From Aeromonas aquatica (lineage in GTDB: Bacteria > Pseudomonadota > Gammaproteobacteria > Enterobacterales > Aeromonadaceae): a stretch of DNA of 64,000 nucleotides. Every line of letters starts with the position of its first letter. The stretch's first letter is position 1. Positions 1 to 64,000 of the stretch are shown piece after piece. A program made the position numbers and the translations under genes. The stretch lies in the NCBI RefSeq assembly GCF_000764655.1, contig NZ_JRGL01000012.1, positions 1-64,000 on the forward strand. The letters run 5' to 3'. The notes under the pieces are model-generated. The model was given only the letters and a program-made list of their open reading frames with translations. It made no database searches and was not told the DNA's origin.

Positions 1-136
1 GCGCCATGCCAGTGCTCATCCCTGTGCGTCGGGGAAGAGGTCATCGCCAGGTGTGACGCGAGCCGCGTGCCGAACCGCCATTCAGAACCTCATCCCTGCA
101 CATTGTCCGGATTCCGGATAAAAAGCTCGGATGCCC

Positions 137-388
137 CTACACGCGTCTGATGATACGCACGATCAGGAGCAGCACGACGGCCCCTATCGTCGCCACCAGG
201 ATGCTGCCGAACAGGCCACCGCCCATGGCGACACCAAAGGTGGTGAACAGCCAGCCGCCAACAAAGGCACCGAGCACACCCACGACGAGATCGCCAATCA
301 GTCCGAAGCCGCCCCCTTTGACCAGCACCCCCGCCAGCCAACCGGCGATCAATCCCACGATGAGAAACCACAGCATGTTTTCACTCAT
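137..388 (-). CDS. GlsB/YeaQ/YmgE family stress-response membrane protein
   Basis: Encodes 83 residues that are almost entirely three hydrophobic Gly-rich helices (about 5-22, 29-47 and 58-78) ending in a short basic tail (RIIRRV). This is the layout of the YeaQ/YmgE/GlsB 'transglycosylase-associated' family of small inner-membrane proteins, which are linked to general stress response but have no settled biochemical activity. The ATG at 388 is chosen over longer upstream readings because an AAGGAGAAT ribosome site lies directly before it and the added N-terminus would be non-homologous coding noise. It sits among other small envelope-stress proteins. The family call is from hydrophobic pattern and glycine spacing. 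Confidence 0.85.
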   Translation of the reverse strand: MSENMLWFLIVGLIAGWLAGVLVKGGGFGLIGDLVVGVLGAFVGGWLFTTFGVAMGGGLFGSILVATIGAVVLLLIVRIIRRV

Positions 389-799
389 ATCATTCTCCTT
401 GTTCTTCGGTGGTCTGATCGCGGTGAGTTGTTTCGCCAGCGCATTCTGTTGTTGGTGGAGATGGGCAAACGACGGGGTCGCGTTGCCCGCAGGAGTGGCT
501 GCGAGCCGTGGTGCGAGCCTGTATCGAGAAGACGGATTATCCCATTCCTGTGAAACTGATGCCGTCAATCCCATCCCGGCGAACAATGACCTACTTTGTT
601 CGGCAGCGTACAGACGGGATAGGCAAGCAAGGGTAGTTTAGATGTGTTACCAGTATAGATAGGGTCGGGGGTCAATAGTTGACCCAATGTTCGTCATATA
701 TCAATCACTGCCTATTGGGAGTGCCACTGCATAGGCAGAATGCTGTCCTTGTTATCTTGTTGATTGGCACCCTACCGTCAAGTTGGAGTCATGCTTATC
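389..799. other. non-coding stretch, no gene recognised
   Basis: About 410 bases between two divergently oriented small genes. I see no convincing open frame, RNA gene or repeat. It becomes clearly AT-richer from about 600 onward. It must carry the promoters of the GlsB-like gene (minus) and the BON-domain gene (plus), but no box is clear enough to call. Confidence 0.5.
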
Positions 800-1117
800 A
801 TGAAAAACCTAAACAGTATTGCCAGAAACTTTGCAGCAATAGCATTGCTATCAGCCGCGGCGGTTGGTTGTGCGTCAACGGCCAATAAAGAAGGAACCGG
901 GGAGTATATTGATGACTCCGTAGTCACCACCAAGGTCATGTCTGCTATTTTTGCCGATCCAGACCTCAAGTCAGCTGAAATCAGTGTAGAAACCTTCAAA
1001 GGCGTAGTGCAGCTCAGTGGTTTCGTCAGTAAAGAGGCCAATATTTCAAAAGCCGGTGCCGTAGCTAGTGGTGTCGAAGGTGTGACGTCAGTGAAGAACA
1101 ATCTGCATCTTAAATAA
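800..1117 (+). CDS. BON-domain lipoprotein (OsmY-like)
   Basis: A 105-residue protein with a lipoprotein signal (hydrophobic stretch then AAVGC, Cys about residue 24) followed by a single BON domain (about residues 33-105: DDSVVTTKV...SAEISVETFKGVVQLSGFV...GVTSVKNNL). BON domains bind phospholipid or other envelope components, and single-domain lipoproteins of this type are osmotic or general stress proteins. Two ATGs lie close together at 791 and 800; the GGAG at 785-788 is only 2 bases from the first but 11 from the second, so 800 is preferred. Its base composition is AT-richer than most of the window. Family is clear, precise role is not. Confidence 0.85.
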   Translation: MKNLNSIARNFAAIALLSAAAVGCASTANKEGTGEYIDDSVVTTKVMSAIFADPDLKSAEISVETFKGVVQLSGFVSKEANISKAGAVASGVEGVTSVKNNLHLK

Positions 1118-1138
1118 TAGAGATGGTTTATGTTATCT

Positions 1139-1182
1139 ACAGCAGTAAAACACAGCGTCCAGTCGATGTGTTTTACTGCTGT
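1139..1182 (+). terminator. hairpin after the BON-domain gene
   Basis: A perfect 16-bp inverted repeat (arms 1139-1154 and 1167-1182) around a 12-base loop, 21 bases past the stop codon. There is no clean T-run on either side, so it may end or stabilise the transcript rather than act as a classic intrinsic terminator. Confidence 0.6.
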
Positions 1183-1310
1183 GTATTATCTGTGGTGCCA
1201 TGATTCGTTATTAACAGTCGAAAATAAATTGATATATATGAACATGTTTTAACTTTGTTTTATGCTTTTTCTTGGGTTGTGCCAAAAACGGTTCTTGGAG
1301 AGCTATAGGA

Positions 1311-1619
1311 TTAAAAAAATATCCAGGCCACCAGAAATCCGAGCAACACTGCCAACATCACATAACTCATGGGATTGTTCTTGATTTGAGTTCGTACTTT
1401 TTTGAAATACGAGTCCTTTGCTTCTTGTAAGTCCTTATTTTTGTCGTTGAAGGTGGTCGTTGCCGAGTTTACCGCATCGGCGAGCTTGTCGACTACCTTA
1501 TGGGTACTTTGGGTCATCTGCTCGACAGCCGGGTGTGTCCCGTTAGCAGGGGGGGTGATTTCTGGCTGAGGGGCGCCTTTCGTGCCAGCGGTACTTCTAC
1601 TCTTGTCAGATGTGATCAT
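1311..1619 (-). CDS. small C-terminally membrane-anchored protein (ElaB/YqjD/DUF883-like)
   Basis: 102 residues: a polar, Thr/Pro-rich N-terminus, an amphipathic Lys/Asp-rich helix (about 35-80), then one C-terminal transmembrane helix (about 84-101). This is the layout of the ElaB/YqjD/YgaM group, which tether to the inner membrane and in E. coli bind ribosomes in stationary phase. The usual Gly-zipper of the group is weak here, so the assignment is by architecture. ATG at 1619 follows GGAGAAC. Gene and flanks are AT-rich. It lies among other stress-type membrane proteins. Confidence 0.65.
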   Translation of the reverse strand: MITSDKSRSTAGTKGAPQPEITPPANGTHPAVEQMTQSTHKVVDKLADAVNSATTTFNDKNKDLQEAKDSYFKKVRTQIKNNPMSYVMLAVLLGFLVAWIFF

Positions 1620-2058
1620 GATCGTTCTCCATATTCAATATGATATATCTGTGGTATCAGGCTACGTATATTCGGCGTTGGCCAATACCAAACGGATACG
1701 GGTGGTTTAAAAGGGGTGTGCCTGCTACCCACAATGCGATTAAGTGATATAAGAACAACTTGTCCGGTCCCGCGATGATATTTGGCATCATATTATCTTA
1801 GCCCGGGGTCAGGGCTCCTCTTGTCACATCATATAATTCACGGCTCATGCCATTGCATCTGCGGTGAATATCCCTCGAGTCTGATGTATCGACGTTGTGA
1901 TGTCGGTTCGTTGTAGCACATAGGCACGAGTATTTTTGCCCTGCAAACAGAAAGTCAACGCAGATAACCGATGTCAAAGAGACTTCATTGGCACCACTGT
2001 GGTTGGTTTTTATCCACCCCGTAGATTTTTGTATATCCTTGTTGAGTGAAAAAATAAC
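1620..2058. other. AT-rich intergenic region, no gene recognised
   Basis: About 440 bases between the divergent membrane-protein gene and the Crp/Fnr-type regulator. It is noticeably AT-rich compared with the rest of the window. I find no coherent open frame or RNA; it presumably holds two divergent promoters. A TATAAT-like hexamer occurs near 1832 but without a convincing -35 partner. Confidence 0.4.
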
Positions 2059-2796
2059 ATGGAAAAAGATATGCCCGCACATCATCCACTGCAGAATCAC
2101 TTACTGGCGGCCTTGCCTGCAGAGGTCTTTCAGCGTTTGTTGCCGCATCTTGAATATAGCGAGTTGCCACTGGGTAAGGTGTTGTACGAATCTGGTGATA
2201 CCTTGCGTTATGTCTACTTTCCCATTGATTGCATCGTCTCATTACTGTACGTGATGCAAGATGGCGCCTCGGCGGAGATCTCCGTGGTCGGCAATGAAGG
2301 ACTCATCGGGGTGGCGTTGTTTATGGGGGGTGAGAGCACGACAAGCCGGGCCCTGGTGCAGAGCGCAGGCCATGCCTACCGTCTCAAGGGGAACTTGCTG
2401 AAAACCGAGTTCAACCTGCATGGGGACATGTTGCATCTGGTGTTGCGTTACACCCAGGCGCTGCTGACTCAAATGGCCCAGACGGCAGTATGCAATCGTC
2501 ACCATACCATCGATCAGCAGCTCTGCCGTTGGTTGCTGTTGTCACTGGACAGGCTGTCCGGCGATCAGCTCTCAATGACCCAGGAGCTGATTTCCAACAT
2601 GTTGGGGGTTCGCCGGGAAGGGGTGACGGATGCGGCAGGCAAGCTGCAGAAGCTGGGTGTCATCGAGTACAGCCGTGGTCATATTACCGTGCTGGACAGA
2701 CCCAAGCTTGAGCAGCTCTGCTGCGAATGTTATGCCGTGGTGAAGGCGGAGACAGACCGCCTGTTACCCTATCTACCCAAAAAACCCAGGCCTTGA
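2059..2796 (+). CDS. Crp/Fnr-family transcriptional regulator
   Basis: 245 residues with a cyclic-nucleotide-binding-type beta-roll (about 20-130, including GNEGLIG) and a C-terminal winged helix (about 150-225; helix-turn-helix around MTQELISNMLGVRREGVT). No N-terminal cysteine cluster for an Fe-S centre as in FNR, and the Arg/Ser phosphate-binding cassette of Crp is not evident, so the ligand is unknown. The shape (PxxCIVSLL..., LGVRREGVTDAA) resembles the short Crp-like regulators found in environmental proteobacteria near stress genes. Start could be 2059 or the ATG at 2071, which has a GGAAA just before it. Its 3' end converges on the giant glucan synthase gene. Confidence 0.85.
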   Translation: MEKDMPAHHPLQNHLLAALPAEVFQRLLPHLEYSELPLGKVLYESGDTLRYVYFPIDCIVSLLYVMQDGASAEISVVGNEGLIGVALFMGGESTTSRALVQSAGHAYRLKGNLLKTEFNLHGDMLHLVLRYTQALLTQMAQTAVCNRHHTIDQQLCRWLLLSLDRLSGDQLSMTQELISNMLGVRREGVTDAAGKLQKLGVIEYSRGHITVLDRPKLEQLCCECYAVVKAETDRLLPYLPKKPRP

Positions 2797-2862
2797 CACC
2801 ATCCCGATTGCAGCAAGTCGATGCGAGACACGCATATGGCATGCTCCCCCCTGTGATGCGAA

Positions 2863-5800
2863 TTACAACTCCACAGCCTCGCACGCAGGGGCATGGCATC
2901 CCATCGTGATGTGAAGCTGATGCTGGCCACCATCCAGTGGTACTCGTAAGGGGCGATCACTTGGGGGGAGAGCGACCCCATCCAGTCGAATGGTGCCGGT
3001 TTGTCTCTCCGACGGCTCCCCAATGTCTACCTCTATGCTGTAGCGGGTGGCCTCCATCGTTATCTCGGCGCTAAATCCTGGCCAATGTCTGGGCAAGTGA
3101 GGATCGATGCGTAAAAAATGCCCCTCACGATGTATCCCCAATATGCCCTCAATGCCTGCCTGATACATCCAGCCTGCCGCCCCCGTGTACCAGGTCCAGC
3201 CACCGCGACCAATGTGCGGCGCGACAGAGTAGATATCTGCCGCCATGACATAGGGTTCCACCTTGTAGCGCTCAACGTCAGCGGCATTCTTGGCATGATT
3301 GATGGGGTTGAGCAGTGCGAACAGGTTATGAGCCTTGTTGCACTCCCCGAGCCTTGAAAAGGCAAGGATGGCCCAGGTCGCGGCATGGGTGTATTGGCCA
3401 CCATTTTCACGCAATCCAGGCGGGTAGCCGCGAATATAGCCCGGGTTTTGAGTCAGCTTATCGAAGGGAGGGCTAAAGAGCAGCACCAGCGCCTCATCGT
3501 AGCGGATCAGGTATTTCTCCAGGGATTGCATCGCCGTCATGGCACGGGTGGGATCGGCAACACCGGACAGGATGGCCCAGGACTGTGCGATAGAGTCTAT
3601 CTGGCACTCAGAGCTATCTTTTGAGCCCAGCCAGGTGCCGTCATCGAAGGTCGCACGACGATACCAGGCGCCATCCCAGGCTTTGCGTTCCAACGCGACC
3701 CCCACCCGCTGGGCGTGGGCCTCCCAGCGCTCGGCGCGCGGGTCCTGACGGGAGCGGGCCAAGGGGGCGAACAGCATGATGGTGCGCAGCAGCAACCAGC
3801 CCAGCCAGACGCTCTCTCCCTTGCCTTCGCTGCCGACCAGATTCATGCCATCGTTCCAGTCCCCCGAGCCGATGGGGGGCAGACCATTGCTGCCCGTCAG
3901 CTCTATGGCTTGATCCAGTCCGCGAGCGCAATGTTCAAACAGGGAGGCCGATTCGTCGGAAATGGCTGGCAGGAAGAAGGCATCCTGTTCGTTCAGGCCC
4001 AGTTGCGGACCTTCAATAAACGGAATGATCTCATCGAGAATGGCGTCATCGGCCGTGTCTAGAATGTAGGTGGCCGTCGCGAAGGCCAACCAAATCCTGT
4101 CATCAGAGATCCGGGTGCGCACCCCTTGTCCGGAATGAGGAAGCCACCAGTGCTGAACATCACCTTCAATAAACTGGCGCGCCGCGGCGCGCAGCAAATG
4201 TTGTCTGGTGGCCTGGGGCTGGGCAAAGCTGAGTGCCATTCCATCTTGCAGTTGATCGCGAAAACCATAGGCTCCCCCGGCCTGATAAAACGCCGAGCGC
4301 GCCCAGACTCGGCAAGCGAGTGTCTGATACAACAGCCAGCCATTGAGCATGATATCCATGGCTCTGTCAGGGGTCTTGACCTGGATGGCCCCAAGCAGTG
4401 CCTGCCATTGGCTGGCCACCTCGTCTTGCACAACATCGAGATCCTGACGATAGCGGGTGACAAGGGCACTGGCCTGTTCGGCCGAGCGCCCTTCGCCGAG
4501 CAGGATGACAAGCTCCAGGCGCTGACCTGGCGCAAGCAGGATCTCGGTCTGCAAGGCGGCGCAGGGATCCATTCCCGCACCCGTTCGGCAGGATAGCCGG
4601 TGGCGCCTTGTCAGCGCGGCGGGTGCAGACAGCTGTCCGTGGTTGCCGAGAAACTCCCTGCGATCGGCGGTCCAGCTGGTTTGCTGGCCGCCGAGATCGA
4701 AGAATGCGACCTGGTTGGGGAAAGCGGTACTCCAGGGATTGTGTGCCAGCATGGCACCGGTCTGGGCATCCATCCTAGTGGTGATATAGGGGGCGGTCAG
4801 GGGGCGGGATGCGCCTAGAATCCATTCCACATAACCGGTGACCATTAGCCGACGTGGGGTTCGGGTGAGGTTGTGCAACGTCAGGCGAGAAATCTTGACG
4901 GGATCCGCGACGGGGACATATTGCAGCAGTTCGCTGTGGATCCCATGGGCCTGATGTTCGAAGCGGCAATAACCAAACCCATGACGGGCGATATAGCTGC
5001 CACTATCGCGAATGGGCTGGGCGGTGACGCTCCATAGCTCAAGCGTATCTTCATCGCGCAGGTAAATGACTTCACCGCCGGGATCCGTCACGGGATCATT
5101 GGACCAGGCCGTCAGTTGGTTCTCTTTGCTGTTGTCGCTCCAGGTGTAACCACTGCCTTCGGCGGAGGCCTGGAAACCAAAGTGGGGATTGGCCACCACA
5201 TTGATCCAGGGCGCCGGGGTCATCTGCTCATCGGTGAGCAGGGTGACATACTCGCGACCCTCTTTGGCAAAGCCGCCCAGCCCATTGAAAAACTCCAGCT
5301 CTGGATGATGTGGATGCTTGAATGGCGCGGCGTGCCGTGGCCTGACGACAGGCCCGGGGGGCGGGAACGGCGGAGAGTCGGGCAGGCGGGCCAGCTGTTG
5401 TTGCAGCGATCCCCGGCGTGCCGTCAGCACGACACGCGCCGCCGCGAACAACAGATCGCGCACCTCGGGACTCATCAGATCGGTTCGCACAGTGTACACA
5501 GACCCTTGTGCCAGTTCCGCATGGAAGCGTGGCCGAGACTGGCTGCTGCGCACGGCCGTCTCGATGCTGTTTTGCAGATCCTGCACATAGGTGGAGGCGT
5601 GCTCATTGATGATCACCAGATCGACGGCCAGCCGCTTCATGCGCAGATATTCATGGGCGAGCAGCAGCTCGCGTACCTGAGCCAGGTCCTCGATATCGTC
5701 GATACGCAGCAGCAGTATGGGCAAATCCCCCGAGATGGACTGTTGCCAGAGCAGGGACTGCGGTGCCAGCCCCTGCAGGATGGCGCTGGAGGCGGCGCGA

Positions 5801-8800
5801 AAACGGGGATCGGCGTAGAGCAAAGGGGCGGCCAGCCGTTGGAAATTGGCGGCATCGGACGCCTGAATATTCAGGTGGTTCAGTTGTACCTGTGCCTGGG
5901 TCCAGGCCAGCGTCTTGGCGCGTTCAAAGGCATAGCGATTGTGGTGCTGATCGATGAGGTCGAGCAGCGCCGATCGCGATGAGGCAACCAGGGTCCAGAA
6001 GGCCACATGGGTACTGCCGCCCGGCAGGACCTGCACCAGCTGGCGCAGCGAGAAGATGGGGTCGAGCACAGTGCCCGTGGTATCTGACAGCAGGGCCCCC
6101 CGCTGCAAGGCCTGCGCCGAGGCAAGGGTCCGGCCGCGACCGATGAATCGGGCGCGATCGGATTCGTATTGGAGGACCCCCACGGATGGGCCCTCGACGA
6201 TGATGAAATGTGCCGCCCACACCTCGGTCTCCTCAGGGGATCTGGGGCGCCGGGTAGCGATCAGCGCCCTTGTCTCCGGCAGGTATTCGGTGACCACAAA
6301 GAGCTTGGCAAAGGCGGGATGGGCCCGATCGGCTTCCGGTGTGGTCAGCACTATTTCGGCATAGGAGGTGAGCTCGATATCGCGGCGATGGCGGCCACGG
6401 TTGGTCAGCGAGACACGCCGTACCTCGCCATCTCCCTCACCCGACACCAGCACCTCCATGGTGGTGGTCAGACGGCCGTTCTGATGAAGGAAATGGGCGC
6501 GATCCTCGGCAAACACGACCTCCTCCTCGTTGGTGGTGCGTCCCAGAGGCTGCGAGCAAGGAGACCAGGTCTCGCCACTTTGGGCATCGTGCAGGAACAG
6601 GAAGTAGCCCAGGTGGTCACGGGTGCTGTCCGCCTGCCAACGGGTGATGGCGATGTCGCGCCAACGGCTGTAGCCGGATCCCGCACTGGTGAGCATGACA
6701 GAGTAACGGCCATTGGAGAGCAGGTGAGTCACCGGGGCGCCATGGACCGAGGACAACAACCGCCGTACCGCGCTGACGTCCTGGCGGCTCTGGGTCTGGG
6801 ATGCTTTTATCTCTGCGCCACGCGTCCGGATGATGGTCATGTCCTGCGGTATCCGCTCCTGTAACAGCAGCTCACAGGCTTGAATGATGGGTTCTTGATG
6901 AAAGCGGGTGCGCATTCGTCCCTCTTGCAGCGCGTTGGCAATGGCCACGACCGTCATCCCCTGATGATGGGCCATGAAGTTCTGCACGATGGCGACCTGC
7001 TGATTGTCGGGCAACCGCGCCCGGGTGAAGTCCAGCGCCTCGTAAAAGCCGTAACGTCCAGCCCCTCCCAGCATGGCCAGCCGCTCGAAATTCTTCAGTG
7101 CTGCGCCGGGGTTGACCATGGCTGCCAGCGCGGTGGCGTAGGGGGCGATCACGCGATCTTCCGCCAGCCCACGCTTGAGGGCCAAGCGAGGAATGCCAAA
7201 GTTGGAGTATTGATAGGTGAACTCCAGGTCCCTGGCGTTGTAAGCCGACTCGGAAATGCCCCATGGAATGCCAAGCGCACGGCCATAGCGGATCTGCAGC
7301 GCGACGATCAGGCGGTTGGTTTGCTCCAGCTGTGAACCGATGGGGGCCCGCATGACCAGCGAGGGCATCAGGTATTCGAACATGGAACCGGACCAGGAGA
7401 TCAGCACGGTGGCCTGCCCCACCGGGGTGACAGCTCGGCCCAGACGAAACCAGTGACGGGTGACGACATCGCCCTTGGCGATGGCAAACAGGCTGGCGAG
7501 CCTGGCCTCGGAGGCGAGCAGATCGTAGCAACTGGCATCGAGCCGGTTATCGGTCAGGGAGTAACCGATGGAGAGCAGCTTGCGTTGTGAATTGAGCAAG
7601 AAGGTGAAGTCCATCCCCATGGCCAGCGCGCGTGCCGCGTTGGCGATGGCCTGCAACCGCAGTCGCAATGATGGCGGAAGTTGGGGGAACGACCGCTGAT
7701 CCTCCGCATGCTCAGTCACCGCCAGCCTCAACGCATCCAGCCAGAAGGTGAGTTCAGCGCCAGCGTGTTGATCTCCGCTGCGGCAAAAATGGTGCGCCAT
7801 GCTGGCGGTTTGCGCCGTCAGCTTGGCGAGTATGGGCAGCAGCTGCGCCATCGGCTGCTGGCCGAATAGCTGGTGGTGGATCTCGCTCAGATAGGCGGTG
7901 ATCGCTTGCTGTGGCATGTTGGACTGTATGGTGTAGGGCTGGGCGAGATAGGCGTGCAGGGCCTGCTCGGCCAGCAGACAGGTATCCTGCAAGCCGCTTC
8001 GGGCGGCGCCGGAGCCGGGTTGTTGTTGCCAGTGTTCGCAGGCGGTTGCGACGACCAGCAGATGGCCTGCCAGGTTGCCACTGTCAACCGAAGAGACATA
8101 GGCGGGCTCCAGGGTCAGCAGGCTTCGGGTGTCATACCAGTTGAAAAAGTGGCCCTTGAAGCGAGGCAAGCGCTGCATCACTGCCAGGGTGGTTTCCAGT
8201 CGCTTGAGGGTGGCACCGAGCCCGGCCCAGCCGAAGTCGTTGGCCGCCAGGGTGGCGAGCAAATAGAGCCCCATGTTGGTGGGAGAGGTGCGATGGGCAA
8301 TGACCTGTTCGGGGCTTTCCTGCACGTTGTCCGGTGGCAACTGGTTGTCAAGGTCGGTGACGAAGGTCTCGAAATAGCGCCAGGTCTGGCGTGCTATCAG
8401 CCGCAGTGCCACGGCCTCCTTCGCACTGCAAGTGAGCGTCTTGGCCTGACAGGAGGGCCGACTCGTCCAGTACGCGGCCAGCGGTGCCAGCAGCCAGAGT
8501 CCCCCAAAGGGAAGCACCAGGGGCCAGGCGGTGGGGGTACTGAGCAGGGTCATGGCGCTCGCCCCCATCCCCAGCATCACAGCCGCCGCCATCAGCCGAT
8601 AAAACCCCACGCAGGCGAGGCGTGGTGATCCGGCAGTTTGCGCCGCCGTGGTCCACTCCAACAGGTGACGATGGGAGAAAGACAACCGGAACAGGGTGCG
8701 GACTATGGCATCCAGCATGCGCCAGGCCTGATCGACCAGAAAGACCAGGCTGAGCAGCAACTGCATGGCGGCACGTTGCAGGTTGTTGCCTATCTTGGCC

Positions 8801-11403
8801 AGGTGATGGCGCCATAAAATGTCTCGCCTGCGGGGAAGCAGATCGAAGAGCAGCGGCAAGAAGATCGGCAGCGCCAGCCCGGCAAGGAGCAGCAGCGTCG
8901 CCCTGATGCCGGTATCCAGTGGCAGTTGCCAGGCCGCGAGCAGCGCCAAGAAGGTGCTGGGGGGCAACAGCGAACGACAGAGGTTATCAAACAGCTTCCA
9001 GCGTCCGACGAGGGGCAGGGCATCCGACCCGCGTCGGATATGGCAGATCCAGCTCAGCAGTTGCCAGTCGCCTCTTGTCCAGCGGTGCTGGCGCTTGATA
9101 CTGACGTCATAGCGGGAGGGGAACTCCTCGACGACCTCGATATCGGTTGCCAGGCCCGCCCGTGCGAAGATCCCCTCGAACAGATCATGGCTCAGGTGGC
9201 TGTTCTCCGGCACGCGCGCCTCCAGGGCGGCACCGAAGGCATCGACGTCGTAGATGCCTTTCCCGGTGAAAGAACCTTCGCCAAACAGGTCTTGATAGAT
9301 GTCCGAGGAGGCGGCGGCGTAAGGGTCCATGCCACCGGGCCCTGAGTAGATCCACTGGTAATAGGAGCCATCCTGTTCCATTGGCAGCGAGGGGGTGACC
9401 CGTGGCTGGAGAATACCGTAGCCCTGGGTGACGCGTTGGTGATCCGCATCCAGGCAAGCCTGGTTGAGTGGGTGAGCCATCTTGGCAATCAGTCGGCTGG
9501 CGGTATCCCGAGGCAGGCGGGTGTCCGCATCCAGGGTGATCACATAGCGCACCGAACCCGGGACTGTAGGCGGTTGCCCATCGAGCGCCATGAAGCTGGT
9601 ATCGGTGGCGCCGCGCAGCAAGCGGTTCAGTTCATGGAGCTTGCCCCGCTTGCGCTCCCACCCCATCCAGCAGCTTTCGCCGGGGTTGAAGCGGCGATGG
9701 CGATGGAGCAACAGGAAACGATCGCCAGCAGGCCCGGGGCCATATTTGTGGTTCAACTCGGCAATGACCTGACGGACGTCGGCCAGCAGGGCGTCGTCAT
9801 CGGGCATGATCTCCTGGCTGGCATCCATGCCATCACTGAGCAGCGCAAAAGTGAGGTCGCCACCGATCCCTGACAGATGATGCACCTCCAGTTGGGCGAC
9901 CTGAGCCCTCAGGTCGGCATGAGAGGTTAACAGGGTGGGAATGACCACCAGGGTACGCAACGAGGAGGGCACGCCGTGGTGGAGATCCATGGCGGGTAAG
10001 GGCTTTGGCACCAGATAACTGCCGAGGAAGCTGTTGATCAAGGCGATGGCCGCTCCCTGTGCGGGCAGGCATGCGAACAGGATGAAGGGGATGAGCCAGA
10101 GGGCGTCGCGCTCTGGCCCAGTGAGGAGGCCATAGGTGAGTGCCAGCAAGGCGATCGTCAGCAGGGCGATGATGCCGATATAGCCCACAATGCCGAGTCT
10201 GGCGTGGATGCGGTGCAGGCGAAGCCCTGCTGGCGGGCGAAAATCCAGCGCTTTTTCCAGTGCGGGCCGGCCTTCGGCAATCAGGTGATAACCGGGATCC
10301 TGTGCTCTTCGCTGGATGTCGTCCGGGGTAGCCTGCGCAGTGGCGGCCAAGACGCTGGCCGTGACGGCCAACTCGTCATGGGGGGAAAACCGGGCCAATT
10401 GCTCAATGGCACAGCGATAGAGATTGCGGGTGGCGAAATCCATGCTGGCAAAGTCACTGTTCGCCCGTAGCTGCTGGTCAACCAGGCTCATCTCTTCAAA
10501 CAGATCGCTCCAGTCGATGTCCGAGATAAGGCGCATGCTGGTGATGATATTGCGGATCGTGACGTTAGAGGCTCCCTGTCGTTGTTGTGCATGTCTCACC
10601 ACCTTTTCCACCGAGGATCCTTGCGCAGTGAGTCGCTCTTCGAGCCAGCCGAGGGCGGGGGTGGTCAGTGGATCCTGATCCCGCAATTGTTTGGCCAGCT
10701 GGGCGGCGAAGAGCTCGGAGAGGGGGCCGTCGGCACGCATGGCAATCTCTTCATTGAGTGCGGACAAGGCAGAGCCAGAGACAAGGAGCCGTGAACAGAG
10801 CGCGTCCGCATCGGCCCTGATGCGCCGCGCGAGCGTGATCTGCTCGGCCAGACGGCGCAGGTTCTCGATAAGGACGATTCTGAGGGTGATGGAGACGGCC
10901 CACAGCTCGCCGATGGTCAGGGGTTGCACCCGCTGATAAGCCAGGATGAAACGGCTCAGGAGCTCGGGATCGAAATGACTGTCGTTGTGTGCAACGAAAG
11001 CCCAGGCAATCCCGAAGACCCTGGGGTAGCCGGCCAGCGGCCCCTCTGCCAGCTTTGGCAGTTGGCGGTAATAAGCGGGGGGAAGACTGCTGCGGATCTC
11101 CTGGATCTGGGTTTCGACCAGATGGTAATTATCGAGGAACCACTCAGCCGCATGAGTCAGTTCGCGCCCCTGCTCCAGCTCGGCCGCGCTGGCCTGGTAG
11201 GCGGTGAGCAAGACCGCTTCATTCTCTTTCAGACGACGATGTAGTGGTTGCACCGCAATGGGTTGGGTCGTGACAGCTTGCGCAGCTGCCAACGTCATGG
11301 CATGGAGCTCCAACCGCTCGATACCGAACAGCTCTTCCCGGATGGGCACGTCATTTTGCCAGGGTGCTTGATGCCCAAACAGCCTGGCATGCCAGCGACT
11401 CAT
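2863..11403 (-). CDS. ndvB: cyclic beta-1,2-glucan synthase (NdvB/ChvB-type)
   Basis: A single 2846-residue frame matching the size and order of cyclic beta-1,2-glucan synthases (about 2800 residues in Agrobacterium and Brucella). After a soluble N-terminus come two membrane helices (about 404-460), a family 84 glycosyltransferase core with the DAD metal/UDP motif (about 622-625) and a QHRWTRGDW motif (about 770, the processive QxxRW signature), then more membrane helices (about 790-1000). The middle corresponds to the glucoamylase-like cyclising domain. The C-terminal third is a GH94 phosphorylase-type domain with the GSGDWNDGMN motif near 2514, which trims chain length. The product is a periplasmic osmoregulated glucan made from UDP-glucose at the inner membrane. 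Start ATG follows GAAGG by 7 bases. No frameshift seen. Gammaproteobacteria normally use OpgGH instead, so this gene looks acquired. Confidence 0.92.
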   Translation of the reverse strand: MSRWHARLFGHQAPWQNDVPIREELFGIERLELHAMTLAAAQAVTTQPIAVQPLHRRLKENEAVLLTAYQASAAELEQGRELTHAAEWFLDNYHLVETQIQEIRSSLPPAYYRQLPKLAEGPLAGYPRVFGIAWAFVAHNDSHFDPELLSRFILAYQRVQPLTIGELWAVSITLRIVLIENLRRLAEQITLARRIRADADALCSRLLVSGSALSALNEEIAMRADGPLSELFAAQLAKQLRDQDPLTTPALGWLEERLTAQGSSVEKVVRHAQQRQGASNVTIRNIITSMRLISDIDWSDLFEEMSLVDQQLRANSDFASMDFATRNLYRCAIEQLARFSPHDELAVTASVLAATAQATPDDIQRRAQDPGYHLIAEGRPALEKALDFRPPAGLRLHRIHARLGIVGYIGIIALLTIALLALTYGLLTGPERDALWLIPFILFACLPAQGAAIALINSFLGSYLVPKPLPAMDLHHGVPSSLRTLVVIPTLLTSHADLRAQVAQLEVHHLSGIGGDLTFALLSDGMDASQEIMPDDDALLADVRQVIAELNHKYGPGPAGDRFLLLHRHRRFNPGESCWMGWERKRGKLHELNRLLRGATDTSFMALDGQPPTVPGSVRYVITLDADTRLPRDTASRLIAKMAHPLNQACLDADHQRVTQGYGILQPRVTPSLPMEQDGSYYQWIYSGPGGMDPYAAASSDIYQDLFGEGSFTGKGIYDVDAFGAALEARVPENSHLSHDLFEGIFARAGLATDIEVVEEFPSRYDVSIKRQHRWTRGDWQLLSWICHIRRGSDALPLVGRWKLFDNLCRSLLPPSTFLALLAAWQLPLDTGIRATLLLLAGLALPIFLPLLFDLLPRRRDILWRHHLAKIGNNLQRAAMQLLLSLVFLVDQAWRMLDAIVRTLFRLSFSHRHLLEWTTAAQTAGSPRLACVGFYRLMAAAVMLGMGASAMTLLSTPTAWPLVLPFGGLWLLAPLAAYWTSRPSCQAKTLTCSAKEAVALRLIARQTWRYFETFVTDLDNQLPPDNVQESPEQVIAHRTSPTNMGLYLLATLAANDFGWAGLGATLKRLETTLAVMQRLPRFKGHFFNWYDTRSLLTLEPAYVSSVDSGNLAGHLLVVATACEHWQQQPGSGAARSGLQDTCLLAEQALHAYLAQPYTIQSNMPQQAITAYLSEIHHQLFGQQPMAQLLPILAKLTAQTASMAHHFCRSGDQHAGAELTFWLDALRLAVTEHAEDQRSFPQLPPSLRLRLQAIANAARALAMGMDFTFLLNSQRKLLSIGYSLTDNRLDASCYDLLASEARLASLFAIAKGDVVTRHWFRLGRAVTPVGQATVLISWSGSMFEYLMPSLVMRAPIGSQLEQTNRLIVALQIRYGRALGIPWGISESAYNARDLEFTYQYSNFGIPRLALKRGLAEDRVIAPYATALAAMVNPGAALKNFERLAMLGGAGRYGFYEALDFTRARLPDNQQVAIVQNFMAHHQGMTVVAIANALQEGRMRTRFHQEPIIQACELLLQERIPQDMTIIRTRGAEIKASQTQSRQDVSAVRRLLSSVHGAPVTHLLSNGRYSVMLTSAGSGYSRWRDIAITRWQADSTRDHLGYFLFLHDAQSGETWSPCSQPLGRTTNEEEVVFAEDRAHFLHQNGRLTTTMEVLVSGEGDGEVRRVSLTNRGRHRRDIELTSYAEIVLTTPEADRAHPAFAKLFVVTEYLPETRALIATRRPRSPEETEVWAAHFIIVEGPSVGVLQYESDRARFIGRGRTLASAQALQRGALLSDTTGTVLDPIFSLRQLVQVLPGGSTHVAFWTLVASSRSALLDLIDQHHNRYAFERAKTLAWTQAQVQLNHLNIQASDAANFQRLAAPLLYADPRFRAASSAILQGLAPQSLLWQQSISGDLPILLLRIDDIEDLAQVRELLLAHEYLRMKRLAVDLVIINEHASTYVQDLQNSIETAVRSSQSRPRFHAELAQGSVYTVRTDLMSPEVRDLLFAAARVVLTARRGSLQQQLARLPDSPPFPPPGPVVRPRHAAPFKHPHHPELEFFNGLGGFAKEGREYVTLLTDEQMTPAPWINVVANPHFGFQASAEGSGYTWSDNSKENQLTAWSNDPVTDPGGEVIYLRDEDTLELWSVTAQPIRDSGSYIARHGFGYCRFEHQAHGIHSELLQYVPVADPVKISRLTLHNLTRTPRRLMVTGYVEWILGASRPLTAPYITTRMDAQTGAMLAHNPWSTAFPNQVAFFDLGGQQTSWTADRREFLGNHGQLSAPAALTRRHRLSCRTGAGMDPCAALQTEILLAPGQRLELVILLGEGRSAEQASALVTRYRQDLDVVQDEVASQWQALLGAIQVKTPDRAMDIMLNGWLLYQTLACRVWARSAFYQAGGAYGFRDQLQDGMALSFAQPQATRQHLLRAAARQFIEGDVQHWWLPHSGQGVRTRISDDRIWLAFATATYILDTADDAILDEIIPFIEGPQLGLNEQDAFFLPAISDESASLFEHCARGLDQAIELTGSNGLPPIGSGDWNDGMNLVGSEGKGESVWLGWLLLRTIMLFAPLARSRQDPRAERWEAHAQRVGVALERKAWDGAWYRRATFDDGTWLGSKDSSECQIDSIAQSWAILSGVADPTRAMTAMQSLEKYLIRYDEALVLLFSPPFDKLTQNPGYIRGYPPGLRENGGQYTHAATWAILAFSRLGECNKAHNLFALLNPINHAKNAADVERYKVEPYVMAADIYSVAPHIGRGGWTWYTGAAGWMYQAGIEGILGIHREGHFLRIDPHLPRHWPGFSAEITMEATRYSIEVDIGEPSERQTGTIRLDGVALPPSDRPLRVPLDGGQHQLHITMGCHAPACEAVEL

Positions 11404-11642
11404 CGGGCTGCCTTCGATGATTGGCCATCATCAGGTATCAATTCACGGCGTACCCGGTTTGGCATTCGCATGCTTGCTCCATTGTTGCGGCTGATTGAAG
11501 AAGCATGAAGGCTCATGATTGACCTGCCAAGGCATCATGAATTGGTCAGGGACGAGCTCTCTTGCAATCGAGGTTTCTGCAAATACGGAGACTATGAAGG
11601 GCAGACAGACGGTTGTCGGTTCGCTAAGGCACACAAGATAAA

Positions 11643-11672
11643 AAAAGGCCACTTCTTGCGAAGTGGCCTTTT
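11643..11672 (-). terminator. rho-independent terminator of ssrA
   Basis: 12-bp inverted repeat (AAAAGGCCACTT / AAGTGGCCTTTT) with a 6-base loop, ending 9 bases past the mature tmRNA 3' end; in minus-strand direction it runs into a T-run. It could also work bidirectionally. Confidence 0.9.
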
Positions 11673-11681
11673 CCAAACGTT

Positions 11682-12041
11682 TGGTGGAGCTGGGGGGATT
11701 TGAACCCCCGTCCAAAATTACTACATCCTCGGTACTACATGCTTAGTCACTCTTTACATTCGCCAACCCGCTGCGGAGAGACACGCCACGAATTGACTAG
11801 CTCGATTGGTTTTAATGCTTCCGCCCCGAGCAGGACTTCCACACGATCCTGTGAAGGATGACCTTCCGTTTCCCTAGGACACAGGCAAGCTAGGGGAGAA
11901 GGGCTCAGCGCAGGTTATTAAGCTGCGAGTGCGTAGTTTTCGTCGTTTGCGACTATTTTTTTGCGGTTTATTAACGAGGCCTACCGCACCTCGGCATGCA
12001 CCTTGGGTTTCGTGAATCTTGTCGAATCCAGAATCAGCCCC
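11682..12041 (-). ncRNA. ssrA: transfer-messenger RNA (tmRNA)
   Basis: 360 nt. The 5' end begins GGGGCTGATTCTGGATTCGA and the 3' end is GCTCCACCA preceded by a TpsiC-arm (GGTTCAAATCCC), so the ends form the alanine-tRNA-like domain with an encoded CCA. The tag reading frame gives ANDENYALAA followed by TAATAA (tag codons 11950-11921, stops 11920-11915). tmRNA with SmpB rescues stalled ribosomes and marks the incomplete peptide for ClpXP and related proteases. It lies just downstream of smpB on the same strand. The ssrA 3' end is a common integration site for genomic islands, and accessory-looking DNA does begin just beyond it, although I see no integrase in the window. Confidence 0.97.
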
Positions 12042-12056
12042 AAGTTGTCAAAGCCG

Positions 12057-12084
12057 ATTGTACGCAAAAATCCTGTCATGGCAA
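12057..12084 (-). promoter_or_regulatory. sigma70-type promoter of ssrA
   Basis: On the minus strand TTGCCA (12084-12079), a 16-base spacer and TACAAT (12062-12057). Transcription would start a few bases before the mature tmRNA 5' end at 12041, consistent with RNase P trimming of a short leader. Confidence 0.65.
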
Positions 12085-12094
12085 GGCGTTGATG

Positions 12095-12124
12095 GCAATC
12101 GACCGGCTGGTGCCGGTCGATTGC
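12095..12124 (-). terminator. hairpin between smpB and ssrA
   Basis: 12-bp perfect inverted repeat (GCAATCGACCGG / CCGGTCGATTGC, loop of 6) 40 bases past the smpB stop and just upstream of the ssrA -35. No T-run follows on the minus strand, so termination would be inefficient or factor-dependent. Confidence 0.45.
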
Positions 12125-12163
12125 TGGTTTATTGGGCGCCACTCATCGGCAGGTGGCACGGCA

Positions 12164-12652
12164 TCAACCGCGGTTCTTGTTCTTCATGATGCGGGATTTC
12201 TCCCGATCCCATTCGCGGGCCTTGGTGTCTTCCCGCTTGTCGTGTTCTTTCTTGCCCTTCACCAGGCCGATCTCGACCTTGACCCAGCACTCTTTCCAGT
12301 AGAGCGCCAGCGGCACTATGGTGTAGCCCTGACGTGCCACCAGGCTCTCGAGTTTGTCGAGTTCACGGCGGCTCAGCAGCAGTTTGCGGGTGCGGGTCGG
12401 GTCGCAGACCACGTGGCTGGAGGCGGCGTTCAGCGGCAGGAAGGTGGCGCCAAACAGGAAGGCTTCACCCTGCATGAAGATGACATAGGCTTCGCTGATA
12501 TTGGCCTTGCCCGCCCGCAGGGATTTCACTTCCCACCCTTGCAGGGACAGACCGGCTTCCACGCGCTCTTCGATGAAGTACTCGTGGCGGGCGGCTCTGT
12601 TGAGTGCAATGGTGCTGGACCCGGCTTTGTTTTTACTGTTCTTTTTGCTCAT
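12164..12652 (-). CDS. smpB: SsrA-binding protein SmpB
   Basis: 162 residues, the usual SmpB length. Contains the OB-fold core ([31 protein letters not shown]...) and the basic C-terminal tail ([19 protein letters not shown]) that enters the ribosomal mRNA channel. SmpB binds the tRNA-like end of tmRNA and is essential for trans-translation. The ATG at 12652 is chosen by homology and by the GAAGG 8 bases upstream; the same frame stays open for over 120 codons further upstream but would cross the promoter. Divergent from ratA, and directly upstream of ssrA, the classic arrangement. Confidence 0.97.
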
Positions 12653-12685
12653 GACGGGGGCCTTCGGCAATGTTGATGAAGGCGC

Positions 12686-12713
12686 ATTATACGTGGGTGG
12701 CGGCGGCTGTAAA
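12686..12713 (-). promoter_or_regulatory. sigma70 promoter of smpB
   Basis: Minus strand TTTACA (12713-12708), 16-base spacer, perfect TATAAT (12691-12686); predicted start about 27 bases upstream of the smpB ATG. Confidence 0.7.
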
Positions 12714-12901
12714 ACGCGCAACCGCTCGAGTGGTGGCTTTGTGAGCGATCCAGGAGGGATTTTGGCTGGCAAGGTGATGTATGCGTGATTAACGAAGGCG
12801 AAAAAATGAGCGATTGGTCGGGTGATGGCTTTCTGGACCGTTTCGGCGGTGATTTTGGCTGACAAGGTGGTAAAATCGGGCCGATTGGAAGAGGAAAGCC
12901 C

Positions 12902-13336
12902 ATGCCCCGTATTACTCGCAGTGCCCTGGTGATGTTCAGCGCGGAACAAATGTTCCGGCTGGTCAACGACGTTCACGCTTATCCCGAATTCTTGCCCGGT
13001 TGCGTCGGCAGCCGCGTTCACGAGACGGGAGAAGACTACATGATGGCCTCGGTGGACGTGGCCAAGGCAGGCATCGCCAAGACCTTCACCACCCGCAATC
13101 AGCTCGACGCCAACCGCACCATCAAGATGGAGCTGGTGGAAGGCCCCTTCAAGACGCTGGCGGGCTGGTGGACCTTCACGCCGCTGGATGTGGATGCCTG
13201 CAAGGTGGAGTTCGACCTCGATTTCGAATTTACCTCCAAGCTGATCGAGCTGGCCTTTGGCCAGATCTTCCGCGATCTGGTGGGCTCCATGGTGCTCGCC
13301 TTCTCCAACCGCGCCAAGGTGGTGTACGGTGTCTGA
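12902..13336 (+). CDS. ratA: ribosome association toxin RatA (START/Coq10-like)
   Basis: 144 residues with the START-like Coq10 cyclase/dehydrase fold ([28 protein letters not shown] near the N-terminus, [16 protein letters not shown] near the C-terminus). In E. coli RatA binds 50S subunits and blocks 70S association; homologues of the fold bind ubiquinone, so a quinone or lipid role is also possible. Starts at ATG 12902 behind GAGGA. Divergent from smpB and overlapping rnfH by 8 bases, the conserved smpB<>ratA-rnfH arrangement. Confidence 0.93.
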
Positions 13337-13688
13337 TCTGCTCGATATCGAAGTCGCCTATGCCCTGCCAGAGCGGCAGACCGTGCTGCGTATCCGGGTT
13401 GCTCCCGGCACCAGCGTACTGGCCGCCATCGAGCAGTCCGGCATAGTGCAGAAGCACCCGGAGATCGATCTCGCGGTCAACAAGTTCGGCATCTACAGCC
13501 GTCCGGTCAAGGGCGCCGAGCCGGTGCAGGAAGGGGATCGCATCGAGATCTACCGGCCGCTGATCGCCGACCCGAAAGAGATGCGCAAGAAGCGGGCCGA
13601 GAAGGCCAAGGAAGAGGGGCGTGCCGACGTGGTGACCGGCGGCCGGCCCGATGTGCACCGCAAGCGGGGCGATGCCGAACCGACCTGA
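13329..13688 (+). CDS. rnfH: RnfH/UPF0125 ubiquitin-like protein
   Basis: 119 residues beginning with GTG ([15 protein letters not shown]), overlapping the end of ratA by 8 bases, so translation is probably coupled. The beta-grasp ubiquitin-like core is clear (VTL-type strand, [34 protein letters not shown]), with a basic charged C-terminal tail. Named after the rnf electron-transport cluster but its function is unknown. The start was chosen because the longer in-frame reading would duplicate most of ratA in a second frame. Confidence 0.92.
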
Positions 13689-13710
13689 TGCGGGTTGCGT
13701 CGTTGGAATA

Positions 13711-13738
13711 AACAAGAGGCGCCACGGCGCCTCTTGTT
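13711..13738 (+). terminator. terminator after ratA-rnfH
   Basis: 13-bp inverted repeat (AACAAGAGGCGCC / GGCGCCTCTTGTT) 22 bases past the rnfH stop, ending in a short T-rich run; may serve the convergent gene as well. Confidence 0.8.
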
Positions 13739-13793
13739 ATTGGATGCTGCTTTGCATCCCTGAAATGGGATGAACTGCTGTAAGACTAAAGGT

Positions 13794-14429
13794 TCACAGC
13801 ACGAGCAGCCGCTCGTTTTCCACCGTCTCGACACCCTCATCCTGCTCGGCGAGCACTTTCATGGCGTGGGCCACCTGGCTCGCCTCGATGGCGCGCCAGC
13901 GCCTGAGGGGCCCCTGCAGCAGCGGCCTGATCAGCGGATAGATGGCCTGAATGACTTGCTCTGACGTGCGCGGCGGTTGGCGATGGCCGAGCAGCATGGC
14001 GGGGCGCAGGATGGCGAGCCGCTGCCAGTCCTGGGCCAGCAGGGCCTGCTCCACCTCCCCCTTGGTGCGCAGATAGAGGGCAGAGGCGCGGGCGTTGGCG
14101 CCGAGGCTGGAAATGGTAATCAGGCGACGGCAACCGTGGCGACGGGCGAGGGCGGCGAAGGCCAGCACATAGTCGTGATCCACCCGGCGAAACGCCGCAT
14201 CGGAGCCGGCGTCCTTGCGGGTGGTACCGAGGCAGCAGAAGGCGACATCGACGGGGGCGGGCAGGGCGACCTCGTCCAGTTGGTCGAAGTCCACCGGCAG
14301 CCAGCGCCGGTTTGGGGCGGGCTCCCCCGGCGTGCGGCAGAGCAGGGTCAGCTCATGGTCAGGCCTGAGTTGGCGGACGAGTTCCCGCCCGATCAGGCCG
14401 GTGGCGCCGGCTATCAATATCTGGCTCAC
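13794..14429 (-). CDS. NAD(P)-binding Rossmann-fold protein (YraR-like SDR)
   Basis: 211 residues with an atypical short-chain dehydrogenase fold: nucleotide-binding AGATGLIG near residue 6, VDVAFCCLGTTRKDAGS, ITISSLGANA and the YLRTKGEVE segment that supplies the Tyr-x3-Lys pair. Similar to YraR and HTATIP2-type oxidoreductases; substrate unknown. The start is taken as GTG at 14429: a GAGGTGAT ribosome site lies five bases upstream, and the alternative GTG at 14438 is inside that site. Downstream of bamE on the same strand but separated by a terminator. Confidence 0.82.
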   Translation of the reverse strand: MSQILIAGATGLIGRELVRQLRPDHELTLLCRTPGEPAPNRRWLPVDFDQLDEVALPAPVDVAFCCLGTTRKDAGSDAAFRRVDHDYVLAFAALARRHGCRRLITISSLGANARASALYLRTKGEVEQALLAQDWQRLAILRPAMLLGHRQPPRTSEQVIQAIYPLIRPLLQGPLRRWRAIEASQVAHAMKVLAEQDEGVETVENERLLVL

Positions 14430-14471
14430 AGTGATCACCTCGGAGGATGGGCTCAGTTATCAGCCTATAAA

Positions 14472-14497
14472 ACAAAACCGGCCTTGGCCGGTTTTGT
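14472..14497 (-). terminator. terminator of bamE
   Basis: 12-bp inverted repeat (ACAAAACCGGCC / GGCCGGTTTTGT) with a TT loop, 6 bases past the bamE stop, followed on the minus strand by TTTTAT. Confidence 0.85.
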
Positions 14498-14503
14498 GGG
14501 ATA

Positions 14504-14842
14504 TCAGAGCGGGGTGGTGAAGGCCGCCGGGAGCGGGAAGTCTCCCGTGGCGGTGGCCAGTCGGTCACCCACGAAGTTCAGGGTCAGCTCCTTGCGCTCC
14601 TTGTCACCGCGCCCTGGCTGGAATTCATAGAGATAGTACCAGGTGTTGGGATCGAAGCCGTCCCGCAGCATGGGGGAACCCAGCACGAACTCGACCTGCT
14701 CGCGGGTCATGCCCTGGCGCAGCTTGTCGACCTGTTTTTGTTCCACATAGTTGCCCTGGGGAATATCGATGCGATAGACCAGGCTGCAACCGGACAGAGT
14801 GAGGGCGGTCAGGGCCGCGGCAATCAGGTGTTTCATCCGCAT
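14504..14842 (-). CDS. bamE: outer membrane assembly lipoprotein BamE (SmpA)
   Basis: 112 residues. Lipoprotein signal with LTLSGC lipobox (Cys19), then the BamE core: IPQGNYVEQKQVDKLRQGMTREQV and VLGSPMLRDGFDPNTWYYLYEF, diagnostic of SmpA/OmlA proteins. BamE is a subunit of the BAM complex that inserts beta-barrel proteins in the outer membrane. Start ATG 14842; a second ATG two codons later is also possible. Single gene closed by its own terminator. Confidence 0.96.
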   Translation of the reverse strand: MRMKHLIAAALTALTLSGCSLVYRIDIPQGNYVEQKQVDKLRQGMTREQVEFVLGSPMLRDGFDPNTWYYLYEFQPGRGDKERKELTLNFVGDRLATATGDFPLPAAFTTPL

Positions 14843-14940
14843 ATCGGGTTCAGATCATCCATACAGTCTTTTTAGCTCGGCAAATCATACCCACTCCCCG
14901 TGCGGAAGTAAAAAGCCATTGATCCTCCAGCCAATAAAAA

Positions 14941-14957
14941 GGGCCGCGTGGCGGCCC
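14941..14957 (-). terminator. terminator of the iron alcohol dehydrogenase gene
   Basis: 7-bp GC-only stem (GGGCCGC / GCGGCCC) with a 3-base loop, followed on the minus strand by a TTTTTATT run; 20 bases past the stop. Confidence 0.75.
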
Positions 14958-14976
14958 CTGGCAAACAGGCGAAGGG

Positions 14977-16128
14977 TTACATGGCGGCGCGGAAGATGGC
15001 GACTATCTCGGCGTGGCTCGCCTGCTTGGGGTTGGTGAAGCCGCAGGCATCTTTCAGGGCGTTGCTGGCCAGCAGATCGAAGTCATCGCTCCTGACGCCG
15101 AGCTGCTCCAGGCCAGCCGGGATCTTCACATCCCGTGCCAGTTGCTGGATAGCATCGATCGCGGCGGCGGCGCCCTGCTCGTCGCTCATGGCGCTCACGT
15201 CCACCCCCATGTGATGGGCCACGTCCCTGAGGCGAGCGGCACTCACCTGAGCGTTGTAGGCCTGCACGTGGGGCAGCAGCACCGCATTGCAGACACCGTG
15301 GGGCAGGTCGTAGAAGCCGCCGAGCTGGTGCGCCATGGCGTGCACGTAACCGAGGCTGGCGTTGTTGAACGCCATGCCCGCCAGGAACTGGGCATAGGCC
15401 ATCTGCTCGCGGGCGTGCAGATCGTCACCCTGGTTGACCGCGGTGCGCAGGTGTTTGGCTATCAGCTGAATAGCCATGATGGCGCTGGCGTCGGTGACCG
15501 GGGTGGCGGCGATGGAAACATAGGCCTCGATGGCGTGGGTCAGGGCATCCATGCCGGTGGCGGCGGTGAGGCCGGCGGGCTTGGCCAGCATCAGCTCGGG
15601 ATCGTTGACCGACATCAGCGGGGTGACGTGCTTGTCGACGATGGCCATCTTCACGTGGCGGGCCTCGTCGGTGATGATGCAAAAACGCGTCATCTCGGAG
15701 GCGGTACCGGCGGTGGTGTTGATGGCGATGAGCGGCAGTTGCGGCTTGGCTGAGCGATCCACCCCTTCGTAATCCGCGATGCTGCCGCCGTTGGTGGCCA
15801 CCAGGGCGATGCCCTTGGCGCAGTCGTGAGGCGAGCCGCCGCCCAGCGAAATCACGCAATCACAGCCGTTGGCCTTGAGCATGGCCAGCCCCTGCTCGAC
15901 GTTGGTCATGGTGGGATTGGGTTTGGTCTCGTCGAAGACAGCGCTCTCGATGCCATGCTCCGCCAGCAGGGCGGCAACCCTGGCCACCACGCCGATTTGA
16001 CTCAGCACCTTGTCGGTGACGATCAGCGCCTTGCGAAAACCATGGCCCTTGATATCGGCTGCCGCCTCTTGCAGGCAGCCCGCTCCCATCAGGTTGACCG
16101 CGGGAATGTAGAATTTGAATGTCGCCAT
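14977..16128 (-). CDS. yiaY: iron-containing alcohol dehydrogenase (YiaY/AdhB-like)
   Basis: 383 residues of the group III metal-dependent alcohol dehydrogenases. NAD-binding [20 protein letters not shown], and metal ligands in [11 protein letters not shown] (Asp...His) and [16 protein letters not shown] (two His). The opening [17 protein letters not shown] and overall length match E. coli YiaY and Zymomonas ADH II; YiaY oxidises threonine or primary alcohols. ATG 16128 is preceded by GGAGT at 6 bases; the further upstream ATG at 16176 has no ribosome site. Divergent from udp across 390 bases of regulatory-looking DNA. Confidence 0.93.
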
Positions 16129-16300
16129 GATGGACTCCGTATGATTAGCCATTAAGTGGTATACGGGCGCCAACATAACAGCAGATGAGGCGATGCGAAG
16201 GGGTCAATAGTATCTGATTTACAACTTTGTGGACTCGATCGCGCTCTGGCCGAATCGTGGTAGCGAGGGCTTGACAAGGGGCTGGAGCGAGCGGAGAGAA

Positions 16301-16314
16301 GAAAAACGTTTTTC
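16301..16314. promoter_or_regulatory. palindrome 1 upstream of udp (LacI-type operator candidate)
   Basis: Perfect 14-bp palindrome GAAAAACGTTTTTC with the central CG typical of LacI/PurR/CytR-family operators. Lies between the divergent yiaY and udp genes. No binding data; call is from symmetry and central CG only. Confidence 0.35.
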
Positions 16315-16332
16315 AGGAAATTCATCAAGTTA

Positions 16333-16345
16333 GCAAACGTTTTGC
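16333..16345. promoter_or_regulatory. palindrome 2 upstream of udp (PurR-like half-match)
   Basis: GCAAACGTTTTGC, close to the PurR consensus core (GCAAACGTTTGC) with one inserted T. Its centre is about 31.5 bp from palindrome 1, three helical turns. Confidence 0.35.
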
Positions 16346-16397
16346 GCTGAATTTGTCACTGTCAATGCATGGAAGTGTGAGTTGCTTCAAGGAATTG

Positions 16398-16409
16398 GAA
16401 AGCGCTTTC
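16398..16409. promoter_or_regulatory. palindrome 3 upstream of udp (LacI-type operator candidate)
   Basis: Perfect 12-bp palindrome GAAAGCGCTTTC, a typical LacI-family operator shape, about 113 bases before the udp start and about 64 bp (six turns) from palindrome 2. Confidence 0.4.
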
Positions 16410-16521
16410 GACCATAGTTGGCGCCTCCCCGAACGAGGGGAGAGCAGGCTTGAAAGTATCATAAAGAATCATCTTAACTTGCCCCCTGACCATGCTGGTG
16501 GGGAGCAACCAGGAGTCCACT

Positions 16522-17277
16522 ATGTCTGATGTTTTTCACTTGGGTTTGAAGAAAGCTGATCTGCAAGGCGCCACCCTGGCGATCGTCCCCGGTGACCCCG
16601 AGCGCGTGAAGCGCATCGCAGAGCTGTTGGATAACCCGGTGCACCTGGCCAGCCATCGTGAATTCACTACCTGGCGTGGTGAAATGGGCGGCACCGCCGT
16701 GATCATCTGCTCTACCGGTATCGGTGGCCCGTCCACCTCCATCGCGGTAGAAGAGCTGGCACAGCTGGGCATCCGCACCTTCCTGCGCATCGGCACCACA
16801 GGCGCCATCCAGCCGCACCTGAATGTGGGCGACGTGATCGTCACCACCGGCTCAGTGCGCCTCGACGGTGCCAGCCTGCACTTCGCACCGATGGAATTCC
16901 CGGCCGTTGCCGACTTCGAGTGCACCACTGCGCTGGTCGAGACCGCCAAGGAGCTGGGCTCCAAGCTGCACGTGGGCGTCACCGCCTCGTCCGATACTTT
17001 CTACCCGGGCCAGGAGCGTTACGACACCTTCTCCGGCCGCGTGGTGAACCGCTTCCAGGGCTCCATGAAGGAGTGGCAATCCATGGGCGTGCTGAACTTC
17101 GAGATGGAGTCTGCCACCCTGTTGACCATGTGTGCCAGCCAGGGCCTGCGCGCCGGTATGGTGGCGGGTATCATCGTCAACCGCACCCAGCAAGAGATCC
17201 CGAGTGCGGCCACCATGGCAAAAACCGAATCTGATGCGATCAAGATCGTGCTGGGCGCCGCCCGCAAGCTGATCTGA
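16522..17277 (+). CDS. udp: uridine phosphorylase
   Basis: 251 residues (E. coli Udp 253). Contains [19 protein letters not shown], the phosphate-binding region ([25 protein letters not shown]), and the C-terminal [12 protein letters not shown] motif holding the Met/Glu that contact ribose. Cytoplasmic enzyme that splits uridine with phosphate to uracil and ribose-1-phosphate for pyrimidine salvage. The ATG at 16522 follows AGGAG with a 6-base gap; ten extra upstream codons were rejected. E. coli udp is controlled by CytR and Crp; three palindromes upstream here fit LacI-family control. Confidence 0.97.
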
Positions 17278-17300
17278 CGCACCACACAGTGTGGGGGGTG

Positions 17301-17325
17301 GGGGCCGTTGCGAAAGCGCGGCCCC
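17301..17325 (+). terminator. terminator of udp
   Basis: GGGGCCG / CGGCCCC stem enclosing an inner GC pair with a GAAA tetraloop, followed by TATCTTTATCT; 24 bases past the udp stop. Confidence 0.65.
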
Positions 17326-17403
17326 TATCTTTATCTGCCGTTTATCAAGATAGCCATCGTTTGTCCCGTCATTCGCTCCCCAGCCATCACTTCCTCTGCT
17401 GAA

Positions 17404-17467
17404 TTAAAATGGACTGGCATATCTCGCCGCCACGGGCTCATCGCTCAGCGGATGGATGAAGTCGACT
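17404..17467 (-). pseudogene. orphan 3' end of an RluA-like pseudouridine synthase gene
   Basis: This 64-base segment aligns, with roughly 85% identity over about 62 bases, to the 3' end of the intact pseudouridine synthase gene whose stop lies 96 bases away. Read on the minus strand it gives DFIHPLSDEPVAARYASPF and a TAA stop, against DFIHPVSGEPMAARSASPF in the intact gene. Similarity stops abruptly on the 5' side. It is a diverged, still in-frame tail copy without the rest of the gene. Confidence 0.8.
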
Positions 17468-17499
17468 CTCTTTTCCCTGCTTTCATTTTTTTGCCGTAG

Positions 17500-18231
17500 T
17501 TAGAACGGACTGGCAGATCGCGCCGCCATCGGCTCACCGCTCACCGGGTGGATGAAGTCGAGCTCGCTCGCGTGCAGCATCAGCCTTGGGGTGTGTGCTG
17601 TGCCTGGCAGCACCATGCCGCCATAGAGATCGCAGCCCAGGATGGGATGCCCCAGCTGCTGGCAGTGGATGCGCAGCTGGTGGGTGCGGCCGGTCTCGGG
17701 CACGAGCCGCACCCGGGTCAGCGTCAGCGGTTCATCCTGCTCTTGTTGGCGGGTGAGCCGCTCTTGCACCCGATAGCGGGAGCGGGCGGGCTTGCCGCTT
17801 TGAGGGCAGATCTTCATCAGCGGAAACAGCGCCGGATCCTTGGCGATGGGGGCGTCGATCAGTCCCTCGTCTTCGGCCAGGTGGCCGCAGAGCAGGGCGC
17901 TGTACGCCTTGGCCACGGCGCGCTGGCTGAACTGGTGACAGAGCTGGGCGTTGATGGCCTTGTTCCTGGCCACCACCATGAGGCCCGAGGTGCCAAAGTC
18001 GAGGCGATGCACCAGGGTGCACCCGGGGAAATCCTGTACCAGCCGATAGTGCACCGAGTCGAGGTTCTGCGGGTTCTTGCCCGAGAGGCTGAGCAGGCCG
18101 CTCGGCTTGTCGATGATCAGCAGGTGTTCATCCTCATGGAGGATCCCGATGCTGGCGTGGCAAGGGGGGGCGATAAAGGTGTCGACGATGGCAGACATAG
18201 GGCGCACGGGCTGGAAAGGGGGGGCGATCAT
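17500..18231 (-). CDS. RluA-family RNA pseudouridine synthase
   Basis: 243 residues. Contains the catalytic HRLDFGTSG motif (Asp about 78), the upstream LLIIDKPSGLLS motif, and PETGRTHQLRIH plus ILGCDLYGG near the C-terminus, all standard for RluA/RluC/RluD-type synthases. There is no S4 domain, as in RluA (219 residues), so the target may be 23S rRNA U746 and tRNA U32, but close paralogues exist and the target is not certain. The start could be 18231 or the ATG at 18198 (MSAIVDTFI); neither has a strong ribosome site. A diverged copy of its own 3' end lies just downstream. Confidence 0.88.
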   Translation of the reverse strand: MIAPPFQPVRPMSAIVDTFIAPPCHASIGILHEDEHLLIIDKPSGLLSLSGKNPQNLDSVHYRLVQDFPGCTLVHRLDFGTSGLMVVARNKAINAQLCHQFSQRAVAKAYSALLCGHLAEDEGLIDAPIAKDPALFPLMKICPQSGKPARSRYRVQERLTRQQEQDEPLTLTRVRLVPETGRTHQLRIHCQQLGHPILGCDLYGGMVLPGTAHTPRLMLHASELDFIHPVSGEPMAARSASPF

Positions 18232-18424
18232 ACTCGAACCGGCTGCTCGGGGCGACTCGGCTGTTTGCGCCGTTCGATGGGATAAGCGGGGATAATTCGT
18301 TCAACAGCTTGATAATTCAGTGGTTTAAAAGTGGGAAGGGCGCCGTTTTGTGACCCCTTCCCGAGTTCATCCGGGGCTTGCTTGTTAAGGTAGGGCTCCC
18401 TGTCATGTTGTAAGGAGTCTGTCC

Positions 18425-19360
18425 ATGGCGTTGCCCGTTATGCTTGATTGTGATCCCGGCCACGATGATGCCATCGCCCTCATACTGGCGCTGGCGAGCC
18501 CCGAACTCAAGGTGCTGGCGGTCACCACCAGTGCCGGCAACCAGACGCCGGACAAGACCCTCAACAATGCCCTGCGCATCCTGACCCTGCTCGGGCGTGA
18601 CGATATTCCGGTGGCAGCGGGGGCGCCGAAACCCTTGGCCCGCGAGCTTATCATCGCCGACAACGTCCACGGCGAGTCGGGCCTCGATGGCCCCAGGTTG
18701 CCGGATCCTGCCTTTGCCCCGCAAGCCATGACGGGCCTCGAATTGATGGCCAAATCCCTGCGCGAGAGCCCGGAGCCGGTCACCCTGGTGCCGACCGGCC
18801 CGCTCACCAACATCGCCCTGCTGCTGGCGGCGCATCCCGAGCTGCACCACAAGATAGGCCGCATCGTGCTGATGGGGGGCGCCGCCGGGGCGGGCAACTG
18901 GACCCCGGCGGCGGAATTCAATATTTATGTGGACCCGGAAGCGGCCGATATGGTGTTCAAGTCCGGCATCCCCATCACCCTGTGCGGGCTGGATGTGACC
19001 CATGAGGCCCAGGTGATGGACGGGGATATCGAGCGGGTACGCGCCATTGCCAATCCGGTGGCCCAGTGCGTGGCTGGCTTGCTCGACTTCTTCATGATCT
19101 ACCATAGGGATCCCAAGTGGGGATTTGCTGGTGCACCGCTGCATGACCCCTGTACCATTGCCTGGTTGCTGGCTCCCGCCCTGTTTCACGGGGTCGAGTG
19201 CCGAGTCGATATCGAAACCAGTGGCGCACATACTACCGGCATGACGGTGGTGGATCGCTACGGCCTGACCGGCAAACCGGCCAATGCCTTGGTGTTGCTG
19301 GGACTGGACCGTGCGGGCTTTATCGATCTGCTGGTCGAACGACTGCGGGCTTTTGGCTGA
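18425..19360 (+). CDS. rihA: pyrimidine-specific ribonucleoside hydrolase RihA
   Basis: 311 residues, the same length as E. coli RihA. N-terminal DCDPGHDDA (residues 8-16) forms the calcium site of the inosine-uridine nucleoside hydrolase fold; [31 protein letters not shown] and HDPCTIAWL are further family motifs. Hydrolyses cytidine and uridine to base and ribose. Located near udp, so two pyrimidine nucleoside salvage genes lie within 3 kb. Followed after 33 bases by a small lipoprotein gene, possibly co-transcribed. Confidence 0.95.
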
Positions 19361-19393
19361 CCGCCATTGCATTATTGAGAGAAGGGATGGGAA

Positions 19394-19867
19394 ATGTACA
19401 AATCGTCGCTGGCACTGCTGGCCTGCGTACAACTGACGGGGTGCGCCACGCCATTCGAGTCGATGTGGCAAGGGCTGGCAACCTGTGATCTGGATCAGCT
19501 CCATCTCGACAGCGAGACGGGTGAGCCATCCCATCCGCAGCTCAAGACCTTCACCCCCGACAAGGTGACGGACGGCTTCGCCTGGTACAAGACCCATCAG
19601 GAGTTGCACGGCCTGCCCATCACCGGGTTTCTCATCCCGGCCTCGACCTTCGAGGTGCACGCCCTCTTCGTCGATACCCCCATCGCCAACGCGCGCCGGC
19701 TGACCCACAACGCCTATGGCAGCGAGTTCAGCGATGAGCGCAAGCATGATCTGGGGGAGGCTCCTCTGCTGCTGCGGGATCCCAACAACCCCAAACGCAC
19801 CATCATCGACTGCACCAAGGGGGAGTCGTCGGAGCCGCTACCGGAGGAGCCGTTCCCGGAGGAGTAG
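19394..19867 (+). CDS. hypothetical lipoprotein
   Basis: 157 residues with a short signal and lipobox (VQLTGC, Cys about 17), then a soluble domain with two further cysteines (TCDLDQL near 31, IIDCTK near the end) and a repetitive acidic C-terminus (EPLPEEPFPEE). I do not recognise a family. ATG 19394 follows a purine-rich GAGAAGGG. It follows rihA by 33 bases on the same strand and is closed by a strong terminator, so the two may form one unit. Probably exported to the periplasm or outer membrane. Confidence 0.8.
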   Translation: MYKSSLALLACVQLTGCATPFESMWQGLATCDLDQLHLDSETGEPSHPQLKTFTPDKVTDGFAWYKTHQELHGLPITGFLIPASTFEVHALFVDTPIANARRLTHNAYGSEFSDERKHDLGEAPLLLRDPNNPKRTIIDCTKGESSEPLPEEPFPEE

Positions 19868-19900
19868 GCGCCGGGGCGAGCATCGCTACGACCAGAGACG

Positions 19901-19928
19901 AGAGAGGGGAGCCATGGCTCCCCTCTCT
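19901..19928 (+). terminator. terminator of the rihA-lipoprotein unit
   Basis: Perfect 13-bp inverted repeat (AGAGAGGGGAGCC / GGCTCCCCTCTCT) with a 2-base loop, followed by GTTTATGTT. Confidence 0.8.
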
Positions 19929-19973
19929 GTTTATGTTCCCCAGTCACCGGTACGGCAGGGGGCTGTTCATCAT

Positions 19974-20066
19974 TCAGGGATAATCCAGCGTCTGTTTGAT
20001 AACGGGCAAATTGGCGGCGATCCAGTCAGGGTTGAACGATGCTCCCCGGTCGCTGACACGACAATG
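19974..20066 (-). pseudogene. orphan 3' end of a winged-helix protein gene
   Basis: 93 bases that match the 3' end of the intact winged-helix gene lying 112 bases away. On the minus strand it reads ...NPDWIAANLPVIKQTLDYP and TGA, against NPDWIAANLPVIKETLGYP in the intact gene, with one in-frame 3-base insertion upstream. Differences are mostly conservative or silent, so the copy diverged as coding sequence. Confidence 0.82.
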
Positions 20067-20085
20067 AGCCGCCCGCGTTCTGTAT

Positions 20086-20382
20086 TCAGGGATAGCCGAG
20101 CGTTTCCTTGATAACGGGCAGATTGGCGGCGATCCAGTCAGGATTGATGGGCCCCCAGTCGCTGATGCGATAGTGGCCCTGCAGGTGGCGCGCCCCCTCG
20201 GTCTGCTCGAAGGCGCAGAGGATGTCGAGCTCGGCCAGGGCGGCCAGGGTGTCCTGAGCGGTGCGCCGCGGCATGCCGGTCGCCGCCATGATGGCCGGGA
20301 TGGTGTCGGTGCCCTGGCTTATCAGGTGGGCGACATAGAGCCGACGGTAGAAGCTGGTGCGAGTCTTGCTCGGCTCTGTCAT
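20086..20382 (-). CDS. small winged-helix DNA-binding protein
   Basis: 98 residues. The segment FYRRLYVAHLISQGTDTIPAIMAATGMPRRTAQDTLAALAELDI reads as a helix-turn-helix with recognition helix (PRRTAQDTLAAL), followed by a beta wing (RHLQGHYRISDWGPI). No other domain. Looks like a small MarR/ArsR-like or replication-initiator-type wHTH of unknown target. It lies downstream of a DUF1523 membrane protein on the same strand (88-base gap), so they may be co-transcribed. A diverged copy of its 3' end follows it. Confidence 0.75.
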   Translation of the reverse strand: MTEPSKTRTSFYRRLYVAHLISQGTDTIPAIMAATGMPRRTAQDTLAALAELDILCAFEQTEGARHLQGHYRISDWGPINPDWIAANLPVIKETLGYP

Positions 20383-20470
20383 TGTCTATCCCCGAGATTT
20401 GCCTGGCTGACCGGACAAGCCGCCATATGCCATCGCAGCAGGCAGCTGGCGCCGTTTTTGCCTGAGTCGA

Positions 20471-21001
20471 TCATATCTCGTCCTCGAGACGGTCGAAGTA
20501 GCGCCAGGTCGCGATGGCGGCCTTGCCCATCACCAGGGCCCAGATGCCGAACCAGAACCAGCGGAAGAAGCTCCAGGTGGAGGCGTCGGGCTGGGTGCTC
20601 TCGATCTTGGTGACGTTGGGGAACAGGGAGAACATGTTCACGCGCCAGCCGTAGGAGGTGATGATGGCGAGGCGTTTCTCGAACTCCATGGACTTGGCCT
20701 TGGCCTGGACGTCGGCGGCATTGAACTTGAAGTAGAAGGGCCAGCCCCAGAGGGTATCCTCGTTGCGGAACACCCGGATCTTCTCGCCGGGGCGCTCGGT
20801 GTAGATGTAATAGACATCGACTGTAGGGCCATCGGCCGGGTTCTTCTGGCTGATGGGGCCGTCCTTGTCGGTGCGCTTCACCTCGACCCCGGTGATGGTG
20901 GCGATGGTGTGCTCCGGCAGATAGAAATCGAGCCAGAGCGCGGAGAGCAGGGCGACGAGGCCCAGGGCGATAAAGGCGGGTTTCTTGAACTTGAGGCTCA
21001 T
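20471..21001 (-). CDS. DUF1523 family membrane protein
   Basis: 176 residues: an N-terminal membrane helix (about 9-25), a periplasmic beta-rich domain (VYYIYTERPGEKIRVFRNEDTLWGWPFYFKFNAADVQAKA), and a C-terminal membrane helix (about 145-165, Trp/Phe-rich). The central KIRVFRNEDTLWGWPFYFKF pattern is characteristic of DUF1523. Function unknown. Start ATG 21001; a GAGAAC lies shortly upstream. No signal for cleavage, so both termini are likely cytoplasmic. Confidence 0.8.
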   Translation of the reverse strand: MSLKFKKPAFIALGLVALLSALWLDFYLPEHTIATITGVEVKRTDKDGPISQKNPADGPTVDVYYIYTERPGEKIRVFRNEDTLWGWPFYFKFNAADVQAKAKSMEFEKRLAIITSYGWRVNMFSLFPNVTKIESTQPDASTWSFFRWFWFGIWALVMGKAAIATWRYFDRLEDEI

Positions 21002-21175
21002 GGTGTTCTCTAGGTGAGGGGGAATGACGTGCCTCTACCATACCCATATTTAAGCATGGCGCCCAGTCCCTAATGGCACCTTAAAATCAAAAGAGTCATT
21101 TAAAACGAAGAGAAGTCGGGGGCCACAGAGACCCGGGCCCAGGGTACGGGGCCCGAGCGTCACCCCAAGGGGCGA

Positions 21176-22798
21176 TTACAGCTGGAATTGGGACAGTTGC
21201 TTGCGTTGCTGCTCGGCGAGCTGTGACAGTTCGTGACTGGCGGCGGCGCTCTGGCTGATGCCCGCCACGTTCTGGTTCACTATCTCGTGGATATTGGTGA
21301 TGTTGCGGCTGATGTCGGCGGTGACGCAGGATTGCTCCTCGGCGGCGGTGGCCACCTGGGCATTGGCGCCGTTGATCTGGTTGACCGCCTGGGTGATGCC
21401 GCCGAGCAGCGCCTGCACCTCGGCGGAGAGTTGCTGGTTGTGGCTCAGGATCTCGAGGGTCTCCTGCACCCCGCTGTTGGCCGACAGGGACTGGCTCTGC
21501 AACTGCTCTATGATGACCTGGATCTCCTTGGTGGAGTCCTTGGTGCGGGCCGCCAGCAGGCGTACCTCGTCGGCCACCACCGCGAAGCCACGGCCGGTTT
21601 CACCGGCGCGCGCGGCCTCGATGGCGGCGTTCAGGGCCAGCAGATTGGTCTGCTCCGAGATGCCCTGAATGACTTCGATCACCTTGCCAATCTGCTCGGA
21701 CTGGGACTTGAGCCGCGCCACCACGGCGGCGGCGCTCTCCAGGCTCCCCGCCATCCGGCTGTTGGCCTGGATGCTCTTGGCGAACAGCGCCAGACCCTGT
21801 TCGACTCGGTTGTTGGCGTCCCGCGCCAGCTCGTCGGCGAGGGCGGCGTTGTGGTTGACGTTGTCGGCGGTGCTGGCCAGCTCGGTGACGGCGGAGGCGA
21901 CCTGCTCGGTCTCGCTGCGCTGCTGCTGGGCATTGGCCTCGGACTGGTTCATGACGGCGGCGAGCTCGGTGGCGGCGGACGCCACGTTGCCGCTGATGCC
22001 GGTCAGGGTGTGGATGGTGCTACCGAGCTGCGTCAGGGTCTGGTTGATGTCTTTGGCGAGCTGGCTCAGCTCGTTGTTGCCCTCGGCTTTGGCCCGCACG
22101 TTGAACCTACCCTGGGCGACGGCGCGCATCACCTCCTGCAACTGGCCGATGGGACGCACTATCTGGCCGGACAACCACCAGCCACCGAGCAGCGCCGCGA
22201 GCAGGGTGCCTCCCATCAGCAGCAGAGTCCGCAGCAGGGTGGCGTGGTAGTGCGCCTCTTCCTCGGCAATGTCGGCCAGGATCAGCTGATTGACGTGGGC
22301 CGACATGCTGTCGATCTCCTTGATCAGCTGCTCCCCCAGATCGCGAAAGCGCAGCCGGGACTGTTCGTAGGCGGCGCTATCGCCGTTCCCCTGATATTGC
22401 CGGGCCAGCAGCGGCAGCATGTTGTTGCGGGTGTGGCTGAGGTAGGCCTGCAGGGCCATGGCCACCTGGCGATTGTCCTGCTCGGCGCCGGTTATCACCA
22501 GCCGGGCCAGGATGGCGTCTATCTCCTGCTCGGCGGCATCGAGCGCGCTCGGCAACTGGGCAAAGCGCTGCTGATCGTAGAGGCCATAGATGGCATTGGT
22601 GCGCAGCCGGTAGGTCGCGTGGATCAGGGCGGCGATGTCGTCCTTGTGACGGGTGACGCTGGCGGTGGTCTGATTCATGTCTCCGATGGCGCTGTCTATC
22701 TCCTGCTTGCTGATCCCGACCATGAGGATCATCAGCAGGCTGGCAAGCAGTAGGGGGATGAGAACTTGAAGACGGATAGACAGGGTATTCAACGACAT
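21176..22798 (-). CDS. methyl-accepting chemotaxis protein
   Basis: 540 residues. Membrane helix 1 (about 10-30), a periplasmic four-helix-bundle-like sensor domain (about 31-190), membrane helix 2 (about 192-212), HAMP (to about 265), then a long cytoplasmic coiled-coil with the conserved hairpin tip ([35 protein letters not shown]). No C-terminal NWETF-type CheR/CheB tether. Signals to CheA/CheW. Ligand unknown. ATG 22798 follows AGGA at 7 bases; 18 extra upstream codons were dropped. Monocistronic. Confidence 0.93.
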
Positions 22799-22963
22799 GA
22801 AAAATCCTAACCCAAAAGAGGAGTGAAACGGCATCTTACACAGGCGCGACAAGGGCTGTCACAGGGTTTTTATGGTTGAAACCGGACCGGGGGAAAAGGT
22901 TTTTTCTTGTGTTAAAAGAGTGTGATAGGCAAGATCACCGGGTTATTGGCATGGAGGTGTAGT

Positions 22964-23596
22964 GTGTCTGACTGGATTGATCCCGCCATTCTGGCGTTAT
23001 TTGTTCCCACGTTCTTTTTTGTCTCTGTCACGCCGGGCATGTGCATGACCCTGGCGATGACCCTCGGCATGAGCCTGGGGGTGCGCCGCACCCTGCACAT
23101 GATGTGGGGGGAGCTGATCGGGGTCGGACTGGTCTCGGTGCTGTCGGTGGTCGGGGTGGCCGCCGTCATGCTCAACTACCCGGCGCTGTTCTCGGCGTTC
23201 AAGTACGTGGGGGGCGCCTATCTGGTCTGGCTCGGCATCCAGATGTGGCAGGCGAAGGGCAAGATGGCCATCCCGGCGGACTTGTCGGCCGGGCAGGAGA
23301 CCAAGCCGCTTGGCCTGGCGCTGCAGGGCTTCGTCACCGCCATCGCCAACCCCAAGGGCTGGGCCTTCATGGTCTCCCTGCTGCCACCCTTCATCAATGC
23401 GGCCAAGCCGATGGCGCCGCAGATAAGTGCCCTGGTGACGCTCATTCTCGTCATCGAGTTCTCCTGCCTGCTGCTCTACGCCAGCGGTGGCCGCACCCTG
23501 CGCCACTTCCTCGCCAAAAGTGGCAACGTCACCCTGATGAACCGCATCGCCGGCTCCCTGATGCTGTTTGTGGGCGTTTGGCTGGCCTTCGGCTGA
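22964..23596 (+). CDS. LysE/RhtB-family amino acid exporter (LeuE-like)
   Basis: 210 residues with six hydrophobic helices and the LysE signature near the N-terminus (FFFVSVTPGMCMTLAMTLGMSLGVRR) plus GFVTAIANPKGWAFM in the middle. Inner membrane proton-coupled export of leucine, lysine, threonine or similar; substrate cannot be told. The start is GTG at 22964 because a full GGAGGT lies 5 bases upstream. The TGA stop is also the first base of a MITE-like repeat. Confidence 0.9.
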   Translation: MSDWIDPAILALFVPTFFFVSVTPGMCMTLAMTLGMSLGVRRTLHMMWGELIGVGLVSVLSVVGVAAVMLNYPALFSAFKYVGGAYLVWLGIQMWQAKGKMAIPADLSAGQETKPLGLALQGFVTAIANPKGWAFMVSLLPPFINAAKPMAPQISALVTLILVIEFSCLLLYASGGRTLRHFLAKSGNVTLMNRIAGSLMLFVGVWLAFG

Positions 23597-23751
23597 GAAC
23601 CTGTTCACGATCTTGCTGCAAGGCCGTGATCAAGGCTCATGTGCTGCTCGCCTATGTGAAAAAAATGGCTCACGTATCTGTATACGCTCCGGTTCCTGCG
23701 CTGCTCTTCACCTTGCTGACAGCCTCTCGTGACAGGTCGTGAACAGGTTCT
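23596..23751. repeat. MITE-like element, copy 1
   Basis: 156 bases bounded by perfect 15-bp terminal inverted repeats (AGAACCTGTTCACGA / TCGTGAACAGGTTCT), without a coding frame. A degenerate copy in the same orientation lies at 24943. No clear target-site duplication. Such elements are usually mobilised by a transposase encoded elsewhere. Confidence 0.7.
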
Positions 23752-23768
23752 GATGGCGCGAGCCATGC

Positions 23769-23800
23769 AAAAAGGCCACCTCTTGGGAGGTGGCCTTTTT
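23769..23800. terminator. bidirectional terminator between leuE-like and GH84-like genes
   Basis: 14-bp inverted repeat (AAAAAGGCCACCTC / GAGGTGGCCTTTTT) with a 4-base loop and T-runs on both strands; serves the converging genes. Confidence 0.9.
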
Positions 23801-23822
23801 TGTGGGCGGCTGGCGCCTCTGA

Positions 23823-24923
23823 CTAGTCGGTCAGGCAGTCCGGATCGAATACGTATTCCCCCGCCAGCCAGCGTAGGATCTCGTTCACACAGCTCTGATC
23901 CTGGAACGGCAGGTAGCGAGCCTTGAGGTGGATCACCTGCTCCGGGGTGAGCTGGGCCAGGCCGATGTCCTGGAACAGCGTCAAGTCGGCCTGGATCATG
24001 GCGGAGATCTGCGGGCCGCAGGTGGCATTGAGGGAGGCGTGCAGCGCCTTGTCCGGATCGTACTGCCTGCCGAGCTTGTAGCACACCGGCAGGGTGGCGA
24101 GCGGCAGCACGGAGAGCGCGGCCTGCTTCATGGGGTTGACCGCGTGGCCGGCCACCAGATCGGCCAGCTCGGTGCGGTTCTCGAAGGCGCGCAGGTGCAG
24201 GAAGCTGCTGGCCTTGCTGCCGTCGTTGACCGGGTAGTTGTCCCACAGGAAGGGCTTGCGGTGCAGCCAGTCGGCGGCCTGCTTGAGGTGCGTCGCCGGG
24301 TATTCGCTGGAGCAGACCTTGGGGCCGGTCCAGAAGATGTCGAAGCGGCGATCCAGCCCCTGGCCGAGATCCGTCAGATAGTGGGGGGGCATGGCGCCGA
24401 ACACCTTCTCCAGCACGGGATCCGTGGAGTAGTAGCTGGGGCAGAACAGCAGCCGGCTGGCCTGGGTGTGGGCCGCGATGTCGTGGGCCATGGTGAGCTG
24501 CCAGTGGGCGAGATCCGGGGTGTCCCCCTTCATGTCGTCAAACAGCACCGCCAGGATATCGGGCTTGAGCTCCTGCTCGATGACTCGCAGCTTCTCCAGC
24601 AGGGCCGGGCGCTTGTGCGCGTAGTCGTGATGGGCGCCCATGGGGCTCAGGCCCACCCCGAAGGCGAGGCCGTTGTCACGGCACTGCTGGGCGAGGCGAC
24701 GCAGATCGTCGAGCTGCTGTGCGGGCCAGGGCTGGGCCCAGTGCTTGCGCAGATAACCATCTTCTTTTGGCGCGTAGATATAGAAGCCGTAGCCGTGGCG
24801 GGGCAGCCACTGGGCGTAGCGGGCGCGGGCGTCCCAGCTCCAGCCCTTGCCGAAGAAGCCCTCGATCAGGCCCAGTTTGGGCGAGGGAGGGGTGAGATCT
24901 GACAACAGGGTTTGGTAAGGCAT
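23823..24923 (-). CDS. GH84-like beta-N-acetylglucosaminidase domain protein
   Basis: 366 residues. The N-terminal half is a TIM-barrel with LGLIEGFFGKGWSW at 17-30, YIYAPKEDGYLRKHW at 49-62, and VLFDDMKGD with an Asp-Asp pair at 129-130, the catalytic acid and oxazoline-stabilising pair of GH84 (O-GlcNAcase / hyaluronidase-like) enzymes. FWTGPKVCSSEY and LWDNYPVND further on are also GH84 signatures. No signal peptide, so probably cytoplasmic; it may act on GlcNAc-containing material or a modified protein. ATG 24923 follows AAGGGAG. The gene is bracketed by two direct copies of a MITE-like repeat. Confidence 0.87.
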   Translation of the reverse strand: MPYQTLLSDLTPPSPKLGLIEGFFGKGWSWDARARYAQWLPRHGYGFYIYAPKEDGYLRKHWAQPWPAQQLDDLRRLAQQCRDNGLAFGVGLSPMGAHHDYAHKRPALLEKLRVIEQELKPDILAVLFDDMKGDTPDLAHWQLTMAHDIAAHTQASRLLFCPSYYSTDPVLEKVFGAMPPHYLTDLGQGLDRRFDIFWTGPKVCSSEYPATHLKQAADWLHRKPFLWDNYPVNDGSKASSFLHLRAFENRTELADLVAGHAVNPMKQAALSVLPLATLPVCYKLGRQYDPDKALHASLNATCGPQISAMIQADLTLFQDIGLAQLTPEQVIHLKARYLPFQDQSCVNEILRWLAGEYVFDPDCLTD

Positions 24924-24942
24924 AATCGACTCCCTTCTCGCT

Positions 24943-25052
24943 GAAAACCTGTTCACCGTCTTGCAAGAGGCCATGAATCAGGAATATGTGCTGCTCTGAA
25001 CCTTATTATCACTACAACGCGCGGTTGCTGCGCTGCGTTCACCCCATGCTGG
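24943..25052. repeat. MITE-like element, degenerate copy 2
   Basis: Begins GAAAACCTGTTCACCGTCTTGC and carries GTGCTGCTC and GCTGCGTTCACC blocks in the same order as copy 1, but the right-hand inverted repeat is not recognisable, so the right boundary is approximate. Lies directly upstream of the GH84-like gene. Confidence 0.5.
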
Positions 25053-25099
25053 CCAGCTGGCGCTGGGTGGCTTTTATTCAAGATGACCTAACGCCGATG

Positions 25100-26827
25100 C
25101 TAGACAGGGTCCTCTTCCAGGAAGCGAACCCCTATCTTGCGTGGCTCACCCTCTTCCATCTCCGCCACCGTCCAGAGCAGGCCCTGCCAGGCGAAATGGT
25201 CACCGACCACCAGATTATCGCCCAACTGCCCGGCGATAAAGTTGCCGAGCGTCTGATCCGCTACCTCGCTCACATCCAGCCCGTACAGCGGGGCGAGATC
25301 CGCCAGTCTGGCGGCCGCCTCCAGCAGGAAGTCACCGAAGAAGCGCGGGCCCAGATCCTGCTCGGGAGCCTGGCTGAACAGCTGGCCGAGGGCGGGGAGA
25401 TCCCGCTCGTGGCCGATGACGCAGAGGATGTCGTCCGATTGCAGGCGGGTACTGCCCGAGGGGTGCAACAGCTCCTGCCCCCGGAACAGGGCGCAGATAC
25501 GGGTGCCCTCCGGCATGCGCAGCTCCCGCAGGGGGGAGCCGATGCACCACTTCTCGGCGCTCAGGCGATAGACGAAGGTCTCCCACTGGCTGTCGAGATC
25601 GATCTCGAGCCCGGATCTGTTGATGGGGGAGGGGGGGGCCGGCACCTCGACACGGGCCAGCCTCGAGGCCAGCGGCAGCGAGCTGCCCTGCAGGATGAGG
25701 GAGACCAGCACCACGAAGAAGGCGACGTTGAAGTAGAGCTGGGCGTTGGGCAGCCCCGCCATCATGGGGAAGACCGCCAATATGATGGGCACGGCGCCGC
25801 GCAGGCCCACCCAGGAGATGAACCAGCGCTCGCGGGGGGCGAAGTTCTTGAACGGCAGCAGGCCGACCCAGACCGAGATCGGGCGGGCGAACAGTATCAT
25901 CCACATCGCCAGAGCCAGGGCTGGCAGGGCGATGGGCAGCAGCTCGCTCGGATTGACGAGCAGGCCGAGCACCAGAAACATGCCGATCTGGCTGAGCCAG
26001 GTCAGGCCATCCAGCACCGACAGCGTGGTGCTGCGGCTGCGCAGGGAGAGGTTGCCAAGCAGCAGACCGGTGAGGTAGATGGCGAGGATGCCACTGCCCC
26101 CCACCGCCGTGGTGAGGGCGAAGATCAGCAGGCCACCGCTGACGGTGAGCAGCGGATAGAGGCCGGGGGCCAGCTTGGCGCTGTTGATGAGGCGCCACAG
26201 CAGCCAGCCACCGCCGAGGCCAATACCGGCCCCCATGCCAAATTGCTGCAGCAGGTGCAGCAGCAGGAAGCCGGTATCCAGACTCTGCTGGGCGGTGGCC
26301 AGCACCTCGATCAGGGTGACGGTGAGGAACACCGCCATGGGATCGTTGCTGCCGGACTCTATCTCCAGGGTGGCGCTGACCCGCTCGTTGAGGCTGCGGC
26401 CGCCGAGCAGGGAGAACACCGCCGCCGCATCGGTGGAGCCGACGATGGCGCCGATCAGCATGCCCTGCATCAGGTTGAGGTCAAACAGCCAGGCGGCGGC
26501 GAAACCGGTCAGGGCCGTGGTGATGGCGACTCCGACGGTGGCGAGCGACAGGGCGGGCCAGAGCGCGACCCGAAACGAGGAGACCCGGGTCTTCATGCCG
26601 CCATCGAGCAGAATGACAGCGAGCGCCAGGTTGCCCACCAGATAGGCGATGGAGTAGTTGGCGAAGTGAATGCCGCCGGGGCCATCCTCACCGGCCAGCA
26701 TGCCGACGGCGAGGAAGATGACCAGAATGGGAATGCCGACGCGAGAGGAGAGCGTGCTTAACAGGACACTGCATCCCACCAACAAGGCACCGATAAAGAA
26801 GAAATTGTTGATGGTGGTGGCATCCAA
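25100..26827 (-). CDS. cvrA: CPA1-type potassium/proton antiporter (NhaP2/CvrA)
   Basis: 575 residues. About 12-13 membrane helices over residues 10-390, including [16 protein letters not shown] and the transport core [12 protein letters not shown] and [12 protein letters not shown] (Asp pair). An RCK_C domain (about 400-485) and a CorC/HlyC-type C-terminal domain follow, the order seen in E. coli CvrA (YcgO, 578 residues). Exchanges cytoplasmic K+ for H+, protecting against low osmolarity or alkali. The start is TTG at 26827: CGAGGAG lies 7 bases upstream and LDATTINNF aligns with the E. coli N-terminus MDATTI. Monocistronic. Confidence 0.93.
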
Positions 26828-27086
26828 TGGCGAACTCCTCGTAGCGATCCGCAAAAACAGGCACATTATATGCAGTTTGGACCCCTTTGTGTGGCTTAAT
26901 TGTGCATCAATTTGCAGTTTTTTACGTTTACCGTGCTGTTTTTACGCAGGGAAGGCGATCGGTGCCAAGGCGGTAAAACACCAACAGTGAGTGGCAATTG
27001 GCCCTAGGTTTAGGGCCCAAAAGCGGCGGGTTCCCCCTGGTGGGGAGTTGGCTGGCAAGGGGGTGAGCAGAAGGGGTAAAAAAGAA
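26828..27086. promoter_or_regulatory. intergenic region with cvrA promoter element
   Basis: About 260 bases without a gene. On the minus strand a perfect TATAAT lies at 26870-26865, about 38 bases before the cvrA TTG start; its -35 is weak. Nothing else recognised. Confidence 0.4.
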
Positions 27087-27111
27087 GCAGGGGCGCCGGC
27101 AGGGCCCCTGC
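27087..27111 (-). terminator. terminator of the yffB-dapE operon
   Basis: 8-bp stem GCAGGGGC / GCCCCTGC just past the last small gene, followed on the minus strand by a CTTCTTTTTTACC run. Confidence 0.75.
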
Positions 27112-27119
27112 GGGGTAGA

Positions 27120-27266
27120 TCAGTCGTCCTCGTCGTCTTTGACTTCCCGGATCTTGTCCTTGTATTTGGGCAGTTGCTTCTCGAGCCGCTTCATGTCCTT
27201 GATGGCATTCAGAAACAGGCCAAGCAGGAACAACAGCGGCAGGCCTATCCATAACCACACACTCAT
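27120..27266 (-). CDS. small single-pass membrane protein, last gene of dapE operon
   Basis: 48 residues: [21 protein letters not shown] forms one membrane helix, followed by a charged tail (MKRLEKQLPKYKDKIREVKDDEDD). ATG 27266 follows AAGGAG and overlaps the stop of the preceding M15 peptidase gene as ATGA, so it is translationally coupled. I recognise no characterised family; short proteins of this form follow dapE-type operons in relatives. Role unknown. Confidence 0.8.
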   Translation of the reverse strand: MSVWLWIGLPLLFLLGLFLNAIKDMKRLEKQLPKYKDKIREVKDDEDD

Positions 27267-27949
27267 CGGATTCTCCTTTCGGCGTGACTGGCAGTGACAT
27301 AACGGGCCAGGATCTCGTCGAGATGAGCCAATACGCACGCCTTGCCTTCAATATCCGCCTGTTGCAGGCAAAGCGCCAGCGCATCCGGATCCAGCTGCTG
27401 ATCGGCCGACTCCAGGGCGAAGCTGATGTGCCAGGGTTCAACGGCGACGCCGCTGCCGCCGAGGGGCTTGGCAAAGGGCAGGAAGAAGCCGAAGTCGTTC
27501 ATGTGATCCCCGAGCCAGGCGCTCAGATCCCTGAACCAGCCGCCCTCCTCATACTCCCAGGGCTCCAGCGCCAGCCTGGTGCCGGTGGGCAGGCAGTCGG
27601 GATCGTAGATGTCGAGATCCGTGCCCCAGTGGTGACGGCTGGTGCCGGGCAGGGCACTCCAGCGCAGGATGGCGTGCAGCCGCTCGGTCTCCGTCAGTTG
27701 CAGCGCATCCAGCGGTTGGTTGTTGGCGTCCAGCAGGGGCCGTTCGCCGCGCCATTTGCCATTCCAGATGGCGAGCTGGCGTTCGAACCCGCGCCAGCTG
27801 GAGGCCGCCTGCAGGTTGTGACCCTGATGGGCGGCGGCCACCTGCATGTCGTTGAAGGCCGCCGCGGTGGCGGCGGTCAGGCGGTGGGGGCCGCGCCCCA
27901 CCAGGATGAGGTGGCTCTCGTCGAGCCCCAGCAGCTGATCCTGGGTCAT
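27263..27949 (-). CDS. M15-family peptidase (D-alanyl-D-alanine carboxypeptidase, VanY type)
   Basis: 228 residues. The LAS-fold zinc site is visible: [14 protein letters not shown] (His106/107, Asp111-113) and [10 protein letters not shown] (Glu171, His174). These enzymes trim D-Ala or cleave peptidoglycan stem peptides. No signal peptide is apparent, which is odd for a wall enzyme; it may act on cytoplasmic recycled muropeptides or use another export route. Its ATG overlaps the dapE stop as ATGA. The pairing with dapE, which supplies diaminopimelate for peptidoglycan, is functionally sensible. Confidence 0.9.
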
Positions 27950-29073
27950 GCTAACAACCGCTCCAGCACCCCTTGGTACATGTCCGCCAGCAGATCGAGG
28001 TCCTGGGCCTTCACGCACTCGTTCACCTTGTGAATGGTGGCGTTGACCGGACCAAGCTCGATCACCTCGGCACCGGTGGGAGCGATGAAGCGCCCGTCGG
28101 AGGTGCCACCCGTGGTGAGCAGGGCCGGCTGTTGGCCGTTGACGCTCTCGATGGCCCCCACGGCCGCCGCCAGCAGCTCGCCGGTGTCGGTCAGGAAGGG
28201 CTGGCCGGAGAGGGTCCACTTCAGCTCAAAATCCAGCCCGTGACGGGTCAGCAGGGCCTCGACCTGTTCGCGGATCGCACTATCGGTGAGCTCGGTGCTG
28301 AAGCGGAAGTTGAACTGCACGTGCAACTCGCCGGGGATGACGTTGGAGGCGCCGGTCCCGGCCTGGATGTTCGCTATCTGGAAGCTGGTGGGCGGGAAGT
28401 AGGCGTTGCCCTGATCCCAGACGGTGCTGGTCAGCTCATCCAGGGCGGGGGCCGCACGGTGGATGGGGTTGTCCGCCAGATGAGGGTAGGCCACGTGACC
28501 CTGCACCCCGCGCACCACCAGATCCCCGGTGATGGAGCCGCGCCGGCCGTTCTTCACCACGTCCCCCACCAGGGCGGTGGAGGAGGGCTCGCCGACGATG
28601 CACCAGCGGATCTTCTCGTTGCGCGCCTCCAGGGTGTCGATGACGCGCACCGTGCCGTTGATAAAGGGACCCTCTTCATCCGAGGTGATGAGGAAGGCGA
28701 TGGAACCTGAGTGATCCGGGTTGGCAGCCACGAAGCGTTCGGTGGCTACCACCATGGCGGCGAGCGACCCCTTCATGTCGGCGGCGCCGCGGCCGTACAG
28801 CATGCCGTTCAGGATAGTCGGCTCGAACGGTGGGGTGTGCCATTTGTCCAGCGGCCCGGCGGGCACCACATCGGTGTGGCCGGCGAAGCAGAACAGGGGG
28901 CCTTCGCTGCCACGGCGGGCCCAGAGGTTGGTGGTGTCCTCGAACACCATGGGTTCGATGACGAAGCCCAGACGCTCGAGGCGCTCCGCCATCAGGGTCT
29001 GGCACCCTTCATCCAGGGGGGTAATTGAGGGGCGGCGGATCAGATCCTTGGCCAGTGCGATGACATCCGACAT
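27946..29073 (-). CDS. dapE: succinyl-diaminopimelate desuccinylase
   Basis: 375 residues, identical in length to E. coli DapE. Dizinc M20 ligands are in place: GHTDVVP (His66, Asp68), GRGAADMKG (Asp99), TSDEEGP (Glu133/134), and a late His in NATIHKVNE. Hydrolyses N-succinyl-L,L-diaminopimelate to L,L-DAP and succinate in lysine and peptidoglycan synthesis; cytoplasmic. Middle gene of an operon with yffB 22 bases upstream and the M15 peptidase overlapping downstream, the order yffB-dapE being conserved in enterics. Confidence 0.98.
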
Positions 29074-29095
29074 CGGCGTTCCTTAACAGAAAAGT

Positions 29096-29446
29096 TTAAC
29101 GAGAGAAGAGGGATTGGTAGTGGTCTGCCTTGAACCCCAGGGTGAGCTCGCCATCGCGATCCAGCAGCGGGCGCTTGATCATGGCGGGCTGGGCCAGCAG
29201 CAGGGCACGGGCCTTGCTGTTGTCGAGCCCCTGCTTGTCTTCATCCGGCAGGGCGCGAAAGGTGGTGCCGCGGGTGTTGAGCAGGGCTTCCCAGCCAAGC
29301 TGGTTCAGCCAGCCGTCCAGCTGGGCTGGCTCCAGGCCATCGGCCCGGTGATCGTGAAAACGGTAGTCGACACCGGCCTCGTCCAGCCACTTGCGGGCCT
29401 TCTTGATGGTGTCGCAGTTCTTGATGCCATAGAGGGTGGTGGCCAT
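29096..29446 (-). CDS. yffB: ArsC/Spx-family protein YffB
   Basis: 116 residues with a thioredoxin-like ArsC fold: TLYGIKNCDTIKKARKWLDEAGVDYRFHDHR, one cysteine at residue 11, then MIKRPLLDRDGELTLGF. The CxxC of Spx and the catalytic Arg set of true arsenate reductases are incomplete, so this is the YffB/YfgD-like clade of uncertain function, possibly glutathione-dependent thiol chemistry. First gene of the dapE operon. Confidence 0.92.
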   Translation of the reverse strand: MATTLYGIKNCDTIKKARKWLDEAGVDYRFHDHRADGLEPAQLDGWLNQLGWEALLNTRGTTFRALPDEDKQGLDNSKARALLLAQPAMIKRPLLDRDGELTLGFKADHYQSLFSR

Positions 29447-29590
29447 GGGAGGTCCTTTAGCTGCGGGCAGGGGCCCTGAATCAACGAAGGCCCGATTCTG
29501 GCATCCCGATCCCGCGATGGCAACGGCGACGCCCCGTTGCCGGGCTTTTTCTGCCGCCAGTCCGACTGCCCATGGGCCGCCAGGAAACAG

Positions 29591-29614
29591 AAAACGCGCC
29601 GGGTGGCGCGTTTT
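29591..29614. terminator. terminator between the 104-residue protein gene and yffB
   Basis: 10-bp inverted repeat AAAACGCGCC / GGCGCGTTTT with a GGGT loop; T-run on the plus strand and a weaker one on the minus strand. Confidence 0.8.
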
Positions 29615-29640
29615 TTAGGGTTTGTCTCTGAGGCCAGGGC

Positions 29641-29955
29641 TTATGGCGAGAGAGGCCACTGGTAATCGAATACCCGGGCACGCTCCCAGGGGGCGTCCGG
29701 CAGGCTGGAGGAGAGGCCTGCGTACTTGCCCACGTCGTCCACCACGATGGCGGAGAGGGTGGGCAGCTCGTGTTCGGTGCAATACATGCGGATGCGTTGC
29801 AGCAGGGTGCGCAGCTCGTCCTGGCTGCCCTCCAGCCCGGCCTGCCTGGCCAGCTTGGAGTAACGAATGGTGGTGCGCTCCTTTGCAGACTCGATGAGGA
29901 TGTCCCACAGCTTGTAGTCGCAGTGGATGCTCTCTGCGGTGGCCTGGTTTGTCAT
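29641..29955 (-). CDS. hypothetical protein
   Basis: 104 residues, soluble, no signal or membrane helix. N-terminal half looks helical and HTH-like (LWDILIESAKERTTIRYSKLARQAGLEGSQDELRTLLQRIRMYC), the C-terminal half is beta-rich (LPTLSAIVVDDVGKYAGLSSSL...VFDYQWPL). Could be a small regulator or a nuclease-associated protein, but I do not recognise a family. ATG 29955 follows GGAGAG. Divergent from dcuC across 284 bases containing an FNR box, so it might also respond to oxygen. Confidence 0.75.
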   Translation of the reverse strand: MTNQATAESIHCDYKLWDILIESAKERTTIRYSKLARQAGLEGSQDELRTLLQRIRMYCTEHELPTLSAIVVDDVGKYAGLSSSLPDAPWERARVFDYQWPLSP

Positions 29956-30167
29956 AACTCTCTCCGGTGCGAAATGGTCGCCTTGTGTCGACGGGCATCT
30001 TGGCCAGTTCACCCCCAACGGACGTTGATCCAGAGCAAAAAAAGTGGAGGTTGCGGGGCTTGGCGCTATGCAACTGGATCTTAATGCGCAGAGGTCAAAT
30101 TTAACGACTGGTTTTTGTGATTTAGTTGGTGTTTTATTCTTTAAATGTGCATTCAAGCCATCTTTAT

Positions 30168-30181
30168 TGATGGGGATCAAG
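30168..30181 (+). promoter_or_regulatory. FNR box of dcuC
   Basis: TTGATGGGGATCAA, a perfect match to TTGAT-N4-ATCAA. A TAGATT -10-like hexamer lies at 30203-30208; a start near 30216 would put the box at -41.5, a class II activator position. It predicts anaerobic activation of dcuC. Confidence 0.8.
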
Positions 30182-30239
30182 GGAGAAGACGGGATCGACC
30201 ACTAGATTCCGCCCCTCGATATCTTAACAGGAGCGCATT

Positions 30240-31616
30240 TTGGAACTCTTATTCGTCTCGTTCGTGCTGATGGCCGTGATCTACGGCATCGTCAAGGACT
30301 ACAACCCGCAGGCCGTGCTGGCGCTGGCGGGGATGAGCCTCTTCACCCTGGCCTACTGGCTGGGGCTGCACCCCATACTGCCCGCCGACAAGAGCACCGG
30401 CTTCGCCCTGTTCGACCTGTTCGAGGTGTTCAAGGGGATCTTCTCCTACCGGGCGGCCGGGCTCGGCCTCACCATCATGGCGGTGGCGGGCTTTGCTACC
30501 TACATGTCTCACATCGGTGCCTCCCAGTCCCTGGTGCGGGTGGCGGTCAAGCCGGTGGCGGGCATCCAGTCCAGCTACCTGATGCTGGCGATCTGCTACC
30601 TGGTGGCGGTGTTCGTCTCCCTGTTCGTCACCTCGGCCACTGGCCTCGGCCTGCTGCTGATGGTCACCATGTACCCGGTGATGCGCAACCTCGGCATCAG
30701 CCCGGCCTCCGCCTGCGGCGTCATCGCCACCTCCCAGGCGTTCGAGATTGGCCCGACCCAGACCAACGCCATCTTCTCCGCCGGCCAGTCCGGCCTGGAT
30801 CCGACCAGCTACTTCGTGGATTACCAGATCTGGCTGGTGGCCCCCATGCTGCTGGTGACCATGGTGCTGCACTTCTTCTGGCAGCGGCACTGTGACCGCC
30901 AGGATGGCTGGGATCCGGCCCTGCACCGCGGCGATCACGCCGAGCTCGACGAGCAGGGGACGGCCGAGGTGAAGGCGCCGACCTGGTATGCCTTGCTGCC
31001 CATCATCCCCTTCGTGCTGATGATGACCTTCTCCAAGCTCCTGGTGGACGACATCAAGATGAGCGTGGAGGTGGCCATGTTGCTGTCGGTGTTCATCGGC
31101 ATGCTGTGCGAGCTCTTGCGTAGCCGCTCGGTGCGTACCGCCTTCGCGGGTCTGTCGAGTTTCCTCGACGGCATGGGCAAGGTATTCGGCCCCGTCGTGG
31201 CGCTCATCGTCTGCGCCGAACTGTTCGCCGAGTCCCTCAAGGCCATCGGCGCCATCGACACCCTGCTCCATTCCGCCAGCAACGCCGGCATCGGCAGCGG
31301 CCTGATGACCCTGGTGATGGTGGGCCTCATCATGGTGGCGGCGGTCATCATGGGCTCCGGCAACGCCGCCTTCCTCAGCTTCTCCACCCTGGCCCCCGCG
31401 GTGGCGGCCAAGTTCGGGGTCCCCGCGGTGACCATGCTGCTGCCGATGCAGCTCGCCTCCAGCATAGGGCGCAGCATCTCCCCCATCGCCGCCGTGCTCA
31501 TCGCCTGTGCCGGCATCGCCAAGGTCTCCCCCTTCGTGGTGGTGAAACGCACCAGTGTGCCCATGGCCGGCGCCCTGGTGACGGCGCTGGCGCTTAACTA
31601 CCTGCTGTTTATGTAA
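30240..31616 (+). CDS. dcuC: anaerobic C4-dicarboxylate transporter DcuC
   Basis: 458 residues, about 12 membrane helices, matching the DcuC family in length and in motifs such as SYLMLAICYLVAVFVSLFVTS, TSQAFEIGPTQTNAIF and MGSGNAAFLSFSTLAP. Inner membrane carrier for fumarate uptake / succinate efflux in anaerobic growth. The start is TTG at 30240, six bases after AGGAG; no ATG nearby fits. A perfect FNR box lies about 65 bases upstream. Followed by a terminator-like hairpin and an M20 peptidase gene. Confidence 0.93.
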   Translation: MELLFVSFVLMAVIYGIVKDYNPQAVLALAGMSLFTLAYWLGLHPILPADKSTGFALFDLFEVFKGIFSYRAAGLGLTIMAVAGFATYMSHIGASQSLVRVAVKPVAGIQSSYLMLAICYLVAVFVSLFVTSATGLGLLLMVTMYPVMRNLGISPASACGVIATSQAFEIGPTQTNAIFSAGQSGLDPTSYFVDYQIWLVAPMLLVTMVLHFFWQRHCDRQDGWDPALHRGDHAELDEQGTAEVKAPTWYALLPIIPFVLMMTFSKLLVDDIKMSVEVAMLLSVFIGMLCELLRSRSVRTAFAGLSSFLDGMGKVFGPVVALIVCAELFAESLKAIGAIDTLLHSASNAGIGSGLMTLVMVGLIMVAAVIMGSGNAAFLSFSTLAPAVAAKFGVPAVTMLLPMQLASSIGRSISPIAAVLIACAGIAKVSPFVVVKRTSVPMAGALVTALALNYLLFM

Positions 31617-31623
31617 TCCGTGG

Positions 31624-31640
31624 GCGGACGATCCGTCCGC
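31624..31640 (+). terminator. terminator after dcuC
   Basis: GCGGACG / CGTCCGC stem with 3-base loop followed by TCTTTT; 7 bases past the dcuC stop. May be leaky toward the M20 gene. Confidence 0.65.
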
Positions 31641-31696
31641 TCTTTTCACGCGACCGATGGCTGGGAGGCCCGCCTTCCCAGCCCATGGAGACGATG

Positions 31697-32836
31697 ATGA
31701 CAGACTCACGCAACGGTTTTTCCCTGGACGCCTATCTGGCGGATCTCGCGCCGCTGATCAATCTCGATTGCGGCACCCGCACCCCGGCCGGGGTGGCCAG
31801 GGTCGCCGACATCATGACCGAAAAATATGAGGCCATCGGCTGGCAGGTGGTGCGCCACCAGTTTGCCGATGAGTGCGGCCCCTGCCTCGAAATCACCAAT
31901 GCCCCCGGCGCCAGCCACTATGACGTCATGCTGGTGGGTCACATGGACACCGTCTTCCCGGAGGGGACCGCCGCCAAACGGCCGCTCAAGATCGAGGGCG
32001 ATCAGGCCTTCGGCCCCGGCGTCTCCGACATGAAGAGCGGCCTGCTCTCCACCTGGTATGCGCTCAAGGCCCTGGATCCGGCGGTGCTTGCCGGGTTGAA
32101 GGTGCTGGTCTGCTGCAACTGCGACGAGGAGATTGGGTCCCCCTGGTCCAAGGAGTGGCTGGTAGAGAAAGCCAAGCAAAGCGCCTGCGTGCTGGTGGCC
32201 GAGGCGGCTCGCCCGAGCGGGGATCTCATCAGCGCCCGCAAGGGCAACGCCAAGTACCGCATCCGCTTCCACGGCAAGGCCTCCCACGCGGGCTCCGCCC
32301 TGGCCGAGGGGATCTCCGCCATCACAGAGCTCGCTAATTGGGTGCTGGCCATCAACGAGCAGGTCAACCTGGAGACCGGCACCACCATGAACGTGGGGGT
32401 GGTGCAGGGGGGGACCGGGGTCAACGTGGTGCCGGACTTCGCCGAGGCCATCGTCGACTTGCGCTTCTGGAGCAACGACGAGGCGGCCGCCGTGCACGAG
32501 CGGCTCGGCTTCATGGCCAACAACCCCTTCCTCACGGGTTGTCGGGTCGAGGTGGATCGCCAGACCTTCAAGCCGGCGATGCGCCCCAATGGCGACACCG
32601 AGGCCCTGATGGCGCTGGTGGAGGCTGCGGCGGCTGAGGAGGGGATCCCCTTCAACTGGCTGGAGGCCGGCGGCGGCTCGGACGCGAACTTCACCGCCGC
32701 GGCCGGGGTGCCGTCCCTTGACGGCTTCGGCCCCATGGGGGGGGGCTTCCACTCTGAGAGCGAGTTCCTGCTGCTGGAGAGCATAGCGCCACGTATTCGT
32801 CTGCTTACACGCGTATTGACCAAGCTAGCGCGCTGA
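31697..32836 (+). CDS. M20-family metallopeptidase (carboxypeptidase G2-like)
   Basis: 379 residues. Dizinc site: GHMDTVFP (His82, Asp84), GVSDMKSG (Asp111), CDEEIGS (Glu144/145), and GGGFHSESEF near the C-terminus. Dimerisation domain about 175-285 (GKASHAGSALAEG). Resembles glutamate carboxypeptidases that release C-terminal Glu from folates or dipeptides. No signal peptide. GGAG at 31687 fits the ATG at 31697 better than ATGs at 31685 and 31694. Placed after dcuC, perhaps feeding amino acids and dicarboxylates. Confidence 0.9.
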   Translation: MTDSRNGFSLDAYLADLAPLINLDCGTRTPAGVARVADIMTEKYEAIGWQVVRHQFADECGPCLEITNAPGASHYDVMLVGHMDTVFPEGTAAKRPLKIEGDQAFGPGVSDMKSGLLSTWYALKALDPAVLAGLKVLVCCNCDEEIGSPWSKEWLVEKAKQSACVLVAEAARPSGDLISARKGNAKYRIRFHGKASHAGSALAEGISAITELANWVLAINEQVNLETGTTMNVGVVQGGTGVNVVPDFAEAIVDLRFWSNDEAAAVHERLGFMANNPFLTGCRVEVDRQTFKPAMRPNGDTEALMALVEAAAAEEGIPFNWLEAGGGSDANFTAAAGVPSLDGFGPMGGGFHSESEFLLLESIAPRIRLLTRVLTKLAR

Positions 32837-32857
32837 AAAATCGCATCAAGGCAGTGC

Positions 32858-32883
32858 AAACGGGAGGCCCAGGCCTCCCGTTT
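32858..32883 (+). terminator. terminator of the M20 peptidase gene
   Basis: 12-bp stem AAACGGGAGGCC / GGCCTCCCGTTT followed by TTT; 21 bases past the stop. Confidence 0.9.
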
Positions 32884-32912
32884 TTTATGGAAATTGGATG
32901 GTCTGGAGCTGC

Positions 32913-33004
32913 CCTAATTGACCAGATGACTCGCGCCTAACTGACCAGATGGCTAGCGTCTAACTGATTAGACGGCTAGCGCCTAACTGACTAGATGGCT
33001 CGCG
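32913..33004. repeat. four tandem 23-bp repeats formed from a gene's 3' end
   Basis: Units at 32913, 32936, 32959 and 32982, each close to CCTAACTGACCAGATGGCTAG plus CG. The last unit contains the final codons and TAG stop of the Dph6-like gene; the other three repeat that tail (ASHLVS-stop) beyond it with 2-6 changes per unit. A minisatellite-like expansion of a coding end; not a CRISPR array, since there are no spacers. Confidence 0.9.
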
Positions 33005-33654
33005 CCATCTTCCGCCAGATAGGCGAGGTGATCCTGCCGCGCTACCCGCCAGCCGTTGAGGGGGATCGGCGCAGCAAACCCTGGCCCGTCGGTCACCATG
33101 CTGTGGTACTCCCCCTGCTCGCCGCAGGCATCGAACCCCTGTCGCGCCGCCAGCGCCTGCAACTCGGCGAGGCTGGCGGCATCCAGCGCCCTCCCCACCC
33201 AGTCGGGGGTCAGCACCCGGCTATCGACGCAGGAGAGATGAGCCCGGATGCCGCGGGCCAGCAAGTCCGCCAGCAGTACGTCCCTTGGCTGTTGCCAAAG
33301 GGGTGTATGCACTTTGAGCCCGAGCGGCTGGCAGCGGGCGCGGATCCAGTTATCGGCACCGCCCACGCTGTCGATGTCGCCGGTGACCACCCCCTCTATC
33401 GCCCACTCCCGCTGCAAGCTGACCAGCGCCTGCTCGTAACTCTGCTCGAAGGGCGCTGCTATGGTCACCAGTTGATGGGGCAGGCCGAGGGCCTCGGCCT
33501 GGCGCCGTACCAGCGGCAGCGGATGGGCGAGGAAGCGGGGATTGGGCGGGGCGAAGGTGACCAGGGCCACCACCTGATGGCCCTGATCGCGGGCATGGCA
33601 GAGCGCCTGCATGGCATCCTTGCCGCCACTCCAGAGCGCGATGACGCGAGACAT
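32983..33654 (-). CDS. Dph6-like ATP-pyrophosphatase (adenine nucleotide alpha hydrolase)
   Basis: 223 residues with an N-terminal PP-loop SGGKD (residues 9-13) and the Dph6/MJ0570 signature EGVVTGDIDS and FDACGEQGEYHSMVTDGP. Eukaryotic Dph6 amidates diphthine; bacteria lack diphthamide, so the bacterial substrate is unknown, possibly a cofactor or B12-related amidation. ATG 33654 by homology; the ribosome site is weak. The last residues (ASHLVS) and stop are repeated three more times downstream as 23-bp units. Confidence 0.87.
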   Translation of the reverse strand: MSRVIALWSGGKDAMQALCHARDQGHQVVALVTFAPPNPRFLAHPLPLVRRQAEALGLPHQLVTIAAPFEQSYEQALVSLQREWAIEGVVTGDIDSVGGADNWIRARCQPLGLKVHTPLWQQPRDVLLADLLARGIRAHLSCVDSRVLTPDWVGRALDAASLAELQALAARQGFDACGEQGEYHSMVTDGPGFAAPIPLNGWRVARQDHLAYLAEDGASHLVS

Positions 33655-33744
33655 GGTGTGATTCCAAAGGGGAAAGAGGAGGCATGCTACCCGCCCAAGG
33701 GGGCCTTGGCAAAATCCGTAGGGCGGGCGCAGAGGGCAGAAAAA

Positions 33745-33773
33745 CAACAGGCCTCGCAAATGGAGGCCTGTTG
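33745..33773 (-). terminator. terminator of dcuB
   Basis: 11-bp stem CAACAGGCCTC / GAGGCCTGTTG with a 7-base loop; TTTTT follows on the minus strand. Confidence 0.85.
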
Positions 33774-33809
33774 AGTGGCATCAGGAATGCCGATGGGTTT
33801 GAAAGAGCG

Positions 33810-35153
33810 TCACAGCAGTATGCTGGTCAGCACATAACCCAGGCTGCAGGAGGTGGCGACCCCGATCAGGCCCGGAATGATGAAGCTGTGGTTGATGATG
33901 TACTTGCCGATGCGGGTGGTGCCGGTGCGGTCGAAACCGATACAGGCCAGATCGCTCGGGTAGGTCGGCAGCACGAAGTAGCCGTAGCTCGCCGGCAGGA
34001 AGGCGATCAGCAGCTTGGGCTCGACCCCCAGCGCCAGCCCCATGGGAGCGATGGCGGTGAGCGCGGCGGCCTGGCTGTTCACCAGCTTGGAGATGAGGAA
34101 GAGCACCAGGGCATAGGTCCAGGGCTGGGCCTGCACCACGTGGGCCAGGGTTTCTTTGAGCAGCGGCATGTGGGCCTGGAAGAAGGTCTCGCTCATCCAG
34201 GCGACCCCGAACACCGAGAAGATGGCGACCATGCCCGCCTTGAACACGGCGCCGTTGGAGATGTCACCCGGCTTGACCTTGCAGCGCATCAGGATCACGG
34301 CGCCAGCGATCAGCATCATCATCTGGATCACCAGGTTCATGGAGAGCGGGCCGGTCTTGTCCTTGATGGTGAACACCGGACGCAGACCTTCGTTGGCACC
34401 GAGCAAGACCACGGCGGCGATGGCGGCGAAGAAGATCCAGGTCGACCAGTAGGCCTCTTTCGGGAACTTGGTGTTGAGCAGGGTTTCACCGCCGCCGTAG
34501 ATGAAGGCGCGTTGCTCGGGATCCTTGATCTTGGCCTGGAACTCCTCGTCCTTGTCCAGATCCTTGCCGCGGCGCAGGCTCCACAGGGCCGCGACTATGA
34601 CGCCGGACAGGGAGGAGGGGATGGCGATCATCAGGATGTCCAGCAGGCTGTAGGCCTGACCTATGCCATGGCCGGCCGCCAGGATGGAGACCATGGAGAC
34701 CACGGCCACCGACACCGGCGAGGCGCAGATCGCCATCTGGGAGGCAACGGACGCCACCGCCATGGGGCGTTCCGGGCGGATATTCTTCTGCAGCGCTATG
34801 TCGGAAATGATGGGGAACATGGTGTAGACCACGTGGCCGGTGCCGCACAGGAAGGTGAGGGTCCAGGTGGTGAGGGGGGCCAGAATGGTGATGTACTGCG
34901 GGTGGCGGCGCAGCAGGCGCTCGGCAATCTGCATCATCAGGTTGAGGCCGCCTGCGGTCTGCAGGGTGGCGGCGCAACCGATCACCGCCAGTATGGTGAG
35001 CATCACCTGCACCGGTGGCTCACCCGGGGTGAGGCCGAACACGAAGGTCAGCAGGAACAGGCCTATGCCGCTGATGAGACCCAGTCCCATGCCCCCGAAA
35101 CGGGTACCCAGCAGCAAACAGCCGAGTACCACCATAAATTCCATGAAGATCAT
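33810..35153 (-). CDS. dcuB: anaerobic C4-dicarboxylate transporter DcuB
   Basis: 447 residues, 10-12 hydrophobic helices. LTFLCGTGHVVYTMFPIISDIA and IRPERPMA are DcuB-like rather than DcuA-like, as is VFGLTPGEPPVQVML at the N-terminus. Fumarate/succinate antiporter of fumarate respiration in the inner membrane. Start ATG 35153 follows GAGGT at 6 bases. Upstream there is an FNR-like palindrome and two short palindromes, consistent with oxygen and perhaps nitrate control as for E. coli dcuB. Separated from dcuC by two unrelated genes and in opposite orientation. Confidence 0.94.
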   Translation of the reverse strand: MIFMEFMVVLGCLLLGTRFGGMGLGLISGIGLFLLTFVFGLTPGEPPVQVMLTILAVIGCAATLQTAGGLNLMMQIAERLLRRHPQYITILAPLTTWTLTFLCGTGHVVYTMFPIISDIALQKNIRPERPMAVASVASQMAICASPVSVAVVSMVSILAAGHGIGQAYSLLDILMIAIPSSLSGVIVAALWSLRRGKDLDKDEEFQAKIKDPEQRAFIYGGGETLLNTKFPKEAYWSTWIFFAAIAAVVLLGANEGLRPVFTIKDKTGPLSMNLVIQMMMLIAGAVILMRCKVKPGDISNGAVFKAGMVAIFSVFGVAWMSETFFQAHMPLLKETLAHVVQAQPWTYALVLFLISKLVNSQAAALTAIAPMGLALGVEPKLLIAFLPASYGYFVLPTYPSDLACIGFDRTGTTRIGKYIINHSFIIPGLIGVATSCSLGYVLTSILL

Positions 35154-35221
35154 TCCATTACCTCGTGTGATTCGGTCCATGAAGGCGCAGCGCCCAGGAC
35201 GACATTGTTTGTTGTTATTTG

Positions 35222-35262
35222 CCCCTAAAGGGTTAGTTGTTATTCTGCCTACCCTAAAGGGG
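35222..35262. promoter_or_regulatory. paired palindromes in the dcuB promoter (NarL/NarP candidate)
   Basis: CCCCTAAAGGG (35222-35232) and CCCTAAAGGGG (35252-35262), centres 30 bp apart. The second, read on the minus strand, contains TACCCCT, matching the NarL heptamer TACYYMT, with a partial inverted partner after 2 bases. They would overlap the expected dcuB core promoter, a repressor-like position. Confidence 0.35.
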
Positions 35263-35269
35263 TAAAAAT

Positions 35270-35283
35270 TTGAGGTACTTCAA
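35270..35283 (-). promoter_or_regulatory. FNR-like box of dcuB
   Basis: TTGAGGTACTTCAA, 8 of 10 conserved positions of TTGAT-N4-ATCAA, centre 123 bases upstream of the dcuB start codon. Fits FNR activation if transcription starts near 35235. Confidence 0.5.
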
Positions 35284-35421
35284 CAACCCATGTTTTTTCG
35301 ATTTAAGTGCATAAAAACTACGGTTCTGATGGCTGGTTCGGGGGAGAAAAGGCGGGCGGAGGCGAGAAAAGAGGGGAACTGTGCGGATGGGCATGCCGGC
35401 GGCGGCGTCCGGGAAGCAATA

Positions 35422-35449
35422 AAAAAGCCGACCCTGAGGTCGGCTTTTT
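35422..35449 (-). terminator. terminator of asnS
   Basis: 12-bp stem AAAAAGCCGACC / GGTCGGCTTTTT with CTGA loop; T-run on the minus strand. Confidence 0.9.
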
Positions 35450-35474
35450 ACGATTTTCGCGTGATACTCGCGGC

Positions 35475-36875
<1,401 letters not shown>

Positions 36876-37143
36876 CGAAATATTGTCTCCAGCTTGTTCT
36901 TGCAGCGCTATTTGCAACACTAGGGGTCTGGCCGGGGCATGAAGAGCCCTGGCTGGCAGACTAAGCCGTCAATCTTACCCGTGGGGGTTTGATAAAACCA
37001 AGCAAAAATATCGGTCGTTTGCGGGGTTGTCGGCCCGGATCGCTCGCGAGGCGAGCCGTAAAAACAGGGGGCGAGCAGGGCGGCGCACAGGCAGGCGCCT
37101 TACGGGGCCTGGCGAGAGCCCGCAGGCGGTGACGTTCTCCCGC

Positions 37144-37956
37144 TCAGCCTTGGTTTTTCTTGTCTCGCTCCGGGGAGATGGGGCGCTTGCCGAGCTGGCG
37201 CTCCACGCTGTCGAGCATCTGGTTGTAGGCCAGTGCGACCCGGCCTATCTCGTCCCCCTCGTCCCCCTCGAGCCGATGACCGAAGTCGTGGCGATCGGTG
37301 GCCTCCTCCATGGAGCGGGTCAGCTGGTTGAGGGGGCGGACTATCCAGGTGCGGATGACCCAGAGCGTCAGCAACAGGCCCAGCCCGAAGATGACGGTGA
37401 GGCTCAAGGCCGAGGTGAGGATATTCTGCTCGACCCGGGTAAAGAGAGTGTCGAGGGAGTAGTCAAAGCGCACCGCCCCCAGCACGCTATTCTCCGGCAC
37501 CTGATGGCAGCTGGTGCAGTCGGTGCCGCGAAAATCTTTCTGGGCCAGCAGCGGGCGGGTCACCACCAGCTTGCTGTGCATGCCGTCGTTGACCACTTCC
37601 ACACTGGCCTTGCCCGCCAGCGCCAGGGCATCGAATCTGTCCTTGGGTGCCTCGGTCTCGCGACCCGGTCCGTACTGCTTGTTGACGGCCGCGCCGCGCA
37701 CTATGCGGGCGTCTTCCACGTGGGCGTGCTCGAGGAACTTGCTGCGCAGGGTATCGCGGGCCGCCATCTTGTCGGTCAGCATCAGCATGTTGAGGCCGTC
37801 GAAATAGGCCTCGATCTGTTCGTGGCTCTGCTCCTTGATGAGGGTCAGGATGAGGTCACGCTCGCGTACCGCCTGATAGGCTGCGGAGAACACCAATACC
37901 ATGGAGAAGATGAACAGCAGGAAGAAATGGATCTTGGCAGTGATGGAGAGGCGCAT
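37144..37956 (-). CDS. membrane sensor with periplasmic c-type haem motif and HAMP, no output domain
   Basis: 270 residues. Membrane helix about 7-27, a periplasmic domain about 28-178 carrying a single CTSCH haem-c motif at 147-151, second membrane helix about 180-202, a HAMP domain (about 203-255: RPLNQLTRSMEEATDR...DEIGRVALAYNQMLDSVE), then a short charged tail ending at residue 270. No kinase, GGDEF or MCP domain follows. Haem attachment would need the Ccm system. It probably senses redox or gas and signals by protein contact with a partner. Start ATG 37956 has a weak ribosome site. Confidence 0.85.
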   Translation of the reverse strand: MRLSITAKIHFFLLFIFSMVLVFSAAYQAVRERDLILTLIKEQSHEQIEAYFDGLNMLMLTDKMAARDTLRSKFLEHAHVEDARIVRGAAVNKQYGPGRETEAPKDRFDALALAGKASVEVVNDGMHSKLVVTRPLLAQKDFRGTDCTSCHQVPENSVLGAVRFDYSLDTLFTRVEQNILTSALSLTVIFGLGLLLTLWVIRTWIVRPLNQLTRSMEEATDRHDFGHRLEGDEGDEIGRVALAYNQMLDSVERQLGKRPISPERDKKNQG

Positions 37957-38053
37957 GGGGCTGGTACATCTGTTGGGTCAAACCCACGCAGTCTACTCTT
38001 CTGCCCTGTCGGGTTTTGATGGATCGCTCACATTCTGATGAAAAAGAGCCAAA

Positions 38054-38079
38054 AGGCCCTGCACTCCCATGCAGGGCCT
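38054..38079 (-). terminator. terminator of bioA
   Basis: 10-bp stem AGGCCCTGCA / TGCAGGGCCT, followed on the minus strand by TTTGGCTCTTTTTC; the outer GAGCC/GGCTC can extend the pairing. Confidence 0.8.
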
Positions 38080-38091
38080 GTTCATGCTGGC

Positions 38092-39366
38092 TCAGTAGTC
38101 GCCGCTGGCGATGGCCTGGGTGATGGCGGTGGTCAGCACGGTTAATTCCGACGGGGAGATGACGAAGGGGGGCATCAGATAGATGAGCTTGCCGAAGGGC
38201 CGGATCCAGGCCCCCAGTTCGACAAACTTGCGCTGGATGCGCGCCACATCGACCCGCTCCTTCATCTCCACCACCCCGATGGCGCCCAGCACCCGCACAT
38301 CTGCAACCAAAGGGTTCAGGGTCAGCGCCACCAGCTCGGTTCTGAGCTGATGCTCGATGGCGCGCACCCGCTCCTGCCACGGCGAGGCCAGCAGCAGCTC
38401 GATGGAGGCGTTGGCCACGGCGCAGGCCAGCGGATTGCCCATGAAGGTCGGCCCGTGCATGAAGACCCCCGCCTTGCCGTCACAGATGGTGCGGGCGACC
38501 CGCTCCGTGGTGAGGGTGGCGGAGAGCGTCAGGTAGCCGCCGGTGAGTGCCTTGCCCAGACACATGATATCGGGGCTGATGCCCGCCCAGTCGCAGGCGA
38601 ACAGCTGGCCGGTACGGCCGAAGCCGGTGGCGATCTCGTCGGCGATGAGTAGCACCCCGAACTCGTCGCACAGGGCGCGCACCCACTGCAGGTAGCGGGG
38701 GTGGTAGAAGCGCATGCCGCCGGCCCCCTGGACGATGGGTTCGAGCACGATGGCGGCGATTTCCTCGTGATGATCCGCCATCAGGCTGGCGAGCTCCACC
38801 ACGCACTCCTCGTTCCAGTCGGCGTGGAAACGGCAGCTCGGCGCCTCCACAAACAGCTGCTCGGGCAAGAATCCCTGGTAGAGCTCGTGCATGCCGCCAT
38901 CGGGGTCGGTGACGCTCATGGCGCCGAAGGTATCGCCGTGATAGCCGCCGCGCAGGGAGAGGAACCGGGATCTGGGGGTGCCTTTGGCATGCCAGTACTG
39001 CTGGGCCATCTTGAGCGCCACCTCCACCGCCACCGAGCCGGAATCGGCAAGGAAGACCCGATCCAGGCCGGCCGGGGTGATCTCCACCAGCTTGCGGCAC
39101 AGCTCGATGGCGGGGGCATGGGTCAGGCCGCCAAACATCACGTGGGACATCTTGCCGAGCTGAGCGCTCGCCGCCGCATCCAGCTCCGGCACCTGATAGC
39201 CGTGAATACAGGCCCACCAGGAGCTCATGCCATCCACCAGCTCGCGGCCGTCGCTCAGGGTGAGGGTCACGCCTTTGGCGCTGGCGACCTCGTAGCAGGG
39301 CAGGGGCTGGGTGAGGGAGGTATAGGGGTGCCAGACGTGGTGCAGGTCGAATTCTTGGTTGGTCAT
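38092..39366 (-). CDS. bioA: adenosylmethionine-8-amino-7-oxononanoate aminotransferase
   Basis: 424 residues of a class III aminotransferase. [56 protein letters not shown] and CLGKALTGG (PLP lysine, about 274) are diagnostic of BioA. Converts KAPA to DAPA using S-adenosylmethionine as amino donor. The start at 39366 is set by homology ([17 protein letters not shown]). Divergent from bioBFCD with a shared operator, as in E. coli. Confidence 0.97.
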
Positions 39367-39377
39367 TTTGTGTTCTG

Positions 39378-39411
39378 TTGTCAATGTTATTGATCTGGTC
39401 GGTGTTGACAG
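39378..39411. promoter_or_regulatory. BirA-type biotin operator
   Basis: TTGTCAATG, 16 bases, TGTTGACAG: the same layout as the E. coli operator (TTGTAAACC-N16-GGTTTACAA), centred between bioA and bioB. Biotinoyl-AMP-bound BirA would block both divergent promoters. Confidence 0.8.
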
Positions 39412-39432
39412 TCTACGCGCGCTCTCTACACT
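39405..39432 (+). promoter_or_regulatory. promoter of bioBFCD
   Basis: Perfect TTGACA (39405-39410), 16-base spacer, TACACT (39427-39432). The -35 hexamer lies inside the right half of the BirA operator, so repressor binding would exclude polymerase. Confidence 0.7.
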
Positions 39433-39559
39433 AGCCAACAATTTCAGCCACTTGGCTTCGCACACTCAGGATTGCGTGCGAGGCATGGCGGCGGGTTCTG
39501 TGGTCGCTCATCCGGGATGGGCGGCGCAGGATCCCACTTATAACAATCGGAAGCCATGT

Positions 39560-40672
39560 ATGAATGCTCTCACTCTGGGGGGTCACGCCCTTCGTCACGA
39601 CTGGACCCTCGCCGAGGTGCAGTCGCTGTTTGCCCTGCCGTTCAACGATCTGCTGTTCCAGGCCCAGACGGTGCACCGCGCCCATTTCGACCCGAACGAG
39701 GTGCAAGTGAGCACCCTGCTCTCCATCAAGACGGGCGCCTGCCCGGAGGATTGCAAGTACTGTCCCCAGAGCGCCCGCTATCACACCGGCCTCGAGACCG
39801 AGCGGCTGATGGAGGTGGAGAAGGTGCTGGAGCGGGCCCGGGAGGCCAGGGCTAACGGCTCGTCGCGCTTCTGCATGGGGGCCGCCTGGCGCAATCCCAA
39901 GGAAAAAGACATGCCCTACATACTGCGGATGGTCGAGGAGGTGCGGGGGCTCGGCATGGAGACCTGCATGACGCTCGGCATGCTGACCGCGGATCAGGCC
40001 GCCCGCCTCGGCGCCGCCGGGCTCGACTACTACAACCACAACCTCGACACCTCGCCGGAGTTCTACGGTGACATCATCACCACCCGTACCTATCAGGACA
40101 GACTCGATACCCTGGAACACGTGCGCGGCGCCGGCATGAAGGTCTGTTCCGGCGGCATCGTCGGCATGGGGGAGCAGGCCAAGGACCGCGCTGGTCTGCT
40201 GATGGCGCTGGCGAACCTGCCGCGCCACCCGGAGAGCGTGCCCATCAACATGCTGGTCAAGGTGAAGGGGACGCCCCTGGAAAACGAAGAGAACCTGGAC
40301 TCCTTCGAATTTATCCGCACCATCGCCGTGGCCCGCATCATGATGCCGGGCTCCCACGTGCGCCTCTCCGCCGGGCGGGAGAAGATGAACGAGCAGATGC
40401 AGGCCCTGTGCTTCATGGCGGGTGCAAATTCGATTTTTTATGGCTGCAAGCTGCTGACCACGCCGAACCCGGACGAGAGCACCGACATGCAGCTGTTCAA
40501 GCGGCTCGGTATTCGCCCCGCCCAGCGCGCCCAGAAGCCCGATGAGGTGCAGAGATTGGAACTGGAAGCGGAGCTGCTGGCTCAGGTGACACGGGAGCCC
40601 GCCGGTGACGAGCTGTTCTATGATGCCACCCGTCAACGCGCGGCAGTGCAATCTGCTGTGAAATCCGCATGA
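39560..40672 (+). CDS. bioB: biotin synthase
   Basis: 370 residues. Radical-SAM cluster CPEDCKYC (Cys61, 65, 68) and [35 protein letters not shown] for the second [2Fe-2S] cluster. Inserts sulfur into dethiobiotin. ATG 39560 follows GGAAG at 6 bases; the longer upstream frame runs through the operator and is not used. The last codons overlap bioF as ATGA. Confidence 0.98.
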
Positions 40673-41886
40673 ATATCGTCACTTCCTCTGATAAATCGGG
40701 GCCTTTCGCCCTGAGTGACGCCCTGGCCGAGCGTGAGCGTAATGACCTGCTGCGCCGACGCACCCCGACCGAGGGCGCCACCGGGCTCCGGCTGCGGGTC
40801 GGGGGGCGCGAGTACCTCAACTTCTCCGCCAACGACTACCTGGGGCTGGGGGGCCATGAGGCCATCAAGGCTGCGTTCAAGGCCGGGGTCGATCGATATG
40901 GCGCGGGATCCGGTGCCTCCCCCCTGGTGACCGGCTACAGCCGCGCCCACCAGCAGCTCGAAGAAGACCTCGCTCATTGGCTGGGACTGGAGGCGGTGCT
41001 GCTGTTCAACTGCGGCTTCTCCGCCAATCAGGCGGTGCTGAAAGCCTTGCTCGGCAAGGATCACCTGCTGTGGCAGGACAGGCTCAACCACGCCTCCTTG
41101 CAGGAGATGGGCAGCCAGCTGCCCTGCAAGATGAGGCGCTTTCCCCACAACGACATGGACGCGCTCGAGCGGCAGCTTGAACCGGGCCGTGGCCTCATCG
41201 TCTCCGAGGGGGTGTTCAGCATGGACGGGGATCAGGGGCCTTGGGCAGCACTCAGCCGCCTCGCCGCCCAGAGCGGCAACTGGCTGATGATCGACGACGC
41301 CCACGGTATCGGGGTGCTCGGGCCAGAGGGGCGCGGCACCCTGGCGGCGCAGGGGGTGAGCCCGGCTTGCGTCCACATCCAGATGGGTACCTTTGGCAAG
41401 GCGCTCGGGGTGGCCGGGGCCTTCGTCGGCGGTAGCCGTGAGCTGGTGGACTATCTGGTCAACTTCGCCCGTCCCTATGTCTACAGCACCCATATGCCCG
41501 CCGCCCAGGCCTGCGCGGTCAGCCAGAGCCTGGCGCTGGTACGGGTTGCCGATGAGGCGCGTGATCAGTTGCGGCAGCTGATTAGCCGCTTCCGGCAGGG
41601 GGCCAGCCAGCTCGGCTGGCGGCTTGGGGCGAGCGAGACCCCGATCCAGCCGTTGCTGGTGGGGGAGAGCGCGCCTGCGCTGGCTTTGAGCGAGCGGTTG
41701 CGTGAGCGCGGCCTCTGGGTCGGTGCCATCCGTCCGCCCACTGTGCCGGCGGGCACGGCGCGGCTGCGCATCACTCTCAGCGCCGCCCACAGCGAGCAGG
41801 ATGTCGATCGCCTGCTCGATGGCTTGGGCCCTTGCCAAGGAGCAGCCCTCTGCCCGGCCCCTGCCGGGGAGTCTTCCCATGCATGA
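40669..41886 (+). CDS. bioF: 8-amino-7-oxononanoate synthase
   Basis: 405 residues, an alpha-oxoamine synthase. [42 protein letters not shown] and GTFGKALG (PLP lysine 244) are present. Condenses pimeloyl-ACP (or CoA) with alanine. Starts within the bioB stop (ATGA overlap) and its 3' end overlaps bioC by 8 bases. Slightly longer than E. coli BioF because of a C-terminal extension ([17 protein letters not shown]). Confidence 0.97.
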
Positions 41887-42697
41887 TCCTCAATCTCGGG
41901 ACGCCTTTCAGCGGGTCGACAAGGTGCAGCTGGCGCGCCGCTTCGGCGCCGCCGCCCACCGGTACGACGCCCATGCCCAGTTTCAGCAGGAGGTGGGGCA
42001 GGCCTTGCTGGCCATGATGCCGGCCGGCTCATCTCTGACCGGTGCCTTACCCGAGGCCGGGCTGGATCTTGGCTGTGGCACCGGCTTCTTCCTGCCTGCG
42101 CTGGCCGATCGCTGCCAGCGGCTGCACGGGCTGGATCTCGCCCCCGGCATGCTGGCGCAGGCGGCCCAACGGGGCTGTGGCGCCCTGCTGCTGTGCGGTG
42201 ATGCGGAGCAGTTGCCCTTCGCCGACCAGAGTCTGGACTGGGTCTTCTCCAGCCTGGCCCTGCAGTGGTGCGAGCGCCCGGCCCAGGCCTTCGCCGAGCT
42301 GTGTCGGGTGCTCAAGCCTGGCGGTCAACTGCTGTTCTCGACCCTGCTCTCGGACTCCCTCTGGCAGCTGCGTGAGGCCTGGCGCACAGTTGACGAGCGT
42401 CCTCATGTCAATCGCTTCCTCAGCCTGCCACAATTGCGCCGCGCCCTCAGCGACGGGGGTTTCCCCGCCCCGGAACTGGCGTGCCAGACCTGGTCCCTCG
42501 CCTACCCGGAGCTCAACGGCCTGCTGCGGGATCTCAAGGGGATAGGCGCCAGCCAGATCAACGACGGACGCCAGCCCGGTCTTGGCAATCGTCAGCGCCT
42601 GCTGCGTCTGGGGGAGGCCTATGAGCAATATCGTCAGCCGAATGGCCTGCTGGCCGCCAGCTACCAGGTCTGCCTCGGACGACTCGTTCGTCAATAG
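41879..42697 (+). CDS. bioC: malonyl-ACP O-methyltransferase BioC
   Basis: 272 residues. SAM-binding LDLGCGTGFFLPALAD near residue 62, and the BioC-type LPFADQSLDWVFSSLALQWC and GIGASQIN segments. Methylates malonyl-ACP so that fatty acid synthesis can build the pimeloyl chain. ATG 41879 lies inside the end of bioF behind GGGGAG. The gene's 3' end (VRQ-stop) is followed by a short repeat of itself. Confidence 0.95.
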   Translation: MHDPQSRDAFQRVDKVQLARRFGAAAHRYDAHAQFQQEVGQALLAMMPAGSSLTGALPEAGLDLGCGTGFFLPALADRCQRLHGLDLAPGMLAQAAQRGCGALLLCGDAEQLPFADQSLDWVFSSLALQWCERPAQAFAELCRVLKPGGQLLFSTLLSDSLWQLREAWRTVDERPHVNRFLSLPQLRRALSDGGFPAPELACQTWSLAYPELNGLLRDLKGIGASQINDGRQPGLGNRQRLLRLGEAYEQYRQPNGLLAASYQVCLGRLVRQ

Positions 42698-42728
42698 AAG
42701 GCCGGCTTGTTCGTCAGAAGGCCGGCTG
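42686..42728 (+). repeat. direct repeat of the bioC 3' end
   Basis: GTTCGTCAATAGAAGGCCGG plus CTT at 42686-42708 is repeated as GTTCGTCAGAAGGCCGGCTG at 42709-42728, the second lacking three bases (ATA). The first unit holds the last two codons and stop of bioC. A further partial unit (GTCCGTC) follows. Confidence 0.8.
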
Positions 42729-42842
42729 GTCCGTCCATCAGCGATTCCGCCCACCCATGAGGGAGCGGACTCGCCACCGAGCATCATTGAAACGCGGGTG
42801 AGCCGCTCTGGCCGTCACCCTGTATTGCGTTGAGGAGTCATC

Positions 42843-43523
42843 ATGGTCAAATCCTTCTTCATCACCGGCACCGACACCGACGTGGGCAAGACGCTGGTCG
42901 CCCGCACCTTGCTGCGGGAACTCGCCGCCCAGGGCCTCTCATGCGCCGGTTACAAGCCCATCTCGGCGGGCTGTGCCCGCACCGCCGAGGGGCTGCGCAA
43001 CCAGGATGCCCTGCTGCTGCAGGCCGCCGCCAGCCTGCCGCTGCCCTACGAGCTGGTCAATCCCTTTGCCTTTGAACCCCCGATCGCGCCCCATATCGCC
43101 GCCCGCGAGGTGGGGGAGTCCATCCCCCTGAGCGGCTTGTCGGCAGGTCTGCGCAACATAGAGCAGGCGGGGGCCGAGCTGGTGATCGTCGAGGGGGCGG
43201 GGGGGTGGTTCCTGCCGCTGGACAGAACCTATCTGCTGTCGGACTGGGTCAGGCAGGAGAATCTGCCGGTGATCGTGGTGGTGGGGGCCAAGCTCGGTTG
43301 CCTCAACCATGCGTTGCTCACCTTCGCCGCCATTCGCAACATGGATCTGCCGATCGCGGGCTGGGTGATCAATCGGCTGGATGATCGCATGAGCCACTAT
43401 CAGGAGAATCTGGATACTCTGAGGGGCTTGCTACCGGCGCCATTTTTGGGTGAAATACCCTTTGTAAACAATCCACTCGAAGCTGACTTGCGCGGGTGTC
43501 TCGATATTTCTCCTCTGCTCTGA
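42843..43523 (+). CDS. bioD: dethiobiotin synthetase
   Basis: 226 residues. P-loop GTDTDVGKT (9-17), KPISAG, and [10 protein letters not shown] are the BioD signatures. Closes the ureido ring of DAPA with CO2 and ATP. ATG 42843 follows GAGGAG. 145 bases separate it from bioC with no terminator, so it is likely still part of the bioBFCD operon. Confidence 0.97.
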
Positions 43524-43636
43524 ACCCGACATTCAGCAAACATTCATCGGATCTATCTATTATCTGGAGCTGGTGTGGTATCGGGCTGGCAGCGAATTGG
43601 CCCGGACCACGCATCTATATCTCACAAGGAGTCAAT

Positions 43637-44509
43637 ATGAAGCGAATTATGCTATTCCTGGTGACCAACCTGGCCGTCATGCTGGTGCTGGGGGTGGTAC
43701 TCAATATCCTGTTCTCGGTTCTGGGGATCAACAAGTCCAGCATTTCCGGTCTGTTGGTGTTCTGCGCCGTGTTCGGTTTTGGGGGTTCCTTTATCTCCTT
43801 GCTGATGTCCAAGTGGATGGCCAAGCGCAGCTATGGTGTCCAGGTCATCGAGCAACCCCGTAACGAGACCGAGCACTGGCTGGTGAGCACAGTGGCTCGT
43901 CAGGCTCGCGAGGCAGGCATCAAGATGCCGGAAGTGGGGATCTACGACTCCCCCGAGATGAACGCCTTCGCCACCGGTGCCCGCCGCGACGATTCGCTGG
44001 TGGCCGTCTCCTCCGGCCTGCTCTACAGCATGAGCCGCGACGAGGCGGAAGCCGTGCTGGCCCACGAGGTGAGCCACGTGGCCAACGGCGACATGGTGAC
44101 CCTGACCCTGATCCAGGGGGTGGTGAACACCTTCGTGATGTTCTTCGCCCGTATAGTGGCCGGCGTCATCAGCAACTTCTTCAGCTCAAGCAACAGCGAA
44201 GAGAGCAGCAGCTCCGGTGGCTTCGCCTACATGATCACCGTGTTCGTGCTGGAGATGGTGTTCGGGGTACTGGCCTCCATGATCGTCATGTGGTTCAGCC
44301 GTCAGCGCGAGTTCCGCGCCGACGCCGGCGCCGCCAAGCTGGCCGGTCGCGACAAGATGATTGCCGCGCTGCAGCGCCTCTCCCGCGGTGCCGAGCCGCA
44401 GATGGAAGGCACCATGATGGCCTTTGGCATCAACGGCAAGCGTTCCGTGAGCGAGCTGTTCATGAGCCACCCGCCCATCGAGCAGCGCATCGCCGCCCTG
44501 CGCGGTTAA
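43637..44509 (+). CDS. htpX: membrane zinc protease HtpX
   Basis: 290 residues (E. coli 293). Two N-terminal membrane helices (about 5-25, 35-55), zinc motif HEVSH at 143-147 with a distal Glu in [12 protein letters not shown], and two further hydrophobic segments between. Degrades misfolded inner membrane proteins with FtsH. ATG 43637 follows AAGGA; the upstream in-frame codons are not conserved-looking. Closed by a terminator. Confidence 0.97.
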
Positions 44510-44523
44510 GCGTATCGCCATCA

Positions 44524-44551
44524 AAAACGGCTGCCCTTGGGCAGCCGTTTT
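44524..44551 (+). terminator. terminator of htpX
   Basis: 13-bp stem AAAACGGCTGCCC / GGGCAGCCGTTTT with TT loop, followed by GCTTT. Confidence 0.85.
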
Positions 44552-44585
44552 GCTTTCTGGGGCACATAGCCCTCGCATCCCCCCC

Positions 44586-46394
44586 TTATCGGGGTCCGAT
44601 CACCAGATCGGTCAGCGGCACGGCGCAGCAGGTGAGGATCTTGCCCTCGGCCCGCTCGGCGGCGGTGATGGCTGGCGCCTCCGGGTGATCCACTTCCCCT
44701 TCGATCAGGGTCTGCTTGCAGCTGCCGCAGATGCCGGCGCGGCAGCTCCAGGGCAGCTCCACCCCCTGCTTGTGGGCCTGATCCAGTATGGTGCCCTGAT
44801 TGTTGCCCGTAAAACTCTGCTCGCCGATGCGCAGCTGCACCGCCTGGTGGGGACGGGTCACCGAGAGGATGGCGCCGCCGAAGCTCTCCTGCCGGATGCG
44901 CTCGGCGGCCACCCCCAATTCACGTAACTGCTCGACTGCCTCGCTCATAAAGCCGTGGGGGCCGCACAGGAAGACGTCCCGCGCCAGCAGACCCTTGACC
45001 TGCGCGAGGTGCACCTTGCCGAGGCGCCCGCTCATGCCCTGCCAATGGCCATCGGGCTGACTCAGGATCAGGGTCAGCTGCATGCCGGCCTGACTCATGG
45101 CGTGCAGTTCGGCGGCGGCCGGGATGTCGGCCTCGCTGCGGCACAGGTGCATAAAGTGCATATCGTCGAGTTCGTGTCTGAGATGCAGGGTGCGGGCGAT
45201 GGAGAGCATGGGGGTGACGCCGGAGCCCGCCGAGAGCAGCAGCAACTTGCGCTCGGTCCCCAGGTGGAAGTCACCGGCGGGAGGGGCGGCCAACAGGCGG
45301 TCACCGACCTTGAGCTGGCTGTGCAGCCAGGGGGAGATACGGCCATCGGCCAGCTTCTTGACGCTGATGCCGTAACGCTCAGGCCTCTCCGGGGTGGAGC
45401 TCAGGGTATAGCGGCGCTGTTGCCTTTCCCCCTTGATGTCGAGGCTGATGGGCAGGTGCTGGCCCGGCAGATAGTCAGGCAACGGCTCGCCGTCGGCGGC
45501 CTCGAACCAGAAGGTCTCCAGATCCCGGGCCAGGGGCTCGCGGGCGACGCAGACCAGCGCCCGCTTCTTCGGCGCCGCATTGGGGTAGACGGGGGGGCGG
45601 GTGCTTTCCAGTACCTCGATCTCGCTGCCTGCCTCAATCCAGCCCTCGTTCAGCGCCACCAGATTCTGGCCGAAATAGACCTCGCCATCTTGGCCACGGC
45701 GGTAGCGGGTGAGGGTGGCCAGTGGCTCTTTCAGGGCGTTGAAGCGATCCGTGCCCGCCTCCACCGTGGTCATGATGCAGCGGCTGCAGGGCTTGGCCAC
45801 CAGAAACTCCACCTCGCCGATGCGGATCCGCTTCCAGCCATCCTCCTCGAAGGGGCGGGTGCCGCTCGCCACCAGGTTGGTCCTGAACTGGCTCATCTGG
45901 TGCAGGGCATCGGACCTCAGGTTGAGGTCATCGAGCGAGGCCTGGCTGATCAGCAGCAGGGGATAGCCGTCGGCAAAGCTGACCCGGGTACCGGTTTTCT
46001 CCCGAAAGCGGTCAGAGGTTTCGCCGAGCCAGAGCAGGCGAACCGGCTCCCCCGCCACCCGGCTCAGCCAGGCATCGGCCTGAGCGTGGGTGTGCAGAGC
46101 ATGGAAGCTGTCGCCCCAGACGCCGGTGGCCTGCGGAGCCCGGCTGAATGCCTGCTCCTGCAGGCTGAGGGGATCCAGGCCCGGGTAGCGCAACTGCAAG
46201 CCGCCGTCGACGGCGGCGGCCACCACCAGCTGTAGCTGGGGATGGGTGCGGGCCGTGATGAAGCTGCCATCCGGTTTGACCACCATGTAACGGCGATCGC
46301 CTTTCAGGCCCTCTTCGGTCACCAGGGCGCGGGTCAGTGGCATGCCTGCGGTCGATTTGATGGGATAGAGATGAATGCTGTCGAGCCTTGGCAT
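44586..46394 (-). CDS. MOSC domain / flavin reductase / ferredoxin fusion (YcbX-like)
   Basis: 602 residues in three parts. 1-265: MOSC N-terminal barrel and MOSC domain (LYPIKSTAGMP, GDRRYMVV, KPCSRCIMTTV with the Moco-binding Cys), as in YcbX and the mitochondrial amidoxime-reducing component. About 275-500: an FNR-type FAD/NAD(P)H reductase (RRYTLSSTPE, LLSAGSGVTPMLSIA, FLCGPHGFM). About 515-602: a [2Fe-2S] ferredoxin (CRAGICGSC near 549, distal CC). So reductase, electron carrier and molybdenum active site sit in one chain. E. coli YcbX has only the MOSC and ferredoxin parts and reduces N-hydroxylated bases. Start ATG 46394 follows AAGGA at 8 bases. Confidence 0.92.
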   Translation of the reverse strand: MPRLDSIHLYPIKSTAGMPLTRALVTEEGLKGDRRYMVVKPDGSFITARTHPQLQLVVAAAVDGGLQLRYPGLDPLSLQEQAFSRAPQATGVWGDSFHALHTHAQADAWLSRVAGEPVRLLWLGETSDRFREKTGTRVSFADGYPLLLISQASLDDLNLRSDALHQMSQFRTNLVASGTRPFEEDGWKRIRIGEVEFLVAKPCSRCIMTTVEAGTDRFNALKEPLATLTRYRRGQDGEVYFGQNLVALNEGWIEAGSEIEVLESTRPPVYPNAAPKKRALVCVAREPLARDLETFWFEAADGEPLPDYLPGQHLPISLDIKGERQQRRYTLSSTPERPERYGISVKKLADGRISPWLHSQLKVGDRLLAAPPAGDFHLGTERKLLLLSAGSGVTPMLSIARTLHLRHELDDMHFMHLCRSEADIPAAAELHAMSQAGMQLTLILSQPDGHWQGMSGRLGKVHLAQVKGLLARDVFLCGPHGFMSEAVEQLRELGVAAERIRQESFGGAILSVTRPHQAVQLRIGEQSFTGNNQGTILDQAHKQGVELPWSCRAGICGSCKQTLIEGEVDHPEAPAITAAERAEGKILTCCAVPLTDLVIGPR

Positions 46395-46578
46395 GTCCGG
46401 GTCCTTGTTGGTCGAGAGAGAGCACAGTGGCGACTCAGGTCCGGCCAGGATCGCGCGACGATACCCGAGCGGAGCAGGGAGTGCAGAGAGGAAAGATGTT
46501 AACCGGCTTGAGGGCTGTCACCAAGCCCCGCGATGACCGCTGGCGCCAGGTGAGGGGGATGGTGGCGACCGGCAATAA

Positions 46579-46600
46579 AAAGCCCGGCATACAAGCCGGG
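46579..46600 (-). terminator. terminator of the YdcH-like gene
   Basis: 8-bp stem AGCCCGGC / GCCGGGCT with TTTTTATTG on the minus strand; 40 bases past the stop. Confidence 0.85.
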
Positions 46601-46640
46601 CTGGGGGATAAGTTGCTTATCCGGGTATTCGTCGAGGCGT

Positions 46641-46856
46641 CTAATGTGGATGTTGTTTGAGGATGTCGTATATCTCCTCTTTCAGTTTAAGTTTCTGTTT
46701 TTTCAGATCCTTCACCTCGGAGCTGTAATCGCTGGCGTGATGCTTTTCCAGTTTTCTAATCTCCTCATCCAGGTCGTTGTGCAAGTCAAACTTCTTCTGG
46801 AAATGGACATCACTGCTCTTCAGTTTAGAGATGAGATCTCTGTACTCTGGGAACAT
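46641..46856 (-). CDS. YdcH/DUF465 family small protein
   Basis: 71 residues, all helical and highly charged (MFPEYRDLISKLKSSDVHFQ..., HNDLDEEIRKLEKHH, VKDLKKQKLKLKEEIYDIL). This is the typical DUF465 form, a short antiparallel coiled-coil of unknown function. ATG 46856 has an excellent AAAGGAGG ribosome site. Monocistronic. Confidence 0.92.
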   Translation of the reverse strand: MFPEYRDLISKLKSSDVHFQKKFDLHNDLDEEIRKLEKHHASDYSSEVKDLKKQKLKLKEEIYDILKQHPH

Positions 46857-47092
46857 GTAATGGAGCCTCCTTTGTTTCGTTTGATTGTGCCTTGACCTTC
46901 AAACTACCCCTAACCCCGACGAAGAAATGTGATCCGCTTCAAATTCGGCGCCAATGGATCTTAGCCCGCCTCTGCAGTTTTTTAACTAATTGAATCACAA
47001 GCAGATAAGGGGCTTATGAGTAAGGGGGAGTGCGTTAAATCGGGATTGGCGTCACGTTTGTGACCAAGGGATGACAGTCACGGACAGCAAAA

Positions 47093-47109
47093 AGGGGCCA
47101 AAGGCCCCT
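47093..47109 (-). terminator. terminator of the MATE-exported protein unit
   Basis: 7-bp stem AGGGGCC / GGCCCCT with AAA loop, T-run (TTTTTGC) on the minus strand. Confidence 0.8.
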
Positions 47110-47129
47110 CGTTGCAACGCAGACGCGTT

Positions 47130-47720
47130 TTACTCTTTTTTCTTTTTCTTCTCGGGCAACGGCTGGCCGTCGCGGGCGATCACCTTGCCCACCTCGAAGC
47201 CAATCTGCGCCGCCAGCTCTTCCAGATCCGGCGCCTTGGCCTCGTCGCCGATGGCGTACTGGTAGTTGGCGATGGTGATCTTCTCGGCCACCGGGGTGCC
47301 GGGGACTATGGGCTCACGCCAGCCCTGACCCACATGGGCGACCAGGGTGCCGTTCATGATGAGCTCGCCGACGATCTCTTGGGTGGGGGTGCCCTTGCCG
47401 TAGGTGAGGGCCTGGGGATGTTTCTTGCCGACCAGGGGCTCCGTGCTGGCATGCATCAGCTTGGTGCGGATCAGCCACTTGGGATCCTTGGTCTTGCCGA
47501 CCGCCTTGCCGGTCTGGTACTCGTTGATCTTGATGGTCTTGATCATCTGAGCCATGAATTCCTTGGTCAGCGCCTTCTGCGCCTCGTTGGTCTCATCGAT
47601 GGCGATGGGAGCCACGTACCAGGTTTGGGGGGCGGGTGCCTTGGGGGCTTTGGGCGCGGTCTGCGCCATGGCCAGTGGGCTGAGCAGGAGGGCTGCCAAC
47701 AAGAGTCCTATTTTCTTCAT
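47130..47720 (-). CDS. exported protein of unknown function
   Basis: 196 residues with a clean Sec signal (MKKIGLLLAALLLSPLAMA, cleavage after AMA), a Lys/Pro/Ala linker, a soluble domain (WYVAPIAIDETNEAQKALTKEFMAQMIKTIKINEYQTGKAVGK, HPQALTYGKGTPTQEIVGELIMNG) and a poly-Lys C-terminus (EKKKKKE). I recognise no family. Two adjacent ATGs (47723, 47720); the second is better spaced from CGGA. It starts 11 bases after the MATE exporter stop, so the two are probably one operon. Confidence 0.8.
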   Translation of the reverse strand: MKKIGLLLAALLLSPLAMAQTAPKAPKAPAPQTWYVAPIAIDETNEAQKALTKEFMAQMIKTIKINEYQTGKAVGKTKDPKWLIRTKLMHASTEPLVGKKHPQALTYGKGTPTQEIVGELIMNGTLVAHVGQGWREPIVPGTPVAEKITIANYQYAIGDEAKAPDLEELAAQIGFEVGKVIARDGQPLPEKKKKKE

Positions 47721-47731
47721 CATGATTCCGC

Positions 47732-49090
47732 TTATGATTCCACAGGTGTTTCGACAAGGATTTTGTTTTGCCAGCGGCGACTGCGCCAGCGCCAGAACAT
47801 GGCCAGACCGCGCACCCATTCGTCACAGGCGAGCGCCAGCCAGATGCCTACCAGGCCATAGCCCTGCATGATACCAAGGAAATAGGCGAGGGGAACGGCA
47901 ATCCCCCACATGGAGAGGAGCGCCATGTAGAGCGGGAAACGGGCATCCCCGGTGGCACGCAGGGCGTTGATCACCACCAGGTTGAAGGTGCGGCCGGGTT
48001 CGAGGATGAGGCTGATGAGAAACAGCTGTGCCACCTGGGTGATGATGTCGGCATCGTCGGTGAACAGGCTGATGATGGCGCGGCCGTTCAGGGCCGCGGC
48101 GATGGCGATCAGGGTGGTGACGATGAGCCCGAGCTTCAGGCTCTTCATCAGCTGGTTGTAGGCCTGCTCGAAGCGGCGAGCCCCGGCCAGATGGCCGATG
48201 ATGATCTCGTTGCCAAGGCCGATGGAGAGGCCGAACAGCAGGATGAACAGGCAGATCTGGAAGAAGTAGGACTGGGTCGCCAGCGCCTTGTCGCCGAGCA
48301 GGCCGACAAAGGCCGTCACCACCATGAACTGCAGCATCCAGGAGAGGTTCTCCCCCGCCGCCGGCAGGCCGATGTGCAGCACCTTGTCCAGCATGACCTT
48401 GCTTGGCCGTAGGATCTCCGGCAGCCGCAGCCGGATGCCGGTCTTGCGTGCCACCAGCCACACCAGCAGCACCACGCCGACGATGCGTCCCGCCACCGTG
48501 CTGATGGCGACCCCGGCCACTCCCAGTTGCGGCAGGCCGAACCAGCCGTAGAGCAGCAGCAGGTTGCCGACGAAGGTGATGAGGTTGACGATGAGGGTCA
48601 CGTACATGGCCTGACGGGTGTGGCCATGGGCGCGCAGGGTGGCAGCCAGACAGAGCGCTGCCGCCTCCGGCAGAAGACAGAGGCCGATGATCTGTAAGTA
48701 AAGAGTGGCGTCGCCCATCAGGTTGGCGGGCAGGTTCATCAGCGCCAGCATGGTGCTGGCCCCGGCGATGACCCCCACCGCCGCCACCAGTCCCACCAGC
48801 AGGTTGAAGCCGATGGCGGTGTGGATCACCACCCGGGCTTTTTCCTTGTCACCGGCTCCCAGATACTGGGTGATCACCACGCTGGTCCCTATGCTGACGA
48901 AGCTGAACAGGGTGATGGCGAGATCGAACACCTGGTTGCCGACCGCGAGCGCCGCCACCCCCTGATAGGAGACGTGTCCCACCATGAAGGTATTGAGGGC
49001 CCCGGTCAGGAAGTGCAGGGCGAGATCGATGAACAGTGGCCAGGTCAGGGAAAAGAGGGAGCCCGGGCCTGTGTGGGGTTGAGTCTGCAT
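47732..49090 (-). CDS. MATE-family multidrug/cation efflux transporter
   Basis: 452 residues and 12 membrane helices. Family signatures: LALHFLTGALNTFMVGHV, GNQVFDLAITLFSFVSIGTSVVITQYLGAGD, ATLRAHGHTRQAM, INALRATGDARFP. Na+ or H+ coupled export of organic cations. Upstream of a small exported protein with which it is likely co-transcribed. Substrate unknown. Confidence 0.92.
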   Translation of the reverse strand: MQTQPHTGPGSLFSLTWPLFIDLALHFLTGALNTFMVGHVSYQGVAALAVGNQVFDLAITLFSFVSIGTSVVITQYLGAGDKEKARVVIHTAIGFNLLVGLVAAVGVIAGASTMLALMNLPANLMGDATLYLQIIGLCLLPEAAALCLAATLRAHGHTRQAMYVTLIVNLITFVGNLLLLYGWFGLPQLGVAGVAISTVAGRIVGVVLLVWLVARKTGIRLRLPEILRPSKVMLDKVLHIGLPAAGENLSWMLQFMVVTAFVGLLGDKALATQSYFFQICLFILLFGLSIGLGNEIIIGHLAGARRFEQAYNQLMKSLKLGLIVTTLIAIAAALNGRAIISLFTDDADIITQVAQLFLISLILEPGRTFNLVVINALRATGDARFPLYMALLSMWGIAVPLAYFLGIMQGYGLVGIWLALACDEWVRGLAMFWRWRSRRWQNKILVETPVES

Positions 49091-49222
49091 GGGATGTCCA
49101 AATAGGGAGGATGGCGTTCGTCAGCACCATCTGGACGGGCATTTAACACCAAGAGCCTGAGCTGTGCAATGGATGATCCGGTCATCCCGATCCGGTGTGG
49201 AGCAGGATGGCCGGACCACGGC

Positions 49223-49299
49223 TCAGGCTGGGGGCGAGCCCGCCTCCTGTCCGCTCGACAGAGTGAATCGACGGTGCCGAGTTCGGCTGCATCTCATCC
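49223..49299 (-). pseudogene. orphan 3' end of a SulP permease gene
   Basis: About 77 bases repeating the 3' end of the intact SulP gene, whose stop lies 81 bases away. Reads RFTLSSGQEAGSPPA-stop on the minus strand against RLTLPSEQEAGATPA-stop in the intact gene, with an indel upstream. Only about 4 bases separate it from the intact gene's stop codon. Confidence 0.78.
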
Positions 49300-49303
49300 C
49301 TAT

Positions 49304-51127
49304 TCAGGCAGGAGTGGCACCCGCCTCCTGCTCGCTCGGCAGGGTGAGCCGCGCCGAGTCCGGCAGCGTCTCATCCTGGGGCCAGCGGGAGAGCAGGGTA
49401 TCAGTGGTGCTCTCCACTACCTCGTCATCCTTGAACACAGGCTCCCGGTAGCAGCGGGTCATGCGCAGCGCCTGATACATGTCGGGACAGAGGGTGATCC
49501 CCTCGTCGCCGACCCGGATCCCCGCCTGCTTGAGCCACTGGCTCATCTGGCCGTGGCGACCGGCCATCACCATGTGGATGCCACGCCGCTTGAGCTCCTT
49601 GTGCAACTCACCCACCATGCTCATCACGCTGATGTCCTGATGGGTGAAGCAGGCGACGGCGTCGATCACCAGGCACTGAGGGCTATGGGGATCCTGCACC
49701 AGCAGCGCCAGTACTCGCCGCTTGAAGTAGGGGGCGTTGAAGTAGGTAAGCGGCGAGTTGAAGCGATAGACCAGGGTGCCGGGGATGGCCTTGGCCTGCT
49801 CGTTGTCTCCCAGAGTGCGCACCACCCCCTCGTCATCCATGCCGAGCAGTTGATCCGTCGGTCGCATCACGTTGCGCAGGAACTGGAACAGGCCCAGCAG
49901 GACGGCGAGGGTGATCCCCGGGATCACCCCCATGGTCAGCACGCTGACGAAGGTGATGAGGGCGAGCCAGAAGGCGGCTCTGTCCGAGTGACGCAGCCCC
50001 CAGAGGCCGCGAAAATCGGTCAGCGACAGGGAAGCCATCACCAGCACTACCCCGAGGGCGGCGGTGGGGATGTATTGCAGCGGTGCCGTCAGGTAGAAGG
50101 TGACCAGGGCGATGACGAGGGCGGCGATGATGGAGACCAGCTGGCTCTTGCCGCCGTTGGCGTCGTTGACTGCGGTGCGCGAATCGGCGCCGCTGATGGC
50201 AAAACCCTGGGAGAGGGCCGAGGCCAGGTTCGCCATCCCGAGCGCCCGGAACTCCTTGTCCGCATCGATCTCGTAACCGTTCTTGGCGGCGAAGCTGCGG
50301 GCGGTGAGCATCATGGAGACGAAACTCACCATGGCGAGGTTCAGGGCCGGCAGCACCAGCTCACGCATCAGGCCGGGGGGAAACTCCGGCATCTGGAAGT
50401 CGGGCAGGCCGGAGCCGATGGCCCCCAGGGTGGCGATGTCGAAGCGGGCGAGATCCAGCGCCCATACCAGCGCCGCCGTCACCACCATGGCCACCATGGA
50501 GGAGGGCCAGGATGGCTTGAAACGCTTGGCGAGCAGCAGGGTGAGCAGGGCCGTCAAACTCATGGCCAGGGTCGGCAGGTGGGTCTGGGTAATGTAGTCG
50601 GTGCCATTCAAGATCCGCTCTATCAGGTAACGTTCGCTGAAAGTGAAGCCGAAGATCTTGGAGAGCTGGCCCACCATGATGGTGATGGCCACCCCGTTGA
50701 GCAGTCCCATCAGGATGGGGCGGGAGAGAAAGTCCGCCAGCACCCCCAGCTTGAAGCGGCTGGCGATCAGGCACCAGAAGCCGGTCATGGCGGTCATGGT
50801 CATCACCAGTTGCCACTGGCGGGTGGCGTCCCCTGCGGCGAGCGGCGTCACCACGGCGGCGATCACCGCGCAGGTGGCGGCGTCCGGGCCGACGATGAGC
50901 TGGCGGGAGGTACCAAACAGGGCGTAGACCAGCATGGGTAGGATGCAGGAGTAGAGGCCGACGATGGCGCCGACCCCGGCGAGCTCCGCATAGGCGATGG
51001 CCACGGGCAGTGCCACGGCGGCCACCGACAGGCCTGCGCGAAGGTCCGGCACCAGCCAGGCCCGCTGATATTGCAGCAGGGCGGCGAGGCCCGGCAGCCA
51101 GCGTTCGAGAGAGAAGAAGTCGCGCAT
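49304..51127 (-). CDS. SulP-family anion permease with STAS domain
   Basis: 607 residues: a membrane domain of about 14 half-spanning and spanning helices (VAALPVAIAYAELAGVGAIVGLYSCILPMLVYALFGTSRQLIVGPDAATCAV is the SulP signature), then a cytoplasmic STAS domain (about 460-570: CLVIDAVACFTHQDISVMSMVGELHKELKRRGIHMVMAG). Family members carry sulfate, bicarbonate or dicarboxylates; the substrate here is open. Start ATG 51127 has only a weak ribosome site. An orphan copy of its tail lies just downstream. Confidence 0.9.
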   Translation of the reverse strand: MRDFFSLERWLPGLAALLQYQRAWLVPDLRAGLSVAAVALPVAIAYAELAGVGAIVGLYSCILPMLVYALFGTSRQLIVGPDAATCAVIAAVVTPLAAGDATRQWQLVMTMTAMTGFWCLIASRFKLGVLADFLSRPILMGLLNGVAITIMVGQLSKIFGFTFSERYLIERILNGTDYITQTHLPTLAMSLTALLTLLLAKRFKPSWPSSMVAMVVTAALVWALDLARFDIATLGAIGSGLPDFQMPEFPPGLMRELVLPALNLAMVSFVSMMLTARSFAAKNGYEIDADKEFRALGMANLASALSQGFAISGADSRTAVNDANGGKSQLVSIIAALVIALVTFYLTAPLQYIPTAALGVVLVMASLSLTDFRGLWGLRHSDRAAFWLALITFVSVLTMGVIPGITLAVLLGLFQFLRNVMRPTDQLLGMDDEGVVRTLGDNEQAKAIPGTLVYRFNSPLTYFNAPYFKRRVLALLVQDPHSPQCLVIDAVACFTHQDISVMSMVGELHKELKRRGIHMVMAGRHGQMSQWLKQAGIRVGDEGITLCPDMYQALRMTRCYREPVFKDDEVVESTTDTLLSRWPQDETLPDSARLTLPSEQEAGATPA

Positions 51128-51199
51128 TATTTAACCCATTGAGTTATAAACAGCTTTTGGCTCTAGTGTGCCCAAGGTTGTCGAAGCATTGCAACGCCG

Positions 51200-51814
51200 T
51201 TATGGCCAGGTCACCGCAAGGTCGGGCCAGATGGCCTGCCAGCCCTTGTCGAGGACGCGCCGCACGAACACCTGGCTCTCCTGGCGGCATCTGGGGTTGG
51301 CGTCCACCCGCAGTGACCAGTTATGACCAAAGCCATAGGGTGCCAGCCATTCGAACTCGTCACTGGGCAGTAACCTGACCCCGATGCAGGTGGGGATCTC
51401 CACCCAGTGGCTGAGGGCCGACAGCGAGCTGACGAAGGGGGGCACCTGCTGCCGCACATGCATGCGGGCCTGGTTGCGCACCTCCCAGCACTGAGCCGGC
51501 AATCGGGCCGCAAGCCAAGCCTCGTGATCGGCCTCCGCCAGCCCTTGGGGATCACTGGCATCCAGATAGATGAGGTCGATGTCGTTGAGGGGGGTCGGCT
51601 CGGACTTGTGGTGCAGATGATCCCAGACAAGGTTGCGCACGAAACCGGCACCCAGCGCCCAGTCGGGCAGGGCCAGCGCCCGTGCCGCTCGCAGGCAGGC
51701 CATGCGCGTTGAGTCGGCCCGCAGCAAGGCTTCGGTCTGTGCCTGCAGCAGTTGCTCCGTCACCGCCTCCGGCCCGGTTTGCGTCGGGATCCGCAGTTGC
51801 GCCTCAGTTTCCAT
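51200..51814 (-). CDS. nucleotidyltransferase family protein (DUF925)
   Basis: 204 residues with a nucleotidyltransferase-fold start (ALGAGFVRNLVWDHLH, about 54-69) and NDIDLIYLD holding the metal Asp pair (about 77-83), then ARLPAQCWEVRNQARMH and YGFGHNWSLRVDANPR. This is the DUF925 (PF06042) pattern; activity unproven, possibly AMP transfer to protein or RNA. Its start lies inside the end of the GNAT gene (11-base overlap), so translation is coupled. Confidence 0.85.
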   Translation of the reverse strand: METEAQLRIPTQTGPEAVTEQLLQAQTEALLRADSTRMACLRAARALALPDWALGAGFVRNLVWDHLHHKSEPTPLNDIDLIYLDASDPQGLAEADHEAWLAARLPAQCWEVRNQARMHVRQQVPPFVSSLSALSHWVEIPTCIGVRLLPSDEFEWLAPYGFGHNWSLRVDANPRCRQESQVFVRRVLDKGWQAIWPDLAVTWP

Positions 51815-52061
51815 TGCGGCGCAGCCAGACGTCGATGTAGCTGCAGGTGGGGATGATGGTCAGCCCCTCTGCCTGGCTCCAGTCGTAGAAGCTGCGCGCC
51901 AGCCGATCGGCGATCCCTTTCCCCCTCAGTTCCGAAGGAACCTGGGTGCTGTAGGCCTCGACGGTGCCGGCATCCAGTCGGCGATAGGCGAGGCGGGAGA
52001 GCTGGCCGTCCACCACGCAGACGAACTGCTGCTGGTCGGGCTGATGAAGGATGTCACTCAT
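51804..52061 (-). CDS. small GNAT-like N-acetyltransferase
   Basis: 85 residues, the short YjdJ/CG-type acetyltransferase form: FVCVVDGQLSRLAYRRLDAGTVEAYSTQVPSELRGKGIADRLARSFYDWSQAEGL includes the acetyl-CoA loop RGKGIA. Substrate unknown. ATG 52061 follows CAGGAG. First of a two-gene unit with the DUF925 protein; divergent from cysM. Confidence 0.9.
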   Translation of the reverse strand: MSDILHQPDQQQFVCVVDGQLSRLAYRRLDAGTVEAYSTQVPSELRGKGIADRLARSFYDWSQAEGLTIIPTCSYIDVWLRRNGN

Positions 52062-52235
52062 GTTGGCTCCTGAAACGATGAGAAAAATGATCAGAGCATG
52101 CTGGCGACACTTTGCCAACCGGGCTTTTTGCCCGTCCGCCGCTTTGTCGGCGAAGGGTGCTCCCTTACACTGGCTCCGCCTGCAAATGGCCGATAGCCCA
52201 AGGTATAGAACAGTTAACAGAGGATGGATCCCATA

Positions 52236-53126
52236 ATGGCCTTCGCCACCCTGGATGCCCTGATAGGCAATACCCCGCTGCTGCGGTTGCAGCGCATCAA
52301 TCCCCACTCCGGGGTGACCCTGCTGGTGAAGCTGGAGGGCAACAACCCCGCCGGCTCGGTCAAGGACAGGCCGGCGCTGAACCTCATCAAGGCGGCGGAG
52401 GCGAGTGGTCACTTGCAGCCTGGGGCCCGTCTGATTGAGGCCACCTCAGGCAACACCGGCATCGCCCTGGCCATGGTGGCGGCGGTGCGGGGCTACCGGA
52501 TGCGGCTCATCATGCCGAGCACCATGAGCCAGGAGCGGCGCGATGCCATGCAGGCCTATGGCGCCGAGCTGGTGCTGGTGGACGATGCCATGGAGGGGGC
52601 GCGGGATCTCGCCCTGGCCATGCAGGCGCGCGGCGAGGGGCTGGTGCTGGATCAGTTCAACAACCCGGCCAACCCGGATGCCCACTATCTGTCGACCGGC
52701 CCCGAGATCTGGCACCAGAGCGAGGGGGCAATCACTCACTTCGTCTCCGCCATGGGCACCACCGGCACCATCATGGGGGTCTCCCGCTACCTCAAGGAGC
52801 AGAACCCGGCCATCGAGGTAGTCGGCCTGCAACCGGCAGAGGGGAGCCAGATCCCGGGGATCCGCCGTTGGCCCGCCGCCTACCTGCCCGGCATCTACGA
52901 GCCGGCGCGGGTGGATCGGGTGCTGGACGTGACGCTCGACGAGTCCCTGGCCATGATGCGCCGACTGGCGCGCGATGAGGGGATCTGTTGCGGGGTCAGC
53001 TCGGGGGGCGCCGTCGCCGGTGCCCTGCGGGCAGCGGCCGAGCTGGAACAGGGGGTGGTGGTGGCCATCATATGCGATCGGGGGGATCGCTACCTCTCCA
53101 CCGGGGTATTCAGCGACGTCCCCTGA
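52236..53126 (+). CDS. cysM: cysteine synthase B
   Basis: 296 residues. PLP lysine in NNPAGSVKDR (Lys43), TSGNTGIALAMVAA for the phosphate loop, and SGGAVAGAL near the C-terminus. The short ITHFVSAMGTTGTIMGVSRYLKE loop and MRLIMPSTMSQERRDAMQAYGAEL fit CysM (O-acetylserine sulfhydrylase B, which can use thiosulfate) rather than CysK. ATG at 52224 or 52236; the second aligns better with known CysM and is preferred. Cytoplasmic. Confidence 0.93.
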   Translation: MAFATLDALIGNTPLLRLQRINPHSGVTLLVKLEGNNPAGSVKDRPALNLIKAAEASGHLQPGARLIEATSGNTGIALAMVAAVRGYRMRLIMPSTMSQERRDAMQAYGAELVLVDDAMEGARDLALAMQARGEGLVLDQFNNPANPDAHYLSTGPEIWHQSEGAITHFVSAMGTTGTIMGVSRYLKEQNPAIEVVGLQPAEGSQIPGIRRWPAAYLPGIYEPARVDRVLDVTLDESLAMMRRLARDEGICCGVSSGGAVAGALRAAAELEQGVVVAIICDRGDRYLSTGVFSDVP

Positions 53127-53215
53127 TCCCTCGCGCCATCCTCCGGGAGTCCATGCCCGTCCCGGACTGGCATGGGACGAGATCTTGTGCTGTACCAGAC
53201 CAGCTGATTAGGACG

Positions 53216-54400
53216 TTATTCCCACAACTGTTCCAGCAGCGCCAGCAACTGCTCCCTGTCGGCATCCTTGCGGTTGTAGAGCAGGGCGCCGTCGTTGATG
53301 GCGAGATCCCGGATCTCGGTGAGCACGGATCTGTCTGTCACCCCCGCCTCCGCCAGGGTGCGCGGCAGCCGCACCGCCTGCCACAGGCTGTCGCGCAGGG
53401 CACAGATCGCATCGAGGCTGGCCTGCGGTCGCAGGGCGGCCGGGGTGGCGGCGAAGCGCTCGGCCCCCACCAGTGGCAGCAGCAGGCGGGCCAGCTCCGG
53501 GTCTATCTCGGGCCTGTTGTAGTCGAGCACAGTGGGCAGGAAGAGGTTCATGCACAGGCCGTGGGGCAGGTGGCAGCGGGCCCCCAGGCTGTGGCCGAGG
53601 GCGTGCACCAGCCCCACCATGGAGTTGGAAAACGCCATGCCCGCCATAGTGGAGCCTTCCGCCAGTTGCAGCCGCAGCTGGCTGTCTTCCGGCTGTGCCA
53701 GCACCAGGGGCAGAGCGCTGGCTATCTTCTCCACCGCCCCCAGGGCCAGGGCGTCACTGACCGGATTTCGGGCGTTGCCGATGAGGGCCTCGATGGCGTG
53801 GGTCATGGCATCCATGGCGGTGGCGGCGGTGATGGGCAGCGGCAAGCCCCGGGTGAGACGCGGGTCCAGCACCGCCAGCCGGGGCAGCAGGAAGGGGGAG
53901 GTGAAGGGCACCTTGCGCCCGCTCCCTTCATCCCTGATCACCGCCACCTGGGTGACCTCGGAGCCCGTGCCCGCGGTGGTCGGCACTACCGCCAGTGGCT
54001 TGAGCGGCCGGGTCAGGCTGTCGGCCCCGGCATAGTCCAGCAGCCGGTTACCCCCCAAGGTGGCGAGGATGTTGACCGCCTTGGCGGTGTCGATGACGGA
54101 GCCGCCGCCGAGGGCCACCAGACTGTCGCAGCTCTGCGCGTTATAGTGGGCGGCGATCTGCTCCACCACGGCGGTGGAGGAATCCGCCGGGATCTCGTCC
54201 CAGCTGGCGGCTATCGGCAGCCCCCCTTCGGCCAGCAGCCGGGTCACCAGAGTGGCGAGCCCGCTGCCGCTGACCCCCTTGTCGGTGAGCAGCAGCGGGC
54301 GAGTCGCCCCCAGCGCCAGCAACTCCCCAGCCAGCTGCTCCAGTGCCTGCTCCCCCGCCATCAGCTTGACCGGGCAGAAGAAATCGTAATAGCGGCTCAT
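53216..54400 (-). CDS. iron-containing alcohol dehydrogenase
   Basis: 394 residues of the group III alcohol dehydrogenases. GGGSVIDTAKAVNI, TTAGTGSEVTQVAVIRD, metal ligands in AMDAMTHAIEALI and LVHALGHSLGARCHLPHG. Oxidises a primary alcohol with NAD(P); substrate unknown. ATG 54400 fits GAGG at 9 bases; the ATG at 54409 is directly against it. Last gene of an operon with a coniferyl-type aldehyde dehydrogenase and a TetR regulator. Confidence 0.92.
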   Translation of the reverse strand: MSRYYDFFCPVKLMAGEQALEQLAGELLALGATRPLLLTDKGVSGSGLATLVTRLLAEGGLPIAASWDEIPADSSTAVVEQIAAHYNAQSCDSLVALGGGSVIDTAKAVNILATLGGNRLLDYAGADSLTRPLKPLAVVPTTAGTGSEVTQVAVIRDEGSGRKVPFTSPFLLPRLAVLDPRLTRGLPLPITAATAMDAMTHAIEALIGNARNPVSDALALGAVEKIASALPLVLAQPEDSQLRLQLAEGSTMAGMAFSNSMVGLVHALGHSLGARCHLPHGLCMNLFLPTVLDYNRPEIDPELARLLLPLVGAERFAATPAALRPQASLDAICALRDSLWQAVRLPRTLAEAGVTDRSVLTEIRDLAINDGALLYNRKDADREQLLALLEQLWE

Positions 54401-54417
54401 CTTGTTCATCCTCGTGT

Positions 54418-54927
54418 TCAACCGGTCAACAGACCCAGGTAGATGCGGCCCGCGCGGCTCAGCTTGCGAGACGGATTGGGATAGTGGCGCAGCAAGGGCC
54501 GCACCATGAAGGCGGGCAGGATCAGGGCCTGCAACTGTTCCAGCACGCGCACCAGATGCATGGCGACCACCAAGTCTCCCTCCACCAGCAGCCGGTTCTC
54601 GCAGAAGGCCTGATTGATGCCGAGTCGAAAGCTCAGCACCCGAAAGGCGATGGCCGGATGCTTGAAGCACACCCGCAGCGACTGTCCCTTGCCGCCACTC
54701 TGGTGAGGAGGGCCGCAGCGCCAGCCGTCGGCGGCCTTGTGGATGAGCAGCCCCGGGGGGAGGCCGAACACCTCAAGCCGGATGAGCAGTCCCTCCGGCA
54801 GGGGGGCCAGCTCGCGGCGCACCGCCTCGTCGATCCGGGCGGCGCGGCACAGGGTTCGGCCGATGATCCAGAGCAGGGCGATGATCCAGCCGCGGCGTCC
54901 GGCGGCGAGCAGGGTATCAAGCATCAT
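54418..54927 (-). CDS. hypothetical protein, SCP2-like lipid-binding domain possible
   Basis: 169 residues. A hydrophobic N-terminal stretch (GWIIALLWIIGRTLC), then PLPEGLLIRLEVFGLPPGLLIHKAADGWRC and NRLLVEGDLVVAMHLVRVLEQLQALILPAFM, a pattern like SCP2 sterol-carrier domains. Could bind hydrophobic aldehydes or alcohols handled by its neighbours. The SCP2 assignment is tentative. ATG overlaps the TetR stop by 11 bases. Confidence 0.7.
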   Translation of the reverse strand: MMLDTLLAAGRRGWIIALLWIIGRTLCRAARIDEAVRRELAPLPEGLLIRLEVFGLPPGLLIHKAADGWRCGPPHQSGGKGQSLRVCFKHPAIAFRVLSFRLGINQAFCENRLLVEGDLVVAMHLVRVLEQLQALILPAFMVRPLLRHYPNPSRKLSRAGRIYLGLLTG

Positions 54928-55495
54928 CTAGGGTCCCCGAAATGGCAGACCAGAACAGGGCGAAGGCGCTGGCTTGCCAGTGAGAGTCTTGCCCGAGCTC
55001 AGGACTGTCGACAAACAGCGAGGCGCAGGCCAGAAACTGGCTCTGACACACCTCCAGCATCAGGGCCTCGGGGGCCGGCATCAGCTCGCCGCTGGCCTGG
55101 CCCTGGCTCAGCAGGCGCGGCAGGAAGCGCAGTGTCTCCCCCAGGATCTGGCTGCGCAGCGGCCGCGCCAGCAGGGGGGAGTGGAAGAACCCCAGCACGA
55201 ACTTGAGCTCGTGGGGGTGGGCCTGCATCCAGCCCATCGCCTGGCGCCAGTAGTGGCGTGCCTGCTCCTTGAGGGGCAGGGCGGGATCCGCCTCGCTGAT
55301 GGCGGCGCCTAGGCGCTGTTTGACGTCCTGATAGAGCTGCTGGATCAGCAGCTCCTTGCTCGGAAAGTGATGAAACAGGGTACCGTTTGCCACCCCGGCG
55401 GCCCGGGCGATGCGGGCGGTGGCGGCGCCCTGCAGGCCATCCTCGGCGCACAGGGTGAGGGCGGCATCCAGGATCTGGCGGCGCTTGTCGGTCAT
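54917..55495 (-). CDS. TetR-family transcriptional regulator
   Basis: 192 residues. N-terminal helix-turn-helix (RRQILDAALTLCAEDGLQGAATARIARAAGVANGTLFHHFPSKELLIQQLY) and a variable ligand domain. Probably represses the surrounding aldehyde/alcohol dehydrogenase operon. Nine bases after the aldehyde dehydrogenase stop, so it is transcribed inside the unit it likely controls, giving autoregulation. Confidence 0.93.
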   Translation of the reverse strand: MTDKRRQILDAALTLCAEDGLQGAATARIARAAGVANGTLFHHFPSKELLIQQLYQDVKQRLGAAISEADPALPLKEQARHYWRQAMGWMQAHPHELKFVLGFFHSPLLARPLRSQILGETLRFLPRLLSQGQASGELMPAPEALMLEVCQSQFLACASLFVDSPELGQDSHWQASAFALFWSAISGTLDDA

Positions 55496-55504
55496 GGGGC
55501 TCTC

Positions 55505-56935
55505 CTAGCGCAGCAGCAGGGTCATCATCAGCCGCTGATACCAGCGCCGATAGGGGGGATGGACCAGGGAGCCGGTGCTGAACTTGCCACGGCGCAACAC
55601 CGTCTTGGCCTTGGAGAAGGTGAGAAAGCCCTCGTGGCCGTGGTAGTGCCCCATGCCGGAGGCGCCGATGCCGCCGAAGGGGGCATCGTCCGCCGCCACC
55701 TGGAACAGGCTCTCGTTGATGGCCATGCCGCCGGCGTGGGTCTCCCGGATGAGCCGCGTCTGCAGCGCCGGGTCCAGGCTCATCAGATAGAGCGCGAGGG
55801 GGCGGGGCCGCGCCGCTATGTAGGCGAGCGCCTCGTCGAGGCTGTCATAGGGGACCAGCGGCAACAGCGGGCCGAAGATCTCCTGCTGCATCAGCTGGCA
55901 GTGGGCGGGCACCTCGGTCAGCAGCTGGGGGGCCAGCCGCCGGCTGGCGTCATCCCGGGCCGGGGTGGCGCAAGAGTGTACCTCTGCCCCCGCCTGCTCG
56001 GCCTCGGTCAGCCAGTCGATGAGGCGTTGATACTGCTGAGCGTTGATGATGGCGCCATGGTCCGGACTCTCCAGCCCCTTGGGATAGAGGCGATGGAAGT
56101 GGTTGCGATACGCCTCGATGAAGGCCTGCTCCTGCCCCCGTGGCAGCAGCACATAGTCGGGGGCCACGCAGATCTGGCCGGCGTTCAGGCTCTTGCCGAA
56201 GATCATCCGCTCCACCGCCAGGGTCATGGGCATGTCGGGGGCGATGAGGCAGGGGCTCTTGCCACCGAGCTCCAGGGTGAGCGGGGTGAGCTGGGGGGCG
56301 GCGGCAGCCATCACCAGCTTGCCCACGGCGGTCGAGCCGGTGAACAGCAGATGATCGAAGGAGAGGGCGCTGAAGGCGGCCGCCAGCCTGGCATCCCCCT
56401 CGATGACGAGCACCTCGTCGTCGGTGAAGGCCTGAGCCAGCAGGCTGCGCAGCACGGCATTGGTATGGGGGGTGAACTCGGAGAGCTTGAGCATGGCGCG
56501 GTTACCGGCGGCGATGGCGCCGATGAGGGGGCCGAGGCTCAGCATCACCGGGAAGTTCCAGGGCACCATGATGCCGACCACCCCGAGCGGCTGGTAATGC
56601 ACCTCGACCCTGGCGGGGGCCAGCAGCAGTCCGGCGTGGCGGCGTTGGGGTTTCATCCAGCCCTTAAGCCGCTTGAGGCTGTAGTTGATCTGCATGACGC
56701 AGGGCAGGATGTCGGCGATCAAGGAGTCATAGTCGCTGCGCTGACCATAGTCCTTTGCCAGGGCCTCGCACAGGGGCTGTTGATGGGCGAGCAGGGCGCG
56801 CTTGAGTTGCAGCAGTCGAGTGCGACGCTCATCCAGGCTCGGCATGGGATGGGCCTGGTAGGCCTGCTTGAGGCGGAGCAACTGCCCGGGCAGGGAGAAC
56901 TTGTCGGTTGAGGACTGCATTCGTATCGCTTCCAT
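55505..56935 (-). CDS. coniferyl-type aldehyde dehydrogenase
   Basis: 476 residues. VVGIMVPWNFPVMLSLGPLIGAIAAGNRAMLKLSEFTP, FTGSTAVGK, LELGGKSP (Glu) and NAGQICVAPDY (catalytic Cys256) are the aldehyde dehydrogenase signatures; the short length and hydrophobic C-terminus (YQRLMMTLLLR) fit the coniferyl/long-chain aldehyde group that associates with membranes. Converts aldehydes to acids with NAD(P). ATG 56935 follows CGGAGAA at 6 bases. First gene of the TetR operon. Confidence 0.9.
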   Translation of the reverse strand: MEAIRMQSSTDKFSLPGQLLRLKQAYQAHPMPSLDERRTRLLQLKRALLAHQQPLCEALAKDYGQRSDYDSLIADILPCVMQINYSLKRLKGWMKPQRRHAGLLLAPARVEVHYQPLGVVGIMVPWNFPVMLSLGPLIGAIAAGNRAMLKLSEFTPHTNAVLRSLLAQAFTDDEVLVIEGDARLAAAFSALSFDHLLFTGSTAVGKLVMAAAAPQLTPLTLELGGKSPCLIAPDMPMTLAVERMIFGKSLNAGQICVAPDYVLLPRGQEQAFIEAYRNHFHRLYPKGLESPDHGAIINAQQYQRLIDWLTEAEQAGAEVHSCATPARDDASRRLAPQLLTEVPAHCQLMQQEIFGPLLPLVPYDSLDEALAYIAARPRPLALYLMSLDPALQTRLIRETHAGGMAINESLFQVAADDAPFGGIGASGMGHYHGHEGFLTFSKAKTVLRRGKFSTGSLVHPPYRRWYQRLMMTLLLR

Positions 56936-57146
56936 GGCATTCTCCGCTCGAAAAATGGCCGACTGATTAGTCGGTCTGACTCTAACGCCTTGTTGCCACA
57001 TTGTAAATACCCTCTCCGGGGCCAGGGTGTGGGTCGGGTCAGGGGCCTTGGAAACTGTGCTCGGCGCCACAGTTCCAGGGGATCTCGATTGGTGGTTTAT
57101 CCAACAAGGGGTAGTTTTTAGTTATCAACTACATGGAGAGCAGCAT

Positions 57147-57440
57147 ATGACCAGGGAACTGCACAGCCTGTTGGCCCGGCTGGACGATGTGATCGAGCGG
57201 ATGCCGGAGTGCTTCAACACCTATGAGTTCGCCCAGAAGCTGGCGTCGCGGCATCAGCGCGAATATTTCGCCGCGGGCCACTCCCTGGCCGAGCAGGAGA
57301 AGAACCTGTTGCGGCTGCTCCATGAGAAGATTGCCGAGGCGCTGGCCACCAGCGGCGGGGTGATCGAAGGGGCCCTGTTGCCCTGCGTGACTCCCTGGGG
57401 CGAGCGGGCTGTCTCACCGCGCTGGCACCGCAAGCACTGA
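57147..57440 (+). CDS. hypothetical protein
   Basis: 97 residues, soluble, mostly helical: MTRELHSLLARLDDVIERMPECFNTYEFAQKLASRHQREYFAAGHSLAEQEKNLLRLLHEKIAEAL. The NTYEFAQKLASRHQREY segment looks like a small DNA- or RNA-binding helix pair, but I recognise no family. ATG 57147 follows GGAGAG. Closed by a strong terminator. Monocistronic. Confidence 0.75.
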   Translation: MTRELHSLLARLDDVIERMPECFNTYEFAQKLASRHQREYFAAGHSLAEQEKNLLRLLHEKIAEALATSGGVIEGALLPCVTPWGERAVSPRWHRKH

Positions 57441-57459
57441 GTCGGTGAACATCCAATGG

Positions 57460-57483
57460 AAAAAGGCCCGTCGGGGCCTTTTT
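57460..57483 (+). terminator. terminator after the 97-residue protein gene
   Basis: 10-bp stem AAAAAGGCCC / GGGCCTTTTT with GTCG loop. Confidence 0.9.
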
Positions 57484-57513
57484 CGTTATCAAGCTTTCGT
57501 CTTCAAGCAATGG

Positions 57514-57960
57514 CTATTGCGTCAGGCGCCTGGCCTGCCAGTAGCGGCTGTTCCAGTAGACGTTGTCGAGCCGGGAGCGGATCACCCCCTTGCTGGTGGA
57601 GGTATGGATAAACTCCCCCGCCCCGGTGTAGATACCGACGTGATACTGTTGCCAGCCGGTTTTGAAGAACACCAGATCGCCATATTGCAGGCGGTAGCGA
57701 TCCACCGGCTTGCCGAGGTTGGCCTGGGATTCGGTGGTCCTGGGCAGCTCGAATCCCAGCACATGCTGGTAGGCGAGCTGGGTGAAGGCGGAGCAGTCGA
57801 GGCCGGCTCTGTCCGTGCCGCCCATGCGATAGGGGACGCCGCGCCACTGCTGGTAGAAGCCATCGAAGGCGCCACTCTGGCGCGGGGGCGGCGGCTCGGG
57901 CGTGCTGGAGCAGGCGGTGATCAGCAGGGCCAGCAGGGGCGGCAACAAGGTGCGAAACAT
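57514..57960 (-). CDS. NlpC/P60 lipoprotein peptidase (MepS/Spr-like)
   Basis: 148 residues. Lipobox (LITAC, Cys17), a Pro-rich linker, then an NlpC/P60 domain with the catalytic triad Cys56 (DCSAF), His107 (YHVGIY) and His119 (EFIHTSTSKGV). Cleaves the D-Glu/DAP bond of peptidoglycan stem peptides; in E. coli Spr/MepS this opens cross-links for wall growth. ATG 57960 follows AAGGAG; the upstream frame is rejected. Anchored to the outer membrane. Confidence 0.93.
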   Translation of the reverse strand: MFRTLLPPLLALLITACSSTPEPPPPRQSGAFDGFYQQWRGVPYRMGGTDRAGLDCSAFTQLAYQHVLGFELPRTTESQANLGKPVDRYRLQYGDLVFFKTGWQQYHVGIYTGAGEFIHTSTSKGVIRSRLDNVYWNSRYWQARRLTQ

Positions 57961-58077
57961 CGGAACTCCTTGATAGGACACGCGACTTATCATAGCCAGT
58001 GTTGCTGCCTGGAACCTGAATGCCGATAACATAATTGCCCGCCTCGCGCAGAAAAGGGGCTGCTGACAGCCGGCTAT

Positions 58078-58992
58078 TCAGCCGGCCGCCTTGGGTTCTA
58101 TCAGTGGTGTGAGCAGCTCGGCGAGCTTGTAGAAGGTCTGCACCCTGGTCGTGCTGGGGCGCCACACCAGGCCAATCTCGCGGTAGGGTTTCTCTCCCGG
58201 CAGGGGAATGGCCACCAGATCCGAGTTGTCGAGAATGCCCGCATCGATGGCCATCTGCGGCAAGAAGGTAGTGCCAAGGCCGGCACCCACCATCTGCACC
58301 AGGGTGTGCAGGCTGGTGGCGGCGAAGGGGTTGATCTTGCTCTTGTCTCGCAGCCGGCAGGCGCTCACCGCATGCTCGGTCAGGCAGTGCTCCCGCTCCA
58401 GCAGGAAGATGCTCTGATTGGGCAGCTCCTTATAGTCGAACGGCATGTGCAGGCCCGCCGCCATGTGGGACGGCATCACCATGTGGAAGGGATCTATGCC
58501 CACCATCTTGCTGTGAAAACCGCCGATCTCCACCGGCAGCGCCAGGATCAGCAAGTCGAGCTGACCCTGCTCCAGCTGCTTGAGCAGGTTGGTGGTGGTG
58601 TCTTCCCGCAGCAGCAGCTCCAGCTCGGGATACTCTTTGCCGCACACCTGCAGCAGCTTGCTGAGCAGGAAGGGGGCTATGGTGGGGATGCAGCCGAGCC
58701 TGACCGTGCCGTGCATGACGCCGCCCTGCTGCTGGCCGAGTTCCATCAGATCCCGGGCGTCGGACAGCAGGTTGCGGGCCCGCGCGACTATCTCCATACC
58801 GACCGGCGTCATGATGAAGCTCTTGTGATCGCGCTCCACCAGCTGCAGATTGATCATGTCTTCCAGAGTCTGGATCCCGGTACTCAGGGTGGACTGGCTG
58901 ACATGGCAGGCCTTGGCGGCGCGGTTGAAGTTCTTGTGCTCATCGAGAGCGACCAGATATTGCAGCTGTTTCAGGCTGGGCCAACGTTGCAT
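58078..58992 (-). CDS. oxyR: hydrogen peroxide-inducible activator OxyR
   Basis: 304 residues of a LysR-type regulator: N-terminal HTH (FNRAAKACHVSQSTLSTGIQTLED) and effector domain with the redox pair Cys203 and Cys212 in EHCLTEHAVSACRL, matching Cys199/Cys208 of E. coli OxyR, plus ATSLHTLVQMVGAGLGTTFLPQ. Peroxide forms the disulfide and switches it to activate catalase and peroxiredoxin genes. ATG 58992. Confidence 0.96.
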   Translation of the reverse strand: MQRWPSLKQLQYLVALDEHKNFNRAAKACHVSQSTLSTGIQTLEDMINLQLVERDHKSFIMTPVGMEIVARARNLLSDARDLMELGQQQGGVMHGTVRLGCIPTIAPFLLSKLLQVCGKEYPELELLLREDTTTNLLKQLEQGQLDLLILALPVEIGGFHSKMVGIDPFHMVMPSHMAAGLHMPFDYKELPNQSIFLLEREHCLTEHAVSACRLRDKSKINPFAATSLHTLVQMVGAGLGTTFLPQMAIDAGILDNSDLVAIPLPGEKPYREIGLVWRPSTTRVQTFYKLAELLTPLIEPKAAG

Positions 58993-59276
58993 AAGGGGAA
59001 CCCGATCGTTGCTATCTATTTGATTTCATTAATCTACCATTGGGAGCGCAATTTGTCGCCGTGATTAGGCGCGCGCCTCGCGCATGGCAGTGTGTGTGAG
59101 TCATCCCGCAAGCGGCTGAAATGATGAGAATTACCTGCCCGGAGGCAGAGCCGCTCTGGCAGCTTATCTCCTTCTCCTGCGCCGTTGAAGCGCCCCGGTG
59201 AGGGGATGTGATGGGGATCTGCATAGTGCTTATGGCGCCGCATTCAGCCCAGGCTATCAGGCCGCTACCGGCATAA
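58993..59276. other. intergenic region, no gene recognised
   Basis: About 280 bases upstream of oxyR. The first 50 bases are AT-rich and carry GATAG/CTATC repeats (58999-59010) that could be part of an OxyR autoregulatory site, but the four-part ATAG spacing is not complete. Nothing else seen. Confidence 0.35.
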
Positions 59277-59302
59277 AAAAACGCGCCGGCAGGCGCGTTT
59301 TT
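59277..59302 (-). terminator. terminator of the ATP-grasp operon
   Basis: 11-bp stem AAAAACGCGCC / GGCGCGTTTTT with GGCA loop and T-runs on both sides; 22 bases past the ATP-grasp stop. Confidence 0.9.
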
Positions 59303-59324
59303 GCTGGGTGCAGACAAGGGTTGC

Positions 59325-60290
59325 CTAGTCGTCAAAGATACCGAAGTGATCCTTGGCAAAGTTGACCCGCTGCTCCACGTTCATCTTGACCTGGCCGAGC
59401 TTCTCGATGGTCTTGAGGTTAGGCACCAGGCCACGGCCGTTGGCGATCTGGATGGCGAGACCGGGACGGGCGTTGAGCTCCAGCAGCATGGGGCCACGGA
59501 ACTTGTCGAGCACCATGTCGGTGCCGATGTAGCCGAGGCCCGACATCTCGTAGCAGGAGGCCGCCAGCGTCAGCAGTGTGTCCCAGTGGGGCACCTTGAG
59601 ATCGTAGAGATCGAGGCCGGTATCCGGGTGGTGGCGCAGCGGGTTGCCAAATTGCACCGCCCGCAGCGCGCGGCCGGTACGCAGGCACAGACCCACCCCC
59701 ACGGCGCCCTGGTGCAGGTTCGCCTTGCCGTCGGAAGCGGCGGTGGAGAGGCGCATCATGGCCATCACCGGGAAGCCCTTGAAGATGATCACCCGGGCAT
59801 CGGGTACCCCTTCGAAGGAGTAGCCGTCGAACACGTCATCGAAGTTGATGAGGCCTTCCACCAGCGCCACGTCGGGCTTGCCGCCGAGGGAATAGAGACC
59901 CGCCAGGATGTTGGAGACATGACGCTCCAGATCCTGACCATTGCTGGCGCTGCCGTTGGGTTTGTAGAACAGGCCGTCTTCCTGGCGCAGGATCACCAGG
60001 ATCCCCTTGCCGCCGGAGCCGCGGGCCGGTTTGATGCAGAAGCCAGGCCAATCCTTGACCAGCGTCGTGATCCGGGTCACGTCGTGTTGCTCGCGGATGG
60101 TGCCGATGAGTTCCGGCACCGTGACCCCTGCATCCAGCGCGATGCGCTTGGTCTGCAGCTTGTCATCCACCAGCGGGTAGAGGCTGCGCGGGTTGTAACG
60201 GCTGATGTAGGAGTGGTTGCGCTTGTTCATGCCGAGGATGCCTGCCTGGGACAGGCTCCACGGACTGGTGTATTTCTGCCAGAACCACAT
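59325..60290 (-). CDS. RimK-like ATP-grasp (alpha-L-glutamate ligase-like) protein
   Basis: 321 residues. ATP-grasp core with FCIKPARGSGGKGILVI (P-loop-like ATP lid), ALVEGLINFDD, DVLDVY-type strand DKFRGPMLLELNARPG (metal-binding Glu and Asn) near the C-terminus. This matches the 'alpha-L-glutamate ligase-like' clade related to RimK, which join amino acids to a carboxyl or peptide. Third gene of a tight operon (3-base gaps) with a 7TM inactive-transglutaminase protein and a retropepsin-like protease. Substrate unknown. Confidence 0.9.
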   Translation of the reverse strand: MWFWQKYTSPWSLSQAGILGMNKRNHSYISRYNPRSLYPLVDDKLQTKRIALDAGVTVPELIGTIREQHDVTRITTLVKDWPGFCIKPARGSGGKGILVILRQEDGLFYKPNGSASNGQDLERHVSNILAGLYSLGGKPDVALVEGLINFDDVFDGYSFEGVPDARVIIFKGFPVMAMMRLSTAASDGKANLHQGAVGVGLCLRTGRALRAVQFGNPLRHHPDTGLDLYDLKVPHWDTLLTLAASCYEMSGLGYIGTDMVLDKFRGPMLLELNARPGLAIQIANGRGLVPNLKTIEKLGQVKMNVEQRVNFAKDHFGIFDD

Positions 60291-60293
60291 CTG

Positions 60294-61832
60294 TTACTTG
60301 TCCTTACCCGGGGTACTGCCGGACTTCATCTCGTCCACCAGCGGCTTGAAGCGCTTGAGTTCGCTCAGCTTGTAGCCGGTGTAGTTACCCATCAACAGCA
60401 CGGTCGCCATCAGCACCAGCTGCAGACCGAGGAAGTTGAAGGTCAGGTGACGGATCAGCTCGTTATCCATGGCCAGGTAGGCGATCACCGCCACCAGCAG
60501 GGAGCCGCCACCCTGGCGCACTACCTCTTTGGGACCCTCTTCTTCCCACAGGATGGACATCCGCTCTATGGTCCAGGAGAGGATGATCATCGGGAAGAAG
60601 GTGATCTTCATGCCGTCGGTCAGACCCAGCTTGAAGGCCAGGGCGGAGAAGACGCCGATCATCGAGATCACCATGATGATGATCGCCGATATTCGGGCCA
60701 CCAGTAGCAGGTTTAGCCGCGACAGGTAGGATCGGATGATAAGGCCGGTGCCGACGATCAGCAGGAAGCCCACCAGACCTGTGATGAGCGAGGTCTGGAT
60801 GAAGGCGACCGCGATCAGCACCGGCATGAAGGTACCCGAGGTCTTGATACCGACCAGCACCCGCAGGAACACCACCATCAGGACGCCGATGGGGATCAGC
60901 AGCAGGCCCTTGAACAGCGCCTGTTCTTCCAGCGGCAGGCTGTGGATGGAGAAGTTCATGATCTCGGACTTCTCGAACTTCTGCGCCAGCGCCACGTTCA
61001 CCGGTTGCTCCTGCTCGATCATCGAGAAGGTCACGCGGGAGTTGTGGCCGCCGGTCACGTCCAGCAGGGCACCTGAGTTGTATTCCCACAGCAGCAGATT
61101 GGCCGGTTGCCCCTGCTCACCGGTCTGCGGGTTGAACAGCTTGTAGTCGGTCGGGCTGTTGAATACCTGCAGATAGTCAATCAGCTCCTGGCGACGGCGA
61201 CCGTCTTCCAGGTTGAGGGCATGCACCACCCGGGCAGGGACTTCGGCGTTGTTGAGCAGCTCGGCGATCAGGTTGGCACGGCTCTTGTGCGATTTCAGCA
61301 ACTCGGCGTTCTGCTCCTGCTTCTCGATCTCCTTGATGATCTCGCGCGTCAGGGTGTAGCCATCGGCGGAACGCTCCTGGGCGCGCTCGAGGATCTGCTT
61401 CATCGCGGTGGCGTAAGGCTCACTCTCGATCTGCTTCTCGATAGCCGGGGGCTGAGGATTGGCGGCCGGTTTGGCATTGGCGTCGGCCATCATGTCAACC
61501 CGGTAGTAGAGCTCCTGGCGGCCGGAGGCGGTGCGAATGGACCACTCGGCGCGGGCGTCACCGTCCTTCTCGACAAACGACAGGCCGTAGCCCGGGCTGG
61601 CGGCGTTCTCGTTCATCAGGGTGAAGTTGGGCTGAGTGCCCGGGATGGCGAGGGAGGCGATGACCGGCTCGCCGGTCGCCTCGAATTCGAGCTTGGCTTC
61701 GATAGACCAGATCTGACGTTTCTCGCCCGGCGTGAGCGGCACGTCCAGCGCGACATGGTGATAAAACGTCATTCCCAGGCCGACAATGTACAGCAGGGCG
61801 ACCAGCAAATAGAACGGCTTACGGGAAACCAT
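60294..61832 (-). CDS. inactive transglutaminase-like protein with 7TM C-terminus
   Basis: 512 residues. One N-terminal membrane helix (about 7-27), a periplasmic beta-rich region and a degenerate transglutaminase-like domain (about 140-300) in which the Cys-His-Asp triad is not evident (ARVVHALNLEDGRR in place of the Cys loop), then seven membrane helices (about 320-490: GIKTSGTFMPVLIAVAFIQTSLITGLVGF, LLVARISAIIIMVISMIGVFSALAFKLG). This domain pair occurs with an ATP-grasp enzyme and a retropepsin-like protease in many proteobacteria. It likely acts as a membrane sensor or transporter for the ligase product. Confidence 0.88.
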   Translation of the reverse strand: MVSRKPFYLLVALLYIVGLGMTFYHHVALDVPLTPGEKRQIWSIEAKLEFEATGEPVIASLAIPGTQPNFTLMNENAASPGYGLSFVEKDGDARAEWSIRTASGRQELYYRVDMMADANAKPAANPQPPAIEKQIESEPYATAMKQILERAQERSADGYTLTREIIKEIEKQEQNAELLKSHKSRANLIAELLNNAEVPARVVHALNLEDGRRRQELIDYLQVFNSPTDYKLFNPQTGEQGQPANLLLWEYNSGALLDVTGGHNSRVTFSMIEQEQPVNVALAQKFEKSEIMNFSIHSLPLEEQALFKGLLLIPIGVLMVVFLRVLVGIKTSGTFMPVLIAVAFIQTSLITGLVGFLLIVGTGLIIRSYLSRLNLLLVARISAIIIMVISMIGVFSALAFKLGLTDGMKITFFPMIILSWTIERMSILWEEEGPKEVVRQGGGSLLVAVIAYLAMDNELIRHLTFNFLGLQLVLMATVLLMGNYTGYKLSELKRFKPLVDEMKSGSTPGKDK

Positions 61833-61835
61833 GGA

Positions 61836-62624
61836 TTATTTTACATCCTTGAGCTTGGGTTTTGGTTGGATATATTCGCGGGCCACGTCGACCACGGCGA
61901 TGTCCTTCAGGAATTCACGGCCCAGCAGCACGGGGAAGGTCATGTCGCTGCGATCTTTCAAGGTAAATTCGGCCTTCTCGGTCATGTCGCCGATGCGGAC
62001 CGTGAGGCGTACCACCGGACGGCGGTCGAGATCGTCGGCGGAAGCCTGACGCACCCGCACATGGCGCACCAGCGGCGCTTCGATCTGGATCTTGTCGTCC
62101 ATCTCTTGATGGCTCAGGAAGAAGCGCACCCAGTTCTTGCCGTTGCGCTCGAAGATGGTGATCTCCTGGGCGCTGATGGAGGAGGTGGTGGCACCGGTAT
62201 CGACCCGCGCCTGGAAGGCGTCGTTGGCGGCATCCACCCAGATCCACTCGGCTTCACCCACCAGCAGCTTGCCATCGACGGTGTGACCCTGGCTCGGGGC
62301 CGCGCACTTCTCTGTCGGGATCACCATGGGCTTGGGTGGCTCGGGTGGCAGGGTAGACAGCTTGCTGTCGACTTTATTCACGGACTCTTTCATGTTGGTG
62401 ACATCGGTGTTGAGCTGAACCAGCAGGTGCTGTTGCTGCACATACTGCTTCTGTTGCTGTTCCATGGATGTTTGCAGGCGTTGTTCGCTCAGGGCAATCT
62501 CGTTGCGAATCTCGGCCAGCGTCAGGGTCGGAACCGGAGGCGCTTTCTCCATACTGACACACCCGCCGAGACTGAGCAGGGAGAGCAGGGTCATTCCTTT
62601 TAATTTGCTTTTCATGTCATTCAT
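61836..62624 (-). CDS. retropepsin-like aspartic protease lipoprotein
   Basis: 262 residues. Lipobox LGGC (Cys22), a Gln-rich coiled-coil (about 36-90), then a retropepsin-like domain (PF05618 type) with ARVDTGATTSS (Asp142) and VLLGREFLKDIAVVDV. One DTGA per chain, so it would work as a homodimer. Sits at the periplasmic face. ATG 62624 follows AGGAAG. First gene of the trio with the 7TM protein and ATP-grasp ligase; only 52 bases after cmoB, so it may be read with cmoAB. Confidence 0.88.
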   Translation of the reverse strand: MNDMKSKLKGMTLLSLLSLGGCVSMEKAPPVPTLTLAEIRNEIALSEQRLQTSMEQQQKQYVQQQHLLVQLNTDVTNMKESVNKVDSKLSTLPPEPPKPMVIPTEKCAAPSQGHTVDGKLLVGEAEWIWVDAANDAFQARVDTGATTSSISAQEITIFERNGKNWVRFFLSHQEMDDKIQIEAPLVRHVRVRQASADDLDRRPVVRLTVRIGDMTEKAEFTLKDRSDMTFPVLLGREFLKDIAVVDVAREYIQPKPKLKDVK

Positions 62625-62676
62625 TTAACTGTGCTTCCTGGAATTGGGTCAGTGTAACTTCCGCAGGCGCCATCGG

Positions 62677-63654
62677 CTAGTCTTTGGCCTTCCTGGCGAT
62701 CAGTACGGCACGTTTGGGTGCCGGATATCCTTCCACCGTGAGTGCCGGATCTGCGGGGTCCAGGTAGTCACTCAGGGACTCATTAATCATCCAGTCTGTA
62801 CGACGCTGTTCGTCGGTACTGGTCATATTCTCATCCACTATGCGCACGTCCTTGAAGCCACAGCGCTCGACCCACAACTTGAGCGCCGCGCTGGAGGGAA
62901 TGAACCAGACGTTGCGCATCTTGCCGTAACGGTCGGTGGGCACCAGCACCTCGTTCACGCCGCCGTCGACCACCAGGGTCTCCAGCACCAGCTCGCCATC
63001 GTCCTTGAGCTGGTTGCGCAGCTGCTCGATGTGCTCGATGGGGGACTTGCGGTGATAGAGCACCCCCATGGAGAAGACGGTGTCAAAGGCCCGCAGCTCG
63101 GGCAGCTCCTGAATGCCGAGCGGCAACAGGTGGGCGCGCTGATCGCCTCCGGCGAAATGACGGATGGCCTCGAACTGGCACAGGAACAATGGGCTGGGAT
63201 CGATGCCGACCGCGAGTTTGGCGCCGGCGCCAACCATGCGCCACAGGTGGTAGCCACTGCCACAGCCGACGTCCAGCACATAGCGCCCCGCGAGCGGGCT
63301 GATGTGGGGCAGTACCCGATCCCACTTCCAGTCGGAGCGCCACTCGGTGTCGATGTGGATGCCGTGGACGTGGAAGGGGCCCTTGCGCCAGGGCATGAAC
63401 TGGCGCAGCAGGCTCTCGGTCTTCTTGCGTTCCCCCTCACCGAGGCTGTCGGCACTGCCGATCTCGACCCGATCGACCAGCTCGACCTGGCCGGGGACAA
63501 TGCTCGGCAGCTTGTTGAGGGCACGGTTCCAGCGCGGCAGATCCCCGTGCAGGTTGTCATGTTGCCAGGCGTGCAGCTGGGCGGGCAGGGTGTGCAGCCA
63601 GTGGCTCAGCCGGTTCTTGGCGATCAGTTGGTAAAAATTGGCGAAGTCGATCAT
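62677..63654 (-). CDS. cmoB: tRNA U34 carboxymethyltransferase CmoB
   Basis: 325 residues. N-terminal extension, [26 protein letters not shown]-site [15 protein letters not shown] (126-140) and [12 protein letters not shown] are CmoB hallmarks. Transfers the carboxymethyl group of carboxy-SAM to hydroxyuridine 34 of tRNAs. Starts 3 bases after cmoA, as in most gammaproteobacteria. Confidence 0.97.
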
Positions 63655-63657
63655 GGC

Positions 63658-64000
<343 letters not shown>

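Follow-up and report, generated by a model that had tools for sequence, protein, structure and literature searches.

Why would a bacterial gene be followed, just past its stop codon, by a second copy of its own last codons? The question is raised by a stretch of 64,000 nucleotides of Aeromonas aquatica (contig NZ_JRGL01000012.1; hereafter the window), in which an earlier note reported such copies, here called tails, at five genes. In the gene-end test applied to them, each gene end was aligned to its own downstream sequence, with the maximum of 200 shuffles as the control.

Gene-end copies in the window

Three of the five genes, encoding an RluA-like pseudouridine synthase, an HTH_43 winged-helix protein, and a SulP/STAS transporter, have tails of 68–97 nt, whereas the Dph6-like gene ends in a 23-bp repeat and the match after bioC lies within chance (Table 1). 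The RluA gene end scored 45.5 against its downstream sequence (shuffle maximum, 20.0), with a self-match of 17379-17465 to 17475-17561 at 76% identity, flank counted in; the HTH_43 gene end scored 54.5 (18.5), with 19965-20066 matching 20077-20175 at 79%; and the SulP gene end scored 36.0 (18.5), with 49223-49299 matching 49304-49376 at 74%. The SulP tail stands clearly over the shuffles in one of the 30 genomes compared. These copies had also been described as in frame with stop codons of their own; all three stop codons are present, but the frame is kept only partly, as the full copies carry one indel of 1 nt (RluA), indels of 1, 1, and 2 nt (HTH_43), and indels of 3 and 1 nt (SulP). By eye, a shorter second remnant lies between the HTH_43 tail and the terminator. 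Rfam at gathering scores gave no structured RNA at the tails, the sole match in the window being tmRNA.

Table 1. Genes, tails, and repeats of the window (positions of the whole stretch).
Feature	Position	Strand	Remarks
RluA-like pseudouridine synthase gene	17500..18231	-	PF00849; intact
RluA 3'-end tail	17404..17471	-	68 nt, 58/69 identical; own TAA; spacer 17472-17499
HTH_43 winged-helix gene	20086..20382	-	PF09904; intact
HTH_43 3'-end tail	19974..20070	-	97 nt, 78/97 identical; own TGA
VanY-like peptidase gene	27263..27949	-	tail-less in the genome of the window
Three further 23-bp units 3' of Dph6	32914..32982	-	minisatellite, different class
Dph6-like gene	32983..33759	-	PF01902; last codons inside 23-bp tandem repeat
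bioC gene	41702-42697	+	
20-bp repeat after bioC	42698..42735	+	weak; below shuffle maximum in this genome
SulP 3'-end tail	49223..49299	-	77 nt, 58/77 identical; own TGA; 4-nt spacer
SulP/STAS transporter gene	49304..51127	-	PF00916, PF01740; intact

Minisatellites or VNTRs consist of head-to-tail units that expand to several copies. The run of 23-bp units at the Dph6-like gene (32891-33004; gene-end score 19.5, shuffle maximum 17.5) is a plain example and was rejected as a gene-end copy; the tails differ from this class in their units of ~100 bp, which are locus-specific and lie on gene ends. The bioC candidate was likewise rejected, its best score being 15.0 against a shuffle maximum of 22.0 in a test that does not pick the 20-bp repeat (42696-42715 and 42716-42735, 90% identical; by eye, about 11 nt are common to the coding end). 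The VanY-like gene has a tail in the genomes G009, G017, and A. tecta and a shorter one in A. eucrenophila, with a score of 21.5, just below the cut-off of 22. The AGGAG site of the next gene was seen by eye inside the tails of this locus.

Density and 3' bias of the tails

For the genome of the window (G000), contig number decided which stretches were sampled, to a total of 375 kb outside the window; G009 was sampled at even steps, plus two stretches opposite the window. The stretches of A. eucrenophila, G017, and A. tecta, and four others of G009, were selected for their position opposite tails, and rates in them are biased upward; the density comparison uses only the first-set G000 and G009 stretches, excluding the window and its G009 counterpart. 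Outside the window, G000 has tails at 9 of 310 gene ends and G009 at 10 of 282; three other Aeromonas (G014, G035, and G036) together have 2 among 305, and eight genomes from other genera have none among 530. Relative to those other genera, the excess is firm (19/592 vs. 0/530; p=5e-6). That over other Aeromonas (19/592 vs. 2/305; p=0.018) is suggestive, p ranging from 0.02 to 0.13 with the placement of G036, which falls in the same clade on the SulP tree, yet has tails at 0 of 81 gene ends; p is 0.08 without G036 and 0.13 with G036 moved into the clade. Adding 442 SulP-region gene ends of 25 other Aeromonas (one tail) brings p below 0.001, an addition that is weak because A. eucrenophila and A. 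tecta likewise have 0 of 41 there.

A score of at least 25 was reached at 13 of 363 G000 gene ends, where mismatched pairs predict 0.3; the genome-wide count is thus far above chance. One of these 13, L154:5063 (score 34.5), falls short of the stop, and its removal reduced the pooled set from 42 to 41 tails. Tails at about 3 per 100 genes in these Aeromonas, old and decaying copies of the last 50-120 letters, are considered largely real.

Across five genomes, 41 of 1036 gene ends have a copy, as do 7 of 964 gene starts (p=1e-6; part of this sample was selected for lying opposite tails), in agreement with the earlier suggestion of duplication favouring 3' ends. The duplications in 1239 kb of these genomes comprise 41 at the 3' end, 11 at the 5' end, 9 at both, 12 purely intergenic, and 13 inside genes. 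The neighbour after the tail is co-directional in 27 cases, convergent in 12, and undetermined in 2. Tail density, 3' bias, and open mini-frames before co-directional genes are new here; judged by titles and the starts of abstracts, duplicated gene ends of this type were not found in the literature searched, and a prior description is possible.

Divergence, form, and origin of the copies

Pooled over the 41 tails, mismatches between the intact end and the tail are 0.162, 0.147, and 0.219 at the three codon positions, compared with 0.092, 0.056, and 0.236 for intact ends between species. A uniform part of 0.125 (95% 0.088-0.157) together with the coding distance scaled by 0.40 (0.20-0.67) fits these values, as expected for a local copy freed from coding constraint; divergence while coding, the earlier view, is not supported as the main mechanism. 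The idea that intact ends have diverged more where a species is tailed was dropped, as the difference is too small to decide (end vs. upstream, 0.195 vs. 0.121 in pairs with one tailed member and 0.162 vs. 0.126 in tail-less pairs).

The second copy lies nearby, downstream, and in the same orientation, with a stop-to-stop distance of 62-143 nt in 37 of the 41 tails. The duplicated segment begins 48-120 nt before the stop and mostly reaches 0-40 nt past it; when 600 nt of gene was compared with 900 nt downstream, no stop-reaching alignment extended beyond ~120 nt. Several longer matches (about 60-76% identity) do not reach the stop and are likely to be paralogous neighbours. At L173:18034, a 107-nt match lies far from the stop and does not reach it.

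These features are best explained, with a probability of about 0.68, by old local tandem duplications of a ~100-bp segment spanning the stop codon, followed by decay and some exchange between species. Duplication would have come about at short direct repeats (clear at one locus only), through slippage or illegitimate recombination; with the stop inside the segment, it would spare the gene and add another 3' end after it. This added copy would then decay as non-coding DNA, and may at times expand to several units, be homogenised with its gene, be lost, or pass between species through recombination. At the clear locus, L169:13404, the spacer opens like the start of the next gene and the tail then joins at TGGCTGG, a direct repeat present in each of the two genes in G009 and G017 (by eye). 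Junction microhomology was dropped as a pooled proof, the signal over 36 testable junctions (mean longest shared run, 5.0 vs. 4.15) being weak and partly owed to multi-unit arrays and to one locus present in four copies. Ku-type non-homologous end joining was rejected, as the Ku gene was found in 0 of 37 Aeromonas genomes.

The spacer resembles the post-tail flank in 8 of 22 testable cases (over the 95th percentile of mismatched spacers; ~1 expected), and multi-unit arrays with repeated flanks were seen by eye at L158:618, L169:14248, and RluA in G017; at L152, one 114-bp unit is repeated with an identity of 113/114. Against local duplication, the other 14 spacers have no clear similarity to the post-tail flank, and identity between intact end and tail is 70-89% in nearly all pairs, exceeding 90% in only 2 of 41, although fresh copies should be identical. 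Fresh tandem duplications are also expected to be unstable, which makes their survival to this divergence hard to account for.

The earlier note had suggested, as one of two readings, that divergent homologues from related strains replaced the resident alleles and left the old tail behind. In the form considered here, the replacement is one-sided, and an illegitimate far junction leaves the resident 3' end as the tail. Homology-facilitated illegitimate recombination, as outlined in PMC3240628, combines the one homologous and one illegitimate junction that this requires, and copies would then differ like alleles at birth, which the average tail does not. Replacement predicts a coding factor near 1 and so fits poorly with the value found; repeated flanks in part of the cases, an array of near-identical units, and the lack of tails over ~120 nt, although any length would be tolerable, also speak against it. 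The comparison of closest relatives that had been proposed gave a mixed answer. The HTH_43 tail is nearest to its own gene end, the SulP tail ties between its own end and G009 (36.0 each), and the RluA tail is about equally close to its own end (45.5) and that of A. eucrenophila (47.5), within the clade, so that window tails are nearest to, or tied with, own-clade ends. With 25 nt of post-tail flank added, a relative scores slightly above the own end at all three loci (RluA, 50.0 vs. 48.5; HTH_43, 59.0 vs. 57.5; SulP, 41.0 vs. 36.0). The tails of the recO-like locus L158:7492 are nearer, in G000, to the tail-less ends of A. eucrenophila and A. tecta (0.89/0.88) than to their own (0.77), and there, the divergence between G017 and A. 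eucrenophila is 31% for gene ends but 6% for gene bodies, as replacement would have it. In the same direction, the last residues of the HTH_43 tail (LDYP) and the flank after it resemble the intact end and flank of A. eucrenophila (by eye), the intact G000 HTH_43 end is nearest to G017 and A. tecta, and the outermost unit is often like the end of tail-less relatives (by eye). Exchange between species, as at HTH_43 and L158:7492, is real, and replacement as the main mechanism is unlikely.

Somewhat less probable still is a process confined to 3' ends (at transcription-replication conflicts or terminators, for instance), the bias being mutational rather than due to survival of harmless copies. 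It agrees with the preponderance of 3' duplications and with segments mostly ending within ~40 nt past the stop; against it stand the 5' and intergenic duplications of the same genomes and the mixed orientation of neighbours, and an equal bias could arise if duplications disrupting genes or promoters were lost. Chance similarity or assembly artefacts would suit the bioC repeat and have almost no standing otherwise, given the excess over mismatched pairs and tails at identical boundaries across separate assemblies, including a single-contig one.

Among known systems, de novo tandem repeats, as summarised by Yi et al. (2014; PMC4169377), form between paired short sequences and can revert; the proposed local duplication at gene ends would be alike in this mode of birth, but those repeats lie inside one gene under selection, and the tails are diverged copies at the stops of many unrelated genes. 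In Vibrio cholerae, arrays of orphan immunity genes left by displaced effector genes (outlined in Kirchberger et al., 2017; PMC5361080) likewise keep older downstream layers beside a functioning gene. They involve whole genes, horizontal transfer, and few loci, unlike Aeromonas tails, which are ends of 50-120 nt at many loci and mostly near their own clade.

Bridging mini-frames and their possible meaning

Before a co-directional gene, spacer and tail are open in 14.7 of 15 testable families, against 8.7 +/- 1.8 under simulated neutral decay, a group that includes one family (L261:536) with an undetermined neighbour. Overall, 28 of 31 testable tails have an open mini-frame (by family, 20.7/23 vs. 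12.5 +/- 2.2); the test omits five tails with spacers over 60 nt and five without a stop at the matching place, which favours open frames, and counting the five stop-less tails as closed gives 28/36. In only four families, and two more by eye, does the tail stop fall between -7 and +4 nt relative to the next called gene. Where the next gene is close, the segment can take in its start (by eye, at two loci), which would yield a short frame from the stop of the first gene to the start of the second, and copies with an open frame would be retained, probably since a closed gap uncouples translation or causes polarity. A further possibility, offered tentatively and rather doubtful at present, is that the clade has a present or recently elevated rate of ~100-bp 3'-end duplication, with an extrapolated ~110-130 tails per genome, and that bridging mini-frames of about 22-49 codons are translated and take over the start signals of the next gene, as a route of small-gene birth.

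For annotation, a similar end after a gene end does not necessarily point to a frameshift or recombination in the gene. If local duplication is the right reading, copies of a lineage's own gene ends can come to occupy its intergenic space, and the tails would form a countable, roughly datable natural record of short tandem duplication. If the proposal for the bridging frames is also true, they would offer a testable origin of small proteins and a way to shift a ribosome-binding site off the upstream gene.

Density of tails and their bias towards gene ends

Extra downstream copies of a gene's own 3' end (tails) were sought with a simple gene caller: each gene's terminal 150 nt were aligned with the 300 nt that follow, and mismatched gene/flank pairs served as the null. 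At a score of at least 25, tails follow 13 of 363 gene ends in G000, the genome holding the window (439 kb; 0.3 expected), and 12 of 320 in a second genome, G009 (0.3 expected). The same scan gave 3/346 and 3/294 at gene starts, and 1/269 and 0/253 at mid-gene controls, in G000 and G009, respectively. Strict counts, which drop the window, its counterpart in G009 and hits not near a stop, were 9/310 gene ends in G000, 10/282 in G009 and 2/305 in three other Aeromonas genomes (G014, G035, and G036); no tail was found at 530 gene ends of eight genomes from other genera, nor at 735 further ends from other Aeromonadaceae, Shewanella, Vibrio, and relatives.

Local direct repeats (offset 40–300) were also sought in an unsupervised scan. 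In 1239 kb of five genomes (G000, G009, G017, Aeromonas eucrenophila, and Aeromonas tecta), 41 lie at gene ends, 11 at gene starts, nine at both, 12 between genes, and 13 within genes. The corresponding numbers were 3, 0, 0, 3, and 6 for three other Aeromonas (400 kb) and 0, 0, 0, 17, and 4 for eight other genomes (800 kb). The tail density and its 3'-end bias are real; the density firmly exceeds that of other genera and suggestively that of other Aeromonas.

Within the window, self-comparison was combined with a test in which the terminal 150 nt of each gene were locally aligned to the 400 nt beyond, using shuffles as control. Among the five genes said to carry an extra copy, the RluA-like, HTH_43 winged-helix, and SulP genes scored well above shuffles; the Dph6-like case proved to be a 23-bp minisatellite, and the bioC repeat is 20 bp, with a score within shuffles in G000. 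Tail-bearing ends number three of 53 in the window.

Coordinates of individual features (L-numbers denote sampled stretches, followed by the position within them)
Feature	Location	Strand	Remarks
tmRNA gene	window 11682-12041	-	no other Rfam hit in the window reaches the gathering score
Direct repeat, 92 bp	window 12679-12869		67/99; lies between divergent genes
Direct repeat, 58 bp	window 23592-23649 and 24940-24996		76%; 1.3 kb apart, flanking a minus-strand gene
Palindromes	window 19901-19928 and 32859-32882		likely terminators; close copies at many sites among the matches listed, in many of 37 Aeromonas genomes
Two 114-bp units	L152:6592-6819		G000 C24, just past the window; 113/114 identical
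Upstream duplicate of a gene start	L161:7539-7763		G000; 82/94; example of the rarer 5' class
Strong tail in A. sobria	L284:14796-15725		alignment of 125 nt (102/128)

Anatomy and decay of the copies

In the 41 tails of the five genomes, the copy starts 48–120 nt upstream of the stop, the stop-to-stop distance is 62–143 nt in 37 and 167–278 nt in four, and the median identity of intact end and tail is 0.79 (0.70–0.94). Fourteen gene families with at least one hit were compared in at least three of these genomes (tail defined as a score of at least 22), and eight have a tail in at least two species, often with the same boundaries, such as the array L169:13404 (G000, G009, and G017) and a VanY-like family (G009, G017, and A. 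tecta). Multiple layers with repeated flanks were seen by eye at L158:618, L169:14248, and the RluA gene of G017. Array expansion is recent after the EptA/EptB-like gene (L152:4972), given that the two 114-bp units there are 113/114 identical; by eye, the tails and the gene itself carry the same species-specific states, which points to homogenisation.

Intact ends and tails mismatch at 168/1036, 153/1041, and 231/1055 sites of the first, second, and third codon positions, and intact ends of the same families at 366/3976, 221/3958, and 931/3944 between species. The fit combines a uniform part of 0.125 (0.088–0.157) with 0.40 (0.20–0.67) of the coding distance, intervals that are too narrow because related tails were counted more than once. 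A copy born near the species split, with constraint on the gene alone, is expected to carry roughly half the coding distance in addition to a uniform part; the fit is therefore evidence against the earlier proposal that the tails diverged as coding alleles.

Bridging frames at tails

Of the tails, 31 have a stop and a spacer no longer than 60 nt; in 28 of these, the frame that closes at the tail's stop is open from the gene's stop onward, while a null of gene ends decayed with the observed mismatches and indels gave 14.9 ± 2.7. By family, with 70% of mismatches assigned to the tail, 20.7 of 23 are open against 12.5 ± 2.2 expected, comprising 14.7 of 15 co-directional families (one with the neighbour's direction not called; 8.7 ± 1.8 expected) and 6.0 of 8 convergent ones (3.8 ± 1.3 expected). 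In the absence of decay, 18.9 of 23 families would have an open frame; the data thus speak for the retention of frames that were open when the copy arose. The true effect may be weaker, since the rate of openness is 45% for the remaining two frames and five tails that lost their stop were left out.

At L169:13404, the last bases of a permease gene (PF00528) are ATGCTGA, in overlap with a start. The spacer, judged by eye, opens like the next gene's start and the tail joins at TGGCTGG, present in both genes. A frame of 38–49 codons reaching the next start is open in G000, G009, G010, A. eucrenophila (G011), G014, and G026, with the putative peptide N-terminus ML-x-x-[ED]-x-A-x-WRQHSL-x-GA, and a different frame is open in G017. 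Differences between G000 and G010 are few and, by eye, mostly residue-changing, so no peptide constraint is evident. Also by eye, the VanY-like tails retain the next gene's AGGAG site, which in the intact ends is lost or weaker; in G000, which has no tail there, the single end carries AGGAG.

Distribution among Aeromonas and exchange between species

In a SulP tree with named genomes, G000, G009, G017, and G036 group with A. eucrenophila and A. tecta, whose strains CECT 4224 and CECT 7082 are identified with G011 and G032, respectively, by a SulP identity of 1.000. In stretches chosen opposite tails, A. eucrenophila has tails at 6/105 gene ends, G017 at 4/90, and A. tecta at 3/88. The excess over other Aeromonas gives p = 0.018 when G036 is put outside the clade, 0.08 when it is omitted, and 0.13 when it is put inside. 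It is suggestive, because G036, a clade member on this tree, has tails at 0/81 gene ends and p depends on its placement. Tails occur beyond the clade: HTH_43 has significant ones in six of 24 other genomes (G003, G013, G015, G020, G021, and G033), A. sobria has the strong one tabulated, and the L169:13404 array is also present in G010, G014, and G026, where the SulP of G010 matches A. enteropelogenes and that of G026 A. sanarellii.

At the recO-like gene (L158:7492), G000 and G017 have tails that resemble their own gene ends less closely than they do the ends of A. eucrenophila and A. tecta, which carry no tail. For HTH_43 in G000, the nearest gene bodies are those of A. eucrenophila and G009 (0.93 each), but the nearest ends are those of G017 (0.91) and A. 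tecta (0.90), and G000 and G010 are 92% identical in the L169:13404 block and 80% in the next-gene stretch. These patterns indicate that interspecies recombination moves and reshuffles ends on top of duplication. Such recombination explains some gene ends, and local tandem duplication followed by decay probably explains most of the tail density.
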